Origin: an uncultured Clostridia bacterium
GTDB lineage: Bacteria; Bacillota; Clostridia; Christensenellales; Borkfalkiaceae
Assembly (NCBI GenBank): GCA_944328495.1
Contig: CALVHR010000001.1
Span: forward strand, 60,505 to 124,504
Direction: 5' to 3'
DNA length: 64,000 nt
Shown here: piece after piece, positions 1 to 64,000 of the stretch
Layout of the letters: the number at the start of each line of letters is the position of its first letter
How positions within the stretch are numbered: the stretch's first letter is position 1
Program-made: the position numbers and the translations under genes
Notes under the pieces: model-generated
Database searches by the model: none
Told to the model about the DNA's origin: nothing
Seen by the model: the letters and a program-made list of their open reading frames with translations, nothing else

Positions 1-10
1 GTTCGGGCGA

Positions 11-199
11 ATGCAGGTTTGGAAAGTGGCGGGGATATGCTTTGCGGAAGACTGGACGGAAGAGCAGGAGGAAAGCGGTCAGATTCGGTTTTGGCTGAAG
101 ACAAAGATATGCGACCTTCCGCCCGAGGTGGATTGGGTGGTCAAATATCGGGTGTGGCAGGAAGAGGAGGCAAAAGCACGGGAGGACTACAATGACTGA
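11..199 (+). CDS. hypothetical phage protein, possibly 5'-partial
   Basis: A 62-residue acidic, tryptophan-rich protein of no family I recognise. The frame stays open to the left edge, so the true start may lie outside the window; the ATG at 11 is only the first one visible. It overlaps the next gene by 8 bases (ATGACTGA), which suggests translational coupling inside the phage transcription unit. No membrane segment or metal-binding motif is visible. Confidence 0.5.
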   Translation: MQVWKVAGICFAEDWTEEQEESGQIRFWLKTKICDLPPEVDWVVKYRVWQEEEAKAREDYND

Positions 200-485
200 A
201 GTGGAGATCAGGGAATACCTGCAAAATTATAGAGACAGGAAAACGATAGCCGATTACAAGGTGCAAAACGGCAGGAAAGATGACAGGGACGTGGTGTGCA
301 TCCAGGCAATCGAGAATTGTATGCGATTACTGCCGGACGGACTCGGGGATATTCTTCGGATGCACTATATCGAGAGAAAATCCTTGCGGAAGATCGCAGC
401 GGAGCATTTCTATTGCAAGGACACTATTGCCAAGCGCAGGGACGAAGCAATAGCCCTTATGGGCGTGTGTTTGGCGAGCGTATGA
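192..485 (+). CDS. ArpU/RinA-like phage late transcriptional regulator (sigma region 4-like HTH)
   Basis: A 97-residue protein whose C-terminal half (about residues 50-90) reads as a sigma region 4-type helix-turn-helix: MHYIERKSLRKIAAEH, then a recognition-helix-like CKDTIAKRRDEAI. Size and position just before the terminase region fit the ArpU/RinA family, which activates late genes in phages of Gram-positive hosts. It overlaps the upstream gene by 8 bases and its stop lies at the base of a bidirectional terminator. The role is inferred from family and position. It is a second candidate, besides the sigma factor at 5438, for controlling the late promoters. Confidence 0.6.
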   Translation: MTEVEIREYLQNYRDRKTIADYKVQNGRKDDRDVVCIQAIENCMRLLPDGLGDILRMHYIERKSLRKIAAEHFYCKDTIAKRRDEAIALMGVCLASV

Positions 486-520
486 AAAAAGCGGGGAGGT
501 CAATCCTCCTCGCTTTTTTC
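484..520. terminator. bidirectional terminator between the regulator and doc
   Basis: A 16-bp stem (484-499 with 505-520, one G-T wobble) with a 5-base loop, flanked by A6 on one side and T6 on the other, so it works in both directions. It separates the rightward regulator gene from the leftward toxin gene, and the last codons of doc lie inside it. Confidence 0.75.
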
Positions 521-889
521 ATGGTCGATTACCCATTGCAAAAGGTCGTCATAATCAATTGCGCCGGCTGCCATTTTTAGAAAAACCGACGACAGTTCAT
601 CTTGCGTATAGGAAAGTGAAATTCCGTTCAACGCAAGGAACACGAGCATTGCGTGTGCGCCGATTCGCTTGTTGCCATCCAGGAAAGGGTGGTTTTGCAC
701 AAGCCCGCAAGCCAGACGAGCGGCTTTCTGATGCACCGATTGAAACAGTTCGGTTGAATCAAAGGTTTGGAACGGGGCGGCGATAGCCGAATCCAAAAGC
801 CCCTCATCCCGCAATCCATCCAAACCGCCCGTGTCCATTACCAGAGCATGGTGCATAGCGATGATTTGTTGTTTGGAAAGGACAATCAC
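500..889 (-). CDS. doc: Doc family toxin (death-on-curing, Fic fold)
   Basis: 129 residues, the usual Doc length. Residues 67-75 carry HPFLDGNKR, the Fic/Doc active-site motif (HxFx(D/N)xNKR). Doc enzymes phosphorylate elongation factor Tu and stop translation; this comes from the family, not from the sequence alone. The gene overlaps the upstream antitoxin by four bases (ATGA), the typical antitoxin-then-toxin order. It sits antisense to the phage late genes, as addiction modules or morons often do, and probably stabilises the prophage. All conserved motif residues are present, so it is likely active. Confidence 0.9.
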   Translation of the reverse strand: MIVLSKQQIIAMHHALVMDTGGLDGLRDEGLLDSAIAAPFQTFDSTELFQSVHQKAARLACGLVQNHPFLDGNKRIGAHAMLVFLALNGISLSYTQDELSSVFLKMAAGAIDYDDLLQWVIDHEKSEED

Positions 890-1143
890 TTCGCCAACTC
901 CTTATAAGCCGTCCGATTTTTTTCAATGAGCTGCTTGGAGAGTTCTTCTACGGAACTATCCGCCGCCATTTGAATCGTGGTGTTTGTGCGCTTGACCTCA
1001 AAGGGAATACGTTGTTCCCGAACGGCTTGCTTGGCAAACATGGTAATGGCAGAACTTAAAGAAAGCCCGAGATCGGTAAACAGTTCATCAGCCTGGGCTT
1101 TAAGCTGTTCATCCATACGGATCGTCACATTGATGTTAGCCAT
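886..1143 (-). CDS. RelB/DinJ family antitoxin paired with Doc
   Basis: 85 residues from the ATG at 1143, chosen because a near-perfect AGGAGG lies just upstream on the minus strand; the in-frame ATG at 1185 has none. The N-terminus (ANINVTIRMDEQLKAQAD) is a ribbon-helix-helix DNA-binding segment typical of RelB/DinJ antitoxins. The C-terminus should wrap the toxin. Pairing a RelB-type antitoxin with a Doc-type toxin is a mix-and-match arrangement. The pair is probably autoregulated through this protein binding its own promoter. Confidence 0.85.
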   Translation of the reverse strand: MANINVTIRMDEQLKAQADELFTDLGLSLSSAITMFAKQAVREQRIPFEVKRTNTTIQMAADSSVEELSKQLIEKNRTAYKELAK

Positions 1144-1303
1144 AAGAATACCTCCTATTCGAGTTTCATCTACATTATACAGCAAAACGAATGAGATGTC
1201 AATAGTATTATATGAAAATTATGTGCGGATTATGTGCAATGCAATGAATAATAACAATAGACAAGACCAGACATTTTTCCCCCGAAAGTCGCCAAAACGT
1301 GCG

Positions 1304-1309
1304 TATAAT
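1304..1309 (+). promoter_or_regulatory. possible -10 box upstream of the HNH/terminase unit
   Basis: A perfect TATAAT lies in the otherwise empty gap between the antitoxin and the HNH gene. No good -35 hexamer sits 16-18 bases upstream (1281-1286 is CCCGAA), so if real it would need an activator, such as the ArpU-like protein encoded at 192-485. The element does not match the TGGRCT...TATTGT class found elsewhere in the prophage. Confidence 0.3.
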
Positions 1310-1333
1310 GAGAGTAGGTAATATCCTCCGAGG

Positions 1334-1402
1334 GGGAAGGGAGCGACCCGAGCGGCGTGATGCCGGGAGAGAATATGAGAATGGGGGAAGCGCTCCCTTC
1401 CC
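1334..1402 (+). other. long-range perfect inverted repeat in the leader of the HNH gene
   Basis: GGGAAGGGAGCG at 1334-1345 is the exact reverse complement of CGCTCCCTTCCC at 1391-1402, enclosing 45 bases that contain a smaller hairpin (CGGC 1353-1356 with GCCG 1362-1365). There is no T-run, so it is not a plain terminator. It lies between the TATAAT at 1304 and the HNH start at 1425, so it would form in the 5' leader of that transcript or act as a packaging-site structure. Confidence 0.5.
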
Positions 1403-1424
1403 TTGTGTTTATGAGGAATAAATA

Positions 1425-1802
1425 ATGCCGAGAAAACCGAAACGCCCCTGCAGCTACCCCGGGTGTCCGAGACTGGTAGAGGGGCAATACTGTGAAGAAC
1501 ATAAAAAATTAACGGACGCGCAGTACAACAAATATTCGCGGGATAACTTTTCAAAAAGTTTCTACAAGACTCCCGAGTGGTTGTTCGTTCGCAAGCGGCA
1601 GCTTACAGAGCATCCGTTTTGTGAAGAATGCTTGAAGAAAGGACAGGCGGTGCGGGCGGTCATCGTGGACCATATCCGCCCCATCAAGCAAGGCGGTCAA
1701 CCTTTCGCGCCGTCCAACCTGCAGTCGCTGTGCTGGAGCTGCCACTCGCGCAAGTCAGCCGAGGAGGGCAGCCGGTGGAGGACGTCACCCCGCAAGGGCT
1801 GA
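1425..1802 (+). CDS. HNH endonuclease (phage packaging-associated)
   Basis: 125 residues. The N-terminus has a small zinc-ribbon-like segment (C9, C14, C23, H26). The HNH core follows: C66/C69, D82-H83, N98 and a CWSCH segment at 103-107, i.e. the His-Asn-His metal site with its structural CxxC zinc knuckles. HNH nucleases beside the small terminase are typical of HK97-type, cos-packaging phages, where they take part in cutting concatemers together with the terminase. All metal ligands are present. The ATG at 1425 follows GAGGAATAA. Confidence 0.9.
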   Translation: MPRKPKRPCSYPGCPRLVEGQYCEEHKKLTDAQYNKYSRDNFSKSFYKTPEWLFVRKRQLTEHPFCEECLKKGQAVRAVIVDHIRPIKQGGQPFAPSNLQSLCWSCHSRKSAEEGSRWRTSPRKG

Positions 1803-2018
1803 CCCGCTCGGGGGAGGGGGTATCAAATCCCCGGGGCTTCCACCCCATACAGCGGGGCCGCACTCTCGCGCGAAAAATCGCATATTCAAAAATCAAAGGG
1901 GAAAATCAACCTTTAGGGGATACCCCACTAAAGTGGGAGCGGGCAAAACAGCCCGCTTTTTGATTTCCCGGGAAATCAAAATAATCAATGAAATCAAATA
2001 ATCAAAAATGGAGGGACT
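1803..2018 (+). other. structured intergenic region between HNH and terS; candidate cos/pac site
   Basis: The gap holds a small hairpin (CCCACT 1924-1929 / AGTGGG 1932-1937), a terminator-like hairpin (1938-1957) and a 22-bp perfect palindrome (1959-1980, centred on CCCGGG). Several copies of AATCAA occur around 1890-2008, some in direct repeat right before the terS ribosome binding site. In cos-type phages the cleavage site and the small-terminase binding repeats lie exactly here, between HNH and terS. The functional reading is inference. Confidence 0.45.
1938..1961 (+). terminator. terminator after the HNH gene
   Basis: AGCGGGC (1938-1944), a 6-base loop, GCCCGCT (1951-1957), then a T-run continuing to 1961. 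A 7-bp GC-rich stem plus U-tract is a classical intrinsic terminator. It overlaps the left edge of the 22-bp palindrome. Confidence 0.6.
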
Positions 2019-2513
2019 ATGCCGAGCGGAGGAAGAAGACCGGGTGCTGGGCGACCGAGAAAAGCCGCCGCCCAAAAGATACTTGACGGCAATCCGGGCA
2101 AGCGTCCCATCGAAGTGCTGAACTTCGATACAGGGGGAATGGAACTGCCGAGCGAACCGCCGGAGTATTTAACGCCAAAGGCAAAAGAGATATACAGGAC
2201 GGTATTCGGATGGCTGAAAAGCATCGGCTGCACCAACGGCATACTTCCATACAACCTCGAGGAGTATGCGTTTTGCAAAGCGCGATGGCTTGAGTGCGAG
2301 GAAATGAACACGAAACACGGGCTCCTCGTAAAAGACCAGAACGGCAAGGCTGTCCCGTCGCCATTTGTGACGATGGCACAGCAATATCTCAAGCAGACTA
2401 ACGAGGTGTGGAGCAAAATATATCTCGTCGTGCGCGAAAGCAAACTCTCCAAGTGGGATGAAAACAACCCGAATGACGATATCATGGAAAAACTGTTGGG
2501 AGGAAAGTCGTGA
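2019..2513 (+). CDS. terS: terminase small subunit (P27 family)
   Basis: 164 residues. The N-terminus GGRRPGAGRP followed by an A/K-rich stretch and GNPGKRP is the signature opening of P27-type small terminases. The middle is helical, ending in an acidic/basic tail for interaction with the large subunit. It recognises the packaging site and recruits TerL. The start has GGAGGGACT upstream. Unusually, its partner terL is not next door but starts 4.7 kb downstream. The stop overlaps the start of the methyltransferase. Confidence 0.9.
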   Translation: MPSGGRRPGAGRPRKAAAQKILDGNPGKRPIEVLNFDTGGMELPSEPPEYLTPKAKEIYRTVFGWLKSIGCTNGILPYNLEEYAFCKARWLECEEMNTKHGLLVKDQNGKAVPSPFVTMAQQYLKQTNEVWSKIYLVVRESKLSKWDENNPNDDIMEKLLGGKS

Positions 2514-4333
2514 TGGAATACACGCAAGAGAACCCGTTGCGGCTTATTGAGTTGTTTGCGGGTATCGGCTCGCAGACACAGGCACTTAAAAATGTGGGAG
2601 TGTCGCATATGGTAATAGCGATTTCGGAAATAGACAAGAACGCCATCAAGAGTTATACGGCTCTGCACGGCGAGACGGTCAACCTGGGCGATATCAGAGA
2701 AATCCGGGAACTCCCCGAAGCAGACTTTTGGACATATTCGTTCCCATGCCAAGACATCTCGGTGGCGGGGCATGGTGCGGGCATCAAGGAGGGGACGCGG
2801 AGCGGGCTGTTGCTTGAAGTCGAGCGGCTGTTGAAAATCGCTGCTGAAAAAGGAACACTTCCCAAATACCTGCTTCTCGAAAATGTAAAGAATCTTGTGA
2901 GCAAGAAATTCAAAGCCGACTTCGACAGTTGGCTTTCTTTTTTGTCCTCGCTCGGATATACGAATTATTGGCAGGTACTCAATGCCAAAGACTACGGTAT
3001 CCCGCAGCATAGAGAGCGGGTGTTCTGTGTTTCTATTTGGGGAGAACATACAGCATTTGTATTCCCCGAAAAGCGCGAATTGACCTTACGGCTCAAAGAC
3101 ATGATCGACGAACACGTCGATGAAAGGTACTATCTCAAGGAAAGCACCATCCGTAGCATCGTGACATCGAAGTTCAACTCCCGGCGCGACTCGATCCGCC
3201 GCCCAAGCGATTATGCTTACTGTTTGCGGGCAAGAGATTGTTATGAACCACAATGCGTACAAGTCGGTGATGTAGTCGGTGAGAAGTGGGAAAAGATGCA
3301 CGAAATGAGCCGAAGGGTATTCCAGACGGATGGAATATCTCCCATGGTGCATTGCGCGGGTGGCGGCAATACGGAGCTGAAAATCGCAGAGGATTTTGTC
3401 CTCGGCGGCTTGCAAGAGCATCAAGTTCCGAGAACAGATGGGGTGAGCCCTACGTTGACGGAGGCTATGGGAAAAGGTGGAGGACAAACCCCTGTAATCA
3501 TTGATACCAGCGAGCCGAAAGAACGATTTTTCAAGCAAGCGTTCGAAACGATGAAAGAGAACGAGTGTGAAGCCGGGGACACGATAGATGCGTTCAATAA
3601 AAAAGTGAACAAGAGTGGAGTCTGCCCGACGCTCACCACGCGCCCGGAGGGGTTCAAAACAGCAATCTTGCCTGTTGTCGTGGCAATGCGCGGGCGAAAC
3701 CCGAATAATCCGTCGGACAGGACACCTAGGATACCATTGCGACAGCGACTCGAGGTGAACGAAAAGGGGCTGTGTAATGCGCTTACCAAGGTTCAAAAAG
3801 ACAACCTTGTAATGGATGCGGACTATGTATCCAGGAAATACGGCGAATTTATCGACGAAAAAGGGTACATCCCCGAGATGTTCGTGGCTTACAACAAGCA
3901 GGAAGTTCATGATGTTGCGCCGACATTGACTGGGCAATGTTCCTGTCCCTCGGGCAGCTCGGCGGTACTGAAACTCGAAAAACCGATAAAGGTCAAAGTG
4001 GCGACCAAGCAAGGATACGAGGAGGCAACGGCGGGGGACTATGTGAACATTACTTTCCCGAGTTCCAAGACCAAAAGAGGTCGGGTAGGGAAAGGTGTTG
4101 CGCAAACGCTGACCTGCGGAGACGGAAACGCAGTCATCACGGAGAACGTGCGCATTCGCAAACTGACTCCGAGAGAATGTCTGCGTCTCATGGGCTGGAC
4201 AGATGAGCAGATTGACAAAATCGAGAGCGCAAAGGTCAGTTCGACGCAGCAAGCGGGAAACGGAATCGTGGTGCAGGTCTTGGAGGCAATCTTCAAGGCT
4301 TTATTTTTTGATAAATCAATCAAGGAACGGTGA
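2510..4333 (+). CDS. DNA (cytosine-5) methyltransferase with six repeated target-recognition-like segments
   Basis: 607 residues from GTG 2510 (ATG at 2513 is equally possible). Motif I LFAGIGS, motif IV FPCQDIS with the catalytic cysteine, motif VI ENVKN and motif VIII QHRERVF are all present in the first 170 residues. Motif IX/X (RKLTPRECLRLMGW, then AGNGIVV) closes the protein. The roughly 340 residues between are made of six variants of an SPTLT/APTLT-type element, spaced 35-70 residues apart, where HhaI-type enzymes carry one. That resembles the multispecific methyltransferases of Bacillus phages. No restriction enzyme is nearby, so the role is probably protection of phage DNA. It is coupled to terS and metK by overlapping stop/start codons. 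Confidence 0.93.
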   Translation: MMEYTQENPLRLIELFAGIGSQTQALKNVGVSHMVIAISEIDKNAIKSYTALHGETVNLGDIREIRELPEADFWTYSFPCQDISVAGHGAGIKEGTRSGLLLEVERLLKIAAEKGTLPKYLLLENVKNLVSKKFKADFDSWLSFLSSLGYTNYWQVLNAKDYGIPQHRERVFCVSIWGEHTAFVFPEKRELTLRLKDMIDEHVDERYYLKESTIRSIVTSKFNSRRDSIRRPSDYAYCLRARDCYEPQCVQVGDVVGEKWEKMHEMSRRVFQTDGISPMVHCAGGGNTELKIAEDFVLGGLQEHQVPRTDGVSPTLTEAMGKGGGQTPVIIDTSEPKERFFKQAFETMKENECEAGDTIDAFNKKVNKSGVCPTLTTRPEGFKTAILPVVVAMRGRNPNNPSDRTPRIPLRQRLEVNEKGLCNALTKVQKDNLVMDADYVSRKYGEFIDEKGYIPEMFVAYNKQEVHDVAPTLTGQCSCPSGSSAVLKLEKPIKVKVATKQGYEEATAGDYVNITFPSSKTKRGRVGKGVAQTLTCGDGNAVITENVRIRKLTPRECLRLMGWTDEQIDKIESAKVSSTQQAGNGIVVQVLEAIFKALFFDKSIKER

Positions 4334-4335
4334 AG

Positions 4336-5454
4336 ATGAATAAAAGGATTTACACGGCAGAGTCGGTGACAAGCGGACACCCGGACAAACTTGCAGACCT
4401 CATTGCGGACAGCATTCTCGATGAGTGCCTGGAACAGGATGCGGACAGCCGCGTCGCAGTCGAAGTAATGCTCACTCACGATAAGTGCTTTATCGGTGGT
4501 GAAATCACCACGAAAGCAAGGGTGGACTATGAGTTCATCGCCAGAGCGACCATTGCCCAAGTCGGCTATGACCCGAGGGGATTGGACTACGACATTCATA
4601 TTCATGAGCAGAGCATGGACATAGCCGGCGCAGTCGACAGAACAGAGCAGGGAGCGGGCGACCAGGGAATCGTGTACGGCTATGCCACAACGGAAACGCT
4701 GAACTTCATCCCGCTGCCTGTCGAACTTGCGCACCGACTGACGGATAGGCTTGAGCAATGCCGTCGCAGGGGCATCATCAAAGGACTTTGCCCGGACGGG
4801 AAAAGCCAGGTGACCGTGCAGTTTAACGGCGACCGCTTTGATAAGATCGTTTCCGTTCTTGTATCGGCGCAGCATGAAGCGTGGAAATCGCTCGACGACC
4901 TTATTCCCGAGATCAGGAAAAAGGTCATCGGCTATGTGTTCGCCGAGTATGATATGTCCGATGTCGAGATACTGGTCAATCCGTCCGGGCGGTTTGTGAT
5001 TGGCGGCTTTGAAGCTGATACTGGTCTAACCGGCAGGAAGCTCATGGTTGACTCCTACGGCGGGATCGCGCACAACGGCGGCGGGGCGATGAGCGGCAAA
5101 GATGCAAGCAAAGTGGATAGGAGCGGGGCATATCTCGCCAGATACATTGCAAAGAATATCGTAGCGGCGGGACTTGCGGAGAAATGTGAGGTCGCACTGA
5201 CGTATGCGATAGGCATCCCGGCCCCGACGAGCATCGACATCAATACCTTCTTCACGGGAACGGTCAATGAACAGCTCATCCGTAATGCGGTTGAACAGGT
5301 TTTCGACCTGCGCGTGGGAAGAGCAATCGATGCGCTCGCCCTTAAACGCCCCGTCTATGTCCAAACCGCAGTCGGAGGGCATTTCGGGAAAGAAGACTTC
5401 GCGTGGGAAAAGACGGATAAAGCGCAGGAGTTGAAGAATGCAATCATGCCGTGA
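4336..5454 (+). CDS. metK: phage-encoded S-adenosylmethionine synthetase
   Basis: 372 residues, close to bacterial MetK (about 380-400). It makes SAM from methionine and ATP. Visible family motifs: the start ESVTSGHPDKLAD with the ATP-binding histidine, the loop GAGDQGIVYGYA, the glycine-rich GGIAHNGGGAMSGKDASKVDRS, and the C-terminal GHFGKEDFAWEKTD. All catalytic segments look intact. It directly follows the DNA methyltransferase (the GTG at 4330 overlaps its stop; ATG 4336 has the better ribosome binding distance) and overlaps the sigma factor by 17 bases. The likely role is to supply methyl donor for phage DNA methylation. The host surely has its own copy, so this is cargo. Confidence 0.95.
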   Translation: MNKRIYTAESVTSGHPDKLADLIADSILDECLEQDADSRVAVEVMLTHDKCFIGGEITTKARVDYEFIARATIAQVGYDPRGLDYDIHIHEQSMDIAGAVDRTEQGAGDQGIVYGYATTETLNFIPLPVELAHRLTDRLEQCRRRGIIKGLCPDGKSQVTVQFNGDRFDKIVSVLVSAQHEAWKSLDDLIPEIRKKVIGYVFAEYDMSDVEILVNPSGRFVIGGFEADTGLTGRKLMVDSYGGIAHNGGGAMSGKDASKVDRSGAYLARYIAKNIVAAGLAEKCEVALTYAIGIPAPTSIDINTFFTGTVNEQLIRNAVEQVFDLRVGRAIDALALKRPVYVQTAVGGHFGKEDFAWEKTDKAQELKNAIMP

Positions 5455-6028
5455 GACCCTGGTATGCGACAACATACGGCTGGTATATTATGTGTTCGGG
5501 AAATTTTCTCAAACGGAAGTCGCTTCATTGCATAGGGACGACATAATATCGTCCGGGCTGTTGGGACTTGTAAAGGCAGCAAATACATTCGATAGTAAGC
5601 GCGGCACAAAGTTTTCTACCTATGCCGCACTTTGCATTCGAAACGAAATGCTGATGTATATGCGGAAAGTGCGGCGGTACTTTGGGAAAGAGATATCGCT
5701 TGAAGAGCCTGTGTCAACAGACGAAACAGGAATGGTCTTAACTATCGCCGATACCATCGAGGCAAACGAAAACCCACAAGACGAATGCCTTGCGGGTATA
5801 ATGTTTGCAGAGTTTCAGCGAAGACTGTCGACGCTTGACAGAAGTGTCCTCAAAATGAAGATGGAAGGGTACCGGCAAAAAGAAATTGCGAGGTGTCTGG
5901 GCTATTCACAGGGGTATATAGCCAAACGAATCAAGGGAATACAAGCAAAAGGCAGGCTTTGGATGCTTAATTCTCTCGACCGAGGACAAATTCGACGGAA
6001 CAGTCGAAGTAATCAGCCAAAGCGATAA
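5438..6028 (+). CDS. phage-encoded sigma-70 family RNA polymerase sigma factor
   Basis: 196 residues with two of the classical sigma regions. Region 2 is at about 34-78 (DDIISSGLLGLVKAANTFD, then GTKFSTYAALCIRNEML). Region 4 is at about 131-170 (LDRSVLKMKMEGYRQKEIA, then the HTH LGYSQGYIAKRIKGI). It has no region 1 and only a short linker, like the small sporulation sigma factors. It should direct host RNA polymerase to phage promoters; the repeated TGGRCT-N17-TATTGT sites in this prophage are the natural targets (inference). AGGAG lies 7 bases before the ATG. Its 3' end overlaps the convergent repressor gene by 62 bases. Confidence 0.88.
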   Translation: MQSCRETLVCDNIRLVYYVFGKFSQTEVASLHRDDIISSGLLGLVKAANTFDSKRGTKFSTYAALCIRNEMLMYMRKVRRYFGKEISLEEPVSTDETGMVLTIADTIEANENPQDECLAGIMFAEFQRRLSTLDRSVLKMKMEGYRQKEIARCLGYSQGYIAKRIKGIQAKGRLWMLNSLDRGQIRRNSRSNQPKR

Positions 6029-6407
6029 TGCTTTCAAGGCTCGGTGTACTTCTTCCTTTTAGCCAATCATAGATGATGCTTTCATCGATATGGGCTTCTT
6101 TGGAGATGTTGGCTTTGGTTTTTTTGAAGAAATCCACCAGGTACGGTAGCCTGTCCTTGAACGGCGGAAGGGGAAGAGGCTCAAATTCAGAGCCTTCATC
6201 GCTGCGGCCGAGCAAAAAGTCGATAGAGCAATGGAAATAGCCCGACAGACGGAAAGCCATGTTCAAACTGGGAAGTCTCTCGCCGTTGGTATAGCGGCAG
6301 ATGACTTTCCTTGTAACACCAAGCTCTTTGGCGAGGTGAGCGGGCTTCATTTCGTGGTCGGTAAGCAGCTCTCGGAGCCTTTCGACAAATTTCTCCAATA
6401 TACTCAT
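5967..6407 (-). CDS. double-HTH Xre/CI-like repressor
   Basis: 146 residues from the ATG at 6407. It has two helix-turn-helix units: residues 1-60 (MKPAHLAKELGVTRKVICRY) and a second one at about 88-140 (KANISKEAHIDESIIYDWLKG), each followed by the same closing phrase FDCSVEFVLGR / FHCSIDFLLGR. So the protein is an internal duplication of the Xre domain. It has no LexA-type protease domain, so induction would not be by RecA self-cleavage. A perfect 12-bp operator lies in its divergent promoter region. Transcription runs antisense into the 3' end of the sigma gene. Confidence 0.88.
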   Translation of the reverse strand: MSILEKFVERLRELLTDHEMKPAHLAKELGVTRKVICRYTNGERLPSLNMAFRLSGYFHCSIDFLLGRSDEGSEFEPLPLPPFKDRLPYLVDFFKKTKANISKEAHIDESIIYDWLKGRSTPSLESIIALADYFDCSVEFVLGREN

Positions 6408-6442
6408 AAATAAGTCAAAACCTCTGTAATAATTATCTCGGA

Positions 6443-6474
6443 TTGCGGACACAAAAAGTTGATTGTGTCCGCAA
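6443..6474. promoter_or_regulatory. palindromic operator of the double-HTH repressor
   Basis: TTGCGGACACAA (6443-6454) and TTGTGTCCGCAA (6463-6474) are exact inverted copies around an 8-base spacer. The right arm overlaps the -35 box of the rightward promoter and also lies within reach of a leftward promoter for the repressor (TTGTGT-N17-TATTAC on the minus strand). This layout fits autoregulation plus repression of the 6538 gene. Confidence 0.75.
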
Positions 6475-6487
6475 ACCAAGTTATAAT
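6460..6487 (+). promoter_or_regulatory. sigma-A type promoter for the 6538 gene, overlapping the operator
   Basis: TTGATT (6460-6465), 16 bases, TATAAT (6482-6487). The -35 falls inside the operator palindrome, so a bound repressor would block it. The ATG of the regulated gene follows at 6538 with GGAGG. Confidence 0.75.
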
Positions 6488-6537
6488 AGTAGTACATAGC
6501 GAGCGCGCAGCTATGAAATCAATTAGGAGGTTTCAAA

Positions 6538-6762
6538 ATGGCAAACTTTGAACCTGCACGGAGCAATCCGAGCAGCACGGACTGGATGGAACAGGAGGGT
6601 GAGATGCACGATGCCGTAACGGATTCGCGTGAACTCGCGGCAGGGCTGTTGTTCCTGCTGAAAGAGTATTACATAGGTTCGTTTGAACTGAATGAAGGTA
6701 AGATCGCCGTCAAGTTCAATAACGGACAGCAGTTTTCCATATCAGTCAATGAGCGCGCATAA
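6538..6762 (+). CDS. small phage protein under repressor control, unknown function
   Basis: 74 residues, ATG at 6538 behind TTAGGAGG. The N-terminus is polar and acidic; the second half (LLFLLKEYYIGSFELNEGKI, then VKFNNGQQFSISV) looks like a small alpha-beta fold with no motif I recognise. It is the only gene between the repressor-controlled promoter and a strong terminator, so it is a monocistronic unit expressed when the repressor is off. That is the position a Cro-like or anti-repressor protein would occupy, but nothing in the sequence shows DNA binding. Confidence 0.6.
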   Translation: MANFEPARSNPSSTDWMEQEGEMHDAVTDSRELAAGLLFLLKEYYIGSFELNEGKIAVKFNNGQQFSISVNERA

Positions 6763-6831
6763 GACAAAGCCGATAAATTAAGTATCGGCAAAAAATACAA
6801 AAGACAACCCGTGAAGACACATAAAGCGAAG

Positions 6832-6866
6832 AAGACCGCCGAGAACTCGGCGGTCTTGGCTTTTTC
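6832..6866 (+). terminator. strong intrinsic terminator after the 6538 gene
   Basis: A perfect 12-bp stem (6832-6843 with 6846-6857) followed by GGC and a T-run. It ends 14 bases before the phage-type promoter at 6880, so it insulates that promoter from upstream transcription. Confidence 0.85.
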
Positions 6867-6879
6867 TTTCAGTTTTAAC

Positions 6880-6908
6880 TGGACTAAATAGGAATTATAC
6901 GGTATTGT
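6880..6908 (+). promoter_or_regulatory. phage-class promoter A: TGGACT-N17-TATTGT
   Basis: TGGACT at 6880-6885, 17 bases, TATTGT at 6903-6908; the extended match with the other sites is CTGGACT-N12-TACGGTATTGTT (6879-6909). It directly precedes the small gene at 6930 and the large terminase. It shares 19 fixed-position bases with sites B and C, differing from them at only a few. Confidence 0.7.
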
Positions 6909-6929
6909 TCAGGCTACGGAGGTACAGAA

Positions 6930-7148
6930 ATGAAAAAAGGAAAGGTCGAGTTCCATAGCCAGGGACAATCTGGTAATATCTATTATATCATCGGGGCGGT
7001 GCGAGGCGTTATGCAAAAACAGCACAGGATCGCGGAATATAATGATATGTGGGAGCGGATACAGAACGCCAAAAGCTACTGGGAGGCGTTGAAAATCATT
7101 GCCGAACACGTGGATTTGGTCGATTTGGACGGAAGATATAAGGTTTAA
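6930..7148 (+). CDS. small phage protein of unknown function
   Basis: 72 residues, ATG 6930 behind CTACGGAGG. The sequence is soluble and helical (QKQHRIAEYNDMWERIQNAK) and ends with EHVDLVDLDGRYKV. No family recognised. It is the first gene after phage-class promoter A and is followed by a UUCG-loop hairpin before terL, so it may be produced in excess over terminase. Confidence 0.55.
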   Translation: MKKGKVEFHSQGQSGNIYYIIGAVRGVMQKQHRIAEYNDMWERIQNAKSYWEALKIIAEHVDLVDLDGRYKV

Positions 7149-7172
7149 AACAAACAAAATATACGTGTCTCT

Positions 7173-7213
7173 GGGAAGGAAGGTACTTCGGTGCTTTCCT
7201 TCCCGTTTATTTT
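7173..7213 (+). terminator. UUCG-loop hairpin between the 6930 gene and terL
   Basis: A 14-bp stem (7173-7186 with 7191-7204, two wobbles) capped by the very stable TTCG loop, followed by GTTTATTTT. The T-tract is interrupted, so it may be a partial terminator (attenuator) that lowers terminase expression relative to the gene before it. Confidence 0.6.
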
Positions 7214-7227
7214 CGGGAGGAGGGAGA

Positions 7228-8778
7228 ATGCCATTCAATGAACAGCTTGCGGATCGGGCGGCGGCATTTATTCGCTCGCTCAAACACACCAAAGGCACAT
7301 GGCATGGCAAGAACTTTGACCTGCTCCCGTGGCAGGAAAAAATCGTGCGGGATATATTTGGCACGGTAAAAGAAAGCGGCTATAGGCAATACAATACCGC
7401 CTATGTGGAGATCCCCAAGAAACAGGGAAAGTCAGAACTTGCCGCAGCAATCGCGCTTTATTTATTGGCGGGCGATGGTGAATGGGGCGCGGAGGTGTAC
7501 GGCTGTGCGGCAGACCGACAGCAAGCCTCCATCGTTTTTGATGTCGCTTGCCAGATGGTGGAACAATGCCCGGCTTTAAAAAAGCGGATAAAGCCCGTGA
7601 TGTCGCAAAAGCGGCTTGTGTATGCGCCGTTGAACAGCTTCTACCAGGTGTTGTCGGCAGAAAGCTATACCAAGCACGGACTGAATGTTCACGGAGTCGT
7701 TTTCGACGAACTCCATGCGCAGCCGAACCGTGCCTTGTATGATGTCATGACTCACGGCTCGGGCGACGCGAGAAAACAGCCTCTGTTTTTCTTGATAACA
7801 ACAGCGGGAACGGATCGAAACTCGATATGTTGGGAAGTGCATCAAAAAGCCAAAGACATTCTCGAGGGACGTAAACACGACCCGTCTTTCTACCCCGTGA
7901 TTTATGGGGCAGAGGACGATGACGATTGGGGAGATGAGCGGACATGGTATAAGGCAAACCCGTCGCTCGGAGTAACGGTTGACATTGATAAACTGCGGAC
8001 TGCCTATACTTCTGCAAAGGAAAACCCGGCTGAAGAAAACCTGTTTCGGCAACTTCGTTTGAACCAATGGGTAAAGCAATCCGTTCGATGGATGCCGATG
8101 GATAAGTGGGACGAGTGTGCCTTTGCGGTTGACCCGGAAAAACTCAAAGGGCGGGAATGTTACGGCGGGCTTGACCTCTCGTCAAGCACGGACATCACGG
8201 CGTTTGTCTTGGTGTTTCCGCCGCTCGACGAAGAGGATAAATACAGCATACTTCCGTTCTTTTGGGTGCCGGAGGATACAATCGACCTGCGGGTGCGGCG
8301 CGACCATGTTCCGTATGATGTGTGGCAAGCGAAAGGCGAGATGTTTTCGACCGAGGGAAACGTCATCCATTATGGATACATCGAAAACTTTATCGAGGAA
8401 CTCGGGACAAAATACAACATCAAAGAGATTGCGTTCGATAGGTGGGGTGCTGTTCAGATGACCCAAAACCTCGAGGGGATGGGTTTCACGGTCGTGCCGT
8501 TCGGACAGGGATATAAGGATATGAGCCCGCCGACCAAAGAGCTGATGAAGTTGGTGTTGGAGAAAAAGATCGCCCACGGCGGAAATGTGCCACTCCGTTG
8601 GATGATGGACAATGTATATGTCCGCACAGACCCTGCGGGGAACATTAAGATGGATAAAGAAAAATCTACGGAACGCATCGACGGCGCGGTGGCACTCGTT
8701 ATGGCTCTTGACCGAGCAATACGAAATAACGGACAGACCGACAGCGTTTATAACGATAGAGGAATTATTGTGATCTAA
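7228..8778 (+). CDS. terL: terminase large subunit (HK97 type)
   Basis: 516 residues from ATG 7228, which has GGAGGAGGG upstream. It is the packaging motor ATPase plus nuclease. Walker A is PKKQGKS at 63-69 and Walker B VVFDE at 157-161. A coupling motif follows (FFLITTAGT), and the C-terminal RNase H-like nuclease begins at GLDLSSSTDITAF with its first acidic ligand. Domain order and length match HK97-like TerL. It is unusually separated from both terS (4.7 kb upstream) and portal (4.5 kb downstream) by inserted genes. Confidence 0.95.
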   Translation: MPFNEQLADRAAAFIRSLKHTKGTWHGKNFDLLPWQEKIVRDIFGTVKESGYRQYNTAYVEIPKKQGKSELAAAIALYLLAGDGEWGAEVYGCAADRQQASIVFDVACQMVEQCPALKKRIKPVMSQKRLVYAPLNSFYQVLSAESYTKHGLNVHGVVFDELHAQPNRALYDVMTHGSGDARKQPLFFLITTAGTDRNSICWEVHQKAKDILEGRKHDPSFYPVIYGAEDDDDWGDERTWYKANPSLGVTVDIDKLRTAYTSAKENPAEENLFRQLRLNQWVKQSVRWMPMDKWDECAFAVDPEKLKGRECYGGLDLSSSTDITAFVLVFPPLDEEDKYSILPFFWVPEDTIDLRVRRDHVPYDVWQAKGEMFSTEGNVIHYGYIENFIEELGTKYNIKEIAFDRWGAVQMTQNLEGMGFTVVPFGQGYKDMSPPTKELMKLVLEKKIAHGGNVPLRWMMDNVYVRTDPAGNIKMDKEKSTERIDGAVALVMALDRAIRNNGQTDSVYNDRGIIVI

Positions 8779-8791
8779 GACTGCCAAACTA

Positions 8792-8820
8792 TTGATTTTT
8801 GCGCTCAAAAGTGCTATACT
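8792..8820 (+). promoter_or_regulatory. host-type promoter of the cargo insert
   Basis: TTGATT (8792-8797), 17 bases, TATACT (8815-8820), with the start codon at 8843. This is a near-consensus sigma-A promoter, unlike the phage-class sites. The cargo genes should therefore be expressed in the lysogen when late genes are silent. Confidence 0.75.
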
Positions 8821-8842
8821 TATATTATATACGGAGAGCATT

Positions 8843-10180
8843 ATGGAAAAAGTTGGTGTACCACAAATTCATATTATTCCTTTTGATTTAGGTGTTGTAT
8901 TTTATGATGTGTTAACCATAGATAATTCCAAAAATATATTGTTTGCCAAGTCATTTTGTGATGAATTAGCGCAGGAGTCGACAAATCGAAGTTGGAAACT
9001 TACGGAATTATTCCAAATTCGAGGGAATATTAAGCATCGTAAAAATCAAGTTCCTTTTGTGATAGATTATAAAAAGTGCGATTTTGCTGATCAGGCTATT
9101 TGTAAAGCGGAATTAAGACCAGACCTGTTTTGCTACATTCTTTCAAATGGGGTCGGAATCTTTGAGTTTATCGACTTGGAATGTTCCGCTTTGAAGGATA
9201 CCGACAAGTCAATCGGCAAATATAGCAAGGCGTTGGTTGCAAATTATCAAAAAAAGGTTACTCAATCCACCATATTGAACAAGGCAAGCTTCAAAGATGT
9301 TTGCCCCGAAGTAGAAGAGCAAATGCTGATATTTCGTGAAATTTGTTGGAAATTGGTGGCAGAAGGTGTAAAACGTAAAAAGATAAAGCATCTCCGCCCG
9401 TTCTCAAGCAATATCAATTATAAAGCCACAGGATTGTCCTATGTTTTAACTATTTACTTATTTAACGATGGTGAAATATCCGAGAGAGAGATGAATAATT
9501 TACTCTGTTCCTCGATGTTTTCAAAAGTTGTTAACCAAGAAAGTTGGGAACGGATCGACAAGGAAATAAAAAATACGGATGCAACCGACAATCCATACGT
9601 TATAGATGGTAGTGTAGCTAAGGTTTATGCCTCTTGGTCAGCGGTAGCGGTTGTTTCATCCAAGCCATTTCAAACAATTGACGATCTTAGAAACAACGAG
9701 GCAATAACCCAACTAATTAAGGTCGAGGCTTATGTGCAATCAAGGTGGTTTGTTGCGGACAACTCGATGGATAATGTAAACAAGGACTCTACAGCGTCGA
9801 TGGAAAGTTTACAGCGGATTGCAAGCCTTATGGAGTTTTGTCAAGCAGAATTGGATAATGAAATTAGTGCAAATATGGGGACGCTCCAAAAGAACCTGCT
9901 AAAATTGGTTGTGGAAACCTCATCCGTAAAGCAGTTATATAAGTCTGTGCTAAACCAAATTAAAACACAGTTAAAAATAAAAGAAGCACATAATACGGAT
10001 AAAAAACGTAAAAATAGATTGATAGCTGATTTGTTCTTGGCGGTTTTTTCAGCTTCGTCTCTTTATAAGACGATTTTGGACTTGATAGAAGGACAATTTG
10101 GTTGGCTCAATTGGGTAATATTCGGTGCTATGATGATTGTAGCAGTCGGAACAATTATATTTAATTATAAAAACAGGTAG
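8843..10180 (+). CDS. unknown membrane-anchored cargo protein (candidate defence or lysogenic-conversion protein)
   Basis: 445 residues from ATG 8843; an upstream in-frame start would fall inside the promoter. I do not recognise the family. The first 380 residues look soluble. A helical, charged stretch follows (about 350-390, QIKTQLKIKEAHNTDKKRK), then two membrane segments at about 392-411 and 421-440, ending in a short basic tail. The plan of cytosolic domain, helical stalk and C-terminal membrane hairpin recalls CorA-like or DUF155/RMD1-like proteins, but no signature motif confirms either. By eye the gene is clearly more AT-rich than its phage neighbours. It has its own promoter and is followed 7 bases later by a cysteine hydrolase. 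Confidence 0.6.
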   Translation: MEKVGVPQIHIIPFDLGVVFYDVLTIDNSKNILFAKSFCDELAQESTNRSWKLTELFQIRGNIKHRKNQVPFVIDYKKCDFADQAICKAELRPDLFCYILSNGVGIFEFIDLECSALKDTDKSIGKYSKALVANYQKKVTQSTILNKASFKDVCPEVEEQMLIFREICWKLVAEGVKRKKIKHLRPFSSNINYKATGLSYVLTIYLFNDGEISEREMNNLLCSSMFSKVVNQESWERIDKEIKNTDATDNPYVIDGSVAKVYASWSAVAVVSSKPFQTIDDLRNNEAITQLIKVEAYVQSRWFVADNSMDNVNKDSTASMESLQRIASLMEFCQAELDNEISANMGTLQKNLLKLVVETSSVKQLYKSVLNQIKTQLKIKEAHNTDKKRKNRLIADLFLAVFSASSLYKTILDLIEGQFGWLNWVIFGAMMIVAVGTIIFNYKNR

Positions 10181-10187
10181 GTTTTTT

Positions 10188-10742
10188 ATGAAAAGTATTC
10201 TTATAGTAGTGGATATGCAAAATGGGTTTAACCGATATGAGCAAACCCACACTCTTGCCAAGAAAGTCGCTGAACTTACTCAAAGCAACACTTTCGATGT
10301 GATAATCGCCACTCGTTTCCTTAATAAGGAAGGAAGCCAATACACAAAAATTTTGAATTGGCATAGGCTGATGACCAGTCCGGATATAGATTTGGTGGAA
10401 AACATTAAGACGGATTATGTGGTCGATAAATGGATATATACTTGCGTTAACGAGGAGTTTATAGGACTGCTTAAAAAGTGCAATGATGGTGAAATGCCGA
10501 AACATATCTTTTTATGCGGAGCGGATACTGACTGCTGCGTGTTAAAGATTGCCACCGATTTATTTGAGCAAGGCATAATGCCAATAGTCTTAACAAATTA
10601 CTGTGACTCCAATGGTGGACCAAAATCCCATGATGCGGGTATTCTGGTGATGGAAAGGCTGATAGGTAAAAGAAGTCTTGTCGATGAAAAAATCGAAAAA
10701 AGAGCTGATGTCGAAAGGTTAACAGCAGAAAGGCAATATTGA
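10188..10742 (+). CDS. isochorismatase-like cysteine hydrolase, cargo partner of the membrane protein
   Basis: 184 residues with an isochorismatase/nicotinamidase fold. The catalytic aspartate is in VVDMQNGF near the N-terminus and the nucleophile is in GADTDCCV at about residue 112; a lysine at the usual central position is plausible (DYVVDKWIY). The DxHxxxH metal site of nicotinamidases is absent, so nicotinamidase activity is not supported. The C-terminal 25 residues are charged and extra. It is co-transcribed with the membrane protein (7-base gap) and closed by a terminator. The substrate is unknown. Confidence 0.8.
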   Translation: MKSILIVVDMQNGFNRYEQTHTLAKKVAELTQSNTFDVIIATRFLNKEGSQYTKILNWHRLMTSPDIDLVENIKTDYVVDKWIYTCVNEEFIGLLKKCNDGEMPKHIFLCGADTDCCVLKIATDLFEQGIMPIVLTNYCDSNGGPKSHDAGILVMERLIGKRSLVDEKIEKRADVERLTAERQY

Positions 10743-10763
10743 ATATCTAAAGTTAAAAAATGC

Positions 10764-10790
10764 AACCGCACTCCGAGAGTGCGGTTTTTC
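10764..10790 (+). terminator. terminator closing the cargo insert
   Basis: A perfect 10-bp stem (10764-10773 with 10777-10786), 3-base loop, T5. Together with the promoter at 8792 it makes the two cargo genes a self-contained transcription unit. Confidence 0.85.
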
Positions 10791-10813
10791 CATGCAAAAA
10801 AGCGGAGGGAAAG

Positions 10814-12151
10814 ATGCAGATAGAAAAGAGAGCGGTAGCAGAGTTGAAAGCGGCTCCATATAATCCGAGGAAAGACCTCAAGCCCGGCGATGCCGAATAT
10901 GAGAAGCTCAAACGGAGCATCCAGGAGTTTGGCTATGTCGAGCCAGTGATATGGAATAAGCGAACAGGGACGGTCGTCGGCGGGCATCAACGGCTCAAAG
11001 TCATGAAAGACCTCGGCTACGAGGAAGTCGACTGCGTGGTGGTGGACTTGGACGAGCAGAAAGAAAAAGCACTTAATATCGCTCTGAATAAAATCAGCGG
11101 CGAATGGGATGAGGGGCTGCTCGCCAATCTTCTCAAAGACTTGGATAACAGCGGGTATGATATCACATTTACCGGCTTTGACCTCGCGGAGGCGCAGGAA
11201 CTGTTCGGGAGCGGCTCGTTTGAGAATGTGCATGAAGATGAGTTCGATGCGGAATCGGCCGTAGCCGAGATATCCGAACCCAAGACCAAGCACGGTGATT
11301 TATGGCTTCTTGGCAAGCACAGACTGCTGTGCGGCGATTGTACCATTGCGCAGGACGTTGCAAAACTCATGGACGGAAGAATTGCCGATGTAATGGTCAC
11401 GGATCCGCCATATAATGTGGACTATGGCTCGGCGATCATCGGGAAAAACAAATCCAAGACCAGGACGGAAAGCACCATCGCCAATGACAACATGAACGAT
11501 GATGACTTCCATCAATTCTTGCTCGCATTCTATAAAGCGGCATACGATGTACTCAAAAAGGGCGCACCGTTGTATGTTTTTCACAGCACGAAGGAGACGG
11601 TGAACTTCACGCAGGCGATGGAAGAGGCGGGATTCAAGTATGCCCAGACGCTTGTGTGGGTGAAAAATCATTTCACCCTCGGTCGGCAGGACTATCAATG
11701 GATACACGAGCCGATTTTATACGGCTGGAAAGAGGGCGCGGGACATTACTTCATCGATGACAGGACGCTGTCGACCGCTTTGGAGGGCGTTGCCGAGAAT
11801 ATCAAGAAGATGAGCAAGGCAGAACTGACAGACCTTGTAGAGCGAATTTTGGGGCTTCCTACGACCGTCGTGAGAGACAACAAACCTGTGAAGTCGCCCG
11901 ATCATCCGACGATGAAACCCATCACCCTGTGCGCAAAACTCATATACAACAGCAGCCACGAGGATGATACGGTATATGAGCCGTTCGGCGGGAGCGGTTC
12001 GACAATGATGGCGGCAGAACAGCTCAGCAGAAAATGCTGCGCCATTGAACTCGAACCGAAATACTGTGATGTCATCGTGCGCAGATACAGGGAACTGTGT
12101 CCCGATGCGGAGATAAAACATATCCGAGACGGACAGGAAATATTCGATTGA
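10814..12151 (+). CDS. ParB-domain DNA methyltransferase (N6-adenine or N4-cytosine)
   Basis: 445 residues from ATG 10814 with GGAGGGAAAG upstream. Residues 1-95 form a ParB/Srx-like domain (NPRKDLKPG, then VGGHQRLKVMKDLGY). The methyltransferase domain starts near residue 175, with the catalytic TDPPYNVDYG at about 196-205 and the SAM-binding FGGSGSTMMAAEQL near 395. DPPY before the SAM motif places it in the beta class. This fusion is common in Firmicutes prophages. With no nuclease nearby it is probably a solitary modifier of phage DNA, the second one in this prophage beside the cytosine enzyme. Confidence 0.93.
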   Translation: MQIEKRAVAELKAAPYNPRKDLKPGDAEYEKLKRSIQEFGYVEPVIWNKRTGTVVGGHQRLKVMKDLGYEEVDCVVVDLDEQKEKALNIALNKISGEWDEGLLANLLKDLDNSGYDITFTGFDLAEAQELFGSGSFENVHEDEFDAESAVAEISEPKTKHGDLWLLGKHRLLCGDCTIAQDVAKLMDGRIADVMVTDPPYNVDYGSAIIGKNKSKTRTESTIANDNMNDDDFHQFLLAFYKAAYDVLKKGAPLYVFHSTKETVNFTQAMEEAGFKYAQTLVWVKNHFTLGRQDYQWIHEPILYGWKEGAGHYFIDDRTLSTALEGVAENIKKMSKAELTDLVERILGLPTTVVRDNKPVKSPDHPTMKPITLCAKLIYNSSHEDDTVYEPFGGSGSTMMAAEQLSRKCCAIELEPKYCDVIVRRYRELCPDAEIKHIRDGQEIFD

Positions 12152-12166
12152 CGGGGGCGGGTTCGC

Positions 12167-12195
12167 TGGACTTGATCCGAAACTTGTGATATGTT
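12167..12195 (+). promoter_or_regulatory. phage-class promoter D: TGGACT-N17-TATGTT
   Basis: CTGGACT (12166-12172) is identical to sites A and C and is followed 17 bases after TGGACT by TATGTT (12190-12195). The -10 half is the weakest of the four sites. It precedes the 12221 gene by 26 bases. Confidence 0.5.
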
Positions 12196-12220
12196 GTTCA
12201 AAAAAAGGGAGGTCCCAAGA

Positions 12221-12484
12221 ATGAAGAGTATCACAGAAGCCATATACGACGGATGGATCAATGAACGTGAACGGAGGAACAAATTGCCCCAAGATGACCC
12301 CGAATGCAAAGCATTGTCAAAGTTCGAAGACACATTGACAAAGGAACAGAAAGTTCTGTTCGACCAGTTCATGGATGCCTATACGACCAATGAGGAGAAA
12401 CTTCGAAAAGCGGCATACGGACGTGGCTTAAAACTTGGTATCCGATTGGGATGTGAGGCGGCGAACTATGATGCGGAGGAGTGA
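12221..12484 (+). CDS. small phage protein, DUF6809-like
   Basis: 87 residues. ATG 12221 is preferred because the upstream in-frame ATG at 12191 falls inside the phage-class promoter and because GGGAGG precedes 12221. The pattern AIYDGWINERER, then a central LTKEQKVLFDQFMDAY, then YGRGLKLGIRLG resembles the small phage proteins grouped as DUF6809, which have no known function. That match is from memory of the pattern. It is first in a two-gene unit; the next gene starts two bases after its stop. Confidence 0.6.
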   Translation: MKSITEAIYDGWINERERRNKLPQDDPECKALSKFEDTLTKEQKVLFDQFMDAYTTNEEKLRKAAYGRGLKLGIRLGCEAANYDAEE

Positions 12485-12485
12485 T

Positions 12486-12713
12486 ATGGAAGAGAAAGAC
12501 GATACGACCCTCTGTGGTGAGATGTCGTTGGAAGAGTTCATGCAACATCTGAAAGGTATCGAAGAGCAGAGCGACAGAGAGGATGAACTGCTGGAGTTTT
12601 ACAATAAGGCATGGGAAATCCGATTGGGGACGAAACTTGTTCGAGTTCCGTTCGATGCGGTCTCTTTCAATGCTATATATGATGCATTGAGCAAGATAAA
12701 ATCGGAGGAGTGA
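12486..12713 (+). CDS. small acidic phage protein, unknown
   Basis: 75 residues, ATG 12486 with GCGGAGGAG upstream, two bases after the previous stop, so translationally coupled. Very acidic N-terminal half (EEKDDTTLCGEMSLEEFMQ), then a short helical C-terminus. No family recognised. A terminator follows immediately, its stem beginning in the last codons. Confidence 0.55.
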   Translation: MEEKDDTTLCGEMSLEEFMQHLKGIEEQSDREDELLEFYNKAWEIRLGTKLVRVPFDAVSFNAIYDALSKIKSEE

Positions 12714-12727
12714 TCCTCCGATTTTTC
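12699..12727 (+). terminator. terminator after the 12486 gene
   Basis: An 11-bp perfect stem (12699-12709 with 12714-12724), loop GTGA, T-run to 12726. The stem starts inside the end of the coding sequence. Phage-class promoter B lies 45 bases downstream. Confidence 0.85.
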
Positions 12728-12770
12728 TTGAAAAAATGTGTTTTTCTTTCGGGTTTCGGCGTGTTTTCGC

Positions 12771-12799
12771 TGGGCTCTTTCGCTCGTTTACGGTATTGT
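12771..12799 (+). promoter_or_regulatory. phage-class promoter B: TGGGCT-N17-TATTGT
   Basis: CTGGGCT (12770-12776), 12 bases, TACGGTATTGTA (12789-12800). Same spacing and nearly the same bases as sites A and C. It precedes the 12829 gene and follows a terminator. Confidence 0.68.
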
Positions 12800-12828
12800 A
12801 TAGGTACAAAAACGAAAGGAGAAACACC

Positions 12829-13020
12829 ATGAACAAAGCATACTGCACAGGAAAACTCGCCGCCCTGGTAAGAGACCATAACCATTATCTGAAAGTCAGA
12901 TACACGGATGCGGTCGCGGATTACAGGCGGGCAATCGACAACCTTATCTATGTAGCCAAGAGCGTGGGCATCACCATGAAATACGCCATCGAAAAGGATG
13001 GCAGCATCACGATACTGTAA
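12829..13020 (+). CDS. small phage protein, unknown
   Basis: 63 residues from ATG 12829, with AAAGGAG upstream and phage-class promoter B 30 bases before. Helical, basic N-terminus (CTGKLAALVRDHNHYLKVRY), ending with MKYAIEKDGSITIL. No family recognised. First gene of a small unit with the DUF6900-like gene. Confidence 0.55.
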   Translation: MNKAYCTGKLAALVRDHNHYLKVRYTDAVADYRRAIDNLIYVAKSVGITMKYAIEKDGSITIL

Positions 13021-13032
13021 GGAGGCGGCGAG

Positions 13033-13236
13033 ATGAAACAGGAAATCAGCAAAGCAACACTCAAGGCACTCGAGAAAATCGCAATGCGGGAAAGCGCAGC
13101 CATAGAGGAAAGAGGCGGGCTGGAGCGGAAATGGAACGACACCGAGGACTTCCCCGAAGTCGCGGTATGGTCAATCGAGGCGATGCTCGTCGCGGCGTAC
13201 AAGCTGGGCAAACAGGCGGCGAAGACAGATAAATAA
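13033..13236 (+). CDS. DUF6900-like small phage protein
   Basis: 67 residues, ATG 13033 with GGAGGCGGCG upstream. The arrangement of an N-terminal LEKIAMRESAA helix, a polar middle and FPEVAVWSIEAMLVAAYKLG at the end is the pattern of the DUF6900 family, common next to phage structural genes and of unknown function. I recognise this by pattern only. A GAAA-loop terminator follows. Confidence 0.6.
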   Translation: MKQEISKATLKALEKIAMRESAAIEERGGLERKWNDTEDFPEVAVWSIEAMLVAAYKLGKQAAKTDK

Positions 13237-13260
13237 CGATACAACATCAATGTGGCATAG

Positions 13261-13285
13261 CCGCTCGGGAAACCGAGCGGTTTTT
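13261..13285 (+). terminator. GAAA-loop terminator before the portal gene
   Basis: CCGCTCGG-GAAA-CCGAGCGG (13261-13280) then TTTTT. It separates the small accessory genes from the structural operon. I see no phage-class promoter between it and the portal start at 13308, so structural genes may depend on read-through from promoter B or D. Confidence 0.85.
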
Positions 13286-13307
13286 CGTGTGCTTGAAAGG
13301 AGGGTGA

Positions 13308-14630
13308 ATGGGACTATTTAAGAGGAGCAGAGACGGTCCAAAGGAGAGACGGGATCGCTCGGAAAAGATGAAAGACTTCATTCGCGGAGTCGATGTGGAC
13401 TACATCGGGAACAGCAACAGCGGTGTTCGTGTGGATGAACTGCGGGCGATGCAGACGAGTGCGGTATATGCCTGCGTCAAGATACTATCGGAGACCGTGG
13501 CGAGCCTTCCGTTGCATCTGTATAAGAAAGGAAAGGACGGGAAACACGAACTCGCCGACCAGCACCCGCTGAATGCGTGCTTGTATGAGCTTCCGAATGA
13601 GGAGATGACCTCGTTCGAGTTCCGAGAAAGCATGATGTCGTCATTGCTGTTGTGGGGAAACGCTTATGCGCGGATCATCAGACGGCAAGGTCATGTCGTC
13701 GAGCTATGGTATTTGAAACCGCATCTCATGACGGTGGAGCGGGACAGTCTCACGGACAAGATAAAATACACCTATTCGGACGATGTAACCAACGAAACCT
13801 ATGTGTACAGACCTGACCAAGTCTTCCATGTAAAGGGTTTATCGTTCGACGGGGTAAAGGGCATCAGCCCGATTGCCCAGGCGAGAGAAGCGATTGGACT
13901 TTCGCTCGCTACCGAGGAATACGGCGCAAAGTTCTTCGGAAACGGAGCAAGACCGGGCGGTGTTCTCGAACATCCCGGCATCCTGAAAGACCCTGAAAAA
14001 CTGCGTGAGTCATGGAACAAGGTCTATCAAGGAACGAGAAACAGTCACAAAGTGGCTGTCCTCGAAGAGGGGATGAAATACCACACGATAGGGATTGCTC
14101 CCGAAGACGCACAGTTCCTCGAAACCCGCAAGTACCAATTGAACGAGATATGCCGTATCTTCCGTGTGCCTCCGCACCTCGTCGGGGATTTGGATAGGGC
14201 GACATTTTCGAACATTGAACATCAGTCAATAGAATTTGTGCAGCATACCATTCGCCCCTGGCTTGTGCGATGGGAGCAGGAAATCAGCCGTTCACTCTTG
14301 GATGAGAAAGAACGGCTTTTGTATTTTGCCAAGTTCAATGTAGACGGACTCCTGCGCGGTGACTATAAATCGCGCATGGAGGGCTATGCGATCGGTCGCC
14401 AGAACGGGTGGCTGTCAATCAATGATATTCGCCGCTTGGAGGATATGCCGTCCATAGACAAGGAACAAGGCGGGGATGATTACCTCGTCAACGGAAATAT
14501 GACGGCGGCGGGTGTTGCAACGCAACAAGAACAAAAAGGAGGTAGCGATGGAGAAGGGAAAGAAGGAGATGCGAATGCTCCCGATGAAGGAACTCCGAAT
14601 AAGCGAAAACGACGGGTCGGCGGTGATTGA
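13308..14630 (+). CDS. phage portal protein (HK97 family)
   Basis: 440 residues. It forms the dodecameric ring through which DNA enters the head. Typical HK97-portal features: the early segment TSAVYACVKILSETVASLPLHLY, the central LRESWNKVYQGTRNS and YHTIGIAPEDAQFLETRKYQ, then EICRIFRVPPHLVGDL. The C-terminal 40 residues are glycine- and charge-rich. ATG 13308 follows AAAGGAGGGTGA. It overlaps the protease gene by 83 bases in another frame. Confidence 0.95.
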   Translation: MGLFKRSRDGPKERRDRSEKMKDFIRGVDVDYIGNSNSGVRVDELRAMQTSAVYACVKILSETVASLPLHLYKKGKDGKHELADQHPLNACLYELPNEEMTSFEFRESMMSSLLLWGNAYARIIRRQGHVVELWYLKPHLMTVERDSLTDKIKYTYSDDVTNETYVYRPDQVFHVKGLSFDGVKGISPIAQAREAIGLSLATEEYGAKFFGNGARPGGVLEHPGILKDPEKLRESWNKVYQGTRNSHKVAVLEEGMKYHTIGIAPEDAQFLETRKYQLNEICRIFRVPPHLVGDLDRATFSNIEHQSIEFVQHTIRPWLVRWEQEISRSLLDEKERLLYFAKFNVDGLLRGDYKSRMEGYAIGRQNGWLSINDIRRLEDMPSIDKEQGGDDYLVNGNMTAAGVATQQEQKGGSDGEGKEGDANAPDEGTPNKRKRRVGGD

Positions 14631-15180
14631 GGGACACGCCGCCGTGTTTGATTCGTGGTCGGAGACACTCGGCGGCATTTTCCCGTTTAAGGAAATCGTT
14701 CGCCAGGGCGCATTCAACGAGAGCATTGGTCGAGACGATATTCGCGCACTTTTCAATCACGACCCGAACTATGTGCTGGGACGAAACAGAGCGGGAACAC
14801 TCGAACTCGTCGAAGACGAAGTCGGGCTTCGTGTGCGAATTTCACCGCCCGAGACGAGTTGGGCGAGAGACGTGCAGACGAGCATACGCCGCGGGGACAT
14901 CACGCAGATGTCAATCGGATTTATGGTCGAAGACGATGAATGGCGAACCGAGAACGGAATGGATGTGCGGGAACTTCGCAAGGTCAAACTGTTCGACGTG
15001 AGCCCGGTGACATTCCCTGCGTACACGGCAACGGATGTCGGCGTGAGGGCAATGCAGGAATATGAAGGGTACAAGGCTGAACAACGCAGACAGACCGAGG
15101 AAGCGGCTCAAGCTGCGGCACAAAAAGCCAGAGAGCAAGAGAAGCTCAAACGGCTGAAAACAAAAATTAAAAATCTTTGA
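14548..15180 (+). CDS. HK97 family prohead protease (peptidase S78)
   Basis: 210 residues from ATG 14548, chosen for its AAAAAGGAGGTAGCG leader. It processes scaffold and capsid subunits during head maturation. The catalytic histidine is in LFNHDPNYVLGR and the serine in QMSIGFMV; both are in the usual order and spacing. The C-terminal 40 residues form a charged coiled-coil (EEAAQAAAQKAREQEKLKRL). It overlaps the end of the portal gene and is followed 11 bases later by the capsid gene. Confidence 0.93.
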   Translation: MEKGKKEMRMLPMKELRISENDGSAVIEGHAAVFDSWSETLGGIFPFKEIVRQGAFNESIGRDDIRALFNHDPNYVLGRNRAGTLELVEDEVGLRVRISPPETSWARDVQTSIRRGDITQMSIGFMVEDDEWRTENGMDVRELRKVKLFDVSPVTFPAYTATDVGVRAMQEYEGYKAEQRRQTEEAAQAAAQKAREQEKLKRLKTKIKNL

Positions 15181-15191
15181 GGAGGAACGAT

Positions 15192-16478
15192 ATGGATATC
15201 AAAAAGGTATTGGAAATGAAAGCGAAGAGGGAGGATGCCAGGCTGAAAGCGATGGCTGTGCTGAACAAAGCCGAAGCCGAGGACCGTTTCCTCTCCGATG
15301 AAGAGCAGAAAGAGATCGACAAGTTCGAAACGGAAATCCGCTCTTGGGATGAAAGCATCAACCGCGCGGAGAAAATGCTGTCGATGCAGCCCGAAGACAG
15401 GAATGTCGAAAAACCTGAGGCGAAACCCGCCCCCGACAAAGGCGACGAGAAACGCTTTGCATCGTTCGGGGAGCAGCTCATGGCGGTGTACAGGGCGGCG
15501 GCACCCGGCGGTCGCACGGATGAGAGACTGTCTACGAGAGCCGCACTCGGTGCGAACGAGACCACGCCCTCGGACGGCGGCTTTCTCGTACAGCAGGACT
15601 TCGTGACGGAACTGCTCAAACGCACTTACGAAACGGGTATCCTTGCGAGCAAGGTAAAGAAAATCCCCATCAGTTCAAATGCAAACGGACTGAAAATCAA
15701 TGCAGTCGATGAAGAGTCGAGAGCGAACGGATCGCGCTGGGGCGGTATTCAGACCTATTGGGAGGGCGAAGCGGAAGAACTGACGGCAAGCAAGCCCAAG
15801 TTCCGCCAGATGGAACTGTCGCTCAAGAAGCTCACGGGGCTTTGTTATGCGACGGATGAACTCCTGCAGGATGCGGCGGCTCTCGAATCGGTCATTCGCC
15901 AGGCATTCGCGGAAGAGTTCGGGTTCAAGATCGACGATTCTATTCTGTTCGGCACGGGCGAGGGCGAGCCTCTCGGAATCCTGAACAGCGGTGCGATCGT
16001 ACAGGTCGCAAAGGAAAAAGACCAGACGGATATCATCACCGTCAACAACCTCATCACCATGTGGAACAGACTGTGGGCGAGATCGAGGGCGAATGCGGTG
16101 TGGTACATCAACCAGGAACTCGAACCGTACCTGTACACGCTTACGGTCGGAGATAAACCCGTGTATATTCCTGCGGGCGGTCTGTCGCAGAAACCCTACG
16201 GCACTCTGTTCGGTCGCCCTGTTGTTCCTCTGGAACAGTGCAGTGCGGCGGGCGAAGTCGGGGATATTATTCTCGCTGACGTCGGGCAGTACCTGCTCAT
16301 CGACAAAGGCGGTATGAAAGCGGCAAGTTCCATCCATGTCAGATTCCTGTATGACGAAAACGTGTTCCGCTTTATTTACCGTGTGGACGGTAAGCCCATT
16401 TGGAACAAACCTCTCACTCCTTATAAGGGAAGTGCAAGCGTGTCGCCGTTTGTGACGCTCGCCAAGAGGAACGCATGA
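15192..16478 (+). CDS. major capsid protein (HK97 fold)
   Basis: 428 residues from ATG 15192 (GAGGAGGAACGAT leader). The first 100 residues are a charged coiled-coil delta domain, removed by the protease in this family. The mature part begins around the TTPSDGGFLVQQDF segment, which is the hallmark start of HK97-type capsids. Later come FGTGEGEPLGIL, the typical P-domain WNRLWARSRANAVWYINQE, and the A-domain end LYDENVFRFIYRVDGKP. Length and order are normal. Confidence 0.95.
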   Translation: MDIKKVLEMKAKREDARLKAMAVLNKAEAEDRFLSDEEQKEIDKFETEIRSWDESINRAEKMLSMQPEDRNVEKPEAKPAPDKGDEKRFASFGEQLMAVYRAAAPGGRTDERLSTRAALGANETTPSDGGFLVQQDFVTELLKRTYETGILASKVKKIPISSNANGLKINAVDEESRANGSRWGGIQTYWEGEAEELTASKPKFRQMELSLKKLTGLCYATDELLQDAAALESVIRQAFAEEFGFKIDDSILFGTGEGEPLGILNSGAIVQVAKEKDQTDIITVNNLITMWNRLWARSRANAVWYINQELEPYLYTLTVGDKPVYIPAGGLSQKPYGTLFGRPVVPLEQCSAAGEVGDIILADVGQYLLIDKGGMKAASSIHVRFLYDENVFRFIYRVDGKPIWNKPLTPYKGSASVSPFVTLAKRNA

Positions 16479-16497
16479 CAAAAGGAGGGATGAGGGT

Positions 16498-16788
16498 ATG
16501 CTTACATTGCAGGAAGCAAAAGAGTTTCTCCGAGTCGACGGCGATGACGAGGATGCCCTCATCTCGTCCTTGCTCGTTACGGCAAAAGATCTGACCGAAG
16601 ACGTGATGCGCCGGAAATTGTCCGACTTTGAGGAAATGCCCGAACCTGTTCGCCAGGCGATGCTTATCCTTGTAGCAACTTTATATGAGGAAAGACAAGT
16701 TTCGAAAGGCAAGACGGGAGTATCGGTAGCCGATACCCTCGATCTTGTACGGCGAATGCTGTTTGCATATCGCAGGGGAGCGTTCTGA
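16498..16788 (+). CDS. head-tail connector protein (gp6-like)
   Basis: 96 residues. It opens with LTLQEAKEFLRVDGDDEDALI, the classic start of the HK97 gp6/YqbG-type adaptor that sits below the portal. A second helical half follows (PEPVRQAMLILVATLYEERQ). Position straight after the capsid gene is as expected. ATG 16498 has AAAGGAGGGATG upstream; the stop overlaps the next ATG. Confidence 0.9.
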   Translation: MLTLQEAKEFLRVDGDDEDALISSLLVTAKDLTEDVMRRKLSDFEEMPEPVRQAMLILVATLYEERQVSKGKTGVSVADTLDLVRRMLFAYRRGAF

Positions 16789-17192
16789 TGGATATCGGAG
16801 AATTGAACAGGCGAATAGAGGTTCTGAAGTATTTTGTCGAACGCGATGAATACGGCGGAGAGGACGGCAAATGGCGACCTGTCGGGCGCGTATGGGCAAA
16901 GATTGAACCAGTAAGCGGGACAGAGTTTCTGACAGGACAGCAAGTATCGGCAGAGACGGTAACACGGATAACCGTTCGATTTTATGCAGGGCTGACGGTT
17001 ATGCATAGGATTCGGTACGGGGACAAGGAATATGAGATTATCGGTATAACGGACGATGGGACGGAACACCGTTGGACGGTAATCAATTGCAAGGAGATGG
17101 TCGGCGATGGGTTACAGCGCAAAGCAGAGAAAAGTCAAAGTGGGCATCGAAGGTGCGAACGAGATTGTCAAAGACCTGAAAGCGATGAATGA
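16788..17192 (+). CDS. head closure / head-tail adaptor protein (SPP1 gp16-like)
   Basis: 134 residues. The core (residues 1-105) is the beta-rich head-closure fold: LNRRIEVLKYFVERDEYGGEDGKW at the start, VWAKIEPVSGTEF in the middle and DKEYEIIGITDDG near the end. The last 29 residues are arginine/glutamine-rich and lie in the 86-base overlap with the next gene, so they are probably an unimportant tail left by a lost stop. Starts with ATG 16788 overlapping the previous stop. Confidence 0.85.
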   Translation: MDIGELNRRIEVLKYFVERDEYGGEDGKWRPVGRVWAKIEPVSGTEFLTGQQVSAETVTRITVRFYAGLTVMHRIRYGDKEYEIIGITDDGTEHRWTVINCKEMVGDGLQRKAEKSQSGHRRCERDCQRPESDE

Positions 17193-17508
17193 TGCGGCGG
17201 CGGCTGTACTCATGAGCGGAGCAAAGAAGGGCGGCGAAATTGCATTGGACGATGCCAGGCAGAATTGCCCTGTTGATACGGGTGCGCTGAAAGCCAGTTT
17301 GGAACTGACAGAGGACAAGGCGACAGCGACAAAGGCAACGGTAAAGGTCGACTACGATAAATCCATCCGATATGGGACCTTTGTCGAACTCGGGGCAAGA
17401 GGGCGACCGGGGAATCCATTTCTTCGGAATGCGGTCGACAACAATATCGACAAAATAAACGACGCCATCGTGAAAGAGATTTCAAATGCAGTAGGGAGGA
17501 AACTTTGA
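17107..17508 (+). CDS. HK97 gp10-like head-tail/neck protein
   Basis: 133 residues. Pattern typical of the HK97 gp10 family: an N-terminal KVGIEGANEIVKDLKAM helix, then CPVDTGALKASLELT (the PVDTG(A/T)L(K/R) signature), a YGTFVELG segment and a G-rich PGNPFLRNAVD. It forms part of the neck between head and tail. The start lies inside the preceding gene (AAGGAGATGGTCGGCG leader), and the stop overlaps the next gene's TTG start. Confidence 0.9.
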   Translation: MGYSAKQRKVKVGIEGANEIVKDLKAMNDAAAAVLMSGAKKGGEIALDDARQNCPVDTGALKASLELTEDKATATKATVKVDYDKSIRYGTFVELGARGRPGNPFLRNAVDNNIDKINDAIVKEISNAVGRKL

Positions 17509-17911
17509 AAGATATATGTCAGGCTCTGTATGAGTATTTAAGCGGGCAAAAAGAGATTGCCTCGCAGGTCGGAGTAAGAATTTATCCGATTGTTCTTCCG
17601 CAGGATGCGCCGCTCCCGTCTATTGTCTACGCACCCGTTCTTGCCAATTACGATTCGGCTCTACAGGGTGACACGGGATATGCAAGACAATTCAGATTGT
17701 CTGCCATGCCCGAACATTCAAGTTGGCAAGGGAATTGTCACGAGATGTAAAGAAAAGTTTACAGGATTTCCACGGCGATATGTGCGGTTTACACATTCAA
17801 GCCGTGTTCATAAAATCGGATTACGAATACGATGCAAATACGTCCTTGAAATTTTCAATGGATGAGTATATGTCAAGCATCGAGTTTGAAATTCATTACA
17901 ATGAAAAATAG
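17505..17911 (+). pseudogene. tail completion/terminator protein (DUF3168-like), broken by a frameshift
   Basis: The first 62 residues, from TTG 17505 behind GTAGGGAGG, read as the start of a DUF3168 tail completion protein (VGVRIYPIVLPQDAPLPSIVY). They end mid-domain and run to an early stop at 17748-17750. The rest, in the -1 frame from about 17690, reads QIVCHARTFKLARELS and continues to SIEFEIHYNEK at 17911, matching the second half of the family. Joined, they give a normal 135-residue protein. The junction (GACAATTC) is not a slippery heptamer, so one missing base is the likely cause: a real mutation or an assembly error. Confidence 0.75.
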
Positions 17912-17921
17912 GAGGAAGAAA

Positions 17922-18323
17922 ATGGCGGTTGCAGGAAAAAACGGAAAAGTCGTCATCGGCAGCGGCGGCGAACAGAAAGTGGTCGGTATCAAGTCCTGGT
18001 CTCTGGAACTGTCTCTCGAGACATTGGAAACCACGGCTCTCGGCGACGATTGGAAGAACTATATTGCAGGGATGAAAGAGTGGACGGCATCGAGCGAAGG
18101 CGATTATGAAGTGCCTGTCGACGAAGAAGGACAGGCAGCGCTGCAGGATGCGTTCCTGAACGGAACGACCGTGGTGGTGAAGTTGTATGTCGACGGCGTG
18201 AACTACTACCAGGGCGAGGCATACATCAACAGTCTGTCCATAGAAGACCCTGTGGACGATGTCGTATCAATCAGTATCGAGTTCACGGGTTCGGGCGCGC
18301 TCACTTTTGAGACGGGTGAATAA
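17922..18323 (+). CDS. major tail tube protein (TP901-1 type)
   Basis: 133 residues from ATG 17922 (AGGAGGAAGAAA leader). It opens with NGKVVIGSGGEQKVVGIKSWSL, carries ETTALGDDWKNYIAGMKEWT in the middle and ends with VDDVVSISIEFTGSGALTFE. This is the beta-sandwich fold and motif set of the TP901-1/phi13-type tail tube family, which polymerises into the hollow tail. It directly precedes the frameshifting tail chaperone genes, as usual. Confidence 0.9.
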   Translation: MAVAGKNGKVVIGSGGEQKVVGIKSWSLELSLETLETTALGDDWKNYIAGMKEWTASSEGDYEVPVDEEGQAALQDAFLNGTTVVVKLYVDGVNYYQGEAYINSLSIEDPVDDVVSISIEFTGSGALTFETGE

Positions 18324-18335
18324 AGGAGGAGAATA

Positions 18336-18641
18336 ATGAAAAAAGGAGTAACAATCCAACTTGACAAGCCGAGAACGCTTCGTTACGGCATGAATGCACT
18401 TGCAAAAATCGAGGATATCACGGGAAAGACCATCATGTCGCTCGACCTCAACTCGCTCGGCATCAAAGACCTGCTTGTCATCGTATATGCGGGCTTGTGC
18501 CACGAGGATAAAGACCTGACCCTTGAACAGGTGGGGGATTTATTGGACGAATATACGGACATCACGACCCTCGCAGAAAAGGTCGGGGAGGCTCTCACAG
18601 AGGCGTTCGTGAAACCCAAGACGACCGAAAAGGGGGAATAA
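18336..18641 (+). CDS. tail assembly chaperone, short form (gpG-like)
   Basis: 101 residues; ATG 18336 behind AAAGGAGGAGAAT. It chaperones the tape measure protein during tail assembly. It has the helical core typical of siphovirus G proteins (LRYGMNALAKIEDITGKT, later LLDEYTDITTLAEKVGEAL). Just before the stop codon is a canonical -1 slippery heptamer, so a fraction of ribosomes make a longer fusion with the downstream frame. Confidence 0.88.
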   Translation: MKKGVTIQLDKPRTLRYGMNALAKIEDITGKTIMSLDLNSLGIKDLLVIVYAGLCHEDKDLTLEQVGDLLDEYTDITTLAEKVGEALTEAFVKPKTTEKGE

Positions 18642-18955
18642 AAGCCGTCGACTTTGACTTGTCGGTTTTCTTGGAAAAAGCTGTGGTACAGTTCGGAGTA
18701 GATCCGCTTATTGCGGGCGAATATACGCCATACGAGCTTCTCCTGATAGGCAAACAAGTTCAGGAAAAGTCCTACCGAGAGTTCGAAAATGCATTGACGG
18801 TCGCCTGGCACACGGAAGCCTTTGCCCGACAACGCAGACTCCCGAAATTGGATAAAATACTCAAGAACGTCAGGAAACCGCCCAAGAAAACGAACAGTAG
18901 GAGCGATGCCATCCTAAAAGCAATGGCGGCGGCAAAGGGTGTAATTATCAAATAA
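18336..18955 (+). CDS. tail assembly chaperone, -1 frameshift fusion (gpGT-like)
   Basis: Slippage on A AAG GGG at 18629-18635 moves ribosomes into the frame that runs to 18955, giving about 206 residues in place of 101. The extension reads GGIKAVDFDLSVFLEKAV, then a helical TPYELLLIGKQVQEKSY segment and a lysine-rich tail, matching the T-domain of other phages. The second frame has no ribosome binding site of its own and only a TTG near its start, which also favours expression by frameshifting. The two products are normally made in a fixed ratio. Confidence 0.82.
18629..18635 (+). other. programmed -1 ribosomal frameshift site
   Basis: The heptamer AAAGGGG in the phase A AAG GGG fits X XXY YYZ exactly and lies six bases... 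one codon (GAA) before the zero-frame stop TAA at 18639. Re-pairing after a one-base slip keeps AAA and GGG in register. The downstream frame is open to 18955. Confidence 0.85.
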
Positions 18956-18971
18956 AAAGGGAGGGGATACA

Positions 18972-21665
18972 ATGGCAGTTATAAGAAACCTTGTAGTAAA
19001 AATAGCGGCAGACATTTCCTCCCTTTCCAAAGGTTTACAGACAGCCGAAAAACAAATCAAAAAAGTCGCATCAGCATTTACGGCTGCGGGAACAAAACTG
19101 ACCGCAAGCGTAACTGCACCGCTCGTGGCGTTGGGATATGCGAGCGTCAATATTTCCCAACAGTTCGAGCAGAGTATGGCGAACGCTGCATCGGTTTCAG
19201 GCGCAACGGGCGATGAACTCGAAAGGATGAAAGAGATTGCCCGCGAAATGGGCGCACAGACGGTGTTCTCCGCATCCGATGCGGCAGATGCAATGTACTA
19301 TATGGCATCCGCTGGTTACAAAGTCGACCAAATGGCAGACTCAATACGAGCGACCCTCGACCTTGCGGCGGCAACGCAATCCGACCTGGCTTTCACTTCC
19401 GACGTTGTAATCTCGACACTAAACCAGTTCGGAATGGAAGCAAGCGAGGCATCAAGGGTAACCAATACCTTTGCGGCAGTAATCGGCGCATCCCAGGCGA
19501 CGATGGAAAAACTTGCATACTCAATGCGATATGTAGGACCGATTGCGAACTCACTCGGGTATTCCGTTGAAGAGGCGGCGGGTGCGCTCGGTATCCTGTA
19601 CAATGCCGGATTTCAAGGCGAACAGGCTGGTACTGTTTTGCGAAGTGCGCTGTCCAGGTTGCTGAAACCGACAGCGGAAATGATAGGGGCGTTCGAAGAA
19701 TTGGGATTGTCCGTGGATGACATGAACCCGTCTATGAACAGCCTTGAAGACATTATACGCAAATTGGAAGATGCGGGAATAGACAGTACCCAAGCGGTCA
19801 AGATTTTCGGTGTCGAAGCGGGCCCGGGTATGCTCGCAATGATTTCGTCGGGCGCAGATGCTTTGCACGATATGACGGAGCAGATAACGGGAACTTCCGC
19901 AGCGACCGAAATGGCGGAGAAACAGTTGGATACTCTGCAAGGTCAGATGAAAATCCTAAAATCGGAAGTAGAGGAAATAGCCTTGCAATTTGGCGATATC
20001 CTTATTCCGATCATCCGACAGTTGTTGCAAAAGTATATTACGCCGCTGACGAATAAACTTATGAATTTGAGCGCAGGAACGAAAAAGAACATTGTCGTGA
20101 TTGCGCTTTTGGCGGCGGCTATCGGACCATTGCTGTTGGTGGTCGGGAAACTGATTTCGAGCGTAGGTGTGATTGTAAAAATAGGCTCGCTGCTGTTCTC
20201 GAAAGTCGGATTGATAATAGCCGCAATCCTTATTGCGGTTGTCGTTCTGAAACGGCTGTGGGATACTAACGAGGATTTCCGAAACGCAGTCATGGAGATT
20301 TGGGAAAAGGTCAAAACCTTTATTCTCGATGCCGTGAATGCGATAAAAGACTGGTGGGAGAAAAACGGGGAAAAAGTCATCAACAAAGTGGTGAGTACAA
20401 TGAAATCCCTGTGGAAAGTCCTAAAACATGTTTTCGGGAAGATTCAGAAAATAGCCGAGAAAGTATGGGGTGTTGTCAAAGATATCGTCATTGATGCTGT
20501 TACTGCGATTCAGGCTTTTTGGGCAAAGAACGGGGAGACGATATGGGCAACGGTAAAGACGTTGTTCACCAACATTTGGAACATCGTCAGCACCGCATTT
20601 GATATTATTTACAATGCGGTAGTCAGTTTCCTGGGATATGTTCGTCCGATTTGGGAAAACATCAAGCAATTGTTTGCCTCGCTTTGGGATACGATGGTCG
20701 CATTATATGAGACTTTGAAACCTGTTTTCGACCTTCTCGGCGGCATTATTATGACTTTATATGGGGTCGTAACAAGCGTGGTTTCGGGAATTATTTCCGC
20801 GCTCGGTCCGTTCGTACAGGCGGTCATTGATGTGGCACAAGCAATCCTGGAAGTGATTCAGTTGGTTTGCGCGGTGTTGCGCGGGGACTGGTCGGAAGCA
20901 TGGGAACACATGAAAAATGTCGCATCGAACCTCTGGGATGCCATAAAGAATATATTCCTCGGGATATGGGAATTCATCCAGGGTTTTTGCGAGGGGATAA
21001 AGAACTTTTTCAGTAAACTCGGAGACAATATTGCGGCAATTTTCAAAAGTGCCTGGGAAGGCATAAGCGGCTTTTTCGTCAATGTGTGGGAAGGAATAAA
21101 GTCGGTATGCTCTTGGATTTGGGACACGATCACGGGACTGTTCTCAAAGATAGGCGACTTCTTTTCTGGTCTGTTCAAAGACGCTTTCAATTGGGGCAAA
21201 AACCTCATACAGAACATAGGCGACGGAATCAAGAAAGCGTGGGATTGGGTCGTTGACGGAGTAAAAGGTGTAGGCGAGTCAATCGCAGACTTCCTCGGAT
21301 TCGGGTCACCGACAAAGAAAGGTCCAGGACATACCGCAGATGAATGGATACCAAACCTCATGGACATGATGGCGCAAGGGATGTATGACGATATCCCGTT
21401 GATTCAGCGAGCCGCAATCCAGGTCGCAAATGCGCTGGGGTTGACTACTACGGCAAATCGCGCAATGGTTGGCGCAGGGACCAGCCCGAACGGTGACTTA
21501 TTAAACGGGCTACTGCAGGGGATTGCATCAATGAACGGAATGCGTGGCGACCAAAGCGGAAACGAATTGGTGTTGCAAATTGACGGTCAGACATTTGCCC
21601 GTCTGATTGTGCCAAGTATTACGAGAGAATACAAGAGGAACGGAATTGAACTAAAGGGGGTGTAA
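18972..21665 (+). CDS. tape measure protein
   Basis: 897 residues; sets tail length and crosses the cell envelope at infection. The N-terminal 330 residues are the TP901-type tape measure core (QFEQSMANAASVSGATGDELERM, later ADAMYYMASAGYKVDQM). Three hydrophobic stretches lie around 365-425. Residues about 440-790 are tryptophan-spaced helical repeats (IKDWWEKNGEKVI, AFWAKNGETIW, SAWEGISGFFVNVWEGIKSV). The C-terminus carries FLGFGSPTKKGPGHTADEWIP. No peptidase domain seen. Length predicts a tail of roughly 130 nm by the usual 1.5 angstrom per residue rule. Confidence 0.95.
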   Translation: MAVIRNLVVKIAADISSLSKGLQTAEKQIKKVASAFTAAGTKLTASVTAPLVALGYASVNISQQFEQSMANAASVSGATGDELERMKEIAREMGAQTVFSASDAADAMYYMASAGYKVDQMADSIRATLDLAAATQSDLAFTSDVVISTLNQFGMEASEASRVTNTFAAVIGASQATMEKLAYSMRYVGPIANSLGYSVEEAAGALGILYNAGFQGEQAGTVLRSALSRLLKPTAEMIGAFEELGLSVDDMNPSMNSLEDIIRKLEDAGIDSTQAVKIFGVEAGPGMLAMISSGADALHDMTEQITGTSAATEMAEKQLDTLQGQMKILKSEVEEIALQFGDILIPIIRQLLQKYITPLTNKLMNLSAGTKKNIVVIALLAAAIGPLLLVVGKLISSVGVIVKIGSLLFSKVGLIIAAILIAVVVLKRLWDTNEDFRNAVMEIWEKVKTFILDAVNAIKDWWEKNGEKVINKVVSTMKSLWKVLKHVFGKIQKIAEKVWGVVKDIVIDAVTAIQAFWAKNGETIWATVKTLFTNIWNIVSTAFDIIYNAVVSFLGYVRPIWENIKQLFASLWDTMVALYETLKPVFDLLGGIIMTLYGVVTSVVSGIISALGPFVQAVIDVAQAILEVIQLVCAVLRGDWSEAWEHMKNVASNLWDAIKNIFLGIWEFIQGFCEGIKNFFSKLGDNIAAIFKSAWEGISGFFVNVWEGIKSVCSWIWDTITGLFSKIGDFFSGLFKDAFNWGKNLIQNIGDGIKKAWDWVVDGVKGVGESIADFLGFGSPTKKGPGHTADEWIPNLMDMMAQGMYDDIPLIQRAAIQVANALGLTTTANRAMVGAGTSPNGDLLNGLLQGIASMNGMRGDQSGNELVLQIDGQTFARLIVPSITREYKRNGIELKGV

Positions 21666-21669
21666 AGCG

Positions 21670-22026
21670 GTGAATTTTTTCAGCATAAACGGAAAAACGA
21701 TCAAATCACCGACTGAAATCACGATATCGCCCGAACACCTCGATAAAGCGGAACGCACTTTGGACGGAACGATGGTGATAGATGTGATCGGGACTAAGAA
21801 AAAAGTGGACGTGTCCTGGGAATATTTAGCCAAAGAGGATTTGAAGGTGTTGACGACAGAATCCGGGAGCGACCGCTTCTCCCGGATTACTTTTCACAAC
21901 GGGGAAACAGGAGAACTTGAAACCATTGTCTCAAGGGCAGAAAACCTGACGTATATGCCTTATTATGATTGGGCAAAGGCACAACTTCTTTGGAAGGATG
22001 TTTCGCTTTCGTTCAAGGAAAAATAG
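21670..22026 (+). CDS. tail protein, DUF6711-like
   Basis: 118 residues starting with GTG 21670, four bases after the tape measure stop, with AAGGGGG upstream. The pattern FFSINGKTIKSPTEITIS, then a KKKVDVSWEYLAKEDLKVL middle, resembles the small beta-rich proteins (DUF6711) between tape measure and baseplate genes in Clostridia phages. Probably a distal tail component. No direct functional motif is visible. Confidence 0.6.
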   Translation: MNFFSINGKTIKSPTEITISPEHLDKAERTLDGTMVIDVIGTKKKVDVSWEYLAKEDLKVLTTESGSDRFSRITFHNGETGELETIVSRAENLTYMPYYDWAKAQLLWKDVSLSFKEK

Positions 22027-22034
22027 GAGGGGTT

Positions 22035-23810
22035 ATGGAATATTCAGATAATCCCCGAAAGGTTTACGGTAAGGTCGAGATTATATACAGCGACAAGGAA
22101 ATCAGCAGCAACATGGGTGTGACGGTGAGCGGAAATTCCGAAATCAGTCACCCGAGGGAAGTGTTCGAAGGATACCAAACTCCTACCGTCAAGGCTTGTA
22201 CAATGGACGGAAATTCGGACATGGGCGGGTCGTTTCAAATGCTCGGGAAAAACTGTATTCTTGGGTGGTGGAGCGGAACGCTTTGTGACGGAAACGGCGT
22301 GTTTGCCGTTAAGCCGTACATCGAACTGTCATTTGTCTTGCGTCCCATTATTTCTTGGATCATACGCGGAGACGATAAACTCAAACAATACCCTGTAGAC
22401 TTTACCATTCAGTATAAGTCAAACGGAAATGTTGTCAGAACTGACGAGATAACGGGGAATACGGAAATTGAAATTAAACTCGAACCGAGAGTCAATGACA
22501 TTACTTCGATTCGCATGACAATTTCAAAATGGAATACCCCGAATGCTTGCGCTAAAATTCTGCAATTTTACGATAAGTTATATGAGGAATACGTTGGGGA
22601 TGCCATGCAGATGTTTGAGGTGAACGAAGAGATGTGTTCATCGGACGGAAACTACAACATCAACTCTGACAGTATGACGGTAACGCTTCATAATACAGAC
22701 AGGAAATTCGATAAAGGATATCTCCGTTCTCTTATGATCCTCGGCAGAAAAGTGCAACCTTACATCGGGATAGAGAAAGAGAACGGAGTCGAATATACCA
22801 GGCTTGGCACATTCTATTCCGAGGAATGGCAAGTGGAGCAGGATAGTCAGTGGGTAAAGTGTACGGCCGTAGACAGACTGATGAGTTTGCAAAGTCAAAC
22901 ATACATGGGATACCCTTTTACGGACAGGGTTTCCGTATATGAGTTGGCAGAGGATGTTTTGCAAAAGAGCGGGCTTGAACCCTCTGAATATGTTATTTCC
23001 GCCAATCTGAAAGAGAACATAATAGACATGGCGTATCTTCTAAAGACAACTGCATGGGACGCATTGCAGGAAATAGCAAACGCAGCCCTCTGCAAAGTCT
23101 TTGTGGATCGAGAGGATAGAATTCACCTGCGAAGCGAGGAGACGGAGTCGCTCTCGGCAGGGATAGAGATAAACCCGAGCAATATGTTCAGTTACAAATC
23201 GAGCATTACGTTGACCGAATTTGCAAACAGAATCAAGGTGGAATACACGGAAGTGAGTATAGCAACGGAAATTATAGAGGTGGCTGAACTTGAGGTTGCT
23301 TTGAATCCGAATGAGGTCAAGACAATCACATTGGAATATTCTTCCGATATAGCCTATGCGATGGCATATTCGAGCAACTCCAATGTAAAAGTGGTAATGG
23401 AACAAGGCGGGGTAAATGCTTGCATTCTGACGTTGACGAATGCGACAGGTAGTGTCCAGGCAGCTACTTTGACGGTAGAGGGCAATGCGATCGAACTCAA
23501 TTCGCATACCGTTTATTCGGAGGACGAGGACAGCGTGAACAGTTATGGCACGGTGGAATATACACACCCTGCTTCGGAACTGGTGCGCACCGAAGAACAA
23601 GCAAAATATATCGGGTCGATAATTCTTGCAAGGATGCGGGCGGGTGAGGGCGTTATTACAACGGAATGGCGCGGAAATCCTGCCCTGGAAATTGGAACGG
23701 GATACAAGAGCGTAGACAGATTCGGTGATGGGAAAGAGTTGGTTTGCGAATATAACAAGTTCACTTACAATGGCGGGTTAAAGCAACAGACCCGAGGCAG
23801 ATTGAAATAG
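22035..23810 (+). CDS. baseplate / tail-associated protein
   Basis: 591 residues from ATG 22035 (TAGGAGGGGTT leader). The middle (about 200-340) has the features of a phage hub protein: LHNTDRKFDKGYL, YIGIEKENGVEYTRLGTFYSEEW, then WVKCTAVDRLMSLQ and SVYELAEDVLQKSGL. The last third is a beta-rich region ending KQQTRGRLK. It likely forms the tail tip hub that carries the fibres. No lytic domain is seen. Confidence 0.75.
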   Translation: MEYSDNPRKVYGKVEIIYSDKEISSNMGVTVSGNSEISHPREVFEGYQTPTVKACTMDGNSDMGGSFQMLGKNCILGWWSGTLCDGNGVFAVKPYIELSFVLRPIISWIIRGDDKLKQYPVDFTIQYKSNGNVVRTDEITGNTEIEIKLEPRVNDITSIRMTISKWNTPNACAKILQFYDKLYEEYVGDAMQMFEVNEEMCSSDGNYNINSDSMTVTLHNTDRKFDKGYLRSLMILGRKVQPYIGIEKENGVEYTRLGTFYSEEWQVEQDSQWVKCTAVDRLMSLQSQTYMGYPFTDRVSVYELAEDVLQKSGLEPSEYVISANLKENIIDMAYLLKTTAWDALQEIANAALCKVFVDREDRIHLRSEETESLSAGIEINPSNMFSYKSSITLTEFANRIKVEYTEVSIATEIIEVAELEVALNPNEVKTITLEYSSDIAYAMAYSSNSNVKVVMEQGGVNACILTLTNATGSVQAATLTVEGNAIELNSHTVYSEDEDSVNSYGTVEYTHPASELVRTEEQAKYIGSIILARMRAGEGVITTEWRGNPALEIGTGYKSVDRFGDGKELVCEYNKFTYNGGLKQQTRGRLK

Positions 23811-23821
23811 GAGGGTCAGGT

Positions 23822-24823
23822 ATGGCAACATGGAAAGAACCGGAGACGAACCATACGGTCGAAGACCAGGTGACTCCGGAAATTTTTAATACACTTGCAG
23901 AGAATGAGGTGTATTTGAATGAAACAAAAATAACAACAGATCAGGTGCAGGAGGCAAAGGTGATGAGCGAAACAAGCACGACTCGGGAAAATTTGACCGA
24001 GCAGGACACCATAATGGGTGCGTTCGGGAAAATTCGAAAGTGGTTTGCCGATTTACGCGCTTTGGCATTTAAGGACAAAGTCGGTGGGACAGATATTGTG
24101 GAATCATCGGTCACAACTACTCACCTCGTTGATTCGGCTGTGAGTACGAATAAAATCGGTTATATGGCTGTGACAGAGGCAAAAATTGCCTCGAGTGCTA
24201 TTACAGCCGCAAAACTCGCAGATGGTTCGGTTATATCATCGAAAATTGCATCCCTGGCGGTCACGACAGAAAAACTCGGAAGCCTTGCGGTAACAGCTGC
24301 AAAACTTGCGGCGAGTGCGGTTACGACAGACAAGATAGCCAATTCCGCCGTAACCGACGCCAAGATTTCTTCAGTTTCGGCAAGCAAGGTCACAGGTCTT
24401 GCAGATGTTGCAACGTCGGGAGACTATAATGACCTTATAAATAAACCGACGATATCCTCTGGCATAACTCTTACGCGCACGACAATCAGGCTGAACCAGC
24501 AGTACAATATCCCCGCAACGGGTGTTTATCTGTGCTTTGTGAGTTACTTGAATGCGGCAAGCATGAAAGGTGTAGCGTGCTTGGGTACAATGTCGAACGC
24601 AACAAGCATTGACAACGGAACTTGCAGCGGGATTTCTTCAATTTACTATGACGGGGGATATAAAAACATTCAGCTTCGCTGTATTAACGTAAGTTCGACA
24701 GCATTTATTTATAGGCTGTACATTTCTACAAACTCGACAGCCGCACCGACGCAGCTTTTTGACGGAGACGGAACAATGACTGTCATTATGTACAAAATCA
24801 GCGGACTTTCGGCGATAACTTAA
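23822..24823 (+). CDS. tail fibre with 11-residue repeats
   Basis: 333 residues. The N-terminus (DQVTPEIFNTLAENEVYLNET) attaches to the baseplate. Residues about 88-190 are a run of roughly eleven-residue repeats around the pattern SAVT..KIA and SAVTAAKLA, which form a trimeric helical or beta shaft in fibres. The C-terminal 130 residues are a beta-rich head (from about ISSGITLTRTT) that would bind the host surface. The repeats show up as near-repeats in the DNA at 24100-24370. Confidence 0.78.
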   Translation: MATWKEPETNHTVEDQVTPEIFNTLAENEVYLNETKITTDQVQEAKVMSETSTTRENLTEQDTIMGAFGKIRKWFADLRALAFKDKVGGTDIVESSVTTTHLVDSAVSTNKIGYMAVTEAKIASSAITAAKLADGSVISSKIASLAVTTEKLGSLAVTAAKLAASAVTTDKIANSAVTDAKISSVSASKVTGLADVATSGDYNDLINKPTISSGITLTRTTIRLNQQYNIPATGVYLCFVSYLNAASMKGVACLGTMSNATSIDNGTCSGISSIYYDGGYKNIQLRCINVSSTAFIYRLYISTNSTAAPTQLFDGDGTMTVIMYKISGLSAIT

Positions 24824-24832
24824 GGAGTGAGT

Positions 24833-25189
24833 ATGGCGAGAGCGAGAAACAGAATTAAACTTGTCAAAGGCAATGCGTTCAGCATCGCCTTTCATAATGT
24901 CCGCTTGCCGATTGTCGTCGAAGGGGAAGGAGTTGAAAAGATCGAGATAACGGAAGAGGACCGTTTGGACTTTTCTATTACTCGGACAGACCGTGTGCCT
25001 GTGATACAAAAATACTATCCGGGCGAGATAGAAAGAAACGGCGATACATTCTATGCGATGCTGACTGCCGAGGAAACGGAAAGGCTTGAAAGCATTTTAT
25101 ACCGAGCGCAGTTGCGAGTTGATATTTCAAATTGCGGAGAGGAGGTTTACACGCTTGTCGATAAGGAATTGGAGGTGGTAGCAAAATGA
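24833..25189 (+). CDS. phage tail-region protein, unknown
   Basis: 118 residues from ATG 24833; the GTG at 24827 falls in the ribosome binding region TAAGGAGTGAG. Beta-rich, soluble; contains AFSIAFHNVRLPIVVEG and TRTDRVPVIQKYYPGEIER. It looks like a small beta-sandwich adaptor that belongs with the fibre genes. No family recognised. Its end overlaps the next start. Confidence 0.55.
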   Translation: MARARNRIKLVKGNAFSIAFHNVRLPIVVEGEGVEKIEITEEDRLDFSITRTDRVPVIQKYYPGEIERNGDTFYAMLTAEETERLESILYRAQLRVDISNCGEEVYTLVDKELEVVAK

Positions 25190-25497
25190 GCGGGTTTCAC
25201 GAAAAGTGCAGTTGTGTCCATGTCGAGCCGTTTCAGACAATCACCAAAAAATATAAAGGCGTCGAGAACGATGCATTGGAAACGGTCGTGGACAATAAAG
25301 AGTGGACCATTGAGGTCAAACCCAAGCCCCAGCAATACCAAAGCAAATATGCATTCCCCAATATCGGGAATCCATCGGTGCTATATGTCGACGTCAAGGA
25401 AAACGAGACATATCGTTGGGACGAGGAAACAAGGCAATATGTCTGTATTGGTACAGACTATCGAAGCATTAAAATCATAAATGGAGGGAACGCATAA
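25186..25497 (+). CDS. phage tail-region protein, unknown
   Basis: 103 residues; ATG 25186 overlaps the stop of the previous gene. The C-terminal half (PSVLYVDVKENETYRWDEE, then RQYVCIGTDYRSIKIING) resembles the short beta-hairpin attachment module found at the ends of phage fibres and beside tail adhesin genes. The next gene starts directly behind it. Function not known. Confidence 0.55.
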   Translation: MSGFHEKCSCVHVEPFQTITKKYKGVENDALETVVDNKEWTIEVKPKPQQYQSKYAFPNIGNPSVLYVDVKENETYRWDEETRQYVCIGTDYRSIKIINGGNA

Positions 25498-25498
25498 T

Positions 25499-26551
25499 AT
25501 GAGCAACAGAATTCTTGACAGTCAGATCCAGAGCAGGAACGATACGGCGGCGAATTGGTCGTCTGTGAACCCCGTCCTTTTGAAGGGCGAAATCGGTATC
25601 GAGATTGATACCAGAAAGATGAAGGTCGGCGACGGCACGACAGAGTGGAACAGTTTGAAATATCTGAAAGACGATATTGTCATTGCATCCACAAATCCCT
25701 CGACGACCGATAAAGACTTCGACCTGGGAGAGTTTTGGCTGAACCAGACCGACAAAACGCTGTATGTCCTGGTTGCAAAAACAGAGAGCGCGGGCGAATG
25801 GAAAAGGATCCCGAACGCCGAGGAACTCGTCGTTGTGTCTGAGGCGCTCGTTGCACAAAAACTGAAAACGGCAAGAAGTATCAGTATCATCGGCGACGGG
25901 TCGGGTGCGACAACTTTTGACGGGAGTGCGGATGCGAGCATTACGCTTGTGCTGAAAAACACTGGTGCAAGCGCAGGAACATACACAAAAGTAACGGTCA
26001 ACGAAAAGGGATTGATTACCAAAACCGAACTTCTTACGGCGGAGGATATCCCGACACTCACGCTTGCGAAGATCTCCGATGCAGGAACGGCAGCGGCGAG
26101 GGACGTGGGAACTTCTCAAGGTAACCTTGTGGAGGTCGGCGCAGACGGTAAAATCCCCGACAGCGTTTTGCCGCCTTTGGCTATTACCGAACCCCATGCG
26201 GTCGCTGACCAGTCGGAAATGCTTGCTCTCGAGGCACAGGTCGGTGATATCGCAATCCGTGCGGATGAGGGAAAATCCTATATTCTGAAACAGACTCCCG
26301 CATCGACGCTTGAGAACTGGCTCGAACTGAAATCTCCCGAATGCAAAGTCCTGTCGGTAAACGGAAAAACGGGTGCAGTCGTACTTACGACAAGCGACAT
26401 CGCTGAAGGCTCAAACAAATACTATACCGAGGAGAGGGCAACGGCAAACTTTGAAAGCAATTACAAGGCATCGAGTTCGGCAGACCTGACGGATGGCGAA
26501 ACAATTCTCCATGCGACCGACACGCTCGTCCTGAACGGGGGTAACGCATAA
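25499..26551 (+). CDS. tail fibre with Mtd-type N-terminal domain
   Basis: 350 residues from ATG 25499. Residues 1-60 (SRNDTAANWSSVNPVLLKGE, then GIEIDTRKMKVGDGTTEWNSL) match the N-terminal domain of major tropism determinant-like fibres and phage hyaluronate lyases. A GSADASITLVLKNTGASAG repeat region and a beta-rich body follow, ending ILHATDTLVLNGGNA. It likely acts in receptor recognition. I saw no diversity-generating reverse transcriptase or template repeat nearby. Confidence 0.75.
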   Translation: MSNRILDSQIQSRNDTAANWSSVNPVLLKGEIGIEIDTRKMKVGDGTTEWNSLKYLKDDIVIASTNPSTTDKDFDLGEFWLNQTDKTLYVLVAKTESAGEWKRIPNAEELVVVSEALVAQKLKTARSISIIGDGSGATTFDGSADASITLVLKNTGASAGTYTKVTVNEKGLITKTELLTAEDIPTLTLAKISDAGTAAARDVGTSQGNLVEVGADGKIPDSVLPPLAITEPHAVADQSEMLALEAQVGDIAIRADEGKSYILKQTPASTLENWLELKSPECKVLSVNGKTGAVVLTTSDIAEGSNKYYTEERATANFESNYKASSSADLTDGETILHATDTLVLNGGNA

Positions 26552-26561
26552 GGGGGCTGAA

Positions 26562-26858
26562 ATGGTTTCAATTATAATAAGCATCTGTGCGAGCATCATC
26601 AGCGGGATGGTGCTTTTTTTCTTACAGCGGTTTTTCAAACGGAAAGCCAAGAACGATGAGGCTCGGGACGCAGCAAAGGCGAAAGAAAATATGCTTATTT
26701 TGAAAAGCATAGATGCAGTCGGCAAGCTGACGTATGCTAATGCAGTCGCTATTCGGGACGGGAAAACAAATGGCGAAATGCATGAGGCTATGGAAACATA
26801 CCAGGAAAATAAAGCCGAGATGTATGAATACCTGCTCGAACAAAATGCGAATAAGTAA
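26562..26858 (+). CDS. small membrane protein of the lysis region
   Basis: 98 residues. One N-terminal membrane segment (IIISICASIISGMVLFFLQRF) followed by a basic stretch and a long charged helix. Such proteins are common next to holins in Clostridia phages; a role in lysis timing or as an antiholin/spanin-like partner is possible but unproven. It has a GGGGGCTG leader and is followed 12 bases later by the holin. Confidence 0.65.
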   Translation: MVSIIISICASIISGMVLFFLQRFFKRKAKNDEARDAAKAKENMLILKSIDAVGKLTYANAVAIRDGKTNGEMHEAMETYQENKAEMYEYLLEQNANK

Positions 26859-26870
26859 AGGAGGGAAAAC

Positions 26871-27170
26871 ATGGAAAGTTATTTGGAACTTGTCAGCGTC
26901 CCTGCGATAGCAGCGGTCGTTTACTGGGTCATAGCAATCATAAAGTATGCTGTAAAGGAAAACGAAACTTTCAAAAGGTTTATTCCGCTGATCGCCGCAG
27001 GGCTTGGCGTAATTCTCGGCGTGGTCGCCTACTACCTCGTGCCGGGCATTGTTCCCGCCGATAACGTGGTGGTCGCCATTATCGTTGGCGGGGCGAGCGG
27101 TTTGACTGCTACGGGCGTCAATCAGATCATAAAGCAACTTGGCAAAGGAGATGGCGATGAGCAGAAGTAA
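26871..27170 (+). CDS. phage holin
   Basis: 99 residues with three hydrophobic segments (about 8-26, 38-60, 68-88) and a charged C-terminus, the class I holin plan, close to the A118-type/phage_holin_2_4 group (FIPLIAAGLGVILGVVAYYLV). It makes the membrane holes that let the endolysin out. ATG 26871 follows AAAGGAGGGAAAAC. No endolysin gene follows, which is unusual. Confidence 0.82.
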   Translation: MESYLELVSVPAIAAVVYWVIAIIKYAVKENETFKRFIPLIAAGLGVILGVVAYYLVPGIVPADNVVVAIIVGGASGLTATGVNQIIKQLGKGDGDEQK

Positions 27171-27291
27171 TCTTGTGAAGTGCGAAATTGCAAACGCCAT
27201 TGTGATGCAACTGTGGGTGAAATGCCTTATTTCGACGGAAGAAAGGGATGCAATTATAGCCAAAAACAAGCGCAGTTTTCTTTCTGAATAA
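27151..27291 (+). CDS. short conserved-looking protein before the recombinases
   Basis: 46 residues (44 if ATG 27157 is used), overlapping the end of the holin gene, with GGCAAAGGAG upstream. It reads SRSNLVKCEIANAIVMQLWV, then KCLISTEERDAIIAKNK. Small proteins of this kind, with a helix followed by LI(S/T)xEE(R/Y)(D/K)xI, commonly lie beside serine recombinases in Clostridia elements. A role as recombination directionality factor is a possibility suggested only by size and location. Confidence 0.55.
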   Translation: MAMSRSNLVKCEIANAIVMQLWVKCLISTEERDAIIAKNKRSFLSE

Positions 27292-27304
27292 CGCAATTTT
27301 TCTC

Positions 27305-27333
27305 TGGACTTTCGTTGCAAGATACGCTATTGT
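27305..27333 (+). promoter_or_regulatory. phage-class promoter C: TGGACT-N17-TATTGT, for the recombinases
   Basis: CTGGACT (27304-27310), 12 bases, TACGCTATTGTT (27323-27334). The -10 touches the left arm of a terminator hairpin, so transcripts starting about 7 bases on would lack most of that arm and escape termination, while read-through from the late operon would stop. Confidence 0.68.
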
Positions 27334-27369
27334 TTGTCCTGCCCTGGGATGGGCAGGACAAATTTTTTA
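27333..27369 (+). terminator. terminator at the end of the late operon
   Basis: A 12-bp perfect stem (27333-27344 with 27351-27362), 6-base loop, T6. It ends the long structural/lysis transcript and sits on top of the start region of phage-class promoter C. Confidence 0.88.
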
Positions 27370-27431
27370 TCGAAAACAAGTCCTCTCATCACATAAGGGA
27401 AATAAAACAAAAAGTCTACAAGGAGGTATGA

Positions 27432-28925
27432 ATGGCCAAGAAAAGAGTCGCCGCATACGCCAGAGTGTCTACCAATAGCCGAGCGCAGGAACACAGTTTC
27501 GAGTTTCAAAGCCGGTATTGGAATCAGACGCTTGGTAACAATGACGAATACGAGTATATCGGTTTATTCGCAGACAAAGGGATAAGCGGAAAATATGCCA
27601 ATCGTCGACCACAGTTCCTTGCCCTTATGGAACTATGCAGCCGTGGAGAGGTGGATATCATCTTTACTAAATCCGTCCAGAGATTTGCACGAAACGCCGA
27701 GGAATTACTCAAATATGTACGGGAACTACGCGAAAAAGGCATCGAGGTTTACTTCGAAAAAGAGAATATCCATACATTAAATCCCGATACCGAGTTGTAT
27801 CTCACAATCGCTGCGGCAATCGCCGAAGAGGACTTGACTCGATATAGTAACAATGTCGCATGGTCAATTAAAGATAGGTTCGAGAGAGGGGAAATGATAC
27901 TCGGACCGAGGATTTACGGATACCGAAAAACGGCAGAGAACAGGTTGGTCGTTTATCACGATGAGGCGCAAATCGTGAAATTGATTTTTGAGGAGTATAT
28001 CAAAGGGAATGTAAGCACTCTCCAAATCGCAAAGAGGTTAAATTCTATGGGAATACCCTCGCCGAATGGAGGCGAGTGGCTGTGTAGTCAGATATCATAC
28101 ATTATAAAGAACGAAAAATACTACGGTGACATGATTTTGCAGAAGACATTCGTCGAGGGCGGAGTAAAGTATGCAAACCGAGGAGAGCGGGTCAGATATT
28201 ATGTCGAAAATAGTCATGAGCCGATTGTAAGCAAGGAAATATGGGATAAAGCACAAGAGATATTGGCGCAAAGGGCGAACCCGTATCTCGTAGGGGCAAA
28301 ACAGAAATCGTATCCGTTCACAGGGCTGATTGTGTGTGGAGAGTGCGGTGCGAATTATACGCATAAAGTAAATAACAGCGGAACGATTTCGCAGGCGAAT
28401 TTTTGGAAGTGCCACATAGCAATACAAAAAGGGGTAAAATACTGCCATAATCCAGGCATTAAGGAGAAGGTTTTATACGACCTGTTCATAGATTGCTACA
28501 ATGAATTCGTGACCGAGGGGTATTACAAAAGAACAGTCGATAATACCGAAGCACTTGATAGGCTCGCTCGGCTCAACGATAGCGAAACAGAGCTGACGAT
28601 GCTGATGACTCGGGGAGTGATAAATCAGAATCAATACTTGAACGAACAGCAGCATATCAGAGCTGAGATGCAATGCATCCAAAAGAAATTACAGGAAGAA
28701 CGATCTTACCTTGTTCAAGGGAGCGACTTCCATCCGATAAAGGAGTTCGATGAGGAAAAGCTGTATAAGTTTATCAAAAGAGTGGTCGTCAAAGATTGGA
28801 CGGTAATGTTCGAATTCTTTAACGGAGTATGCATTACTCGCTCCTATACCAACGGACAGCCTGGGAACATTAAAGACTGGAAGTTAAAACAAAAGCAAAG
28901 GCGGGAGGAACAGAATGGACAGTAA
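27432..28925 (+). CDS. large serine recombinase 1
   Basis: 497 residues. The catalytic domain spans about 1-145 with the nucleophile in YARVST and the helper segments SVQRFARNAEEL and LYLTIAAAIAEED. The recombinase domain follows (GYRKTAENR to the NEKYYGDMILQKTF segment). A zinc ribbon is at about 300-345 (CGECGANYTHK ... CH ... C). A coiled-coil is near residues 375-425. It is a phage/transposon-type large serine integrase. The start has AAGGAGG. It overlaps the second recombinase by 11 bases, so the two are translated together. Confidence 0.93.
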   Translation: MAKKRVAAYARVSTNSRAQEHSFEFQSRYWNQTLGNNDEYEYIGLFADKGISGKYANRRPQFLALMELCSRGEVDIIFTKSVQRFARNAEELLKYVRELREKGIEVYFEKENIHTLNPDTELYLTIAAAIAEEDLTRYSNNVAWSIKDRFERGEMILGPRIYGYRKTAENRLVVYHDEAQIVKLIFEEYIKGNVSTLQIAKRLNSMGIPSPNGGEWLCSQISYIIKNEKYYGDMILQKTFVEGGVKYANRGERVRYYVENSHEPIVSKEIWDKAQEILAQRANPYLVGAKQKSYPFTGLIVCGECGANYTHKVNNSGTISQANFWKCHIAIQKGVKYCHNPGIKEKVLYDLFIDCYNEFVTEGYYKRTVDNTEALDRLARLNDSETELTMLMTRGVINQNQYLNEQQHIRAEMQCIQKKLQEERSYLVQGSDFHPIKEFDEEKLYKFIKRVVVKDWTVMFEFFNGVCITRSYTNGQPGNIKDWKLKQKQRREEQNGQ

Positions 28926-30522
28926 TCAGAGAATCGTGCGGACAATCCCTGCATCGTTTACGCGGACGACCGCGCAGTTCGTTCGGCTGCTAAATGTGGG
29001 CGCATATGCTCGAGTGAGTACCAAAAAGGAAGAGCAGGAGGATAGCTACGAGCGGCAGGTGTCCCATTATACAAAATACATCAAATCACATGATGGGTGG
29101 CGGTTTGTGGATGTGTATGCTGATGAGGGCATAACAGGGACTCGAGCGGAAAAGCGAAAAGATTTTCAACGGATGATGGATGACTGCCGTCTGGGTAAGT
29201 TGGATAAAATCCTCGTCAAATCAATTGCTCGATTCGCTCGCAATACCGTGGATGCGCTCAATGCCATACGAGAGTTAAAAGAGTTGGGTGTCAGCGTTTA
29301 CTTCGAGAACGAAAATATCGACACATTGTCTCCTGGCGGTGAGGTATTGCTCACAATCCTTGCTGCTATGGCAGAGCAGGAGTCGAGGACCATATCGACA
29401 AATATCAAATGGGCATACCAAAAGAAATTCCAAAACGGAGACATACAACTGAATTATAAAAGGTTTCTCGGATATACCCGAGACGAAAACCACAACTTAA
29501 TTATAGTGCCCGAGGAAGCATCTGTTGTGCAAAGAATTTTCCGTGAATATCTGTACGGATACTCATACTCAAATATAGCCGCTGGACTGACAAAAGATGG
29601 AATACCCACTCCGAGTAACAAGACGAAATGGTACGCATCGGTCATTATGAGCATTCTCCAAAATGAAAAATACTATGGAGGACTGATATGCGGAAAGACA
29701 TATAAGCCAGACGTGTTGAGCAAAAAGCGATATAAAAATGAGGGGCAGACTGAAAGATATTATATAGAGAATAGCCACCCCGCCATTATATCGAAAGAGG
29801 AGTTCGATCTCGTACAGGCAGAAATGAGACGGAGGCAGACGATACGAGGGTTCTCTGAAACAAATCAAGGTCGGTATAGCAGTAAATACGCATTCAGCAA
29901 AAGGATAATCTGCGGAGAGTGTGGGGCGTATTATAGGCGGCACGCACAATACCACAAAGGAGAGTATATCCACACATGGGTATGCCCGACTCATAAATTA
30001 AAGGGCGGGGCAGCGTGCAGCCAAACCTATTTAAGGGAGGAGGAAATAGAGGGGGCGTTTCTTGAAATGCTTAAAGCACTCGTAGTGGACTTCGAGGAAA
30101 TTTCCGACACCTTGAAAGAGAACATAGTATCCTCACTCGATGATAGTATAGAGGAGGACATCAACGAGACACTCGCCCAAATAGAAATGAGGCAAACTGA
30201 AATGCTCGAACTGCTCCGCGAAAAGAGGGCGGGAAGAGTTTCCGACCAAGAGTATAACGAACGAGGCGCGCTGATTGAAAAAGCGATACAGGAGTTAACT
30301 GAAAGGCGGGTGAAACTCGAAAGTAAGTCAAACACGGCAAAGCTGGCAATGAGGAGGGTGGATCAGATAGCAAAAACCCTAAATGATGTTGGGAGCCTGG
30401 ATGAGTACAACGGAGAGATATTCCGTGCCATCGTCGAAAATGTGGTGGTGAGAAATACATATACCCTGGACTTCTATCTTAAGGTAGGCATAGTCGAGAG
30501 CATAACAATTACCCGCAAATAA
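28915..30522 (+). CDS. large serine recombinase 2
   Basis: 535 residues, a different protein from its neighbour. A 27-residue N-terminal extension precedes the catalytic domain (YARVST serine near residue 35; SIARFARNTVDALN; LLTILAAMAEQES). The recombinase domain runs through RFLGYTRDENHN to NEKYYGGLICGKTY. A zinc ribbon (CGECGAYYRRH ... C) and a long coiled-coil (about 410-490) follow. Both catalytic sites look intact. Tandem pairs may act together or on different sites. It is the last prophage gene before a terminator. Confidence 0.93.
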   Translation: MDSNQRIVRTIPASFTRTTAQFVRLLNVGAYARVSTKKEEQEDSYERQVSHYTKYIKSHDGWRFVDVYADEGITGTRAEKRKDFQRMMDDCRLGKLDKILVKSIARFARNTVDALNAIRELKELGVSVYFENENIDTLSPGGEVLLTILAAMAEQESRTISTNIKWAYQKKFQNGDIQLNYKRFLGYTRDENHNLIIVPEEASVVQRIFREYLYGYSYSNIAAGLTKDGIPTPSNKTKWYASVIMSILQNEKYYGGLICGKTYKPDVLSKKRYKNEGQTERYYIENSHPAIISKEEFDLVQAEMRRRQTIRGFSETNQGRYSSKYAFSKRIICGECGAYYRRHAQYHKGEYIHTWVCPTHKLKGGAACSQTYLREEEIEGAFLEMLKALVVDFEEISDTLKENIVSSLDDSIEEDINETLAQIEMRQTEMLELLREKRAGRVSDQEYNERGALIEKAIQELTERRVKLESKSNTAKLAMRRVDQIAKTLNDVGSLDEYNGEIFRAIVENVVVRNTYTLDFYLKVGIVESITITRK

Positions 30523-30527
30523 GAGTC

Positions 30528-30569
30528 GCCGACCGTAGGGGAAAACCCTTGCGGTCGGCAATTTTTTTT
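30528..30569 (+). terminator. terminator after the recombinases, near the right prophage end
   Basis: GCCGACCG (30528-30535) pairs with CGGTCGGC (30552-30559), with an inner GGG/CCC pairing and then T8. The right attachment site should lie between 30523 and the next host gene, but with no left end in view its core cannot be identified. Confidence 0.8.
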
Positions 30570-30577
30570 GCTATAAT
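30549..30577 (+). promoter_or_regulatory. possible promoter for the 30608 gene
   Basis: TTGCGG (30549-30554), 17 bases, TATAAT (30572-30577). The -35 overlaps the arm of the preceding terminator, so the match may be partly fortuitous, but the -10 is perfect and lies 31 bases before the start codon. Confidence 0.4.
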
Positions 30578-30607
30578 ATAATAAATAAAGTGGAATGAGA
30601 GAAAATT

Positions 30608-31642
30608 ATGGAAAAGCTTATATCTATAACAACGGTAAACGAAATAGACAGAGAAAAACCCTATACCGCAGAGACATTCCGCCAAGCGGGGGCAAAAAGG
30701 CTGGCGAGATTGCAGGAGATCAAGGCTCTTTTGGAGTCGGAAGGGTATGAACAAAGGCGCGCCGACTTTGAAGCGGAGCAGGAACGCCTGATGCAAAAGT
30801 GGCAGAGCTATACCGCGCATATCGGGGAATGGGAAGAGGAAATGACGGAAAAGATCATGAGCGATCCCACGCTTTCCGAGGAAGAGAAGGGCGAAAAAAT
30901 GCAAAGCGAAGTGTATGCCAAGGTGCAGGAAATGTACAGGCAGGCAGAGAGCGGCGAGGCGTATCAAAAGGCCATAGGCGAATACGGTGCGTTCATAAAC
31001 GATCATGCACTGATGCAGGAATCTATGCTGTATCATCTTACAAGGACTTCACCCGAAACCGAGCCTTTCTTTGATTTGGCGCAAGCGATGTCGGGCGAAG
31101 AGGCGGACGTCATCGAATACGAAATGCCCTCGGACTGCATTTACGACCAGATAAAAATCTGGGAAGAGTATGTGGAGAACGGATACATGGATGACTACAA
31201 CAAGGCCTTTGCCGAGGACGAACGGGCAAAAAAACTTTCCGCTCTGCAGCTTGAATATCTCTTTTCCGAGTGCGATACCGTGTGCTTTCATGCCGAAGAG
31301 AGCGTTCATATCGGCGACGAGTGCGACGCGCGCTTCGCCGAAATTTTGGGCGAGGTTGTCAGTACGGAAAAGACGGAAAATTACGGCATGAGCGTTTTAA
31401 GAATTTACTTAAATCCCACGCAAAAACTAAAAGAATATCTGCTTTCGTTCAAAAGATTCGACTGCTATCACTATGATGCGTATCAAAGATACGATCCCTA
31501 TTTCAGTTTTGCAGACATCACTTTTTTAAAGGACGGCGAGGTGCTTTTGAGCTGTCTCACGCATGAGGGCTATTTCGACGTCGCGGATAGCGTAAAACCC
31601 GTTTTCGACGGTTTTGAAGAACAGATAAAACAAAATCGATAA
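30608..31642 (+). CDS. hypothetical protein, unknown
   Basis: 344 residues, soluble, highly acidic, with a charged helical N-terminal 120 residues (LQEIKALLESEGYEQ, later HIGEWEEEMTEKIM) and a globular C-terminal half ending in a beta-rich segment (YFSFADITFLKDGEVLLSCL). No signal peptide or known motif. It is the first gene to the right of the prophage and has its own start signals, so it does not look truncated by the integration. Function unknown. Confidence 0.65.
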   Translation: MEKLISITTVNEIDREKPYTAETFRQAGAKRLARLQEIKALLESEGYEQRRADFEAEQERLMQKWQSYTAHIGEWEEEMTEKIMSDPTLSEEEKGEKMQSEVYAKVQEMYRQAESGEAYQKAIGEYGAFINDHALMQESMLYHLTRTSPETEPFFDLAQAMSGEEADVIEYEMPSDCIYDQIKIWEEYVENGYMDDYNKAFAEDERAKKLSALQLEYLFSECDTVCFHAEESVHIGDECDARFAEILGEVVSTEKTENYGMSVLRIYLNPTQKLKEYLLSFKRFDCYHYDAYQRYDPYFSFADITFLKDGEVLLSCLTHEGYFDVADSVKPVFDGFEEQIKQNR

Positions 31643-31790
31643 ATCGTGCATTTTCAAAAGCGTGGGAACTTCGGCATTGCAGACGGCAAAAACTTTTTAT
31701 AGTTACACCATTTGAAAATAGGCATTTTTGAGACCTTTTATGGTCTTGTGCCACGTTGAGACGCTGGTTTGTCTTTCCAAAAATTAAGAG

Positions 31791-31827
31791 AAAAAAGGTC
31801 AAAACCTTCGGGTTTTGACCTTTTTTT
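31791..31827 (+). terminator. TTCG-loop terminator downstream of the 30608 gene
   Basis: A 16-bp stem (31791-31806 with 31811-31826), loop TTCG, with a T-run after and an A-run before, so it could act in both directions. It lies about 150 bases after the 30608 gene stop. Confidence 0.8.
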
Positions 31828-31986
31828 ATATCCGTAAATAGGAAATATGTGGGGTAAGCTTGCTAAATTGGATGCGGAAAAATGGAGTGAATTTTAAAAA
31901 GCACGCAAGAGCCGTTTTGAAGTGTTTCAATCATCCCATGAAAAGTCAGGACTTTGATTTTCTAAAAACAAAAATCATTGAGTTCA

Positions 31987-32027
31987 TGCAAAGAGGTCCG
32001 AAAACCGAGTTTTCGGACCTCTTTGCA
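31987..32027. repeat. 19-bp perfect inverted repeat
   Basis: The arms 31987-32005 and 32009-32027 are exact reverse complements around a 3-base loop (CGA). There is no T-run on either side. Function unclear; it may be an intergenic repeat or the hairpin of a small RNA. Confidence 0.7.
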
Positions 32028-32130
32028 TTGGAATGCGATCTGTCGGGGAGAACGGAACAGAAGAAAGATATCTTTTTTCAATAATTCATCGCGGCGGCAG
32101 GGAAAGCCGAGGGGATTTGAAGGCAGTTTT

Positions 32131-32679
32131 TTAGTGGAGGGAAAAAGTTACCGAAACTTCGGCGGTACCGCCGAAGAAAGCGAGCAAGCCCTCTCTGGTC
32201 GCTCCGTTAATGGTGCCTATTTTTGTATAAGCCCAACTGTTGCTGCCATAAAAAATAACGATTTGATTGCCGCTGTACAAGATCACGTCCCCGACGGTTG
32301 TTGTCATCTGTTGATCATCTCTTTCCAGAGAGAATCCCAAGCCGCCGACCATTTCAAAATCGCCGTAACCGTGCATTTTTATCGTAATATCACCGTTTTG
32401 CAATTTTTCGGCAAATGCAACTGCGGAGACGGTGTCGGCCAGTGTGATTTCCATGTTATTTTCTCCGCAATATATTTGCACGGCAGTGGCCTCCTCAACG
32501 GGTACGGATTGATCCGCAGTCTGATCGTTATCCGTATTTTGCGATTGATCAATATTTTGATCTGTTTGCTGATCGGGTATTGCGGTATTTTCGGTAACGT
32601 TCGTCGCAGGAAGAGGGGGTGTGCAGGCGCAAATGACCAAAAGCACCAGGGCAAACAAAATTGCGGTTAATTTTTTCAT
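32131..32679 (-). CDS. lipoprotein with cyclophilin-like domain
   Basis: 182 residues from ATG 32679 (GGAG seven bases before; the ATG six bases further upstream is too close to it). A lipoprotein signal peptide ends at LVICAC (lipobox cysteine near residue 19). A 45-residue Q/D/N/T-rich linker follows. The rest is the cyclophilin-like fold: YGDFEMVGGLGFSLERDD, then GDVILYSGNQIVIFYGSNSW, the signature of that family. It probably sits on the outer face of the membrane. Prolyl isomerase activity is not shown by the sequence. Confidence 0.85.
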   Translation of the reverse strand: MKKLTAILFALVLLVICACTPPLPATNVTENTAIPDQQTDQNIDQSQNTDNDQTADQSVPVEEATAVQIYCGENNMEITLADTVSAVAFAEKLQNGDITIKMHGYGDFEMVGGLGFSLERDDQQMTTTVGDVILYSGNQIVIFYGSNSWAYTKIGTINGATREGLLAFFGGTAEVSVTFSLH

Positions 32680-32728
32680 AAACATTCTCCGTGTTTTGTT
32701 TAAGAGCTTATAAAAGTTTTACGCAAAT

Positions 32729-32758
32729 ATTATAACGGGCAGGATACAAATATGTCAA
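32729..32758 (-). promoter_or_regulatory. promoter of the cyclophilin-like lipoprotein
   Basis: On the minus strand TTGACA (32758-32753), 18 bases, TATAAT (32734-32729): both hexamers are perfect sigma-A matches. The start codon is 50 bases downstream. Confidence 0.8.
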
Positions 32759-32939
32759 ATACTTATATCGTATCGTACTGAATGCTTATCAGGCATAAAA
32801 CGAGATAGGACTCAACTTTTATGCGTGAGATGAAGAGCAGGCCGGGGCGCTCCGCGAGAATGAAAGTATAAATGCTTGCCGAAAATATTAAAAGGGGGGA
32901 AAAGGGATGAAGGCAACATATAAAAGTTCTTTGTAAGTG

Positions 32940-32968
32940 TTGCGTCTGTTGCCGATTTATGGTAAAAT
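32940..32968 (+). promoter_or_regulatory. likely promoter of the pyrophosphatase gene
   Basis: TTGCGT (32940-32945), 17 bases, TAAAAT (32963-32968), with the start codon at 32991. Moderate match to sigma-A consensus. Confidence 0.5.
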
Positions 32969-32990
32969 GGTTCTGCGGAGGGAAAATAAA

Positions 32991-33530
32991 ATGAATATCT
33001 GGCACGACATTTCAGAAAAACGCATACAAAGCGAAGATTTTATGTGTTATATCGAGATCCAGAAAGGATCCAAGAGCAAATACGAATTGGACAAGGAGAC
33101 GGGAGTTCTGAAACTGGATCGGGTATTGTATACATCGACGGTATACCCGGCCAGTTACGGTTTTATTCCGCGCACGTATGCGGATGACGGAGATCCTTTG
33201 GATGTTTTGGTCCTCTGCAGTGAGCCGATTTTGCCGGCGACGCTTGTGCAGTGTTATCCGATCGGGATGATCAATATGCTGGACGATTGGAAAATGGACG
33301 AGAAGATCATAGCCATTCCGTTCCGCGAGCCGACATATAACATATATAAAGACATATCCGAATTGCCGCGCCATATTTTTGACGAGATGATGCATTTTTT
33401 TGAAGTATATAAAGTACTCGAACACAAAAAGACTTTTGTCAAGGAGATCATGGGGCGGGACAATGCGGTGCAAGTGATTCAAAAGAGCATAGATAATTAC
33501 AAAATTGCCCGCGAAAAGGGAGAGATCTGA
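32991..33530 (+). CDS. ppa: inorganic pyrophosphatase (soluble, family I)
   Basis: 179 residues from ATG 32991 (GGAGGGAAAATAAA leader). It splits pyrophosphate to two phosphates, pulling biosynthetic reactions forward. Family I signatures are complete: EIQKGSKSKYELDKE, YPASYGFIPRTYADDGDPLDVLVL with the metal-binding aspartates, and KMDEKIIAIPF. The length is normal. Ten bases after its stop starts a cysteine hydrolase, so the two are co-transcribed. Confidence 0.95.
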   Translation: MNIWHDISEKRIQSEDFMCYIEIQKGSKSKYELDKETGVLKLDRVLYTSTVYPASYGFIPRTYADDGDPLDVLVLCSEPILPATLVQCYPIGMINMLDDWKMDEKIIAIPFREPTYNIYKDISELPRHIFDEMMHFFEVYKVLEHKKTFVKEIMGRDNAVQVIQKSIDNYKIAREKGEI

Positions 33531-33539
33531 GGAGACAAG

Positions 33540-34055
33540 ATGTCAAAAAGAGCATTGATCGTAGTGGATATGCAAAACGATTTCATAAGCGGGTCGCTGG
33601 GCACGCAGGAGGCGCGGGCGATCGTCGCAAAGGTGAAAGAGCGCATACAAAGGGCGCGCGGAACGGGTGAAGATGTAATTTTTACGCGCGATACGCATTC
33701 GCAGAATTATCTTTGCACGCAAGAGGGGAAAAATCTGCCGGTTGCGCATTGTATCTGCGGGACATTCGGCTGGGAGCTTGCGGAGGGGCTTGCGGCCGCA
33801 GGCGAAAAGGTGATCGACAAGCCTACGTTCGGCAGTACGGAGCTGGGCAGATACGCGGCGGAGAAGGGGTATGAACAGATCGAGCTGATCGGAGTATGCA
33901 CGGACATTTGCGTTCTTTCCAATGCTTTGATCGTAAAAGCGTTCTGCCCGGAAGCCGAAATTTCCGTTCGGGCATCTTGTTGTGCGGGCGTGACGCCTGT
34001 GCGCCACGCAACGGCTTTGGAGGCGATGTCCGCGTGCCAGATAAAGATAATTTAA
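33540..34055 (+). CDS. nicotinamidase/isochorismatase family cysteine hydrolase
   Basis: 171 residues. The catalytic triad is visible: D in VVDMQNDF (about residue 10), K in VIDKPTF, nucleophile C in GVCTDICV (about residue 120). A TRDTHSQNY segment supplies the D-x-H metal site of nicotinamidases, so conversion of nicotinamide to nicotinic acid in NAD salvage is plausible, though pncA cannot be assigned with certainty. It follows ppa with a 9-base gap. Confidence 0.85.
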   Translation: MSKRALIVVDMQNDFISGSLGTQEARAIVAKVKERIQRARGTGEDVIFTRDTHSQNYLCTQEGKNLPVAHCICGTFGWELAEGLAAAGEKVIDKPTFGSTELGRYAAEKGYEQIELIGVCTDICVLSNALIVKAFCPEAEISVRASCCAGVTPVRHATALEAMSACQIKII

Positions 34056-34122
34056 AGAAACAATGTGCGCGGATAAGATTCATGCAAAATAGCGTACAGC
34101 CGATCGGGCGGGGGAGAAGGCC

Positions 34123-35154
34123 ATGAAACTTCTGATCACGGGAGGCGCCGGCTTTATCGGAAGTGCTTTCGTGCGGTTCACGTTGCGCGAGCACCCCGAA
34201 GACGAAGTCGTGTGTCTGGATAAACTTACGTATGCGGGCAATCTTGCAAACCTGGAAGGTGCCTTTCAAACGCGCGCATTTCGTTTCGTGCGCGGCGACA
34301 TTGCAGACAGAGAAAAGATCGCCGCGTTTTTTGCGCGGGAGAAGTTTGACGGCGTGATCAATTTTGCGGCAGAAAGCCATGTCGATCGGGCGATCGCCGA
34401 CGCAGAGCCGTTTGCCGTGACCAATTATCTGGGTACGCAGGATCTTTTGGAAGCGAGTTATCGCACGGGAGTATCGCGATTTCATCAGATATCCACCGAT
34501 GAGGTATACGGTTCGCTGCCGCTGGACGGAACACATTTATTTACGGAACAGTCTGCGCTCCTTCCGTCGGGACCGTATTCGGCGAGCAAAGCGGCCGCAG
34601 ATCTGCTGGTCATGTCCTATTATCGGACATACGCATTGCCTGTAACGATCACGCGCTCGTCCAACAACTACGGGAAATATCAGTTTCCCGAAAAGCTTAT
34701 TCCGCTTGTGATTTTGCGCGCATTGCGCGGCGAAAGCGTGCCGGTGTATGGCGACGGAAAGAATGTTCGCGATTGGCTGAGCGTGGAGGAGCATTGCCGT
34801 GCAATCGATCTGGTGTTTCGATGCGGCAGAATCGGCGAAGTGTACAATGTGGGCGGAAACGGTGAGATCTCCAATATCGATCTTGTAAAATTTATACTTA
34901 AAAAACTGGGGAAAAGCGAAAGCCTGATTGGTTTTGTTGCCGATCGTAAGGGGCACGATCGGCGATATGCGCTGGATTTTTCCAAATTGTACAACGAGCT
35001 GGGGTGGGAGCCGAAGATTCCGCTTTCGGAAGGGATCGGGCAAACCGTTCGCTGGTACACAGAAAATACCGCATGGCTGCATGATGTCGAAAGCGGCAAA
35101 TACAGGGAAAAGAATGCACAAATTTTGTCTTGCGCGCATTGCGAATCGCTCTGA
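34123..35154 (+). CDS. rfbB: dTDP-glucose 4,6-dehydratase (RfbB-like)
   Basis: 343 residues, an extended short-chain dehydrogenase. The NAD site is GGAGFIGSAFVR at 7-18. LDKLTYAGNLANL and NFAAESHVDRAI are the dehydratase signatures. The active-site STDEVYGSL supplies Thr/Asp/Glu, and the Y-x3-K pair is in YSASKAAAD. It should make dTDP-4-keto-6-deoxyglucose for cell-surface sugars. The other rhamnose genes (rfbA, rfbC, rfbD) are not adjacent. A GGGGGAGAAGGCC leader precedes ATG 34123. The C-terminus (SCAHCESL) is a little longer than usual. Confidence 0.93.
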   Translation: MKLLITGGAGFIGSAFVRFTLREHPEDEVVCLDKLTYAGNLANLEGAFQTRAFRFVRGDIADREKIAAFFAREKFDGVINFAAESHVDRAIADAEPFAVTNYLGTQDLLEASYRTGVSRFHQISTDEVYGSLPLDGTHLFTEQSALLPSGPYSASKAAADLLVMSYYRTYALPVTITRSSNNYGKYQFPEKLIPLVILRALRGESVPVYGDGKNVRDWLSVEEHCRAIDLVFRCGRIGEVYNVGGNGEISNIDLVKFILKKLGKSESLIGFVADRKGHDRRYALDFSKLYNELGWEPKIPLSEGIGQTVRWYTENTAWLHDVESGKYREKNAQILSCAHCESL

Positions 35155-35170
35155 TGCGCGCAGCAGAGAA

Positions 35171-35217
35171 GAATACGGGGATGCCCCGCGGCTGAGCCGC
35201 GGGGCATCCCCGTATTC
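35171..35217. terminator. 22-bp perfect inverted repeat after rfbB
   Basis: The arms 35171-35192 and 35196-35217 are exact reverse complements around TGA, very GC-rich. It separates convergent rfbB and the acidic lipoprotein gene and could stop transcription from both sides, although the T-runs are poor. Confidence 0.65.
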
Positions 35218-35261
35218 GTTGAAAGGTGTAAAGAGGAGTTGCTCACAGAGGATGCAATGCA

Positions 35262-36311
35262 TCAGTGTCTGTCGAAGTGCATCTGACCGCCTGCATATTC
35301 GTACAGGTAAGAAGTCGTACCGTCGTCATTGGTTACGATCGTAACGCGGTAGCTTTCGGTTGCGTTGCGGTCTCCGATGCGAACGGTGATCCCTTTGTTT
35401 CCTTCATCTTCAAAGTAAAAACGTGTGGCCTGATTTGTTTCGCGGTCATAGATTTCCAGCTCGATCTCGGTTTCGTTGCGTTCTTCTTCGTATTCGAGGG
35501 AGGTCCTTTCGAGCAGAGCTCCGTTTTCATACAGAGAATAGGTGTATTCCTGTTCAGATTCGCCGCTTTCCTGCGAGACGGACTGTTCCACGGTCATATA
35601 TTTTCCCGTCTGGCTGTCGAGAGTGACAATAAATTCTGTTTCGAGTTCGGATTCATCGTATTCGGTTTCCGATTCCTTTTCGCCGCGTACGGGGTATTCC
35701 TCTTCGCCGACTACAAGGATACCTTCGATGCGGTATTCGGTCTTGATCTCATTGTCGTCATCGTCGTGAAAGTCATCTCTGTCACGATCTTGGTCGCGGT
35801 CGCGATCGCGGTAGTCGTCGTCGAAATCGTCTTCGTCTGCAGTATCAAAGCTTACGGTGCGAAGGGGATTTGTCTTTTCGACCTGGTTGTAATAGAGCAC
35901 ATATTCGACCGTTTCGCCCAGCATGTCTTTATAGGACACGATTTCTTTCACGGCATAGTTTTCGCGGTCGGAGGTTTCGTTGGACACGGAATAAACACCG
36001 TCGCTGAGAATGCTTTCGACCAGCAGCATATGTTCGTTGAGCATTGTGATGGTCTCTTCGTCGGTGACGGAAGCCGCTCTTGCGGAAGCAAAACTCATCG
36101 CTGCCGCAGCGGGAGTATCGGAACTGTTCATCGCGGAGATGAGGGTGCCTGCGGAGAGGGCGCTGAAGCCGTACACTTCGCTGACAGAAGCGGAGGAGGC
36201 GCCGGAGCCGTTCTCATTTTTGGAAGCAGAGGTATCGTCGCAAGCCGCGATGCCGAAAGCGAGCGCCGTGCCGAGAGCCAAAGCCGTTAGAGTGAGGATT
36301 GTTTTTTTCAT
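35262..36311 (-). CDS. secreted acidic lipoprotein, unknown
   Basis: 349 residues from ATG 36311 with GGAG upstream on the minus strand; the frame stays open further but the earlier part reads as a hydrophobic shadow. The signal peptide ends at GIAACDD, lipobox cysteine near residue 23. A low-complexity acidic-basic run DDYRDRDRDQDRDRDDFHDDDD lies near 165-186, shown here only in part. The remaining beta-rich region has repeated paired strands (EYRIEGILVVGEEEYPV, later TYSLYENGALLERTS). It resembles no family I know; the D/R run could bind metal ions. Confidence 0.7.
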   Translation of the reverse strand: MKKTILTLTALALGTALAFGIAACDDTSASKNENGSGASSASVSEVYGFSALSAGTLISAMNSSDTPAAAAMSFASARAASVTDEETITMLNEHMLLVESILSDGVYSVSNETSDRENYAVKEIVSYKDMLGETVEYVLYYNQVEKTNPLRTVSFDTADEDDFDDDYRDRDRDQDRDRDDFHDDDDNEIKTEYRIEGILVVGEEEYPVRGEKESETEYDESELETEFIVTLDSQTGKYMTVEQSVSQESGESEQEYTYSLYENGALLERTSLEYEEERNETEIELEIYDRETNQATRFYFEDEGNKGITVRIGDRNATESYRVTIVTNDDGTTSYLYEYAGGQMHFDRH

Positions 36312-36478
36312 GGTAAAGATCTCCTTGTTTTTTAATTTAAACGCGGTTTGCGTTTTGTTTTTACACTTATACAACAGCGGAAAATAGTAAATTGTTGGGA
36401 AAAATAAAAAAAATACAAAATTTTTTAAAATTAAGTTTTCATAAGTGGGTGAGGAATTGCGGGCAAATAAAAAATATG

Positions 36479-36507
36479 TTGACAAAAAGTGCCGAATGTG
36501 CTAATAT
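36479..36507 (+). promoter_or_regulatory. promoter of the ilvBN leader
   Basis: TTGACA (36479-36484), 17 bases, TAATAT (36502-36507): strong sigma-A promoter at the start of the T-box leader. Confidence 0.85.
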
Positions 36508-36514
36508 ATTTATA

Positions 36515-36800
36515 AATATAAAGAAACGCAGGGACGGGGAGGAGTATTCGCTTTTCGGGTTTAAGAGAGAGAACGGACGGTGCAAGTTCTTACGGGAAAG
36601 CGGAGAAGGTAGCCCCTGAGCGGCGGACCGAAAGGGAACGAGTAGGCTTCGACGGTGATTCCCGCCGTTATGAGGGAACCGATATCGGCGCGCGAGCGCC
36701 TGCATCGGACAGAGTGCGGGGTCGGTGATCCCGAAATCAGGTGGTAACGCGGTTATGATCGCCCTGAACGGCCAAATGGTCGTTCGGGGCATTTTTATAG
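36515..36800 (+). ncRNA. T-box leader RNA upstream of ilvB
   Basis: The leader contains the stem I distal motif GGTGCAAGTTC (about 36579-36589), a CCCCTGAGCGG segment after the specifier region, and the T-box AGGTGGTAACGCGG at 36739-36752, followed directly by a terminator (36761-36790 plus T5). Uncharged tRNA binding would stabilise the antiterminator and switch on ilvBN. The specifier codon may be GTA (Val) at 36609-36611, a weak call made from its position before GCCCCTGAG. Branched-chain amino acid control fits the downstream genes. Confidence 0.88.
36761..36796 (+). terminator. T-box regulated terminator
   Basis: GCCCTGAACGGCC (36761-36773) pairs with GGTCGTTCGGGGC (36778-36790) around AAAT, followed by ATTTTT. 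The left arm lies next to the T-box sequence, as expected for terminator/antiterminator competition. Confidence 0.88.
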
Positions 36801-36879
36801 GTTGTTTTCCGGGGGCGGAAGTTTTCGGAATGCGGCGGGCAGTGCGGGAGTATTCGCACATTATTACGGAGGTCAGGTT

Positions 36880-38625
36880 ATGAAGATCAAGGGAACGCAA
36901 TTGTTTGTGAAGGCGCTGATTGAAGAGGGCGTTGACACGCTGTTCGCCTATCCGGGAGGGATGGCGATCGATCTGTTTGATGCATTGTACGGCGTGAAGG
37001 AATTCCGCGTGGTATTGCCGCGGCATGAACAGGGACTTGTGCATGCGGCGGACGGGTATGCCCGTGCGACGGGAAAGACGGGCGTGTGTCTGGTGACGAG
37101 CGGACCCGGCGCAACCAATCTTGTTACGGGTATCGCAACAGCCAATTTTGACAGCGTGCCGCTGGTCTGTTTTACGGGGCAGGTTCCGACCAACCTGATC
37201 GGCAACGATGCGTTTCAGGAAGTGGACATAGTGGGCATTTGCCGCAGCATTTGCAAATACGCGGTGACCGTGCGCAGGCGCGAGGATCTGGGGCGCATCA
37301 TAAAAGAAGCGTTTTACATTGCCCGCACGGGCAAGCCGGGGCCGGTATTGGTCGATTTGCCCAAAGATATACAGCTTGCGCTGGGTTCGGACGAATATCC
37401 GAAAGAGGTATTCATGCGCAGCTACAAGCCTTCGACGAGTGTGCACATGGGGCAGCTGAAAAAGGCGGCGGATATGCTCGCGAATGCAAAGCGCCCGCTT
37501 TTTCTTGTGGGAGGCGGCGTAAATATATCGCATGCGGGAGCGGCGATGACCGGGCTTGCCGAAGCAATGAACGTGCCTGTTGTCACGACGATCATGGGCA
37601 AAGGTGCTCTTCCGACCGATCATCCGCTGTATATCGGGAATATGGGGATGCACGGGAACGTAGCGGCGAACACTGCCGTTTCCGAATGTGATCTGCTCTT
37701 TTCGATCGGGACGCGGTTCAATGACCGTATTACGGGGAAGATCAGCGAGTTTGCGAAGGGCGCGAAGATTGTGCATATTGATATCGATGCCGCATCGATC
37801 TCCCGAAATATTGTCGTGGATGTGCCGATCGTAGCGGATGCGCGGGAAGCGATCGAGAAATTTGCGGAGATCGCGAAAGCGCCGTCGCATACGGGTGAAT
37901 GGGTGGAACGCCTGCAAAAGCTTAGAGCGGAAAATCCGATCCGCATGAGTGCGGCGGCGGCGCCGCTCACGCCGCAGGATATCATTGAAGGGATCAACCG
38001 CAATTTTGCGGAGGCGATCGTCACGACGGATGTAGGGCAGAATCAGATGTGGACGACGCAATTTCTGCAGCTGCGCGGGAAGAGCCGCCTGCTGACTTCG
38101 GGCGGGTTGGGCACGATGGGATACGGGCTTCCCGCGGCGATCGGTGCAAAGCTCGGCTGTCCCGATATGGCAGTCGTCAGCGTATCGGGCGACGGCGGTT
38201 TTCAGATGAACGAACAGGAGCTTGCGACGGCAGTGTGCGAGGAACTGCCCATTACGGTGTGCATTCTCAACAATTCTTATCTCGGCAATGTGCGGCAGTG
38301 GCAGGAAATGTTTTTCGGCGGGAGATATTCCTGTACCTGCCTTGAAAAGCGCAGAAGCTGCGGAGCATGGTGTTCCAAACCCGGTGCAAAGTGTCCGCCG
38401 TACGTGCCTGATTTTGTCAAACTTGCCGATACATACGGAATCGAGGGCATACGCGTGACCAAGCGTGAGGATATCGACGCAGCGTTTGCGCGTGCGAAAA
38501 AGAATACAAATGCGCCGACGATCATCGAATTTATCATCGAGCGCGAGGCGGATATACTTCCCATGGTGCCCGGCGGGAATGCGCTTTCGGACATGATCAC
38601 CGAATACAAAAAGGAGGGCAAATAA
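36880..38625 (+). CDS. ilvB: acetolactate synthase large subunit
   Basis: 581 residues from ATG 36880 (TACGGAGGTCAGGTT leader). First common step of valine, leucine and isoleucine synthesis: two pyruvates to acetolactate, using thiamine diphosphate and FAD. The ThDP glutamate is in PRHEQGLVHAADGYARATG, the FAD region in NMGMHGNVAAN, and the ThDP-Mg motif in VSGDGGFQMNEQELAT. An unusual cysteine-rich insert (five cysteines, C-x-C-x6-C-x3-C-x6-C) lies at about 480-505, just before PDFVKLA. It overlaps nothing; ilvN starts one base after its stop. Confidence 0.96.
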   Translation: MKIKGTQLFVKALIEEGVDTLFAYPGGMAIDLFDALYGVKEFRVVLPRHEQGLVHAADGYARATGKTGVCLVTSGPGATNLVTGIATANFDSVPLVCFTGQVPTNLIGNDAFQEVDIVGICRSICKYAVTVRRREDLGRIIKEAFYIARTGKPGPVLVDLPKDIQLALGSDEYPKEVFMRSYKPSTSVHMGQLKKAADMLANAKRPLFLVGGGVNISHAGAAMTGLAEAMNVPVVTTIMGKGALPTDHPLYIGNMGMHGNVAANTAVSECDLLFSIGTRFNDRITGKISEFAKGAKIVHIDIDAASISRNIVVDVPIVADAREAIEKFAEIAKAPSHTGEWVERLQKLRAENPIRMSAAAAPLTPQDIIEGINRNFAEAIVTTDVGQNQMWTTQFLQLRGKSRLLTSGGLGTMGYGLPAAIGAKLGCPDMAVVSVSGDGGFQMNEQELATAVCEELPITVCILNNSYLGNVRQWQEMFFGGRYSCTCLEKRRSCGAWCSKPGAKCPPYVPDFVKLADTYGIEGIRVTKREDIDAAFARAKKNTNAPTIIEFIIEREADILPMVPGGNALSDMITEYKKEGK

Positions 38626-38626
38626 T

Positions 38627-39136
38627 ATGGCGGGCGAACGCAAAAGATGGATCTCATTGTATGTTGAAAACGATGTCGGTGTTCTGGCGAAGATCGCCGG
38701 TCTGTTTTCGGGCAAATCGTACAACCTTTCCAGCCTGACGGTGGGCGAAACGGAGGACCCGACGGTCTCCCGAATGACGATCAGCCTTGTGGGTGACGAC
38801 AAGACGTTCGAACAGATCAAAAAACAGCTCAACCGCAGCGTCGAGGTGATCAAGGTGCTGGATTTTACGGATCTTGCCATCCATAAAAAGGAGATCCTGT
38901 ATATCAAGATACACAGTTTGAAAAAGGATGAAATGGAGGAGATCTTCCGTTCGGCGGCAGTATTCGGCGTGACCGTCTGTGACTATGACCGCAATTCTTT
39001 GATTTTGGAAAGTTTGAAAACAGAATCCAAAAACAGCGATGTTCTTCGTTATTATATGAAGTATTATGCGACGCGCATGGAAGCGGTGCGCGGCGGTTCG
39101 GTCGCGATCGAGTCTGTCAGCAAGAACGACCGCTGA
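38627..39136 (+). CDS. ilvN: acetolactate synthase small (regulatory) subunit
   Basis: 169 residues. ACT domain at the N-terminus (WISLYVENDVGVLAKIAGLF, then SGKSYNLSSLTVGETED), which binds valine for feedback inhibition, followed by the helical/beta C-terminal domain that activates IlvB. Normal IlvH/IlvN length. It follows ilvB immediately with AAGGAGGGCAAATA inside the ilvB end as ribosome binding site. The operon is ended by an 18-bp stem terminator. Confidence 0.95.
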   Translation: MAGERKRWISLYVENDVGVLAKIAGLFSGKSYNLSSLTVGETEDPTVSRMTISLVGDDKTFEQIKKQLNRSVEVIKVLDFTDLAIHKKEILYIKIHSLKKDEMEEIFRSAAVFGVTVCDYDRNSLILESLKTESKNSDVLRYYMKYYATRMEAVRGGSVAIESVSKNDR

Positions 39137-39182
39137 ATTGCAAGAAAAAACGCTGTCGATCGATTTTATAGTATGAAAGAAA

Positions 39183-39224
39183 AAAAGCGCGCTGTCCGTT
39201 GCAGGAAACGGACAGCGCGCTTTT
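39183..39224 (+). terminator. terminator of the ilvBN operon
   Basis: An 18-bp perfect stem (39183-39200 with 39207-39224), 6-base loop, flanked by A6 and T4. Confidence 0.85.
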
Positions 39225-39235
39225 CGGTTAAAAAC

Positions 39236-39259
39236 GGCGGGCGCAGAAATGCGCCCGCC
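39236..39259 (-). terminator. terminator of the Ig-like lipoprotein operon
   Basis: GGCGGGCGCA/TGCGCCCGCC with a GAAA/TTTC loop; on the minus strand it is followed by GTTTTTAA. It lies 33 bases after the stop of the 1,636-residue gene. Confidence 0.75.
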
Positions 39260-39292
39260 TTACGAAGGATAAAAGGGGAAGTGTGAACTTGT

Positions 39293-42200
39293 TTAAGCTA
39301 CTGCAACCGCCGCCAGCGAGCAGTTGCCGCCAAGCGTGCTTTCGCAATAGATGATGAACGAGATCGTTTCTTCCTGCGATGCGGTCACGGAGAAATCAGC
39401 TTCGTATGCATACGTTGCGTTATCTTCCTGATCATGCATTTTTTCAGTAAAAATGATGTTACCGTTGGAATCGATCGCCTGAATGTAATATGTGCTTTTC
39501 CAGCCGCCGACCCACAGATACACGTGCGAAGTTTCTGCGTCGACTTTGACGTCGATTGCGCAGTATGCGCCGCACATGCCGTTATTGGTGCCCTGTTCAT
39601 CGCAATCGTTATCAATGGGAGATGTTGCATACGTCGTGCCGTTTGTCCAGTTAAACGCTGCCTTATAGTCCCAGAATACACCATTGCCTTGTACTTTCAA
39701 AGTTTCTGTCAGGATAGAACCGCTGCCGCCGTTCATGCTGTCGGATACTTTATCATAATTGAGATAGAACCAATCCTTTGTGCCTTTTTCAGTGAGATCA
39801 ATATGGTTTTCCATGTGGCCCGTCATTTCGGTTTTGTTCATTGAAAGAGCGGTCGTGGCAGGGACTTCAGTTGCTTCTCCCAGAAGAGCGATCGCAACTA
39901 GGGAAGTGTTTCCCGTACGGCTGCCTTCGGGCATTTCGGAAGGCGTAATGACAAGTGTGACCGTCTGTTCGCTGTCCGCTTCAATCGTGAAAGTGATCAC
40001 TCTGGCGATCGAAGTACCGCCTGCGGTAAATGATTCGGAAACGGCAAGTACCATGTCACCGAGCATAAGACGGACAGCACCCGTTGCGTTCCATGCACCG
40101 GCGTAGATACGGATCTCTTTGACAGAAGAGTCCACCGTGATATCGAAGGATGTTTCTGTGTCAAGGCAGACACCATTGCGGTTGTTCATAGAAGCGGGGA
40201 TATTTGATCCGTTGGACCAGGACATGTTAGCTTTATAGTCGCTGAATGTCCAAGCCCCTTCTGCACAAATATCGCGTTCGGGGGTAATACGATCCGAAAC
40301 GTTAAGAGTTCCGGCCTCGCCGCTGCCTTGATAGTGCTCCCAATAAAGAGTGTCGAGAGTTTCATCGATATCGGTCAGATTTACATTCAGTCCTTCCGCA
40401 TCGGCTACGGTTGAGCTTGCCGTTACGGCGAGATCGGCCGCATTGACGGTCACGGTGCAATTGAGCTCCTGTCCGTCGACGGCGGCGGTGATGATCGCCG
40501 AACCCGCGCCGACCGCTTTGACGGTACCGTCCTGGCTCACCGTTGCGACAAGGCCGTTGTTTGTGGACCAAATGACAGTCATATCCTCTTTGTCAGGAGT
40601 GACGCTTACGGTAAGCTGATCGGTTTCGCCCTGAGTCAGGGTAATTTCCGTATCGCTGAGAGTATATTCGTATGTGGGCAGGGGATCGGAAACCGTTACA
40701 TTGCAGGTCAAAATCACTTCGCCGATCGTAGCGTAAACTTTCGTGCTTCCCGCTTTGAGTGCTGTAACAAGTCCGTCTTCTACGGAAACAATAGCATCGT
40801 CTTCGACGCTCCAAACCGGTGTGAACTCCTGTTCAGGAGTGACCGTGACGGAAAGCTGTTCATTGTCGCCGACCGTCATCGCAAGTTCGGTCTTATTGAG
40901 GCTGTACTGCGGATTTTGCGGATCGGTGGAAACGGGATTGCGCAATGCGATCGCCGCGAGCGAGCAGTTGCCGCCGCCGTTTTTGTCGGTGCAATATACA
41001 ACTGCCGTGAGAGTTTCGCCTTCTTCGGAGTCGATGGAAAGTTCGACCATGAACGGGCGGTTGCCGCTCGTTTTTTCCGCGATAAGCTCATTGAAAAGGA
41101 TGTTCCCGTTGCTGTCGATGATTTCGACAAAGTAGGTGCTCTGCCAGCCGCCGGCCCACAGCACGAGCTCGCTTTGACCGGCAGGAACGGTTACGTCGAT
41201 GTTGACGTAAGCGCCGCATCTTCCGTTGTTTGTTCCTGTTTCGATTTTTTGGCTGTCGCCCGAAACATTCGTTTCATTCGGGTCGGAAGCGCAGGTCGTG
41301 CCGTCCGTCCAGGTAAATGCCGCGGCGTAATCCCAGAAAGGTGTGTTGCTGCCGTATGCGAACGAGTCGCTTACAAAAGCCGTGCCGTCTTTCTTTTCGT
41401 CGGGCCCGCCGTTATGGTAGGTCGCAAACCAGTCGATCGTGCCGATCTCGGTGAGATTATAGACGTTCGTATTGCTCGTCATTGCGGTCGATCCTTTGAG
41501 GGAAACGCTTGTGGTCGCTTCCTGCGCCGCCGTTGCATCGCCGAGCACAGCGATGGCAACGAGTGACATATTTCCGCCGTCATGCATATCGGTAGGCGCA
41601 AGTTGCAAAGTTACAGTTGTGGCTTCTTTCACATCGACAGTATAGGTGATAAGCTTGCAGGCGGAAGAACTGTCTGCGGTGAACGATTCCGAGTAGGCGA
41701 TCACAACATCGCCCAAAAGCAGTGAAGTGTTGTTTGTTCCGTTCCATGCGCCGGTAAAGATTCGGATTTCTTTCACGGAAGAATCAACGGTGATAGAGAA
41801 GGCGACTTCTTCACGGGCACAAATGCCGTTTGTATTATTGTAATAAGCGGCGGCGGTATTGCCTGCATACCAACTCAGATTTGCTTTATAATCACCAAAG
41901 CCGGGGAAAGATTGACTGTTCGTCAGTTCAGCTGTTGTTGTGATTATATCCGTCGCTGCATACATTTGGTCGATTCTGCCGCTTTGGTAATGTTCCCAAT
42001 ACAGAACATCGTACGTTTCGCTCAGATTGCCAAGATCAAAGGACTGTCCTTCGATATCGGTAACGGCGGCACTCGCGCTTACAGCGAGTTCGGGTACCGT
42101 AACGGTGCAGTTGAGCTCCTGATCGTCGACGGCGGCGGTGATGATCGCCGTACCCGAGCCGACCGCTTTGACGGTACCGTCCTGGGTCACCGTCGCGACC

Positions 42201-44203
42201 GAATCTTTGTTTGTGCTCCAAACGACGGTAATGTCTTTCGCGGGCGTAACGCTGACGGAAAGCTGATGAGAAGTATTCAGCTCAAGGGTAAGTTCCGTCT
42301 CGCTGAGGGTATATTCATAGGAAACGGGAATTTCCGTAACGTTGATCGTGCAGGTAAGCGTTTCGCTGCCGTTGACAGTCGCCGTAATGACGGCCCTCCC
42401 TTGGGCGCGGGCGGTCACAAGCCCTTCGCTGTTTACGGAAGCGATCGTCGGAGCGGAAGATTCATAAGATACCGTAAACTCGGTTTCGGGCACAGTACAG
42501 GATACGCTGAGCTGAGCCGTCTCGTCCTTGGTCAGGTTGAGCACATTGTTGCTGAGGCTGTAAGAGATCTCGGTGCCGAGCACGGCGATCGCGACGAGCG
42601 AGCAGTTGCCGTTGTTGTAGGTGTCGGTCGGTTCGATGACGAGGGTAAGCGTGCGTTCCGCTTCAACATCCAGTTTGTAGGAGATCATCCTTCCGACGGA
42701 AGTATCGTCAGCGGAAAATTCTGCCGAAGCGGCGAGTTCTGTCGTGCCGAGCAGGAGTTTGGTTGTGTTTGTACCGCGCCATGCGCCCGTATAAATGCGG
42801 ATCTCTTTGACAGAAGGATCGACGTCGATGGTGAAACGCAGTTCTGCGCGTACGCAAACGCCTTGGGTATTATTTGTTCCGGAAAGGGTAGGCGTTCCGT
42901 CCGACCAAGAGATCTTGGCTCTATAATCGTTGAAACCTTCGAAACCTGAAGAGGTTGAATTGTTCACAGTCAAGTCTTTGTTTGGAGTAATAGTATCTTC
43001 CGCATCTTTCTTGGTGATGATTTGCCCGCCCTGATATTTTTCCCAGTACAGGGTATCGAGCGCTCCCGTAGCATCCGCGTCGGTCAGATTGACGGAAGAG
43101 TCTTCAATGTTCGTAACGGTCGAGGTCGCAGTCACTTTCGGGTCTGTATATTCGACGTTTACTGCACAGGTGAGTTTCTGCCCATCCACAGTAGCGGTGA
43201 TGACGGCATAGCCGCCGCCGACAGCCGTTACGACGCCGTTTTCCACGGTCGCGACCGAAGGTGCGCTTGTCGTCCATTCGACGGAGAGGTTATCCTGAGC
43301 GGGATAGGAAACGACAGAGATTGTTTCCATGTCGCCTTCTTTCAGGTTCAGTGTGGTTTTGTCCAGACGATAACTGTATTCGATTTCGTCGACAGTGACT
43401 TCGCATGCGAGTACGATCGAACCGTACGTTGCGGTGACGGTTGCGTCGCCCGCACCGACCGCCGTGAGCAGGCCGGTTTCGCTGACGGTCACAACTTCGT
43501 CGTCCGTCGAATCCCAATCGAAGGCGGGTAAGGTGTCTCCGTCTTCGAGAGCGGGAGCAGTGAGAATATTCAGCTGGCGTGTGCTCTTTTCCTGAATGGT
43601 CAGTTTTGTGCAGTCGAGCGTGTAGATGTATTCGGCCTGCACGGTGACTTCGCAGGTGAGCGTTTTGCCGTCCACCTTTGCGGTGATGGTTGTCTTGCCT
43701 TCTTTGAGTGCGCTGACGGTCCCGTTTACAGAGATCGAAGCGACGGTGTCGTCTTCCACGCTCCATGCGGGCGTGATCTGCTTTACGGGGGAAACGTTGA
43801 CGAACAGCTGTTTGCTTTCCGAAACGCGCATCGTCAAAGACGAATAGTTGAGCGCGTAATCGTATTCGACGGGACCTTCCTCGCCTCCCGTAACGGTGAC
43901 GGAGCAGGTCAGCGAAACCGAGTCGTTCACTTTTGCCGTAACGGTCGCATTGCCCGCTTTTACGGCGGTCACGGTGCCGTCTTCGGCAACGGTCGCCACC
44001 GCTTCGTCATCCGAAGAGAACACGGCGGAAACGGCGTTGCCCGCGTCGTCCGAAACGGAAAGTTTTTCCGTCTGCCCGACTTCGAGCGTGATGGACGTTT
44101 TGTTGAGTTTGTAAACGTCGGATGTGTCCGTATTGCAGGCGGCTGCCGAAAACAGCATTGCGATACAGAGCAGCATGGAAATAAGAAATCTCAATCTTTT
44201 CAT
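39293..44203 (-). CDS. giant secreted lipoprotein: Ig-like (BIG2) domains and five copies of an undescribed module
   Basis: 1,636 residues. Lipoprotein signal peptide with lipobox SAAAC (cysteine near 23). I count eight BIG2-like Ig domains (each opening Y.L....LTL..G...LSV and closing VATV..DGTVTAV..G.A.ITA) in the order 4-2-2, and after each group a module of about 170 residues: one, then two, then two. The module pattern is LYWEHYQ or DWF, then DYKA..SW..G, NN.NG.C, KEIRIYTGAW.GTN, and GN.SLVAIAVLG. It is co-directional with, and 48 bases downstream of, the GH31 gene, which carries the same module. Probably a surface scaffold that binds glycan. Confidence 0.85.
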   Translation of the reverse strand: MKRLRFLISMLLCIAMLFSAAACNTDTSDVYKLNKTSITLEVGQTEKLSVSDDAGNAVSAVFSSDDEAVATVAEDGTVTAVKAGNATVTAKVNDSVSLTCSVTVTGGEEGPVEYDYALNYSSLTMRVSESKQLFVNVSPVKQITPAWSVEDDTVASISVNGTVSALKEGKTTITAKVDGKTLTCEVTVQAEYIYTLDCTKLTIQEKSTRQLNILTAPALEDGDTLPAFDWDSTDDEVVTVSETGLLTAVGAGDATVTATYGSIVLACEVTVDEIEYSYRLDKTTLNLKEGDMETISVVSYPAQDNLSVEWTTSAPSVATVENGVVTAVGGGYAVITATVDGQKLTCAVNVEYTDPKVTATSTVTNIEDSSVNLTDADATGALDTLYWEKYQGGQIITKKDAEDTITPNKDLTVNNSTSSGFEGFNDYRAKISWSDGTPTLSGTNNTQGVCVRAELRFTIDVDPSVKEIRIYTGAWRGTNTTKLLLGTTELAASAEFSADDTSVGRMISYKLDVEAERTLTLVIEPTDTYNNGNCSLVAIAVLGTEISYSLSNNVLNLTKDETAQLSVSCTVPETEFTVSYESSAPTIASVNSEGLVTARAQGRAVITATVNGSETLTCTINVTEIPVSYEYTLSETELTLELNTSHQLSVSVTPAKDITVVWSTNKDSVATVTQDGTVKAVGSGTAIITAAVDDQELNCTVTVPELAVSASAAVTDIEGQSFDLGNLSETYDVLYWEHYQSGRIDQMYAATDIITTTAELTNSQSFPGFGDYKANLSWYAGNTAAAYYNNTNGICAREEVAFSITVDSSVKEIRIFTGAWNGTNNTSLLLGDVVIAYSESFTADSSSACKLITYTVDVKEATTVTLQLAPTDMHDGGNMSLVAIAVLGDATAAQEATTSVSLKGSTAMTSNTNVYNLTEIGTIDWFATYHNGGPDEKKDGTAFVSDSFAYGSNTPFWDYAAAFTWTDGTTCASDPNETNVSGDSQKIETGTNNGRCGAYVNIDVTVPAGQSELVLWAGGWQSTYFVEIIDSNGNILFNELIAEKTSGNRPFMVELSIDSEEGETLTAVVYCTDKNGGGNCSLAAIALRNPVSTDPQNPQYSLNKTELAMTVGDNEQLSVTVTPEQEFTPVWSVEDDAIVSVEDGLVTALKAGSTKVYATIGEVILTCNVTVSDPLPTYEYTLSDTEITLTQGETDQLTVSVTPDKEDMTVIWSTNNGLVATVSQDGTVKAVGAGSAIITAAVDGQELNCTVTVNAADLAVTASSTVADAEGLNVNLTDIDETLDTLYWEHYQGSGEAGTLNVSDRITPERDICAEGAWTFSDYKANMSWSNGSNIPASMNNRNGVCLDTETSFDITVDSSVKEIRIYAGAWNATGAVRLMLGDMVLAVSESFTAGGTSIARVITFTIEADSEQTVTLVITPSEMPEGSRTGNTSLVAIALLGEATEVPATTALSMNKTEMTGHMENHIDLTEKGTKDWFYLNYDKVSDSMNGGSGSILTETLKVQGNGVFWDYKAAFNWTNGTTYATSPIDNDCDEQGTNNGMCGAYCAIDVKVDAETSHVYLWVGGWKSTYYIQAIDSNGNIIFTEKMHDQEDNATYAYEADFSVTASQEETISFIIYCESTLGGNCSLAAVAVA
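40452..40545. repeat. internal DNA repeat copy 1 in the Ig-like gene
   Basis: About 94 bases nearly identical to 42102-42195, offset 1,650 bases, both coding the end of a BIG2 domain. The DNA identity is higher than elsewhere in the repeats, pointing to recent duplication or gene conversion. Confidence 0.8.
42102..42195. repeat. internal DNA repeat copy 2 in the Ig-like gene
   Basis: Partner of the repeat at 40452-40545, in the same orientation. Confidence 0.8.
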
Positions 44204-44251
44204 ATCCTATCCTTATCCTTTCGGTTTAAAACCGTATCGGTCCTTTGCGGA

Positions 44252-47200
44252 TCAGTCCGCGTCCGCGGCGGTGCCGGCGGAATTGCCGGTCACCGCGAGC
44301 GCGGCGAGGGAAACGTTGCTGCCGTCGTCCCATTCGTTGCTGAGATTGATCTTGATGACGAGTACGCCCGATTCTTCGGCGTCGACGTTCAGGGTAACGA
44401 GCTGACGGTTGGAGTTCGTGTCTCCGTTGAACGAATCGGCGGTGTGGATGAGGCTGCCGCCCTGCGAATACACTTCAACGGTGTTCGTGCCCTTCCATGC
44501 GCCCGTGTACAGCAGGATGTGCTTTGTGTCGGGCGTTACGATCACCGAGATCGTGATCGAGCCGGGCGTGCAGGTGCCGTTCGTCGAGCCGCTGTTGGAG
44601 GCTTCGGTGTCGCCGTCGTTCCACGAAAGCGCAACGTAGTCGGAGAACCCTCTGCCCGCGTCGAAGCGGACCGAGTTGATCGCCGTGCCGTTTGCGCGGC
44701 TGACGGGCGAAGCGCCGTTATCGCTGAAATGCATCCAGTCCAGCGTCTCTTCGCCGAATGCCGCGCCCGCAGTGCTCAGGTCGGCGGCTGCGGCGGTTTT
44801 CGCTTCGGACGTAACGGCGATCGCGGGATCGTCGCCTTCGGAAACGGGCGTGAGCGTGGTGGACGCATACGCGCACAGGAAGTAGACGTTGGAAGGGGAG
44901 GGAGCATGCGTCTGGCTGCTCGCGCCTTCCTTGAAGCCGACCGATTCGCTGCCGACCACGGAATAGGTAACGTACAGCGTGCCTTCCTCTTCGCATTCGA
45001 TCACGATGCGGCGCAGGAACGAGCCGTCGATGTCGCCGAAGAATTCGGTCTGCACGTTGCCGGCGCGGTCGCGCACGGTCAGTTTCGCGGTGCATTCTTT
45101 GCCGCCGACGTACAGGACGTAATATTTCGCTTTGCCGTTCGCTTCGATGGTCATAAAGAAGTCTTTCTGCGAAGCGATGCCCGTCATGAGCGTCTTTTCG
45201 GCGACCGTGCCGCCGTCGGAATACTGTTTTACGAAGAACGAGTCATACGAGACCCACGATTCGTCGTACGAATCCGCATACGAGAAGAGCTCGGGACCTT
45301 CCGCTTTGCGCACCGCTTCGTCCGCGGCGCCGTCGCCGAAGGAGATCCAGTCCACGTCGCCCGCTTCGGTCAGGTCGATGCTCGTGCCCGCTTCCTCGTC
45401 CGTGAACGCGAATTCGGTGGGAGCGTTGTCGTAATCGCTGTTGACCTTGGAATCGGCGGGGGATTCGAAGTAAATTTCAATGACATACGTGTCCGTCACG
45501 GCGCCTTCGAACGTGAATTCGTACAGGTCGCCGTCGAGCGCCGCGCCGCTGAACGCGAAGGGACGCATCTGCGAAGACTGTTCGTAGTATCCCTGTTCAT
45601 AGAACGCGACCGACTGCAATTTTCCGTTCAGGGTCACTTTATCCAAAGCGCCCCAGCCGGGGTTGGTGTGGATGCGGATGTTCCAGCTGCGCGTATCGAA
45701 CGCAAGGTCGCCTTCGAACGTGCCCTGCGCCCCGTTGATGGTCACCACCACGGCGCCTTTCATGGAATCGAAATACATCGAAATGTCCGTGGTGCGGTAC
45801 TGCCCGTACTGGTAAGCGTCCGTCTTGGTGTCGTCTTCGTACAGCGTCGTCGAAGCGGCAAAGTTTTTGGAAGGATACACTTCCAGCGCCATTTCGCTCC
45901 AATCGCCCGCGCTCGTGTTCACCATGTTCTTCGCCAAGGTGATCAGCGCGCCTTCACGCACGTAGATCGGGGAAGTTTCCAGCGGATGCGTCACCGTATA
46001 CGTCGCGGGGCCGACGAAGCGTTCGCCCGTCCATACGTCGATCCACGTGCCTTCGGGGAAGAACACCGTGCGGCTGTTGTAGCATTCGGAAGCGCCCGCT
46101 TCGGCCTGTTCCACATAGTACATGAACACGTGCGCGTTGCCCGCCTGTTCTGCGAACCACACTTCGATCGAGTGTTCGCTGCCTGCCGCAAAGATATCCG
46201 TCGTAAGATAGGTGTCGTACAGGCCGCTCGAATCGAGCACCTTGAACCCGTCGATGTACACGACGATGTCGTCGTCGCCGTAGAAGGAAAGGGCGGCGGG
46301 CTTTTCGCCGATCGTAAAGTAGCCGCTCCATTTAATGGAGAAGTTGTCGGAGGGCAGCCCCTTGGGCGAACCCGTTTTCCATTCGAAATTGATCTGCGTG
46401 TCGACCTGCGTATATGCGGGCGAACCGGACCAGTTGTTGTTGGAATAATATTCGGCTTTCAGCCCCGCCGCTTTCGTTCCGTCTCCGGCGTCGTGCGTCA
46501 GCATGCTGCCGGGCACGGGCATATCCGTCGTCGCCTCCGAAAGGGGCGCTACCAGCAGGTAATCGCCGAGCATGTATTCGTCGTTGCGCGAAGCTTCTTC
46601 GTACTGCGGGTAGTTGATGTCGACGCGGCTCATCACGGGCAGGCCCGTGTCGTAGTTGTTGCGCGCCAGCGAGTAATAGAGGGGCAGCAGGCGGTAACGC
46701 ATGTCGACGTACGTATGCGTCACTTCCTCCGCCGTTTCGCCGTACAGCCAGGGCATGCGTCCGGGCTGGCCCGAAATGCCTTTCATGCAGTGCACGCGGC
46801 AGATGGTCGAAAGCGCGCCGTACTGCATCCAGCGGGAATACATCGAGTCGGTCACGGGCTGGTTATGCCCGCCCAGGTCGGAAGACATGTAGGGGAGCCC
46901 GACTTCCGCGCCGCCGAACACCGAAGCGTAGATCTCCTGCGCCAGCGCGTCGGTATCCGCGCCGATATCGCCCGTCCACTGAATGGAATAGCGGTGCGCG
47001 GTCAAATCGGAAGCATACGTCCAGATGCCGTGCTGGCAGCCGTCCACGTTCGACATCATCAAAGCGCGGTTGGCGTATTCCTGCAAAGAATCTTTGTCTT
47101 TGTGCGTATCCCAGAATTCTTCGGTCACCCAATGGTACGCGTACATGCCGAAGGCGTACACCGAAATGTCGGGATCCGCCGAATTCAGCGCGACCGTCCA

Positions 47201-48259
47201 GTTGCGGTCGTACCACCAGTAGTCGACGCCCAGCGAAAGGATGAGCGTAAGGTTTTCGTTGCGGTATTCCACCTCTTCCTTATCCAGGCCGTTGGTCGTG
47301 CCTTCCACGGGTTCGGGGTGGTCGTTGAACGCAACGTTCACGCCCAGCTCGTGCACGTCTTCGAGGAAGCCCTTCATGTCGGGGAAGAGGGTTTCGTTGA
47401 TCTGATAGCCCGTGCCCGCTTCGAAGTTCACGCCGCCCGCGCGCCAGTCGGTATCGATGACGAGGACGTCGATGCTGTAACCTCTGTCCATATAGTCTTC
47501 GATCTGCTGCAGCGCCGTTTTCGCGCTGTATTCATAGTAGCGGGAATCCCAGTAGCCGAGCATCTGCAGCGAAACCATTTCCGATTTGCCGGTCAGGTCG
47601 GTGTAATCCTGGCAGAACTGATCGTAGCTGCCGCCGGGCAGGAACACGAACACGTCCGTCGCGTCGTTGTCAAAATCCCAGCCCTGCAGAGGATCGTCCG
47701 AATCGGATACGGAATAGCCGTAATCGGAGGGGATGATGCGCGGGCTGTCGGTAAAGTACCAGCTGCGCAGCTCGTCCGACGGGCTGGGGATATACACGTT
47801 GGTGTCGGTCATCCCGTCAAATTCCCATAGGAGATTTGCCGAGCCGTCGGTCACGGTCACGCCGCTCGCGTCCGCGTTTTTGGGAACGTGCACGGTGTAC
47901 TTTTCCGTCACGATCTGCTTTTCGGTGTCGGTATCGGTCACCGAATACTGCACCGTGTCCCAATCGTCGCGGTTGGAAACGATGTAGCTTTCGCGGTTTT
48001 CGAAACCTTTTTTGCCTCTCTCTTCGATGCGGAGCAGCGTGTCGGAAAGCAGCTGGATGCGAAGGTCTCCGACCTCGATGGTCGAAATGCCTTCGAGCTC
48101 GGGCCCGATTTCTTCGCCGCCGCCCTGTTCGCCGCCCTGCGTTCCGTCGTCGGGCGGGTTGTCCGTCTTACCGCCGCAGGCAACGATCAGCGCGCTGAAT
48201 GCGCACAGCGCCAGAACGGCAAGAAAAACGGTCAGGATCTTGCGCCATTTGGAATTCAT
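44252..48259 (-). CDS. secreted GH31 glycoside hydrolase lipoprotein with PA14 and two C-terminal modules
   Basis: 1,335 residues from ATG 48259 (GGAGG upstream on the minus strand). Lipobox LIVAC, cysteine 28, then a G/E/Q linker. The GH31 catalytic barrel has the nucleophile aspartate D351 in WWYDRNW and the acid/base D431 in QWTGDIGAD. A PA14 domain, likely glycan binding, follows at about 590-730 (AEYYSNNNWSGSP ... FSIKWSGYF ... DDIVVYIDG). Near the end two copies of the same module as in the neighbouring Ig-like protein occur (DWISFGDGA and LDWMHFSDNG ... YTGAWKGTN). The enzyme family covers alpha-glucosidases and alpha-xylosidases; the substrate is not decided. Confidence 0.92.
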   Translation of the reverse strand: MNSKWRKILTVFLAVLALCAFSALIVACGGKTDNPPDDGTQGGEQGGGEEIGPELEGISTIEVGDLRIQLLSDTLLRIEERGKKGFENRESYIVSNRDDWDTVQYSVTDTDTEKQIVTEKYTVHVPKNADASGVTVTDGSANLLWEFDGMTDTNVYIPSPSDELRSWYFTDSPRIIPSDYGYSVSDSDDPLQGWDFDNDATDVFVFLPGGSYDQFCQDYTDLTGKSEMVSLQMLGYWDSRYYEYSAKTALQQIEDYMDRGYSIDVLVIDTDWRAGGVNFEAGTGYQINETLFPDMKGFLEDVHELGVNVAFNDHPEPVEGTTNGLDKEEVEYRNENLTLILSLGVDYWWYDRNWTVALNSADPDISVYAFGMYAYHWVTEEFWDTHKDKDSLQEYANRALMMSNVDGCQHGIWTYASDLTAHRYSIQWTGDIGADTDALAQEIYASVFGGAEVGLPYMSSDLGGHNQPVTDSMYSRWMQYGALSTICRVHCMKGISGQPGRMPWLYGETAEEVTHTYVDMRYRLLPLYYSLARNNYDTGLPVMSRVDINYPQYEEASRNDEYMLGDYLLVAPLSEATTDMPVPGSMLTHDAGDGTKAAGLKAEYYSNNNWSGSPAYTQVDTQINFEWKTGSPKGLPSDNFSIKWSGYFTIGEKPAALSFYGDDDIVVYIDGFKVLDSSGLYDTYLTTDIFAAGSEHSIEVWFAEQAGNAHVFMYYVEQAEAGASECYNSRTVFFPEGTWIDVWTGERFVGPATYTVTHPLETSPIYVREGALITLAKNMVNTSAGDWSEMALEVYPSKNFAASTTLYEDDTKTDAYQYGQYRTTDISMYFDSMKGAVVVTINGAQGTFEGDLAFDTRSWNIRIHTNPGWGALDKVTLNGKLQSVAFYEQGYYEQSSQMRPFAFSGAALDGDLYEFTFEGAVTDTYVIEIYFESPADSKVNSDYDNAPTEFAFTDEEAGTSIDLTEAGDVDWISFGDGAADEAVRKAEGPELFSYADSYDESWVSYDSFFVKQYSDGGTVAEKTLMTGIASQKDFFMTIEANGKAKYYVLYVGGKECTAKLTVRDRAGNVQTEFFGDIDGSFLRRIVIECEEEGTLYVTYSVVGSESVGFKEGASSQTHAPSPSNVYFLCAYASTTLTPVSEGDDPAIAVTSEAKTAAAADLSTAGAAFGEETLDWMHFSDNGASPVSRANGTAINSVRFDAGRGFSDYVALSWNDGDTEASNSGSTNGTCTPGSITISVIVTPDTKHILLYTGAWKGTNTVEVYSQGGSLIHTADSFNGDTNSNRQLVTLNVDAEESGVLVIKINLSNEWDDGSNVSLAALAVTGNSAGTAADAD

Positions 48260-48567
48260 AAAAACCTCCATACATTTTATTTGGCGCCCGCAGCAGGCGT
48301 GTGCCGCGCGGGCGGTATTCCCGTAAAAGAACTTTTCCCGAAAATTTTGCATTGCGGGTTGACAGATACTTTCATCTATATTATAATGTAGGTGTTCATC
48401 TTTGTGAATGAGCAAAAACCGAAAAAACCTTAGGATTCGAAGCGAAAAAACAGAAAAAATCCAAAAAATCTTTGACGATTCGGCGCGTTATGGATCCCAT
48501 AAATTTCGGCGCGGAAAGCAGTGCGGCGGAGAAAGGGAGAGCAGACGCAACAGGCAGGAGGGATAAG
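48260..48567. other. divergent control region between GH31 and the AraC regulator
   Basis: It carries the leftward GH31 promoter (48380-48408). The AraC gene could start at 48472, 48490 or 48568; only 48568 has a good ribosome binding site. No clear AraC-binding direct repeat stands out by eye. Confidence 0.5.
48380..48408 (-). promoter_or_regulatory. promoter of the GH31 operon
   Basis: On the minus strand TTCACA (48408-48403), 17 bases, TATAAT (48385-48380), about 120 bases before the start codon, leaving a long leader. Likely controlled by the divergent AraC protein. Confidence 0.65.
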
Positions 48568-49434
48568 ATGTTGCAATATTCCGGGAAGGTGATCGACCCT
48601 AAAAAGAATATTACATACGGCAGTTGCCGCAAAGAACATTTTGTTATGTTTTCATCCAACCCGACGAAAGCATATCCGCTGCGCGTTGAAATGATCGGGA
48701 CCACATATCCCGATAAAGATTACTTTATAGAGCGCAAGCATGCCGATTATTTTGTTTTCGAATATGTGGTTTCGGGGAAAGGATATATCACGCAAGCGGA
48801 AAACAAATGGACGGTGGAAGAAGATTGCGTCTATATATTGCAGCCCGGTGCGGCGCACCGTTACGGCGCCGATCAGAAACATCCGTACCAGAAGATCTGG
48901 ATCAATTTTTTCAGCGACATCATGACGGATGTACTGGCTGCGTACGGGCTCGCTTCGCAGACGGTATTTCCCAATTCCGGGTGCCGTAAATATTTCGACG
49001 AATTGCTGGAGCTTGCGCAGCAATACTCGGACAACGGCGACGCATACGTGAAAGTTTCGGATATACTGTTCCGTATGATCATGTCATTGGCCCAACAGGC
49101 CGTTCGAGACAACGGGGGATCGACGCTTGCCAATACGGTCAAAGAAGCTCTGGACGCGTCCGTATACCGCAAGATCACGATAGAAACCATTGCCGAACAG
49201 CTTTCGATCTCCAAATCGCAGATGACGCGCGAGTTCAAACGCTATTACGGAGTAACGCCGTATCACTATATACTTGACCGAAAGATCGCGATTGCGCGCA
49301 GGTTGCTGCTCGTGACGAACATGAAAGTATTCGAGATCAGTTCGCAGCTGGGCTTTTCGGATGAGTATTACTTTTCAGACCTGTTTAAGGCAAAGACGGG
49401 TGTGTCGCCTCTGAAATTCCGATACGGAAAATAG
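48568..49434 (+). CDS. AraC family transcriptional regulator (cupin + AraC HTH)
   Basis: 288 residues from ATG 48568 behind GGCAGGAGGGATAAG. The N-terminal cupin-like sugar-sensing half contains EYVVSGKGYITQAE and VYILQPGAAHRYGAD. The C-terminal double HTH runs from about 190 (ITIETIAEQLSISKSQMTREFKRYYG) to the AraC signature end (EISSQLGFSDEYYFSDLFKAKTGVSP). It is divergent from the GH31/Ig-like operon and most likely activates it in response to a sugar. Confidence 0.93.
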   Translation: MLQYSGKVIDPKKNITYGSCRKEHFVMFSSNPTKAYPLRVEMIGTTYPDKDYFIERKHADYFVFEYVVSGKGYITQAENKWTVEEDCVYILQPGAAHRYGADQKHPYQKIWINFFSDIMTDVLAAYGLASQTVFPNSGCRKYFDELLELAQQYSDNGDAYVKVSDILFRMIMSLAQQAVRDNGGSTLANTVKEALDASVYRKITIETIAEQLSISKSQMTREFKRYYGVTPYHYILDRKIAIARRLLLVTNMKVFEISSQLGFSDEYYFSDLFKAKTGVSPLKFRYGK

Positions 49435-49486
49435 GAGACAGGCAGGTTGCCGAAGGCAAACCGTCTTTCAAAATGCATTTATAAAC

Positions 49487-49530
49487 AAATGCGCCGCAGA
49501 AAAACGAAAGTTTTTCTGCGGCGCATTTTT
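49487..49530. terminator. bidirectional terminator between AraC and spoVAE
   Basis: A 19-bp perfect stem (49487-49505 with 49510-49528), loop GAAA, T-run on the right and A-run on the left. It serves the rightward AraC gene and the leftward spoVAE gene. Confidence 0.88.
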
Positions 49531-49536
49531 TCAGGA

Positions 49537-49917
49537 TCAGTTTTTCTTGCTTCTGGGTTTGAAGATCAATGCGAAAATAAAAGAGAAGAGTACGGCTGCG
49601 GTCACGCCCGCGCTCGCGGCGGAAAGTGCGCCGGTGAGTGCGCCGAACAATCCGCTTTCCGCGCCGCGCATCGCGCCGCGTGCGAGCAGGTAGCCGAATC
49701 CGGAGATAGGGACGGTAGCTCCCGCGCCCGCAAAATCCACGACATACTGATAGACTCCGAATGCTTCCAACGCCACGCCGGCAAGCATAAAAAACACGAG
49801 GATCTTTCCCGATGTAAGTTTGGTGCAATTGATGACGATCTGCGCCACCGTGCATATGGCGCCTCCGACGGCAAATGCTTTGACAAACATCAATGCCGTT
49901 TCCGCATACACATTCAT
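49537..49917 (-). CDS. spoVAE: stage V sporulation protein AE
   Basis: 126 residues, four hydrophobic segments. It opens with FVKAFAVGGAICTVAQIVINCTKLTSGKI and contains VDFAGAGATVPISGFGYLLARGA, both characteristic of SpoVAE. Part of the SpoVA channel that moves dipicolinic acid into the forespore and out at germination. The start overlaps the spoVAD stop by four bases. It shows the host forms spores or did so recently. Confidence 0.93.
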   Translation of the reverse strand: MNVYAETALMFVKAFAVGGAICTVAQIVINCTKLTSGKILVFFMLAGVALEAFGVYQYVVDFAGAGATVPISGFGYLLARGAMRGAESGLFGALTGALSAASAGVTAAVLFSFIFALIFKPRSKKN

Positions 49918-50939
49918 GAAAGGCCCTCCTTTTTTTTGTTGTCCTGTTCGATGGTCACCGCGTGCGAGATGCAGGGGATTGTCTCGCCCTGTCCCGAAGA
50001 TACTGTGGAAAGCAGGGCGCCCGTAGCCGCGAACAAAATGCGCCGTATATTTCCGCCGCGCATCAGCTTATCGTAGATATAGGAGTTCAGCACGACGGCG
50101 CTGCATCCGGCGCCGCTGCCGCCTTGGTACTCGTCCTCTTCGACGCGGTAGATGATCTCCCCGCAGTCGACGTGATTCTCGGAGATGTCGACGCCTTTTT
50201 GGCGCAGCAGTTCTTTGAGGATGCGGCTGCCGAGCACGCCGAGATCGCCCGTCAGGATGAGATCGTAATCGGATGCTTTTCGCCCTGTATCGTGCAGGTG
50301 GGTCAGGATGGTATCTGCGGCGGCGGGAGCCATTGCCGCCCCCATGTTGTTGACGTCCGAAACGCCGTAGTCAATGACTCGGCCGACCGTTCCGCCGGTG
50401 ATGACGGGGCCGTTTCCGTCTTGCGAGAGGATGGCGCAGCCTGCACCCGTGACCGTCCATTGCGCCTGCGGGGGGCGTGTCGTGCCGAGTTCGAGCGGAT
50501 AACGGTACTGGCGTTCGGCGGAAGAGAAGTGGCTTCCCGTAGCCGCCGCCACATTTGCGGCATAACCGCCGTCCACGAGCATGGCGCCGAGCAAAAGCCC
50601 TTCGCTCATGGTGGAACAGGCACTGTAAATGCCGAGGAAAGGGAGCCCCGTTTCGCGGGCGGCAAAGCTTGCGGAAATGATCTGATTCAGCAAATCGCCG
50701 GAAAGGATGGCGTCGATCTCGTTCTGCGCGAGTTTTGCTTTATGAATGGCACATTCGAGGGCGCACAGAAGCATTTTTCGCTCGGCGCGTTCAAATGTCG
50801 CCTCTCCGAACATATCATCGGAGAGGGGATAATCGACAAGCCTTCCGACTACGCCGATACATTCTTTCGGGCCCGCCACTGTACCTGTCGCAATGATTTT
50901 CGGGCGGTTATGAAAAAAAACGGTATGTCCCTGTTGCAC
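49914..50939 (-). CDS. spoVAD: stage V sporulation protein AD
   Basis: 341 residues from GTG 50939, which has AGAGG upstream on the minus strand and gives the usual N-terminus; an in-frame TTG at 50990 is weaker. It has a thiolase-like fold: GPKECIGVVGRLVDYP at the start, the YSACSTMSEGLLLGAM segment, TVTGAGCAILSQDGNGP and VDCGEIIYRVEEDEYQGGSGAGCSA. SpoVAD binds dipicolinic acid. A possible sigma-G/F-like promoter (GTATA-N17-CAAACTG on the minus strand) lies upstream, a weak match. spoVAC is not adjacent. Confidence 0.93.
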   Translation of the reverse strand: MQQGHTVFFHNRPKIIATGTVAGPKECIGVVGRLVDYPLSDDMFGEATFERAERKMLLCALECAIHKAKLAQNEIDAILSGDLLNQIISASFAARETGLPFLGIYSACSTMSEGLLLGAMLVDGGYAANVAAATGSHFSSAERQYRYPLELGTTRPPQAQWTVTGAGCAILSQDGNGPVITGGTVGRVIDYGVSDVNNMGAAMAPAAADTILTHLHDTGRKASDYDLILTGDLGVLGSRILKELLRQKGVDISENHVDCGEIIYRVEEDEYQGGSGAGCSAVVLNSYIYDKLMRGGNIRRILFAATGALLSTVSSGQGETIPCISHAVTIEQDNKKKEGLS

Positions 50940-51002
50940 TGTAAATCCTCTTTTTGTAATTCGTATCGGCAACAGTTTGCGTGTCTGCAATGTTTTTATA
51001 CG

Positions 51003-51033
51003 GGGCGCGCCGCAGGAAACCTGCGGCGCGCCC
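51003..51033 (-). terminator. GC-rich hairpin between the second AraC gene and spoVAD
   Basis: A 14-bp perfect stem (51003-51016 with 51020-51033), loop AAA/TTT. The following T-run on the minus strand is poor. It separates the AraC transcript from spoVAD. Confidence 0.6.
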
Positions 51034-51038
51034 TCGCA

Positions 51039-51869
51039 TTATAATTTTTTTTCAAAATCTTGTTTGGGTGTGACGCCGAATTTTTTCAGGTACAGCCGAT
51101 AAAAAGAAGAGTAGTCATTGAAGCCGCAGGCGGCAAAAGCGCGCGTTGCGGGCATCCCTTCGCGGATGCGGCTGCGCGCCGCCGCGAGGCGCTTGCCCGT
51201 CACATAATCCCATACGGAAAAGCCGGTCGAGTTGCGAAAAATACGGTTGAGCTGTGAAACGCTGATATAAAACGTATCGGCAACGATGCGCAAAGACAGT
51301 TCTTGGAACAGGTGTTCGTTTATGTAACCGGCGATCTCATTGGCGAGAGTATTGCGGTCGGGAACGGGCTCTCCTTTTTTCACTGCAAAAGCGCTGCCGA
51401 GTTGTCCGAGAAGAGCGAAAAAATAGGTGAGGATCTCCGTGCGCCGAGAGGATTCCGTTTCGGTGTGCGGCTGCATTGCCGAAAAAAGTTTGTGCGGGTG
51501 GATATCCAGTTCGCTCGCGCGGTACATATTTTTTTCGCCCAATCGTCGATCGTAAAAGGGCGCGAGGAGACTTCGTTCAGGGTCGACGGCGTCGACCAAT
51601 TCGGCGGAAAAATTGATGGTGTAGCGTTCATAGGGTTCTCGGCCGAGTATATTGATGCGGTGCGATTCCATCGGCCGCATCAGCATGAGCGTATCGGGCA
51701 TCATGCGATAAGAAGAAGTTTCCACGAGGCATTGTGCCGAGCCGGATACGAAATAGAGGATCTCAAACTGTTCGTGGATGTGCATCTGAAAAAAGGAATC
51801 GTCCGGATTTTCGTCCGTCAGGTGACGGAAGAGAAGAGTCGGACTGCTGTAAACGCTGAAAACAGGCAT
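51039..51869 (-). CDS. AraC family transcriptional regulator
   Basis: 276 residues from ATG 51869 (GAGGG upstream). N-terminal cupin-type sensor (HIHEQFEILYFVSGSAQCLVE). C-terminal AraC HTH pair (LSLRIVADTFYISVSQLNRIFR, then RIREGMPATRAFAACGFNDYSSFYRLYLKKFG). It is divergent from the GH28 gene at 51990, which makes it the likely activator of that gene in response to a pectin-derived sugar. Confidence 0.92.
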   Translation of the reverse strand: MPVFSVYSSPTLLFRHLTDENPDDSFFQMHIHEQFEILYFVSGSAQCLVETSSYRMMPDTLMLMRPMESHRINILGREPYERYTINFSAELVDAVDPERSLLAPFYDRRLGEKNMYRASELDIHPHKLFSAMQPHTETESSRRTEILTYFFALLGQLGSAFAVKKGEPVPDRNTLANEIAGYINEHLFQELSLRIVADTFYISVSQLNRIFRNSTGFSVWDYVTGKRLAAARSRIREGMPATRAFAACGFNDYSSFYRLYLKKFGVTPKQDFEKKL

Positions 51870-51989
51870 AAATTTCCCTCCGCAATTAGTATAACAGAGA
51901 ATGCGCCGAATTGCAATCAAATCGGCTTATTTTTGCAATTGATTTGTAAATCAATGTATATTATACTGAAATAAAAGGAGGATAGGAGG

Positions 51990-54900
51990 ATGCAAAAATT
52001 GGTAAAGTTCTGTGCGGCGGTGTGCTTGAGCGCGGTGATGTTTTTCAGCGGATCGCCGGCATATATTGCGAAAGCGGAGCAAAATGCGGAAGGCGGAACG
52101 CATACGGTGATCGATGCCGCCCCGCCCGTGCCGAGCATAACGAAATTTTCGACGGTCGATTGGGATGCGGGGTGGTATCGCATGGAGTCCGATCTTCGAT
52201 TGGGTACAGCCGTTTATACGGTGGATCTCGATCCGAACAATACCGAATATCTGACAGAAAAGGAAGAAGATTTTGAAATAGTATCGTTATCCGAAAAGTA
52301 TATCGGCAGCGATTATATTGTCAGCCGCAGAAAGGAGCGGCAAGCGATTTTTTTCCGTGCGGAACAGGATATTTACGTCTATGCGGCGGTCGATTCGCGG
52401 TATTCTTCCGCGCTGAGCTGGCTCAGCGGGTGGTCGTATACAGGGGACACGATGCAGATCCGTGACGGAACTTCGTATCGGATCTATGAGCGCGCGTATG
52501 CGGAGGGGCTCGTATATATCAATAAGATCGGAAACGATTCGGATGCCGCGAACAATTATTTCCTGATGGTTTTGCCGCAAAACGGATTTCCTGTCAGCAA
52601 GATGCTTACGGACAATCCGGTGATAGCGGAGGGAAGTGAACCGAAAGGCGATGACAAAAATGACGGATACGTCTATTACATAAATGATGTTTTCGGGCAG
52701 GAGTCGTTGCCGCAAGGGTATACGGCATATGGGGAAACGGAAGGGAACGGCGTGTCGGTCCGAGGTGAAGAACTCGGGGGCGAAGAGAGGGTGAATTTTG
52801 CGCTGAATGCGAAGTACACGACGAACAGCAACACGCGCAATGAAAGTCCCGTGGACGGAAATACGGACACATATTGGCAAAGCGATGGTTTTCCCGGGGA
52901 ATTGAATGTGGATCTGGGGCAAGTGCGGACAATCGACACGCTCGTATTGCGGCTGCGCAACAAAGATACCTGGGCAAATCGCACGCAGCGGCTGGAAGTT
53001 ACTGGAAGCGCAGACGGGGAGGACTATTCGGTTTTGGTGGCGCAAGCCGATTATGAGTTTATCACGGCGGAAGGAAACTATCTGACATTTCGTGTTGCGG
53101 CAAACGTGCGGTATTTGCGGGTGACGATCTATTCCAATACCGAGCACGGCGGCGCGCAGCTGAGCGAGATCGAGGCGATCGGAACGGAGAGCGACCGAAG
53201 GACGGAGCGGAATATTTGTATCGAAAAGGGCGCATACGGTGCGCAGGAAGTCGGCATAGACAGAAAGTTTGAGCCGACTTCGGGAAAGACGGTCATTGAA
53301 ACGCGCGTAAAAACGGACGGAAACAGCCGCGATATGCAAATTCCCGGAGTCTATGGGGCAGACGGGGCGTGCGTCGTATCCGTATCTTTTGGCAAAAACG
53401 GGTATATTCGGGCGAACGGAACGGATATTATGCCCTATGAGGCAGACGTATGGTATTCCGTGCGGTTGATTCTCGACGCTGAAAAAAAGACATTTGACGT
53501 ATATATCGATCATTTGTGCAGGGCGGAAGGCGAACCGTTTGCGGAAAGTGCGGGTGATATAGGAAAGATCCGTTTTTCGGCGGCGGAGCGCTCGGACGGG
53601 AAATTGGAGATCGATTATTTGCGCGCATTCGATTATACGCAAGTTTATTTATTCGAGGAAGAATTCAACGATTTGCAGACGGGAACTCGTCCCGACGGTT
53701 GGACGATAACGGGCGGTTCGGCGGACGTAACGGAGTTTCCTTTTCCCGAAGACAAGAGTTTAAAAATCCAGAGCGACGGAAGCAGGACGAGCGCGGAAAG
53801 GAGCTTTGATCCGTTGCAAGGAGACGTTACGATCGAGGCAAAGGTGCGTCCCGTACGGTCGGGCTGGGTCACCGCGCCTCTCGTGAGCGATGCTTCGGGC
53901 GGTGTGGCGGCGAAGGTCGCGTTGTTTCGAAACAGCATTTTTATTTCAAACGGCGACAATTGGGTATATGTCTGCGACCAGGAAATCCCGAACAACTATT
54001 ACGGCGCAGACAACTGGTTTTATATAAAAATCGTGCTCAATACGTATACCAATCGCTATGATTTTTACGTGGACGGTGCTTTGCGGTATTCAGGCGCAGC
54101 GTTTGCGGACGATGTCGAAACTGTAAGCCGGGTTTGTTTTGCGGCGGAAGAGACAAACACGCTGTATATCGATAATGTACGCGTATATGACAGCGATTCG
54201 TATGCGCGCCATATGATGCCGCAGGAAAACGTATACAATGTCAAAGATTTTGGTGCGGCGGGAGACGGCGTGAGCGATGACACGGCGGCGATCGCTGCCG
54301 CCGTGGAGGCGGCTTCGTACACAGGCGGAACGGTGCTTTTGGAAAACGGGGTGTTTTATACGGGGCAGATCGTCCTGCACAGCGATATGACCTTATTCAT
54401 CGATACGTCGGCAACGTTGCTGGCGAACATGGACCGAAACGTATATGATAAAGTAATTCCGTCCGACGGCTACAACGGGAACAAACAGCTCGGAAGGGGG
54501 ATCATCTGGTTTGAAGAGGAAAAGAACATCCGCATAACGGGCGGCGGCACGATCAACGGAAACGGTTTTTACGGATTCGGGGAAAACGACCCTGCCAATC
54601 AACGTCCGTGTGTCATTTATTTTGCCTCTTGTCAGGATATCGTCGTTGAAAATATCAATATCGTGCAGAGTCCGTTCTGGACGCTTGTGCCGTATGAAAG
54701 TTCGGGGATCACGATACGGAACGTCAACATTACCAACCATGTGGCGCCCAACCGTGACGGAATCGACCCGGTGAATTCGAGCAACATCACGGTAGAAAAT
54801 TGTCTTGTGATCGCAGGTGACGATGCGTTTTGTCCGAAAAGCGGCAATCAGATCCCCAGCCGCAACGTAGAAGTGCGCGATTGTTTCTTCCAGTCATATT

Positions 54901-55991
54901 GCAACGGGATTAAATTCGGTACCGATTCGCAGGGCCCGTTCAGCAATTATTCGTTTGAAGACATTTACATGAAAGGCGTGGGGATGTCGGGGATCGCTCT
55001 GGAAGCGGTGGACGGTTCGGATATCGAATACATTTCATTCGATCGCATTGAGATGACGGATGTGGATAATGCCATGTTTGCCGCGATCGGCAACCGAATG
55101 CGTACGCCGTACGGGGTGTCCGATCCGTCCGCGCATAAGAAGCTCGGCAGCATCGGAAACATAGTTGTAAAAAATTTGCGTTTTACCGACTGTATGCAGT
55201 GGCCGTATTCTCATAAGAACGAAGATACGCATGAGATTTTGCTGTACGGGTTAAATCCGTCAAAAAACACTCTCAATGACGGAAAAGCCCACAGGATCTA
55301 TAATGTTTTGTTTCAAGACGTATATTTGGAAATGCCCGGCGGCAAAACGGAGGTGCCGGCGTTTGACGAAGGGTTGGGCGGCGAATATCCCGAACATGAG
55401 GCGCTGGGCGATTCGGTCGGATATGCATATACGCTTCGCTGGACAGACAATGTGCGATTTGTAAATTGTACGAGCGTCTTGCTCGCGTCGGATGTGAGGC
55501 AGGAGATCGGAAAAGCGGATTATACGCAGGAAGAGGTTTTTGTACGCGGAGTTGCGGATTTTGCGCTGGGGATCGAGGAGATCGTGATCACCGAAAGCAT
55601 ATCGGAAGAAGAACTTCCGCTTCCGCAAACCGTGCCAGTCGTACTAGTTACGGGGCAGGTGATCGACGTCGCGGCAGCAAAATGGTCAGCGGTTGACGGG
55701 TATGAAGCGGGCAAAGAAGGGGTGTATGATTTTCGTGCGTCGCTGACGGAAGATGAACGCGCTGCGGGGACCGAAGATCTCAGCGCGTATGTGCGTGTGG
55801 TCGTGGAAGGTGCGAACGGTACCTCTCCCGATCCTGACGGAGCGAGAGAGGAGCAAGATGCTGCGGGGGGATGTGCCGGAACGGCATATGATTCCCGCAC
55901 GGCCGTATCGGTATTTGGTGTGTCAATTTGCATTGCCGTGCTTGCCGCCAAGAAAAAGCGCAGCGATGTGTTTTACGGAGGTCGAAAATGA
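51990..55991 (+). CDS. secreted GH28 polygalacturonase-like enzyme with discoidin and LamG-like domains
   Basis: 1,333 residues with an N-terminal signal peptide (CAAVCLSAVMFFSGSPAYIAKA). A discoidin (F5/8 C) domain at about 265-405 carries VDGNTDTYWQSD and LNVDLGQVRTIDTLVLRL. Two LamG-like segments follow. The GH28 beta-helix runs from about 748 (NVKDFGAAGDGVSDDT) to about 1190, with catalytic aspartates in NRDGIDPVNS and IAGDDAFCPKSG and a CNGIKFGTDS segment at the usual GHG position. It ends in a hydrophobic anchor and a basic tail. It should cut galacturonan or a related pectin chain outside the cell. The stop overlaps the next start by four bases. Confidence 0.92.
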   Translation: MQKLVKFCAAVCLSAVMFFSGSPAYIAKAEQNAEGGTHTVIDAAPPVPSITKFSTVDWDAGWYRMESDLRLGTAVYTVDLDPNNTEYLTEKEEDFEIVSLSEKYIGSDYIVSRRKERQAIFFRAEQDIYVYAAVDSRYSSALSWLSGWSYTGDTMQIRDGTSYRIYERAYAEGLVYINKIGNDSDAANNYFLMVLPQNGFPVSKMLTDNPVIAEGSEPKGDDKNDGYVYYINDVFGQESLPQGYTAYGETEGNGVSVRGEELGGEERVNFALNAKYTTNSNTRNESPVDGNTDTYWQSDGFPGELNVDLGQVRTIDTLVLRLRNKDTWANRTQRLEVTGSADGEDYSVLVAQADYEFITAEGNYLTFRVAANVRYLRVTIYSNTEHGGAQLSEIEAIGTESDRRTERNICIEKGAYGAQEVGIDRKFEPTSGKTVIETRVKTDGNSRDMQIPGVYGADGACVVSVSFGKNGYIRANGTDIMPYEADVWYSVRLILDAEKKTFDVYIDHLCRAEGEPFAESAGDIGKIRFSAAERSDGKLEIDYLRAFDYTQVYLFEEEFNDLQTGTRPDGWTITGGSADVTEFPFPEDKSLKIQSDGSRTSAERSFDPLQGDVTIEAKVRPVRSGWVTAPLVSDASGGVAAKVALFRNSIFISNGDNWVYVCDQEIPNNYYGADNWFYIKIVLNTYTNRYDFYVDGALRYSGAAFADDVETVSRVCFAAEETNTLYIDNVRVYDSDSYARHMMPQENVYNVKDFGAAGDGVSDDTAAIAAAVEAASYTGGTVLLENGVFYTGQIVLHSDMTLFIDTSATLLANMDRNVYDKVIPSDGYNGNKQLGRGIIWFEEEKNIRITGGGTINGNGFYGFGENDPANQRPCVIYFASCQDIVVENINIVQSPFWTLVPYESSGITIRNVNITNHVAPNRDGIDPVNSSNITVENCLVIAGDDAFCPKSGNQIPSRNVEVRDCFFQSYCNGIKFGTDSQGPFSNYSFEDIYMKGVGMSGIALEAVDGSDIEYISFDRIEMTDVDNAMFAAIGNRMRTPYGVSDPSAHKKLGSIGNIVVKNLRFTDCMQWPYSHKNEDTHEILLYGLNPSKNTLNDGKAHRIYNVLFQDVYLEMPGGKTEVPAFDEGLGGEYPEHEALGDSVGYAYTLRWTDNVRFVNCTSVLLASDVRQEIGKADYTQEEVFVRGVADFALGIEEIVITESISEEELPLPQTVPVVLVTGQVIDVAAAKWSAVDGYEAGKEGVYDFRASLTEDERAAGTEDLSAYVRVVVEGANGTSPDPDGAREEQDAAGGCAGTAYDSRTAVSVFGVSICIAVLAAKKKRSDVFYGGRK

Positions 55992-57712
55992 GAAAACTGT
56001 ATTTCGGGATCATTGCGGCGATTTTGGCGGCGATCCTGTTAGCGGGATGTGCTCCCGCAAAAGAAAGTACGGGGCGGGCGGAGAAAATTTTGCTCAGCGC
56101 GTCCGAGCTGACATTGGAGGTCGGAGAAACTTCGACGCTCACTGCCGAAATTTTGCCCGACGGGACAGATCTGCCGTTGAGCTGGACGACAGACGATTCG
56201 GCTGTGGCGACGGTAAGCGCGGGAACAGTGTCGGCAGTGTCCGACGGTACGGCGAAAATTACCGCGGAGGCGGGCGGAAAGTCTGCGGTCTGTACCGTTA
56301 CGGTGCGAAAAAAAGATGATGAAATCAAGCGTGATGGATACCTGCTGTACGAAAATTTTCAAGATCGTGCGGAAGTTCCGCAGTATCTGAATGTGCAGAC
56401 AGACGGCGAAGGGGAAGCGAACATGTCGGACGGTGCGCTGACTCTCCGTGCGAACAGCGGGGGTGCGTCGGCATCGTATGCCTTTCAAGACGCGATGAAC
56501 GGAACGTTTGTCGCAGAGGCGCTTGTGCGGGCAGATTCAAACGATTTTGTCAATGTTCTGTGTTTTCAAACAGGATCGGGAAAAGCGGTCGTGTGTCTTG
56601 GCATGGATGCGGGTGGATTTCGATATTATGACGGTTCGGACTGGAGCGCGTCCGTGGCTCGTTACGAGGTAGGGGAATGGTATGACGTTCGCATGCTGAT
56701 CGATACGGACAATGCGGCTTTCGACCTTTACGTAGGCAATGATAGATATGAAGACCTCCCGTTTGCTGCGGCGGACAGCGCGGATTCGATCGGACGGCTT
56801 ATTTTCGGGAGTGTTGCGCAAAACAGTGCAATTTCTTATCGTTCGATCAAAGTATACAGGGAAGAGGTGAAATTGTTTCCCGTGATCGATGCGGAGAAGT
56901 CCGCATACACGGCCGCACTTGACGCAAAAGGAGATATCGTGCTGGAATACACGGTCAGGGGGAATCCCGAGCCGTCACTTTCCTTAACGTGCGACAGACC
57001 CGATGAGGCGGAGATCTCCGCCGACAACCGTACGGTCACGTTAAAAGAGGATGCGGGTACAGGCGCATATACTTTTACGCTTTATGCCGAAAATGACGTA
57101 TCCGTTACCGTCAAAACGTTCACATTGACCGTAAGGGAAAGGGAAGAAACATTGTTGGATGCTGATTTTTCGGACGGCGGGCTTCCTTTCGGCATGCAGT
57201 TGCGGGCACAGGGGGGTACGGCGGGTACAAAGGACGGAGCGCTATGCCTTCGCACAAATGAGGCGGCATCGTCTGCAAGCGTGACTGCCGTATATGATTT
57301 CATCGATCCGCTTGTCGGAGAAGTGCGGTTTGATACGCGGGTCATGAATCGATCGGTTGCGTCCGATCATTTTCTGAATGTATTGTTTCTATATAAGAGC
57401 GAAGCCGAAAGCGGTGATCCGAATCTTTGTACAATTGCCGTTGCGATCGAAAAAAATGTGCTGAAATATCATAACGGAAGCGGTTGGCAAAGTATCACGG
57501 CAGTCGAAAACGGAGCTTGGATCGATATTGTTGTAACAGTAAATTTCGATACCCGCCGCATGAAAGTGGAGCTTGACGGAAACGAGGTTTTAAGCAATGC
57601 AGTATTTCGCAATCCGTCATTTTCGGATGATACAGCAAAACTGATCATCGGTTCAACCAAACTCGGTTGCGAACTCGTGTATGATTCTTTGCGAGTAAAT
57701 ATTTTGGCGTGA
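55988..57712 (+). CDS. BIG2/LamG-like surface lipoprotein partner of the GH28 enzyme
   Basis: 574 residues from ATG 55988, overlapping the GH28 stop (ATGA). Lipobox LLAGCAP, cysteine near 20. A BIG2 Ig domain occupies about 33-110 (LSASELTLEVGETSTL). Two concanavalin-type LamG domains (about 120-295 and 385-570) each begin with an LYENFQD or LDADFSD segment and contain DFVNVLCFQ/HFLNVLFLY pairs. A linker lies between them. No catalytic motif. It is probably a glycan-binding surface protein working with the upstream enzyme. A strong terminator follows. Confidence 0.85.
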   Translation: MRKLYFGIIAAILAAILLAGCAPAKESTGRAEKILLSASELTLEVGETSTLTAEILPDGTDLPLSWTTDDSAVATVSAGTVSAVSDGTAKITAEAGGKSAVCTVTVRKKDDEIKRDGYLLYENFQDRAEVPQYLNVQTDGEGEANMSDGALTLRANSGGASASYAFQDAMNGTFVAEALVRADSNDFVNVLCFQTGSGKAVVCLGMDAGGFRYYDGSDWSASVARYEVGEWYDVRMLIDTDNAAFDLYVGNDRYEDLPFAAADSADSIGRLIFGSVAQNSAISYRSIKVYREEVKLFPVIDAEKSAYTAALDAKGDIVLEYTVRGNPEPSLSLTCDRPDEAEISADNRTVTLKEDAGTGAYTFTLYAENDVSVTVKTFTLTVREREETLLDADFSDGGLPFGMQLRAQGGTAGTKDGALCLRTNEAASSASVTAVYDFIDPLVGEVRFDTRVMNRSVASDHFLNVLFLYKSEAESGDPNLCTIAVAIEKNVLKYHNGSGWQSITAVENGAWIDIVVTVNFDTRRMKVELDGNEVLSNAVFRNPSFSDDTAKLIIGSTKLGCELVYDSLRVNILA

Positions 57713-57714
57713 GT

Positions 57715-57753
57715 AAAAAGAGGCGGCTCCGCATCGCGGAGCCGCCTCTTTTT
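57715..57753. terminator. bidirectional terminator after the GH28 operon
   Basis: An 18-bp perfect stem (57715-57732 with 57736-57753), 3-base loop, A5 and T5 at the ends. It ends the GH28 operon and, from the other side, the cupin gene. Confidence 0.88.
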
Positions 57754-57789
57754 GATGTTTGTTTGCGGGAACGGCAGAAAAAGTTCCGA

Positions 57790-58200
57790 TCACAGCGATT
57801 GGTAGACGGAATCGGAAACGGGTTCCAGCCATTCGTTGCTGCTTCCCTCCGCGGGAATTTCGACGGCGAGATGAGCAAACCAGCTGTCTTTTGCCGCGCC
57901 GTGCCAATGTTTTACTTCAGGCGGGATCACGACGACATCGCCGGCAGAAAGGGCGCGCGCGGGCTTTCCCCATTCCTGATACCATCCGCGCCCCGCCGTG
58001 ACCAAAAGGATTTGTCCGCCTTTATGATGGATGTGCCAATTATTGCGGCAGCCCGGCTCAAATGTCACATTGCCGATGGGGACTTTTTCGCTCGTCAGCA
58101 TGTTCAGATAGCTTTTTCCGACAAAATATTTGCTGTAAGCGGTATTTTCGGTGCCGGTTGCAAAAACGGTTTGCTTTTCAAATTGTTGTAAAGTTTGCAT
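57790..58200 (-). CDS. cupin domain protein
   Basis: 136 residues, single cupin barrel. The metal site is in CRNNWHIHHKGGQILLV (G..WHxH motif) and in the second cupin box VVVIPPEVKHWHGAA. These resemble the small cupins linked to carboxymuconolactone decarboxylase-type oxidoreductases. The reaction is unknown. The ATG at 58200 has GGAG just upstream on the minus strand. Confidence 0.85.
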   Translation of the reverse strand: MQTLQQFEKQTVFATGTENTAYSKYFVGKSYLNMLTSEKVPIGNVTFEPGCRNNWHIHHKGGQILLVTAGRGWYQEWGKPARALSAGDVVVIPPEVKHWHGAAKDSWFAHLAVEIPAEGSSNEWLEPVSDSVYQSL

Positions 58201-58388
58201 TTTTTTCTCCGTGATAAATTATTTCGATAAAAGTATATATCGAAAGCGGTGATTCTGTCAAATACGAAAAACGCATTGTGCAGCATGCTTTTGCGGCATG
58301 AAGGGCGGGGGATGCGTTTTGAGGGGAAGGGATAGGCGGAAAGATTTTAAAAAAAACAAATATTTTGTAAAATGGTGCGCAAGAAACT

Positions 58389-58417
58389 TTGACAATTTTT
58401 TTCGGATATGGTATTAT
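58389..58417 (+). promoter_or_regulatory. promoter of the tRNA-Ser gene
   Basis: TTGACA (58389-58394), 17 bases, TATTAT (58412-58417), then a further AAT that gives an overlapping TATAAT at 58415-58420. It lies 30 bases before the tRNA. Confidence 0.75.
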
Positions 58418-58450
58418 AATCAAGCATATCGAGTTTGAATGCGAGCGCAC

Positions 58451-58541
58451 GCAGAAGTACCCAAGTGGCTCAAGGGGCTCCCCTGCTAAGGGAGTAGTAC
58501 GGGAAACCGTAGCGCGGGTTCAAATCCCGCCTTCTGCGCCA
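58451..58541 (+). tRNA. tRNA-Ser(GCT)
   Basis: Acceptor stem GCAGAAG/CTTCTGC, D arm, anticodon stem CTCCC/GGGAG with loop CTGCTAA (anticodon GCT, reading AGC/AGT), the long variable arm of class II tRNAs (TAGTACGGGAAACCGTAGC), T arm GCGGGTTCAAATCCCGC, discriminator G and encoded CCA. All arms pair. Confidence 0.97.
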
Positions 58542-58828
58542 CAGAAAGCCCGTTGCCCGAAAGAGGGTGGCGGGCGTTCTGTTATTTGCGGCGTGTTTGT
58601 CTCCGTCGAGGCCGGCCTTCGACGGACATCGTGCTTTTGGCGTATGCAGTCGGGATTGGATCGGGACTGAAAACTTTTGCGTACAGATACCGCTTTTTTG
58701 TCCGTTGACACTTTTTTGTGTTTTTGGTATAATAAACGAAAAATTTTATTGCGGATGTCTATGTGCAAAAGGGACGGGCATCGCGCGGGAAAAGTTGCAA
58801 AATAAATCGCGCGGCAGGGAGAATGCAG

Positions 58829-59653
58829 ATGAAAATAATGATTGCAGGATTGGGGCTGATCGGGGGATCGATGGCAAAATCCTTAAAACGTTCGGGTCAT
58901 TTTGTGGACGGGACAGACAGACCCGCTGTTCGTGAACGAGCGAAAGCGGAAGGAGTGATCGCGCATATCGCAACGGATTATTCGGAATATGACGTGGTAT
59001 TTGCGGCTCTGCCTCCCGATGCGGCGATGCGTTTTATAGACGAGAATCATTTCAAAGACGGTGCGATCGTTGCGGACATATGCGGCGTGAAGAGCGCGAT
59101 TGCGGCGGCGGTGCAGGCAAAGCCCCGCAATTTTCGGTATGTGGGATGTCACCCGATGGCAGGGAAGGAAGTGTCTGGTCTGGAAAATTCTGCGGAAACT
59201 CTGTTTGACGGAGCAAGCATGATCATTGTCGAAGACAGCCGAACCGATGCAGATGCGGTCGCGGTGTTGGAATCGCTGTATGCAGGCATGGGGTTTGCGC
59301 AGATCAAGCACTGTGACGCGGAATATCATGACAGAAAGATAGCATACACTTCGCAGCTTGCGCATATTGTGAGCAACGCATATATAAAGAGTCCGACGGC
59401 GGACGGATTTCCGGGGTTTACGGGAGGCAGCTTTCAGGATATGACGCGCATTGCAGGGGTGGACGAAGAGATTTGGACGCGTCTGTATATGCTCAATGTC
59501 GAGCCGGTCGTATCCGAGCTTTCGAGGCTGATAACCAATTTGCAAAAATACCTGGACGCCCTGCGAGGCGGTGACGAAGAGGAATTGAAAAACCTTTTGC
59601 GTGAAGGAAGGCTGCGCAAAGCAGAACTGGATCGGGAGCGGAAGATTTTGTAA
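58829..59653 (+). CDS. tyrA: prephenate dehydrogenase-like protein
   Basis: 274 residues from ATG 58829 (GGCAGGGAGAATGCAG leader; 58823 is an alternative). Rossmann motif GLGLIGGSMAKSLKRSG at the start with its NAD-binding glycines. The family signature is VGCHPMAGKEVSGLE, with HPMAG containing the substrate-binding histidine, and a central helical domain (FQDMTRIAGVDEEIW). It makes 4-hydroxyphenylpyruvate for tyrosine. No ACT or chorismate mutase domain is attached. Other aromatic genes are not adjacent. Confidence 0.9.
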   Translation: MKIMIAGLGLIGGSMAKSLKRSGHFVDGTDRPAVRERAKAEGVIAHIATDYSEYDVVFAALPPDAAMRFIDENHFKDGAIVADICGVKSAIAAAVQAKPRNFRYVGCHPMAGKEVSGLENSAETLFDGASMIIVEDSRTDADAVAVLESLYAGMGFAQIKHCDAEYHDRKIAYTSQLAHIVSNAYIKSPTADGFPGFTGGSFQDMTRIAGVDEEIWTRLYMLNVEPVVSELSRLITNLQKYLDALRGGDEEELKNLLREGRLRKAELDRERKIL

Positions 59654-59782
59654 ACAGTGCGCGGAGAGCAGATTATCTCCGCGCTTATGATTTTTATTAA
59701 GGCAAAAAGGAAGCAAAGCGTGAAAGAGAAGCAAAAATCGGGCGGTATATTTTTACAAAGACGTGATGCGGATGCAAAATAA

Positions 59783-59811
59783 TTTACAAATTTTTGTCGA
59801 TGTGGTATACT
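59783..59811 (+). promoter_or_regulatory. promoter of the DUF1934-MBL-rho unit
   Basis: TTTACA (59783-59788), 17 bases, TATACT (59806-59811), with the first start codon at 59848. It drives a tightly packed run of genes, with stop/start overlaps up to the rho-like gene. Confidence 0.7.
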
Positions 59812-59847
59812 GAATGCATAAGGCAGTCCAGGAAAACGGGAGGGAAT

Positions 59848-60255
59848 ATGCCCAAGGCTCGGGTGCTTTTGGTAACGAAAAGCGAAGAAGGGACAGAGCG
59901 GTTTGTCTCTTCGGCAAAGATGCATGAAGAGGGCGATGCGCGCGCTTTCGCGTTTGAAGAGGGCGGCGCGCGTTATATTATTCGCACGGGCGCGCCTGCG
60001 CGGTTGATACGCGAGGGTGAAATTTCGTACGAGCTTGTATTGGATCCTCTGCGCGAGACGCAGGTTCTCATTCGAACGGGATACGGCGAGATTGAAGCGG
60101 CGGTTCGGGTATCGCGGCTCACGGAGCGGCGAAGTTTTGAAGAGACCGAACTGGAAGCGGAATACTCTCTGTATTATTCGGGAGAGGAACAGAAACATCG
60201 GATAAAATTTTCCGCGCGGTCCGAAAGGGACGGCGGTAAGGGGGATAAAGAATGA
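59848..60255 (+). CDS. DUF1934 (YwiB-like) beta-barrel protein
   Basis: 135 residues from ATG 59848 (ACGGGAGGGAAT leader). Calycin-like beta-barrel of the DUF1934/YwiB family: KARVLLVTKSEEG at the start and EAEYSLYYSGEEQKHRIKF at the end, which is the family's closing strand pattern. Function unknown in the family. It overlaps the next gene by four bases. Confidence 0.75.
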   Translation: MPKARVLLVTKSEEGTERFVSSAKMHEEGDARAFAFEEGGARYIIRTGAPARLIREGEISYELVLDPLRETQVLIRTGYGEIEAAVRVSRLTERRSFEETELEAEYSLYYSGEEQKHRIKFSARSERDGGKGDKE

Positions 60256-60899
60256 AAATCAGGTATTTGGGGCATTCATGTTTCTTACTGGAAGCAAAGA
60301 ACGGGACGCGGATCGTGACGGATCCGTATACGGGCGTAGGGTATGAAATGCCGCGGATTAGTGCAGATTTTATTACATGCAGTCATTTTCATTTTGACCA
60401 CAATCATGTAGAGAGTGTGGCGGGAGCGAAAGAGGTGATTGCTTCGACGGGGATGCGGGAGCGCGGCGGAGTGGAGATATCCGGTCTGTTTTCGTTTCAT
60501 GACGATGCCGGCGGAGAGAAGAGAGGGGAAAATACGGTATTTGTATTTGAAGAGGGAGGCGACCGTGTCTGTCACATGGGAGATATCGGGGAACCGCCGC
60601 GTTCGAGTCTGATCGATCGGGTAAAGGGAGTAGACGTATTGTTGATGCCGGTGGGCGGCGTATACACTGTCGATGCGGCGGTTGCGCTGGAATACATTGC
60701 GGCGATCGGGCCGAAGGTGACCATAGCGATGCATTATCGTCCCAAAGGCGGGACGCTGAATGTGGCGACGCAGGCGCAGGCGATCGCGGCTTTGGGGAAA
60801 GAGCGGTGCGTACTGACGGGGTCTTCCGATTTTTATACGGACGATTGCAAAAAATACGCGGGGAAGATCTTATTTTTGGAGAGAAACACGAATGGATGA
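60252..60899 (+). CDS. MBL-fold metal-dependent hydrolase (UlaG-like)
   Basis: 215 residues. Metallo-beta-lactamase fold with the metal site HSCFLLE, SHFHFDHNHV (HxHxDH) and, later, HMGDIGEP and MHYRP. The family acts on phosphodiester or lactone bonds; UlaG-like members often have housekeeping or unknown roles. All metal ligands are present. Its end overlaps the rho-like start by eight bases. Confidence 0.88.
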   Translation: MKIRYLGHSCFLLEAKNGTRIVTDPYTGVGYEMPRISADFITCSHFHFDHNHVESVAGAKEVIASTGMRERGGVEISGLFSFHDDAGGEKRGENTVFVFEEGGDRVCHMGDIGEPPRSSLIDRVKGVDVLLMPVGGVYTVDAAVALEYIAAIGPKVTIAMHYRPKGGTLNVATQAQAIAALGKERCVLTGSSDFYTDDCKKYAGKILFLERNTNG

Positions 60900-62226
60900 A
60901 AGCGAACTGCTCGCGCTGTATAAAAAAGTTTACGATTTTGTAAACGAGCGAAACATATATGAGGTGCGCAACATTGCGCGTACGTTTGGAGTAAATGCGC
61001 CCTGTGAAAACCGCAAACACGATCTGATCGTAAAGCTGATACAGGTTGCGTCCGGGGCGGTGCCGCCCGATCCGCCGAGCAATCGCGGTGCGCGGGTAAA
61101 GGCGGGAGCCGCATCCGAACAGAACATTTCGCGTATTCGAGCGCTGATCGAAGAATGCCGGGCGGAGACTCCGTATCGAACGGAGACGGTAGAGCCCGTG
61201 CGGATGGAATTGCATGACAGGGCGGGTTCGAAAAAGGAATACGGGTATACGGACACCTGTTATCGCGGGATACTGGAAGTCGACGGGCAAGGCCGCGGGT
61301 ATTTGCGTTCTGTGCAATGCGATGCGCGGGAGAATGAGCTTTGGGTTTCGGAAAGGACGATCCGCGGGTATTTTCTGCGGACGGGAGATTTTGTCAGCGG
61401 ATATGCGAGTTTGGACGGCGAGCTTGTCCAGATAGAGACAGTCAACGGCAAAACGCCGCTGTTCAAGGAAAGGAAGCGGTTTGAAGAACTTGCGCCGTTG
61501 TATCCGGACAGGCGTCTTACGCTGGGCAGCGGCGATGCGATCATGCATGCGGTCGATCTTTTGTGCCCTGTCGGGATGGGACAGCGTGCAGTGATCTATG
61601 CGCAGCCGGGGACGGGCAAGACGACGTTCATACGCCGTGCGGGACAGTCGGTTGCGCAGAGCGGCGAGGCGGAGCTCGTTTTTATTTTGCTGAACCAGCG
61701 CCCGGAAGAGGAGGCGGAGATGCGCAAGACGTTTCCGTTTTCTACGGTGGCGGCATCTTCGTTTGACAAACCCTGTGCACAGAATGCGCGAACGGCGCTT
61801 CTTGCGTTGGAGCGCGCAAAGCGTATCGCGGAAGAGGGCGGCAACGCGGTGGTGTTTTTGGATTCGCTTACCGCATTGGCGGCCGCTTTTGAAGCGGCCG
61901 GCATGGCGGAAGCGGGGTACGCCGTAAAACGTTTTTTTGCCGCCGCACGGAAACTGGACGGGGCGGGTTCGCTGACGATCGTAGCGACGGCTCTGTTGCA
62001 GGAAGAGAGGACATACGGCGAAGCCGCAAATGCGGTCATTCGTTTTTCGGAGGAGATTGCCTCGCGCGGGATCGTTCCCGCCGTTGATTTTGCGAAGTCG
62101 TTTACCAAACGGGCGGAAACGCTGCTGACCGAAGAAGAGCGCGCGCATGCGGCAGAGCTGCGTTCGGCGGCTGCGGCGGGCGGAACGGAAGCGGTGCTGC
62201 GTGCAATGGAAGAGAAAGGCTTTTAA
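60892..62226 (+). CDS. degenerate Rho-like transcription termination factor
   Basis: 444 residues. N-terminal helix region, then an RNA-binding OB fold (YRGILEVDGQGRGYLRS, later FLRTGDFVSGYA) and the RecA-type motor (LAPLYPDRRLTLG ... VDLLCPVGMGQRAVIYAQPGTGKTTFI). Landmark residues differ from active Rho: the catalytic DERPEE is NQRPEE (268-273), the P-loop lysine of PPKAGKT is glycine, DSITRLA is DSLTALA, the arginine-finger position in SRKIAEKR reads SEEIASR, and the Q- and R-loops are shortened. RNA binding looks kept but ATP hydrolysis may be lost. Hence Rho-like rather than rho. Confidence 0.85.
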   Translation: MDESELLALYKKVYDFVNERNIYEVRNIARTFGVNAPCENRKHDLIVKLIQVASGAVPPDPPSNRGARVKAGAASEQNISRIRALIEECRAETPYRTETVEPVRMELHDRAGSKKEYGYTDTCYRGILEVDGQGRGYLRSVQCDARENELWVSERTIRGYFLRTGDFVSGYASLDGELVQIETVNGKTPLFKERKRFEELAPLYPDRRLTLGSGDAIMHAVDLLCPVGMGQRAVIYAQPGTGKTTFIRRAGQSVAQSGEAELVFILLNQRPEEEAEMRKTFPFSTVAASSFDKPCAQNARTALLALERAKRIAEEGGNAVVFLDSLTALAAAFEAAGMAEAGYAVKRFFAAARKLDGAGSLTIVATALLQEERTYGEAANAVIRFSEEIASRGIVPAVDFAKSFTKRAETLLTEEERAHAAELRSAAAAGGTEAVLRAMEEKGF

Positions 62227-62246
62227 ATTGCAAACAAGTGATTCCG

Positions 62247-62272
62247 CCTTTGCGGCGGAACCGCCGCAAAGG
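62247..62272 (+). promoter_or_regulatory. hairpin covering the ribosome binding site of the patatin gene
   Basis: CCTTTGCGGCGG (62247-62258) and CCGCCGCAAAGG (62261-62272) are perfect inverted copies around AA. The right arm includes the AAGGAG ribosome binding site of the TTG start at 62280, so translation would depend on the hairpin opening. It might also act as a partial terminator for the rho-like gene. Confidence 0.6.
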
Positions 62273-62279
62273 AGATTGA

Positions 62280-63074
62280 TTGGGACTGTTACGGTTCAAA
62301 AAGAAAAAGATAATCGGAGCTGCGCTGGGCAGCGGCGGCGCGAAGGGCATGGCACATCTGGGTGCTTTGCAGGCGCTGAACGAAAGCGGCGTGTGCATCG
62401 AGGCGTATGCCGGCACGTCGGCGGGTTCGATTGTCGGGGCTCTGTGTGCAAACGGGTACACTCCGGCGGATATTCGCCAATTGCTTGCGCATCTTGATTA
62501 TAAAGGGCTGGCGCTGTCGGTGCTGACAGCGGGAAGCTTGCGCCCCGCGTTTGCGGTTTTGGAAGATGTCATGGGCGAAAGCGAATTTTCGGAGCTGAAG
62601 CTCCCGTTTGCGGCAGTTGCTACGGATGCGTCTACGGGAGAAGAGATCGTTCTTCGCAGCGGAAGTGTGACGCGCGCCGTGTTGGCGTCTTCGGCGATGC
62701 CGCCGTTTTTTCGCGGGGTGGAAGCAGACGGGCGCAAGCTGATCGACGGGGCATTCTGCAACGCTGTTCCCGGCGATGTTGCCCGCAGTCTGGGAGCGGA
62801 TTTCGTGATCGGGATCGCGCTTTCGCCGGTGTCCTCGTATTGCTGCGGGGAATGGATCACAACGTCGGGCAAGCGCATTGCAATGCGGCAGACAGGTTTT
62901 CGCGGCTGTGATATTCTGCTCGAGCCGGATTTGGCGGCGTATGCAGCGACGGACGTATTCGGCGGAGCGCGGATGTATGATATCGGTTACGAATGCGCGA
63001 TGCGGAGGATGCCGGAGATCATGCGGCTTCTGCGCGAAAAGAGTATCTCGGGCGGTATTCGCGGCAGTTTTTAA
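62280..63074 (+). CDS. patatin-like phospholipase (RssA/YjjU-like)
   Basis: 264 residues from TTG 62280 (AAAGGAGATTGA leader). The lipase nucleophile is in GTSAGSI (serine near 49), the oxyanion loop is ALGSGGAKGMAHLGAL, and the DGA dyad aspartate is in LIDGAFCNAVPG, near 160. All active-site elements are in order. It lies on or binds to the membrane and releases fatty acids from lipids or acts on acyl thioesters. TTG start is supported by the ribosome binding site. Confidence 0.88.
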   Translation: MGLLRFKKKKIIGAALGSGGAKGMAHLGALQALNESGVCIEAYAGTSAGSIVGALCANGYTPADIRQLLAHLDYKGLALSVLTAGSLRPAFAVLEDVMGESEFSELKLPFAAVATDASTGEEIVLRSGSVTRAVLASSAMPPFFRGVEADGRKLIDGAFCNAVPGDVARSLGADFVIGIALSPVSSYCCGEWITTSGKRIAMRQTGFRGCDILLEPDLAAYAATDVFGGARMYDIGYECAMRRMPEIMRLLREKSISGGIRGSF

Positions 63075-63115
63075 GGAGCGGGTAAAAAGTATGCGGCAAT
63101 GCCGCAATCGTACGT

Positions 63116-64000
63116 ATGAAGAAGGATGTTTTGGCCGCATCTGCGGCGGACAGAAAGGCAAAGAAAAAGCGTATTTCGGCGATCGTGGCGCTTTCGGTCG
63201 CCGTTTTGCTGGTCATTGCGAGTTTGATCGACGGGTATGTGTTTTCTTTTTCCTACCTTCGCGCTTTTGCGGGCGCGCCGTCGGTCGAAAAGCGGCAGAG
63301 CGGAGATCTGCGCATACATTTTCTCGACGTAGGACAGGGTGATTGCACCCTGATCGAATTTCCGGACGGAAAATATATGTTGGCAGACGGCGGAAATGAC
63401 GGCGAAGCGGTGCGGCGCACGGTGCTCGGTTACTGCAAAGCGGTCGGCGTGCAGAAATTCGACTATGTGCTTTTGACGCATCCGGAAGCCGATCATGCAG
63501 GCGGATTGGACGATGTATTGCGGTGTTTCGGGGCGGAGGTTGTTTTTCTTCCGTACACGGAAAAATCGGACGGTGCATATGCGGATTTTTTGGAAGCGGC
63601 GAAAGAGAGCGGCGCGGAATGCAAAATTTCACAGACATACGAATATCTTTGTTCGGAGTGCTCGGACGAATTTTATTTTCTGCTGTTTTTGTCGCCGTTG
63701 AATCCGTCGCTCGGCGGCAGTTATTATAACTCTGCCAATGCCGAGGGCGCCACATCGCAAGAAGTGAACGACGCTTCGGCGGTAGCGTATCTCGAATATG
63801 CGGGGCGCTCGCTGCTTTTGACGGGCGACATATCCTCTTCGGTCGAAGACAAGCTTGTCAACGACTATCTTACGATCGGAAGCGAATTGTTTTCGAGGCC
63901 GATCGAGACTTCGTTCGGGTCACGTATTGTTAAAAGACAACCTCCCGCTATGCGGGAGGGAAAAGGGAGCGGAAGCGTTGCAAAGAAAAACCTCCAATGA
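63116..64000 (+). CDS. ComEC/Rec2-type MBL-fold protein, apparently broken at its 3' end
   Basis: 294 residues. An N-terminal membrane segment (IVALSVAVLLVIASLIDGYVF) is followed by the extracellular MBL domain of ComEC-like proteins: RIHFLDVGQGDCTLIEF, LLTHPEADHAGG, and YAGRSLLLTGDIS near residue 245. The usual ending, with a KVAHHGS histidine motif about 15-20 residues after LLLTGD, is missing. From about 63,895 the sequence turns into an unrelated tail with a GC-rich hairpin (63942-63960), so an insertion probably cut the gene here. The frame stops at the window end. Confidence 0.75.
   Translation: MKKDVLAASAADRKAKKKRISAIVALSVAVLLVIASLIDGYVFSFSYLRAFAGAPSVEKRQSGDLRIHFLDVGQGDCTLIEFPDGKYMLADGGNDGEAVRRTVLGYCKAVGVQKFDYVLLTHPEADHAGGLDDVLRCFGAEVVFLPYTEKSDGAYADFLEAAKESGAECKISQTYEYLCSECSDEFYFLLFLSPLNPSLGGSYYNSANAEGATSQEVNDASAVAYLEYAGRSLLLTGDISSSVEDKLVNDYLTIGSELFSRPIETSFGSRIVKRQPPAMREGKGSGSVAKKNLQ

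Follow-up and report, generated by a model that had tools for sequence, protein, structure and literature searches.

The 64,000-nucleotide stretch of DNA from an uncultured Clostridia bacterium analysed here (the window) carries a prophage in which a promoter-like motif recurs, and the question it raises is which protein reads it. A preliminary description had reported CTGGRCT, 12 bases and TACGSTATTGT or a variant at four places, had taken them for a second promoter class and had proposed the prophage's own sigma factor as the reader. A pattern scan of the window with 0 mismatches returned three exact matches on the plus strand, at 6879-6908, 12770-12799 and 27304-27333 (sites 1, 3 and 4), against 0.10 expected, and three were reached in 0 of 100 shuffles. 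Site 2 (12166-12195; CTGGACT, N17, TATGTT) was missed by this long pattern even with 3 mismatches allowed. The long motif is thus exact at three of the four places and looser at the other. The shorter form described, TGGRCT-N17-TATTGT with TATGTT at 12190, holds for site 2, which keeps the -35 box, the spacing and the -10 hexamer while TGTGA replaces TACGG. TATGTT is the -10 hexamer in 5 of the 66 sites of the phage set described below, site 2 included.

All features of the window named here are on the plus strand. Sites 1-3 form units of motif, gene or genes and terminator that lie between late genes, and their copy number varies in relatives. Site 1 (CTGGACT-N12-TACGG-TATTGT; -35 box 6880-6885, -10 6903-6908), which is also found in G168:C114, follows a terminator at 6832-6857 (11-pair stem and T run) and precedes a 72-aa accessory gene (6930-7148; phrog_1933, unknown function, 1e-07) closed by a terminator with a 15-pair stem (7172-7205). 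Small proteins resembling the 72-aa product by eye precede TerL in G040, G044, G056, G067 and G070. Site 2 (CTGGACT-N12-TGTGA-TATGTT; -35 box 12167-12172, -10 12190-12195), which fits CTGGRCT-N17-TA...T, is followed by a DUF6809 gene (12221-12484; Pfam 3e-08), its start picked by the ribosome site GGGAGG within a longer open frame (12191-12484), and by an open frame for a 75-aa protein (12486-12713) with 41-42% relatives in G048, G261 and G273 and no match in a Pfam search. A terminator-like hairpin (12701-12722) with a T run, together 12701-12727, was read from the sequence between these genes and site 3; it is missing from the list of the terminator scan. Site 3 (CTGGGCT-N12-TACGG-TATTGT; -35 box 12771-12776, -10 12794-12799) is nearest the family consensus and precedes a 63-aa accessory gene (12829-13020; 58-63% relatives in G042, G048 and G049) and a DUF6900 gene (13033-13236; Pfam 2.1e-16), with a terminator of a 10-pair stem at 13259-13282. 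A protein resembling the 63-aa product by eye lies behind a motif variant in G389:C8.

Site 4 (CTGGACT-N12-TACGC-TATTGT; -35 box 27305-27310, -10 27328-27333) precedes a serine recombinase gene of the integrase type (27432-28925; Pfam Resolvase 1.6e-28, Recombinase 3.4e-25) and a second one (28915-30522), an open frame whose matches in relatives coincide with those of the first; relatives are arranged alike. Site 4 runs at its end into a terminator hairpin with a 13-pair stem (27332-27363), and most of the hairpin's 5′ arm would be missing from a transcript begun at the site. The hairpin has 12 distinct versions among 14 sequences, and at one stem position the pair is G-C, G-T or A-T in nine of the 10 versions lined up, the script having left the tenth unaligned. 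The gaps from motif to gene start are 21, 25 and 29 bases at sites 1, 2 and 3 and 98 bases at site 4, in agreement with the 20-100 bases and the plus-strand placement first described, and three of the four sites do come after or onto a terminator (those at 6832-6857, 12701-12722 and 27332-27363). An Rfam search of window positions 1-32000 gave no match to RNA families.

A related phage may have as many as 13 copies of the motif, which lie on the late-gene strand. In 14 phage sequences the late strand has 85 CTGGRCT, 66 of them with TA...T correctly placed, while TA...T is rightly placed in none of the 10 CTGGRCT on the opposite strand. Between CTGGRCT and TACGG there are 12 bases in 56 of 58 cases. 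G stands at -14 in 64 of the 66 sites and T is the third -10 base in all 66; TA...T was the selection filter, so positions 1, 2 and 6 of the -10 are not independent evidence. The -10 half is mostly TACGG-TATNNT (TGTGA once, TATGG once). When NACGGTATNNT on the late strand is taken as given, CTGGRCT is found in 60 of 73 cases, with one change in two more, and TTGACA in none; the other 11 look like chance. The -35 box CTGGRCT is almost invariant and is never TTGACA. Upstream of the motif there are phased A/T tracts with a period of 11 (power 0.116 versus a maximum of 0.022 in 1000 shuffles), and a start codon lies 21-54 bases past it in 61 of the 66 sites, none being found at the remaining five. 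A matrix was built from 63 of a collection of 66 distinct sites, the exact viral matches L011, L029 and L030 being left out because by eye they are not before a gene; it scores site 3 at 68.0 versus 23.0 for site 1 and 25.3 for site 4. In a count of gapped pentamer pairs in intergenic DNA the motif tops the list after one poly-A pair and is one-stranded, and the same count separately recovers the canonical TTGAC-N18-TATAA. The proposal of a second promoter class is thereby strengthened.

In the whole host genome (56 contigs, 2.12 Mb in all) the prophage has all 3 matches to TGGRCT-N17-TATTGT, and the reversed pattern, run as a control, matches once. When up to 2 mismatches were allowed, the genus (40 genomes) gave 11 places beyond the three prophage sites versus 22 for the reversed control. 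The suggested comparison of host with prophage therefore found host matches that do not exceed the control, and the promoter class seems not to serve the host's own genes. Exact single copies do occur in islands of nine genomes of the family that have no A1-type sigma, seven of them also without a TerL of the window type. In the genus of G386 (44 genomes, up to 2 mismatches) 13 places match versus 1 control match: four are exact island sites; of the others, several fall within G389 DNA that is phage-like and three (L284, L287 and L288) overlap open frames. Recombinase genes are preceded by the motif in 9 of 9 long phages, in eight with CTGGRCT and in G042 with the variant GTAGACT (by eye), and similar small genes are found in phages and islands; the units resemble cassettes, a single motif going with one small gene or a pair of them. 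Judged from sequence, the motif looks like a promoter class of Clostridia mobile elements, placed before small accessory genes and integrase genes. Pumilibacter and Anaerocaecibacter are among the hosts bearing it. A targeted literature search recognised no published account of the promoter, its hosts or such sigmas.

The sigma factor at 5438-6028 proved real (Sigma70_r2 47.9 bits versus a cut-off of 24). For region 4 the window protein stays below the Pfam cut-offs, at 15.4 and 16.5 bits, while the G048 relative reaches 40 bits; no region 3 match was seen at E up to 1, and region 3 of the host SigA gives 109.8 bits. The protein is of the SigK/SigE type, with every score under its cut-off in the NCBIfam models for SigK (109.5 bits, cut-off 252; 100.3, cut-off 298.65) and SigE (100.7, cut-off 339; 91.1, cut-off 348.6). 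In its type it is like SPO1 gp2.21 and SP10 g120, sporulation-like phage sigmas which, according to the passages on them in PMC9429907, are nonessential in lytic infection, action of gp2.21 on sigK-like promoters of the phage genome being hypothesised there and unconfirmed. Unlike those cases, the present one offers a testable phage promoter class, and one that persists without the sigma. The -10 of SigK and SigE promoters is CATA, which the motif does not have.

The association of motif and sigma is close. All 15 contigs with an A1-type sigma from one scan bear the motif, three of them only as a variant, although these contigs are near-copies of a few lineages; L067, L068 and L075, three of the 15, were missed by the motif scan. 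The distant sigmas L063 and L076 (35% identity) have no motif in the stretches examined. A scan anchored on MetK, and blind to both sigma and motif, found both in 11 of 34 loci, the sigma alone in 0, the motif alone in 4 (one of these, breaking off within MetK, allows no judgement) and neither in 19. Nevertheless, no sigma gene was found in the motif-bearing phages G042, G049, G261, G067, G044, G040, G070, P. intestinalis C16 and G433, of which G261 has 11 sites, C16 has 7 and G042 and G433 have 5 each, and no A1-type sigma was found in the whole, perhaps incomplete, assemblies of G261, G433 and G439. The sigma is encoded by 2 of 13 motif-bearing genomes in the host family and by 4 of 24 in another scan that overlaps the first, counts that could miss sigmas since host genomes are mostly incomplete assemblies. 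On the TerL tree its presence changes five times, four of them forced, while the motif stays. Perfect sites number 21 of 26 in sigma-less phages versus 22 of 40 in those with the sigma (p 0.038, sites of related phages not being independent). Motif dyads picked in phages with the sigma (6 of 7, 22 copies) were found again in those without (6 of 7, 19 copies). Thirteen sequences (G049 and G070 not among them) were searched locally with profiles for a second, divergent sigma in the sigma-less phages; the matches were the sigmas already known, ArpU-like proteins and weak ones resembling region 4, the best other match being 31 bits in G067.

The idea that the prophage's own sigma reads the motif is therefore not supported: sigma-less phages of more than one lineage keep it, in copies that come, if anything, closer to the perfect form, and on their account the sigma was rejected as sole reader. 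It may use or modulate these promoters where it is present, yet their retention does not depend on it. A modified form of the idea has the sigma and the host core polymerase read the motif, with sigma-less elements borrowing the sigma from co-resident or incoming phages; such borrowing is possible, since P. intestinalis has one prophage with the sigma and one without in the same genome. The 15 of 15 contigs, the 0 of 11 sigma loci of the MetK scan that lack the motif, and the departure of both boxes from the SigA consensus speak for it, as does the dyad count, in which no other motif special to phages with the sigma is convincing (mostly A/T-rich pairs, some from the motif's own upstream flank; canonical TTGAC-N18-TATAA is commoner in them, with 10 copies in 6 of 7 versus 2 copies in 2 of 7). 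The sigma-less phages with sites no worse than the others, and the small number of lineages behind the 15 contigs, weigh against it, and a sigma of the late operon would presumably come late for an integrase promoter. We consider it unlikely.

ArpU/RinA/Q-like proteins are late regulators, and one of them (192-485; phrog_36 1.1e-07, phrog_79 1.2e-04) had been named as the alternative reader. As in those systems the ArpU-like regulator lies upstream of the terminase genes, and it precedes HNH in 10 of 10 phages with the place covered (BLAST calls in the window, G041, G048 and G055, the other six by eye). Behind the gene stands the -10 TATAAT (1304-1309) of a probable late promoter in which a TTGACA box was not seen. 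The late -10 before HNH is TATAAT or TATGAT in 10 phages and its upstream repeats differ, for example GTGAACGA, TTAAGACGA and GCAACA units by eye (a script took 7-12-base units seen twice); they are weak in the window. The ArpU-like proteins are strongly divergent between phages and differ together with these repeats, whereas the motif is constant, so ArpU more probably has the late promoter as its natural target. On these varying repeats the protein was rejected as reader of the motif, and we attach next to no probability to it. Hardly more can be said for a DNA site that is not a promoter, such as a crossover site for moving accessory cassettes, which we regard as very improbable. The cassette-like units shared by phages and islands would suit it, but dyad symmetry between the two boxes is not seen by eye, the -10 varies at positions 4 and 5 (1, 2 and 6 being the filter), placement is one-stranded before ribosome sites, and the spacers differ between copies, which are thus not recent recombination products.

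A more serious rival is a putative trans-acting protein, encoded by element or host, that would bind CTGGRCT in place of sigma region 4 and leave the -10 to the primary sigma, as at an activator-dependent promoter. The near-invariance of CTGGRCT with its one dominant spacing, the ordinary kind of -10 half and the lack of any sign of such host promoters are consistent with it. Middle promoters of T4 combine a MotA box with a sigma-70 -10; the motif is similar in having an ordinary -10 half and, at a fixed spacing, another kind of conserved box where the -35 would be, although the box sequence differs. No candidate was found, however, and a regulator was recognised in none of three single-site islands inspected. 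A 114-aa protein, DeoR-like by eye and present in 9 of 9 long phages, was rejected on its occurrence in 5 of 9 motif-less viral records (records that may be fragments, three of them of 40-43 kb). We hold the trans-acting reader of CTGGRCT to be possible, if somewhat doubtful. More doubtful still is a broader proposal, in which the promoter and its own putative specificity factor (a new sigma or a region-4-replacing protein) would form a regulon of mobile elements alone, comprising prophage cargo and integrase, with defence-rich chromosomal islands answering to the same factor and possibly firing on the entry of a related phage.

Of the readings considered, a host-supplied reader fits best: one uniform promoter class, in prophages and in some islands of gut Clostridia, would serve genes outside the late programme and be read by machinery of the host. 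We give this account about an even chance of being right. Canonical SigA promoters (TTGACA-N17-TATAAT) share with the motif the 17-base spacing, T-A-T-N-N-T and the G at -14, and differ in the -35 box and in that host genes do not seem to use the motif. The -10 half is of the kind read by the primary sigma factor, the upstream A/T tracts would aid binding of RNA polymerase, and CTGGRCT would be contacted by the primary sigma itself or by a second factor, with transcription probably starting about 7 bases past TATNNT. Read by host machinery, the promoter would work in the lysogen and on entry without phage proteins, and would serve the integrase genes as well as small accessory genes, the latter in cassettes of promoter, gene and terminator. 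The placement before recombinase genes, the sigma-less single-copy islands and a region 3 match that SigA gives and the phage sigma does not were counted for host supply. Counted against it is the lack of any sign of host use in 40 genomes, which is odd for a host reader, and SigA has an ordinary region 4 by eye, so that SigA alone is not expected to demand CTGGRCT. The presence of the motif in every A1-type sigma contig of the scan was also counted against it.

Morons of temperate phages consist of their own promoter, an accessory gene and a terminator, and are known with ordinary sigma-70 promoters. The units at sites 1-3 are moron-like in having a putative promoter and a terminator of their own and in lying between late genes, but they share one elaborate non-consensus promoter that also stands before integrase genes and in islands. 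The tempting pairing of phage sigma and promoter is weakened, and phages with and without the sigma, even within one strain, are natural controls for the role of sporulation-like phage sigmas. A plain question is raised in its place, namely what reads a promoter seemingly used by mobile elements only. The promoter class comprises dozens of copies and is open to test, with Pumilibacter intestinalis, P. muris and Anaerocaecibacter muris as cultured hosts, and it offers a way into the question of how cargo genes of phages could be turned on apart from the late programme.

Three exact matches to the pattern CTGGRCT-N12-TACGSTATTGT are found on the plus strand of the window (sites 1, 3 and 4 at 6879–6908, 12770–12799 and 27304–27333), against 0.10 expected, and none of 100 shuffles reached three. 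The preliminary description had listed four shared sites. The fourth (site 2, 12166–12195) is unmatched by the long pattern even with three mismatches allowed, though its -35 box and spacing are retained and it has TATGTT as its -10 hexamer; it stands as a loose variant. In the host genome, the shorter form TGGRCT-N17-TATTGT gives three matches, all inside the window's prophage. The long pattern was absent from all 39 other genomes of the host genus by exact scan, while allowing up to two mismatches in the 40 genus genomes returned 14 places (three being the prophage sites) versus 22 control matches.

Exact scanning of viral contigs revealed 37 stretches in 33 records, several of them multi-copy, and nearly all copies were judged by eye to lie shortly upstream of a start codon. 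Three stretches where this is not so (L011, L029 and L030) were left out of the matrix, which was built from 63 of 66 distinct sites. In 14 phage sequences, which are related so that counts are not independent events, 66 of the 85 CTGGRCT on the late strand have TA...T 17 bases downstream, against 0 of 10 on the opposite strand; one or more of these 66 probably match by chance (phage G051, 46496). Where TACGG is present, 56 of 58 sites place it 12 bases from CTGGRCT. Searching from the -10 half alone, NACGGTATNNT, recovered CTGGRCT at 60 of 73 late-strand matches and, with one change, at two more, both in phage G067; the opposite strand gave 4 matches. Recent copying is argued against by the spacers between the two boxes, which differ. 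Upstream A/T tracts show an 11-base period (power 0.116 vs 0.022, the largest of 1000 shuffles), and a ribosome-like site with a start codon follows 21–54 bases downstream at 61 of the 66 sites. A pattern-free count of gapped pentamer pairs in intergenic DNA, with candidates drawn from sigma-encoding phages, placed the motif top after one poly-A pair and also showed canonical TTGAC-N18-TATAA.

The motif was matched exactly in 13 of the 398 host-family genomes (control 0); one of them, G261, has 11 matches, with 10 on contig 32 among the matches listed. A scan of named genomes yielded 33 stretches from 24 genomes, with few exceptions labelled Clostridia, Clostridiales or a related name. The motif occurs in the cultured Pumilibacter intestinalis, P. 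muris and Anaerocaecibacter muris (family Pumilibacteraceae) and in records named Akkermansia, Atopobiaceae and Bacteroides. As far as they were listed, the Akkermansia and Atopobiaceae records resemble contigs of the window's phage family and may be misbinned, which is probable for the contigs L294, L299 and L305 in the so-named MAGs Lapin-024 and Lapin-001. Among the best 80 of at least 564 terminase (TerL) relatives, five contigs carry the motif, four with TerL identity of at least 86.9% and L194 (genome G044) with 81%; in G040, G056 and G070, found via the motif, it is 71–75%.

The prophage sigma (5438–6028, +), originally proposed as the reader, is nearest SigK (109.5 bits) and SigE (100.7 bits), far under both cut-offs, and no region 3 match was found in it. 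Of the 33 motif records, 12 contain relatives of 40–47% identity. A sigma-alignment search provided 16 contigs, 15 of the window's sigma type, and the motif is present in 15/15; three of these contigs (L067, L068 and L075) carry a variant missed by the motif scan. In the stretches examined of L063 and L076, which encode more distant sigmas, the motif was not found. Searching with SAM synthetase (MetK), which selects for neither sigma nor motif, gave 34 loci: 11 with both, none with sigma alone, 19 with neither and four with the motif alone (L161, L162, L182 and L183, the last stopping inside MetK). Therefore, sigma implies motif, and motif does not imply sigma. Whole-genome searches detected sigma in 2 of the 398 family genomes, each of which also has the motif; for the named-genome scan the figure was 4 of its 24 motif genomes. 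The sets share members, and many of the assemblies are incomplete.

The sigma gene is absent between MetK and TerL in G042, G049 and G261, which keep 5, 4 and 11 sites; the gene is also missing from G067, G044, G040 and G070, from the P. intestinalis prophage C16 (7 sites) and from the prophage of genome G433 (5 sites). Of the sites in sigma-less phages, 21 of 26 have perfect TACGGTATTGT, versus 22 of 40 in sigma-encoding ones (p 0.038; 0.042 with near-copies removed). Placing the sigma label on the TerL tree takes five changes, of which well supported branches force four; 78 of 500 shuffles gave a count as low. The motif being kept, with sites no worse, in phages without the gene, its retention does not require sigma, and the original proposal, which motif-bearing relatives lacking sigma had been named as refuting, is not supported.

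The ArpU-like protein (192–485, +), the alternative reader proposed earlier, precedes HNH in all 10 phages covering that place (six recognised by eye). Behind its gene lies a late -10 without TTGACA, preceded in most phages by direct repeats. The repeat sequence varies between phages, and those of the window, G041 and G048 are weak. In the window a TATAAT without a -35 at 1240–1310 is the probable late promoter; Doc/Fic-like toxin and RelB/DinJ-like antitoxin genes (500–1185, -, by eye) lie between ArpU and the late operon. Repeats varying along with the ArpU-like protein are likely the operator system for such regulators. Since the motif stays constant and does not track the repeat differences, the comparison points to the late promoter as the putative ArpU target, rather than the motif.

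Sites 1–3 head units with terminators, and corresponding units in relatives encode small proteins, including a pair which we take to be an amidoligase and a gamma-glutamyl cyclotransferase. Site 4 is located between the holin and serine recombinases, and by eye the motif precedes a recombinase gene in 9/9 long phages (eight CTGGRCT; GTAGACT in G042). A terminator hairpin (27332–27363) overlaps the end of this promoter, and related phages have such a terminator at the corresponding place, between the holin and recombinase genes; 14 sequences, not including G042, show 12 distinct versions of it. Readthrough transcripts from upstream would form the hairpin and stop, while a transcript begun at site 4 would miss most of its 5' arm and escape. 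Elsewhere in the window, DNA methylase, MetK and sigma are consecutive within the terminase region (2510–6028); MetK is matched in 14/14 phage sequences and sigma in 7/14. A palindrome, TTGCGGACACAA-N8-TTGTGTCCGCAA (6443–6474), between a double-HTH repressor gene (5967–6497, -) and a gene at 6538, overlies a SigA-like promoter TTGATT-N17-TATAAT (6459–6487) and is probably the operator of that repressor.

Exact single sites were also found in nine genomes carrying chromosomal islands (G337, G353, G358, G359, G360, G382, G386, G389 and G404), mostly downstream of a terminator-like stretch and upstream of a small open frame. The window's sigma type was not found in any of the nine, and a match to the TerL of the window's phage family, the only one searched, was absent at 1e-10 from seven; G360 has a distant TerL at 28% and G389 one at 74%. 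The small proteins include a DUF7678 member, and a similar protein is encoded behind a copy of the motif in P. intestinalis (prophage locus L311). Among the neighbours in G353, G359, G386 and some named-genome loci are genes resembling defence genes (HNH, SEFIR/TIR-like, SIR2-like, caspase-like). Six islands (L131, L132, L133, L317, L320 and L323) combine variable defence-like genes with a recurring unit of terminator, motif and small gene, the product being MNKIDYEKAITEAKDK... or DUF7678.

Pfam finds regions 1–4 in host SigA, whose region 4 helix looks ordinary. Judged by its sequence, the -10 half of the motif, with G at -14, is of the type read by a primary sigma, whereas the -35 box falls outside that type. 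Two observations speak for a further factor: CTGGRCT is almost invariant, and host genes lack promoters of this kind. A separate reader of this box, for which our search returned no candidate, is somewhat unlikely. Reading by the phage sigma agrees with the motif in every contig of its type and with the lack of sigma-alone MetK loci, but sigma-less phages keep the motif and a late sigma would be odd for an integrase promoter, which leaves this reading improbable. PMC9429907 describes sporulation-like phage sigmas as nonessential for lytic infection, and the use of sigK-like promoters by SPO1 gp2.21 as an undemonstrated hypothesis. Mainly because an integrase promoter awaiting a late sigma would be odd, we favour a reader that is constantly available. 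That host-supplied machinery reads the motif has roughly an even chance, and in phages that encode it the sigma may act on the motif.
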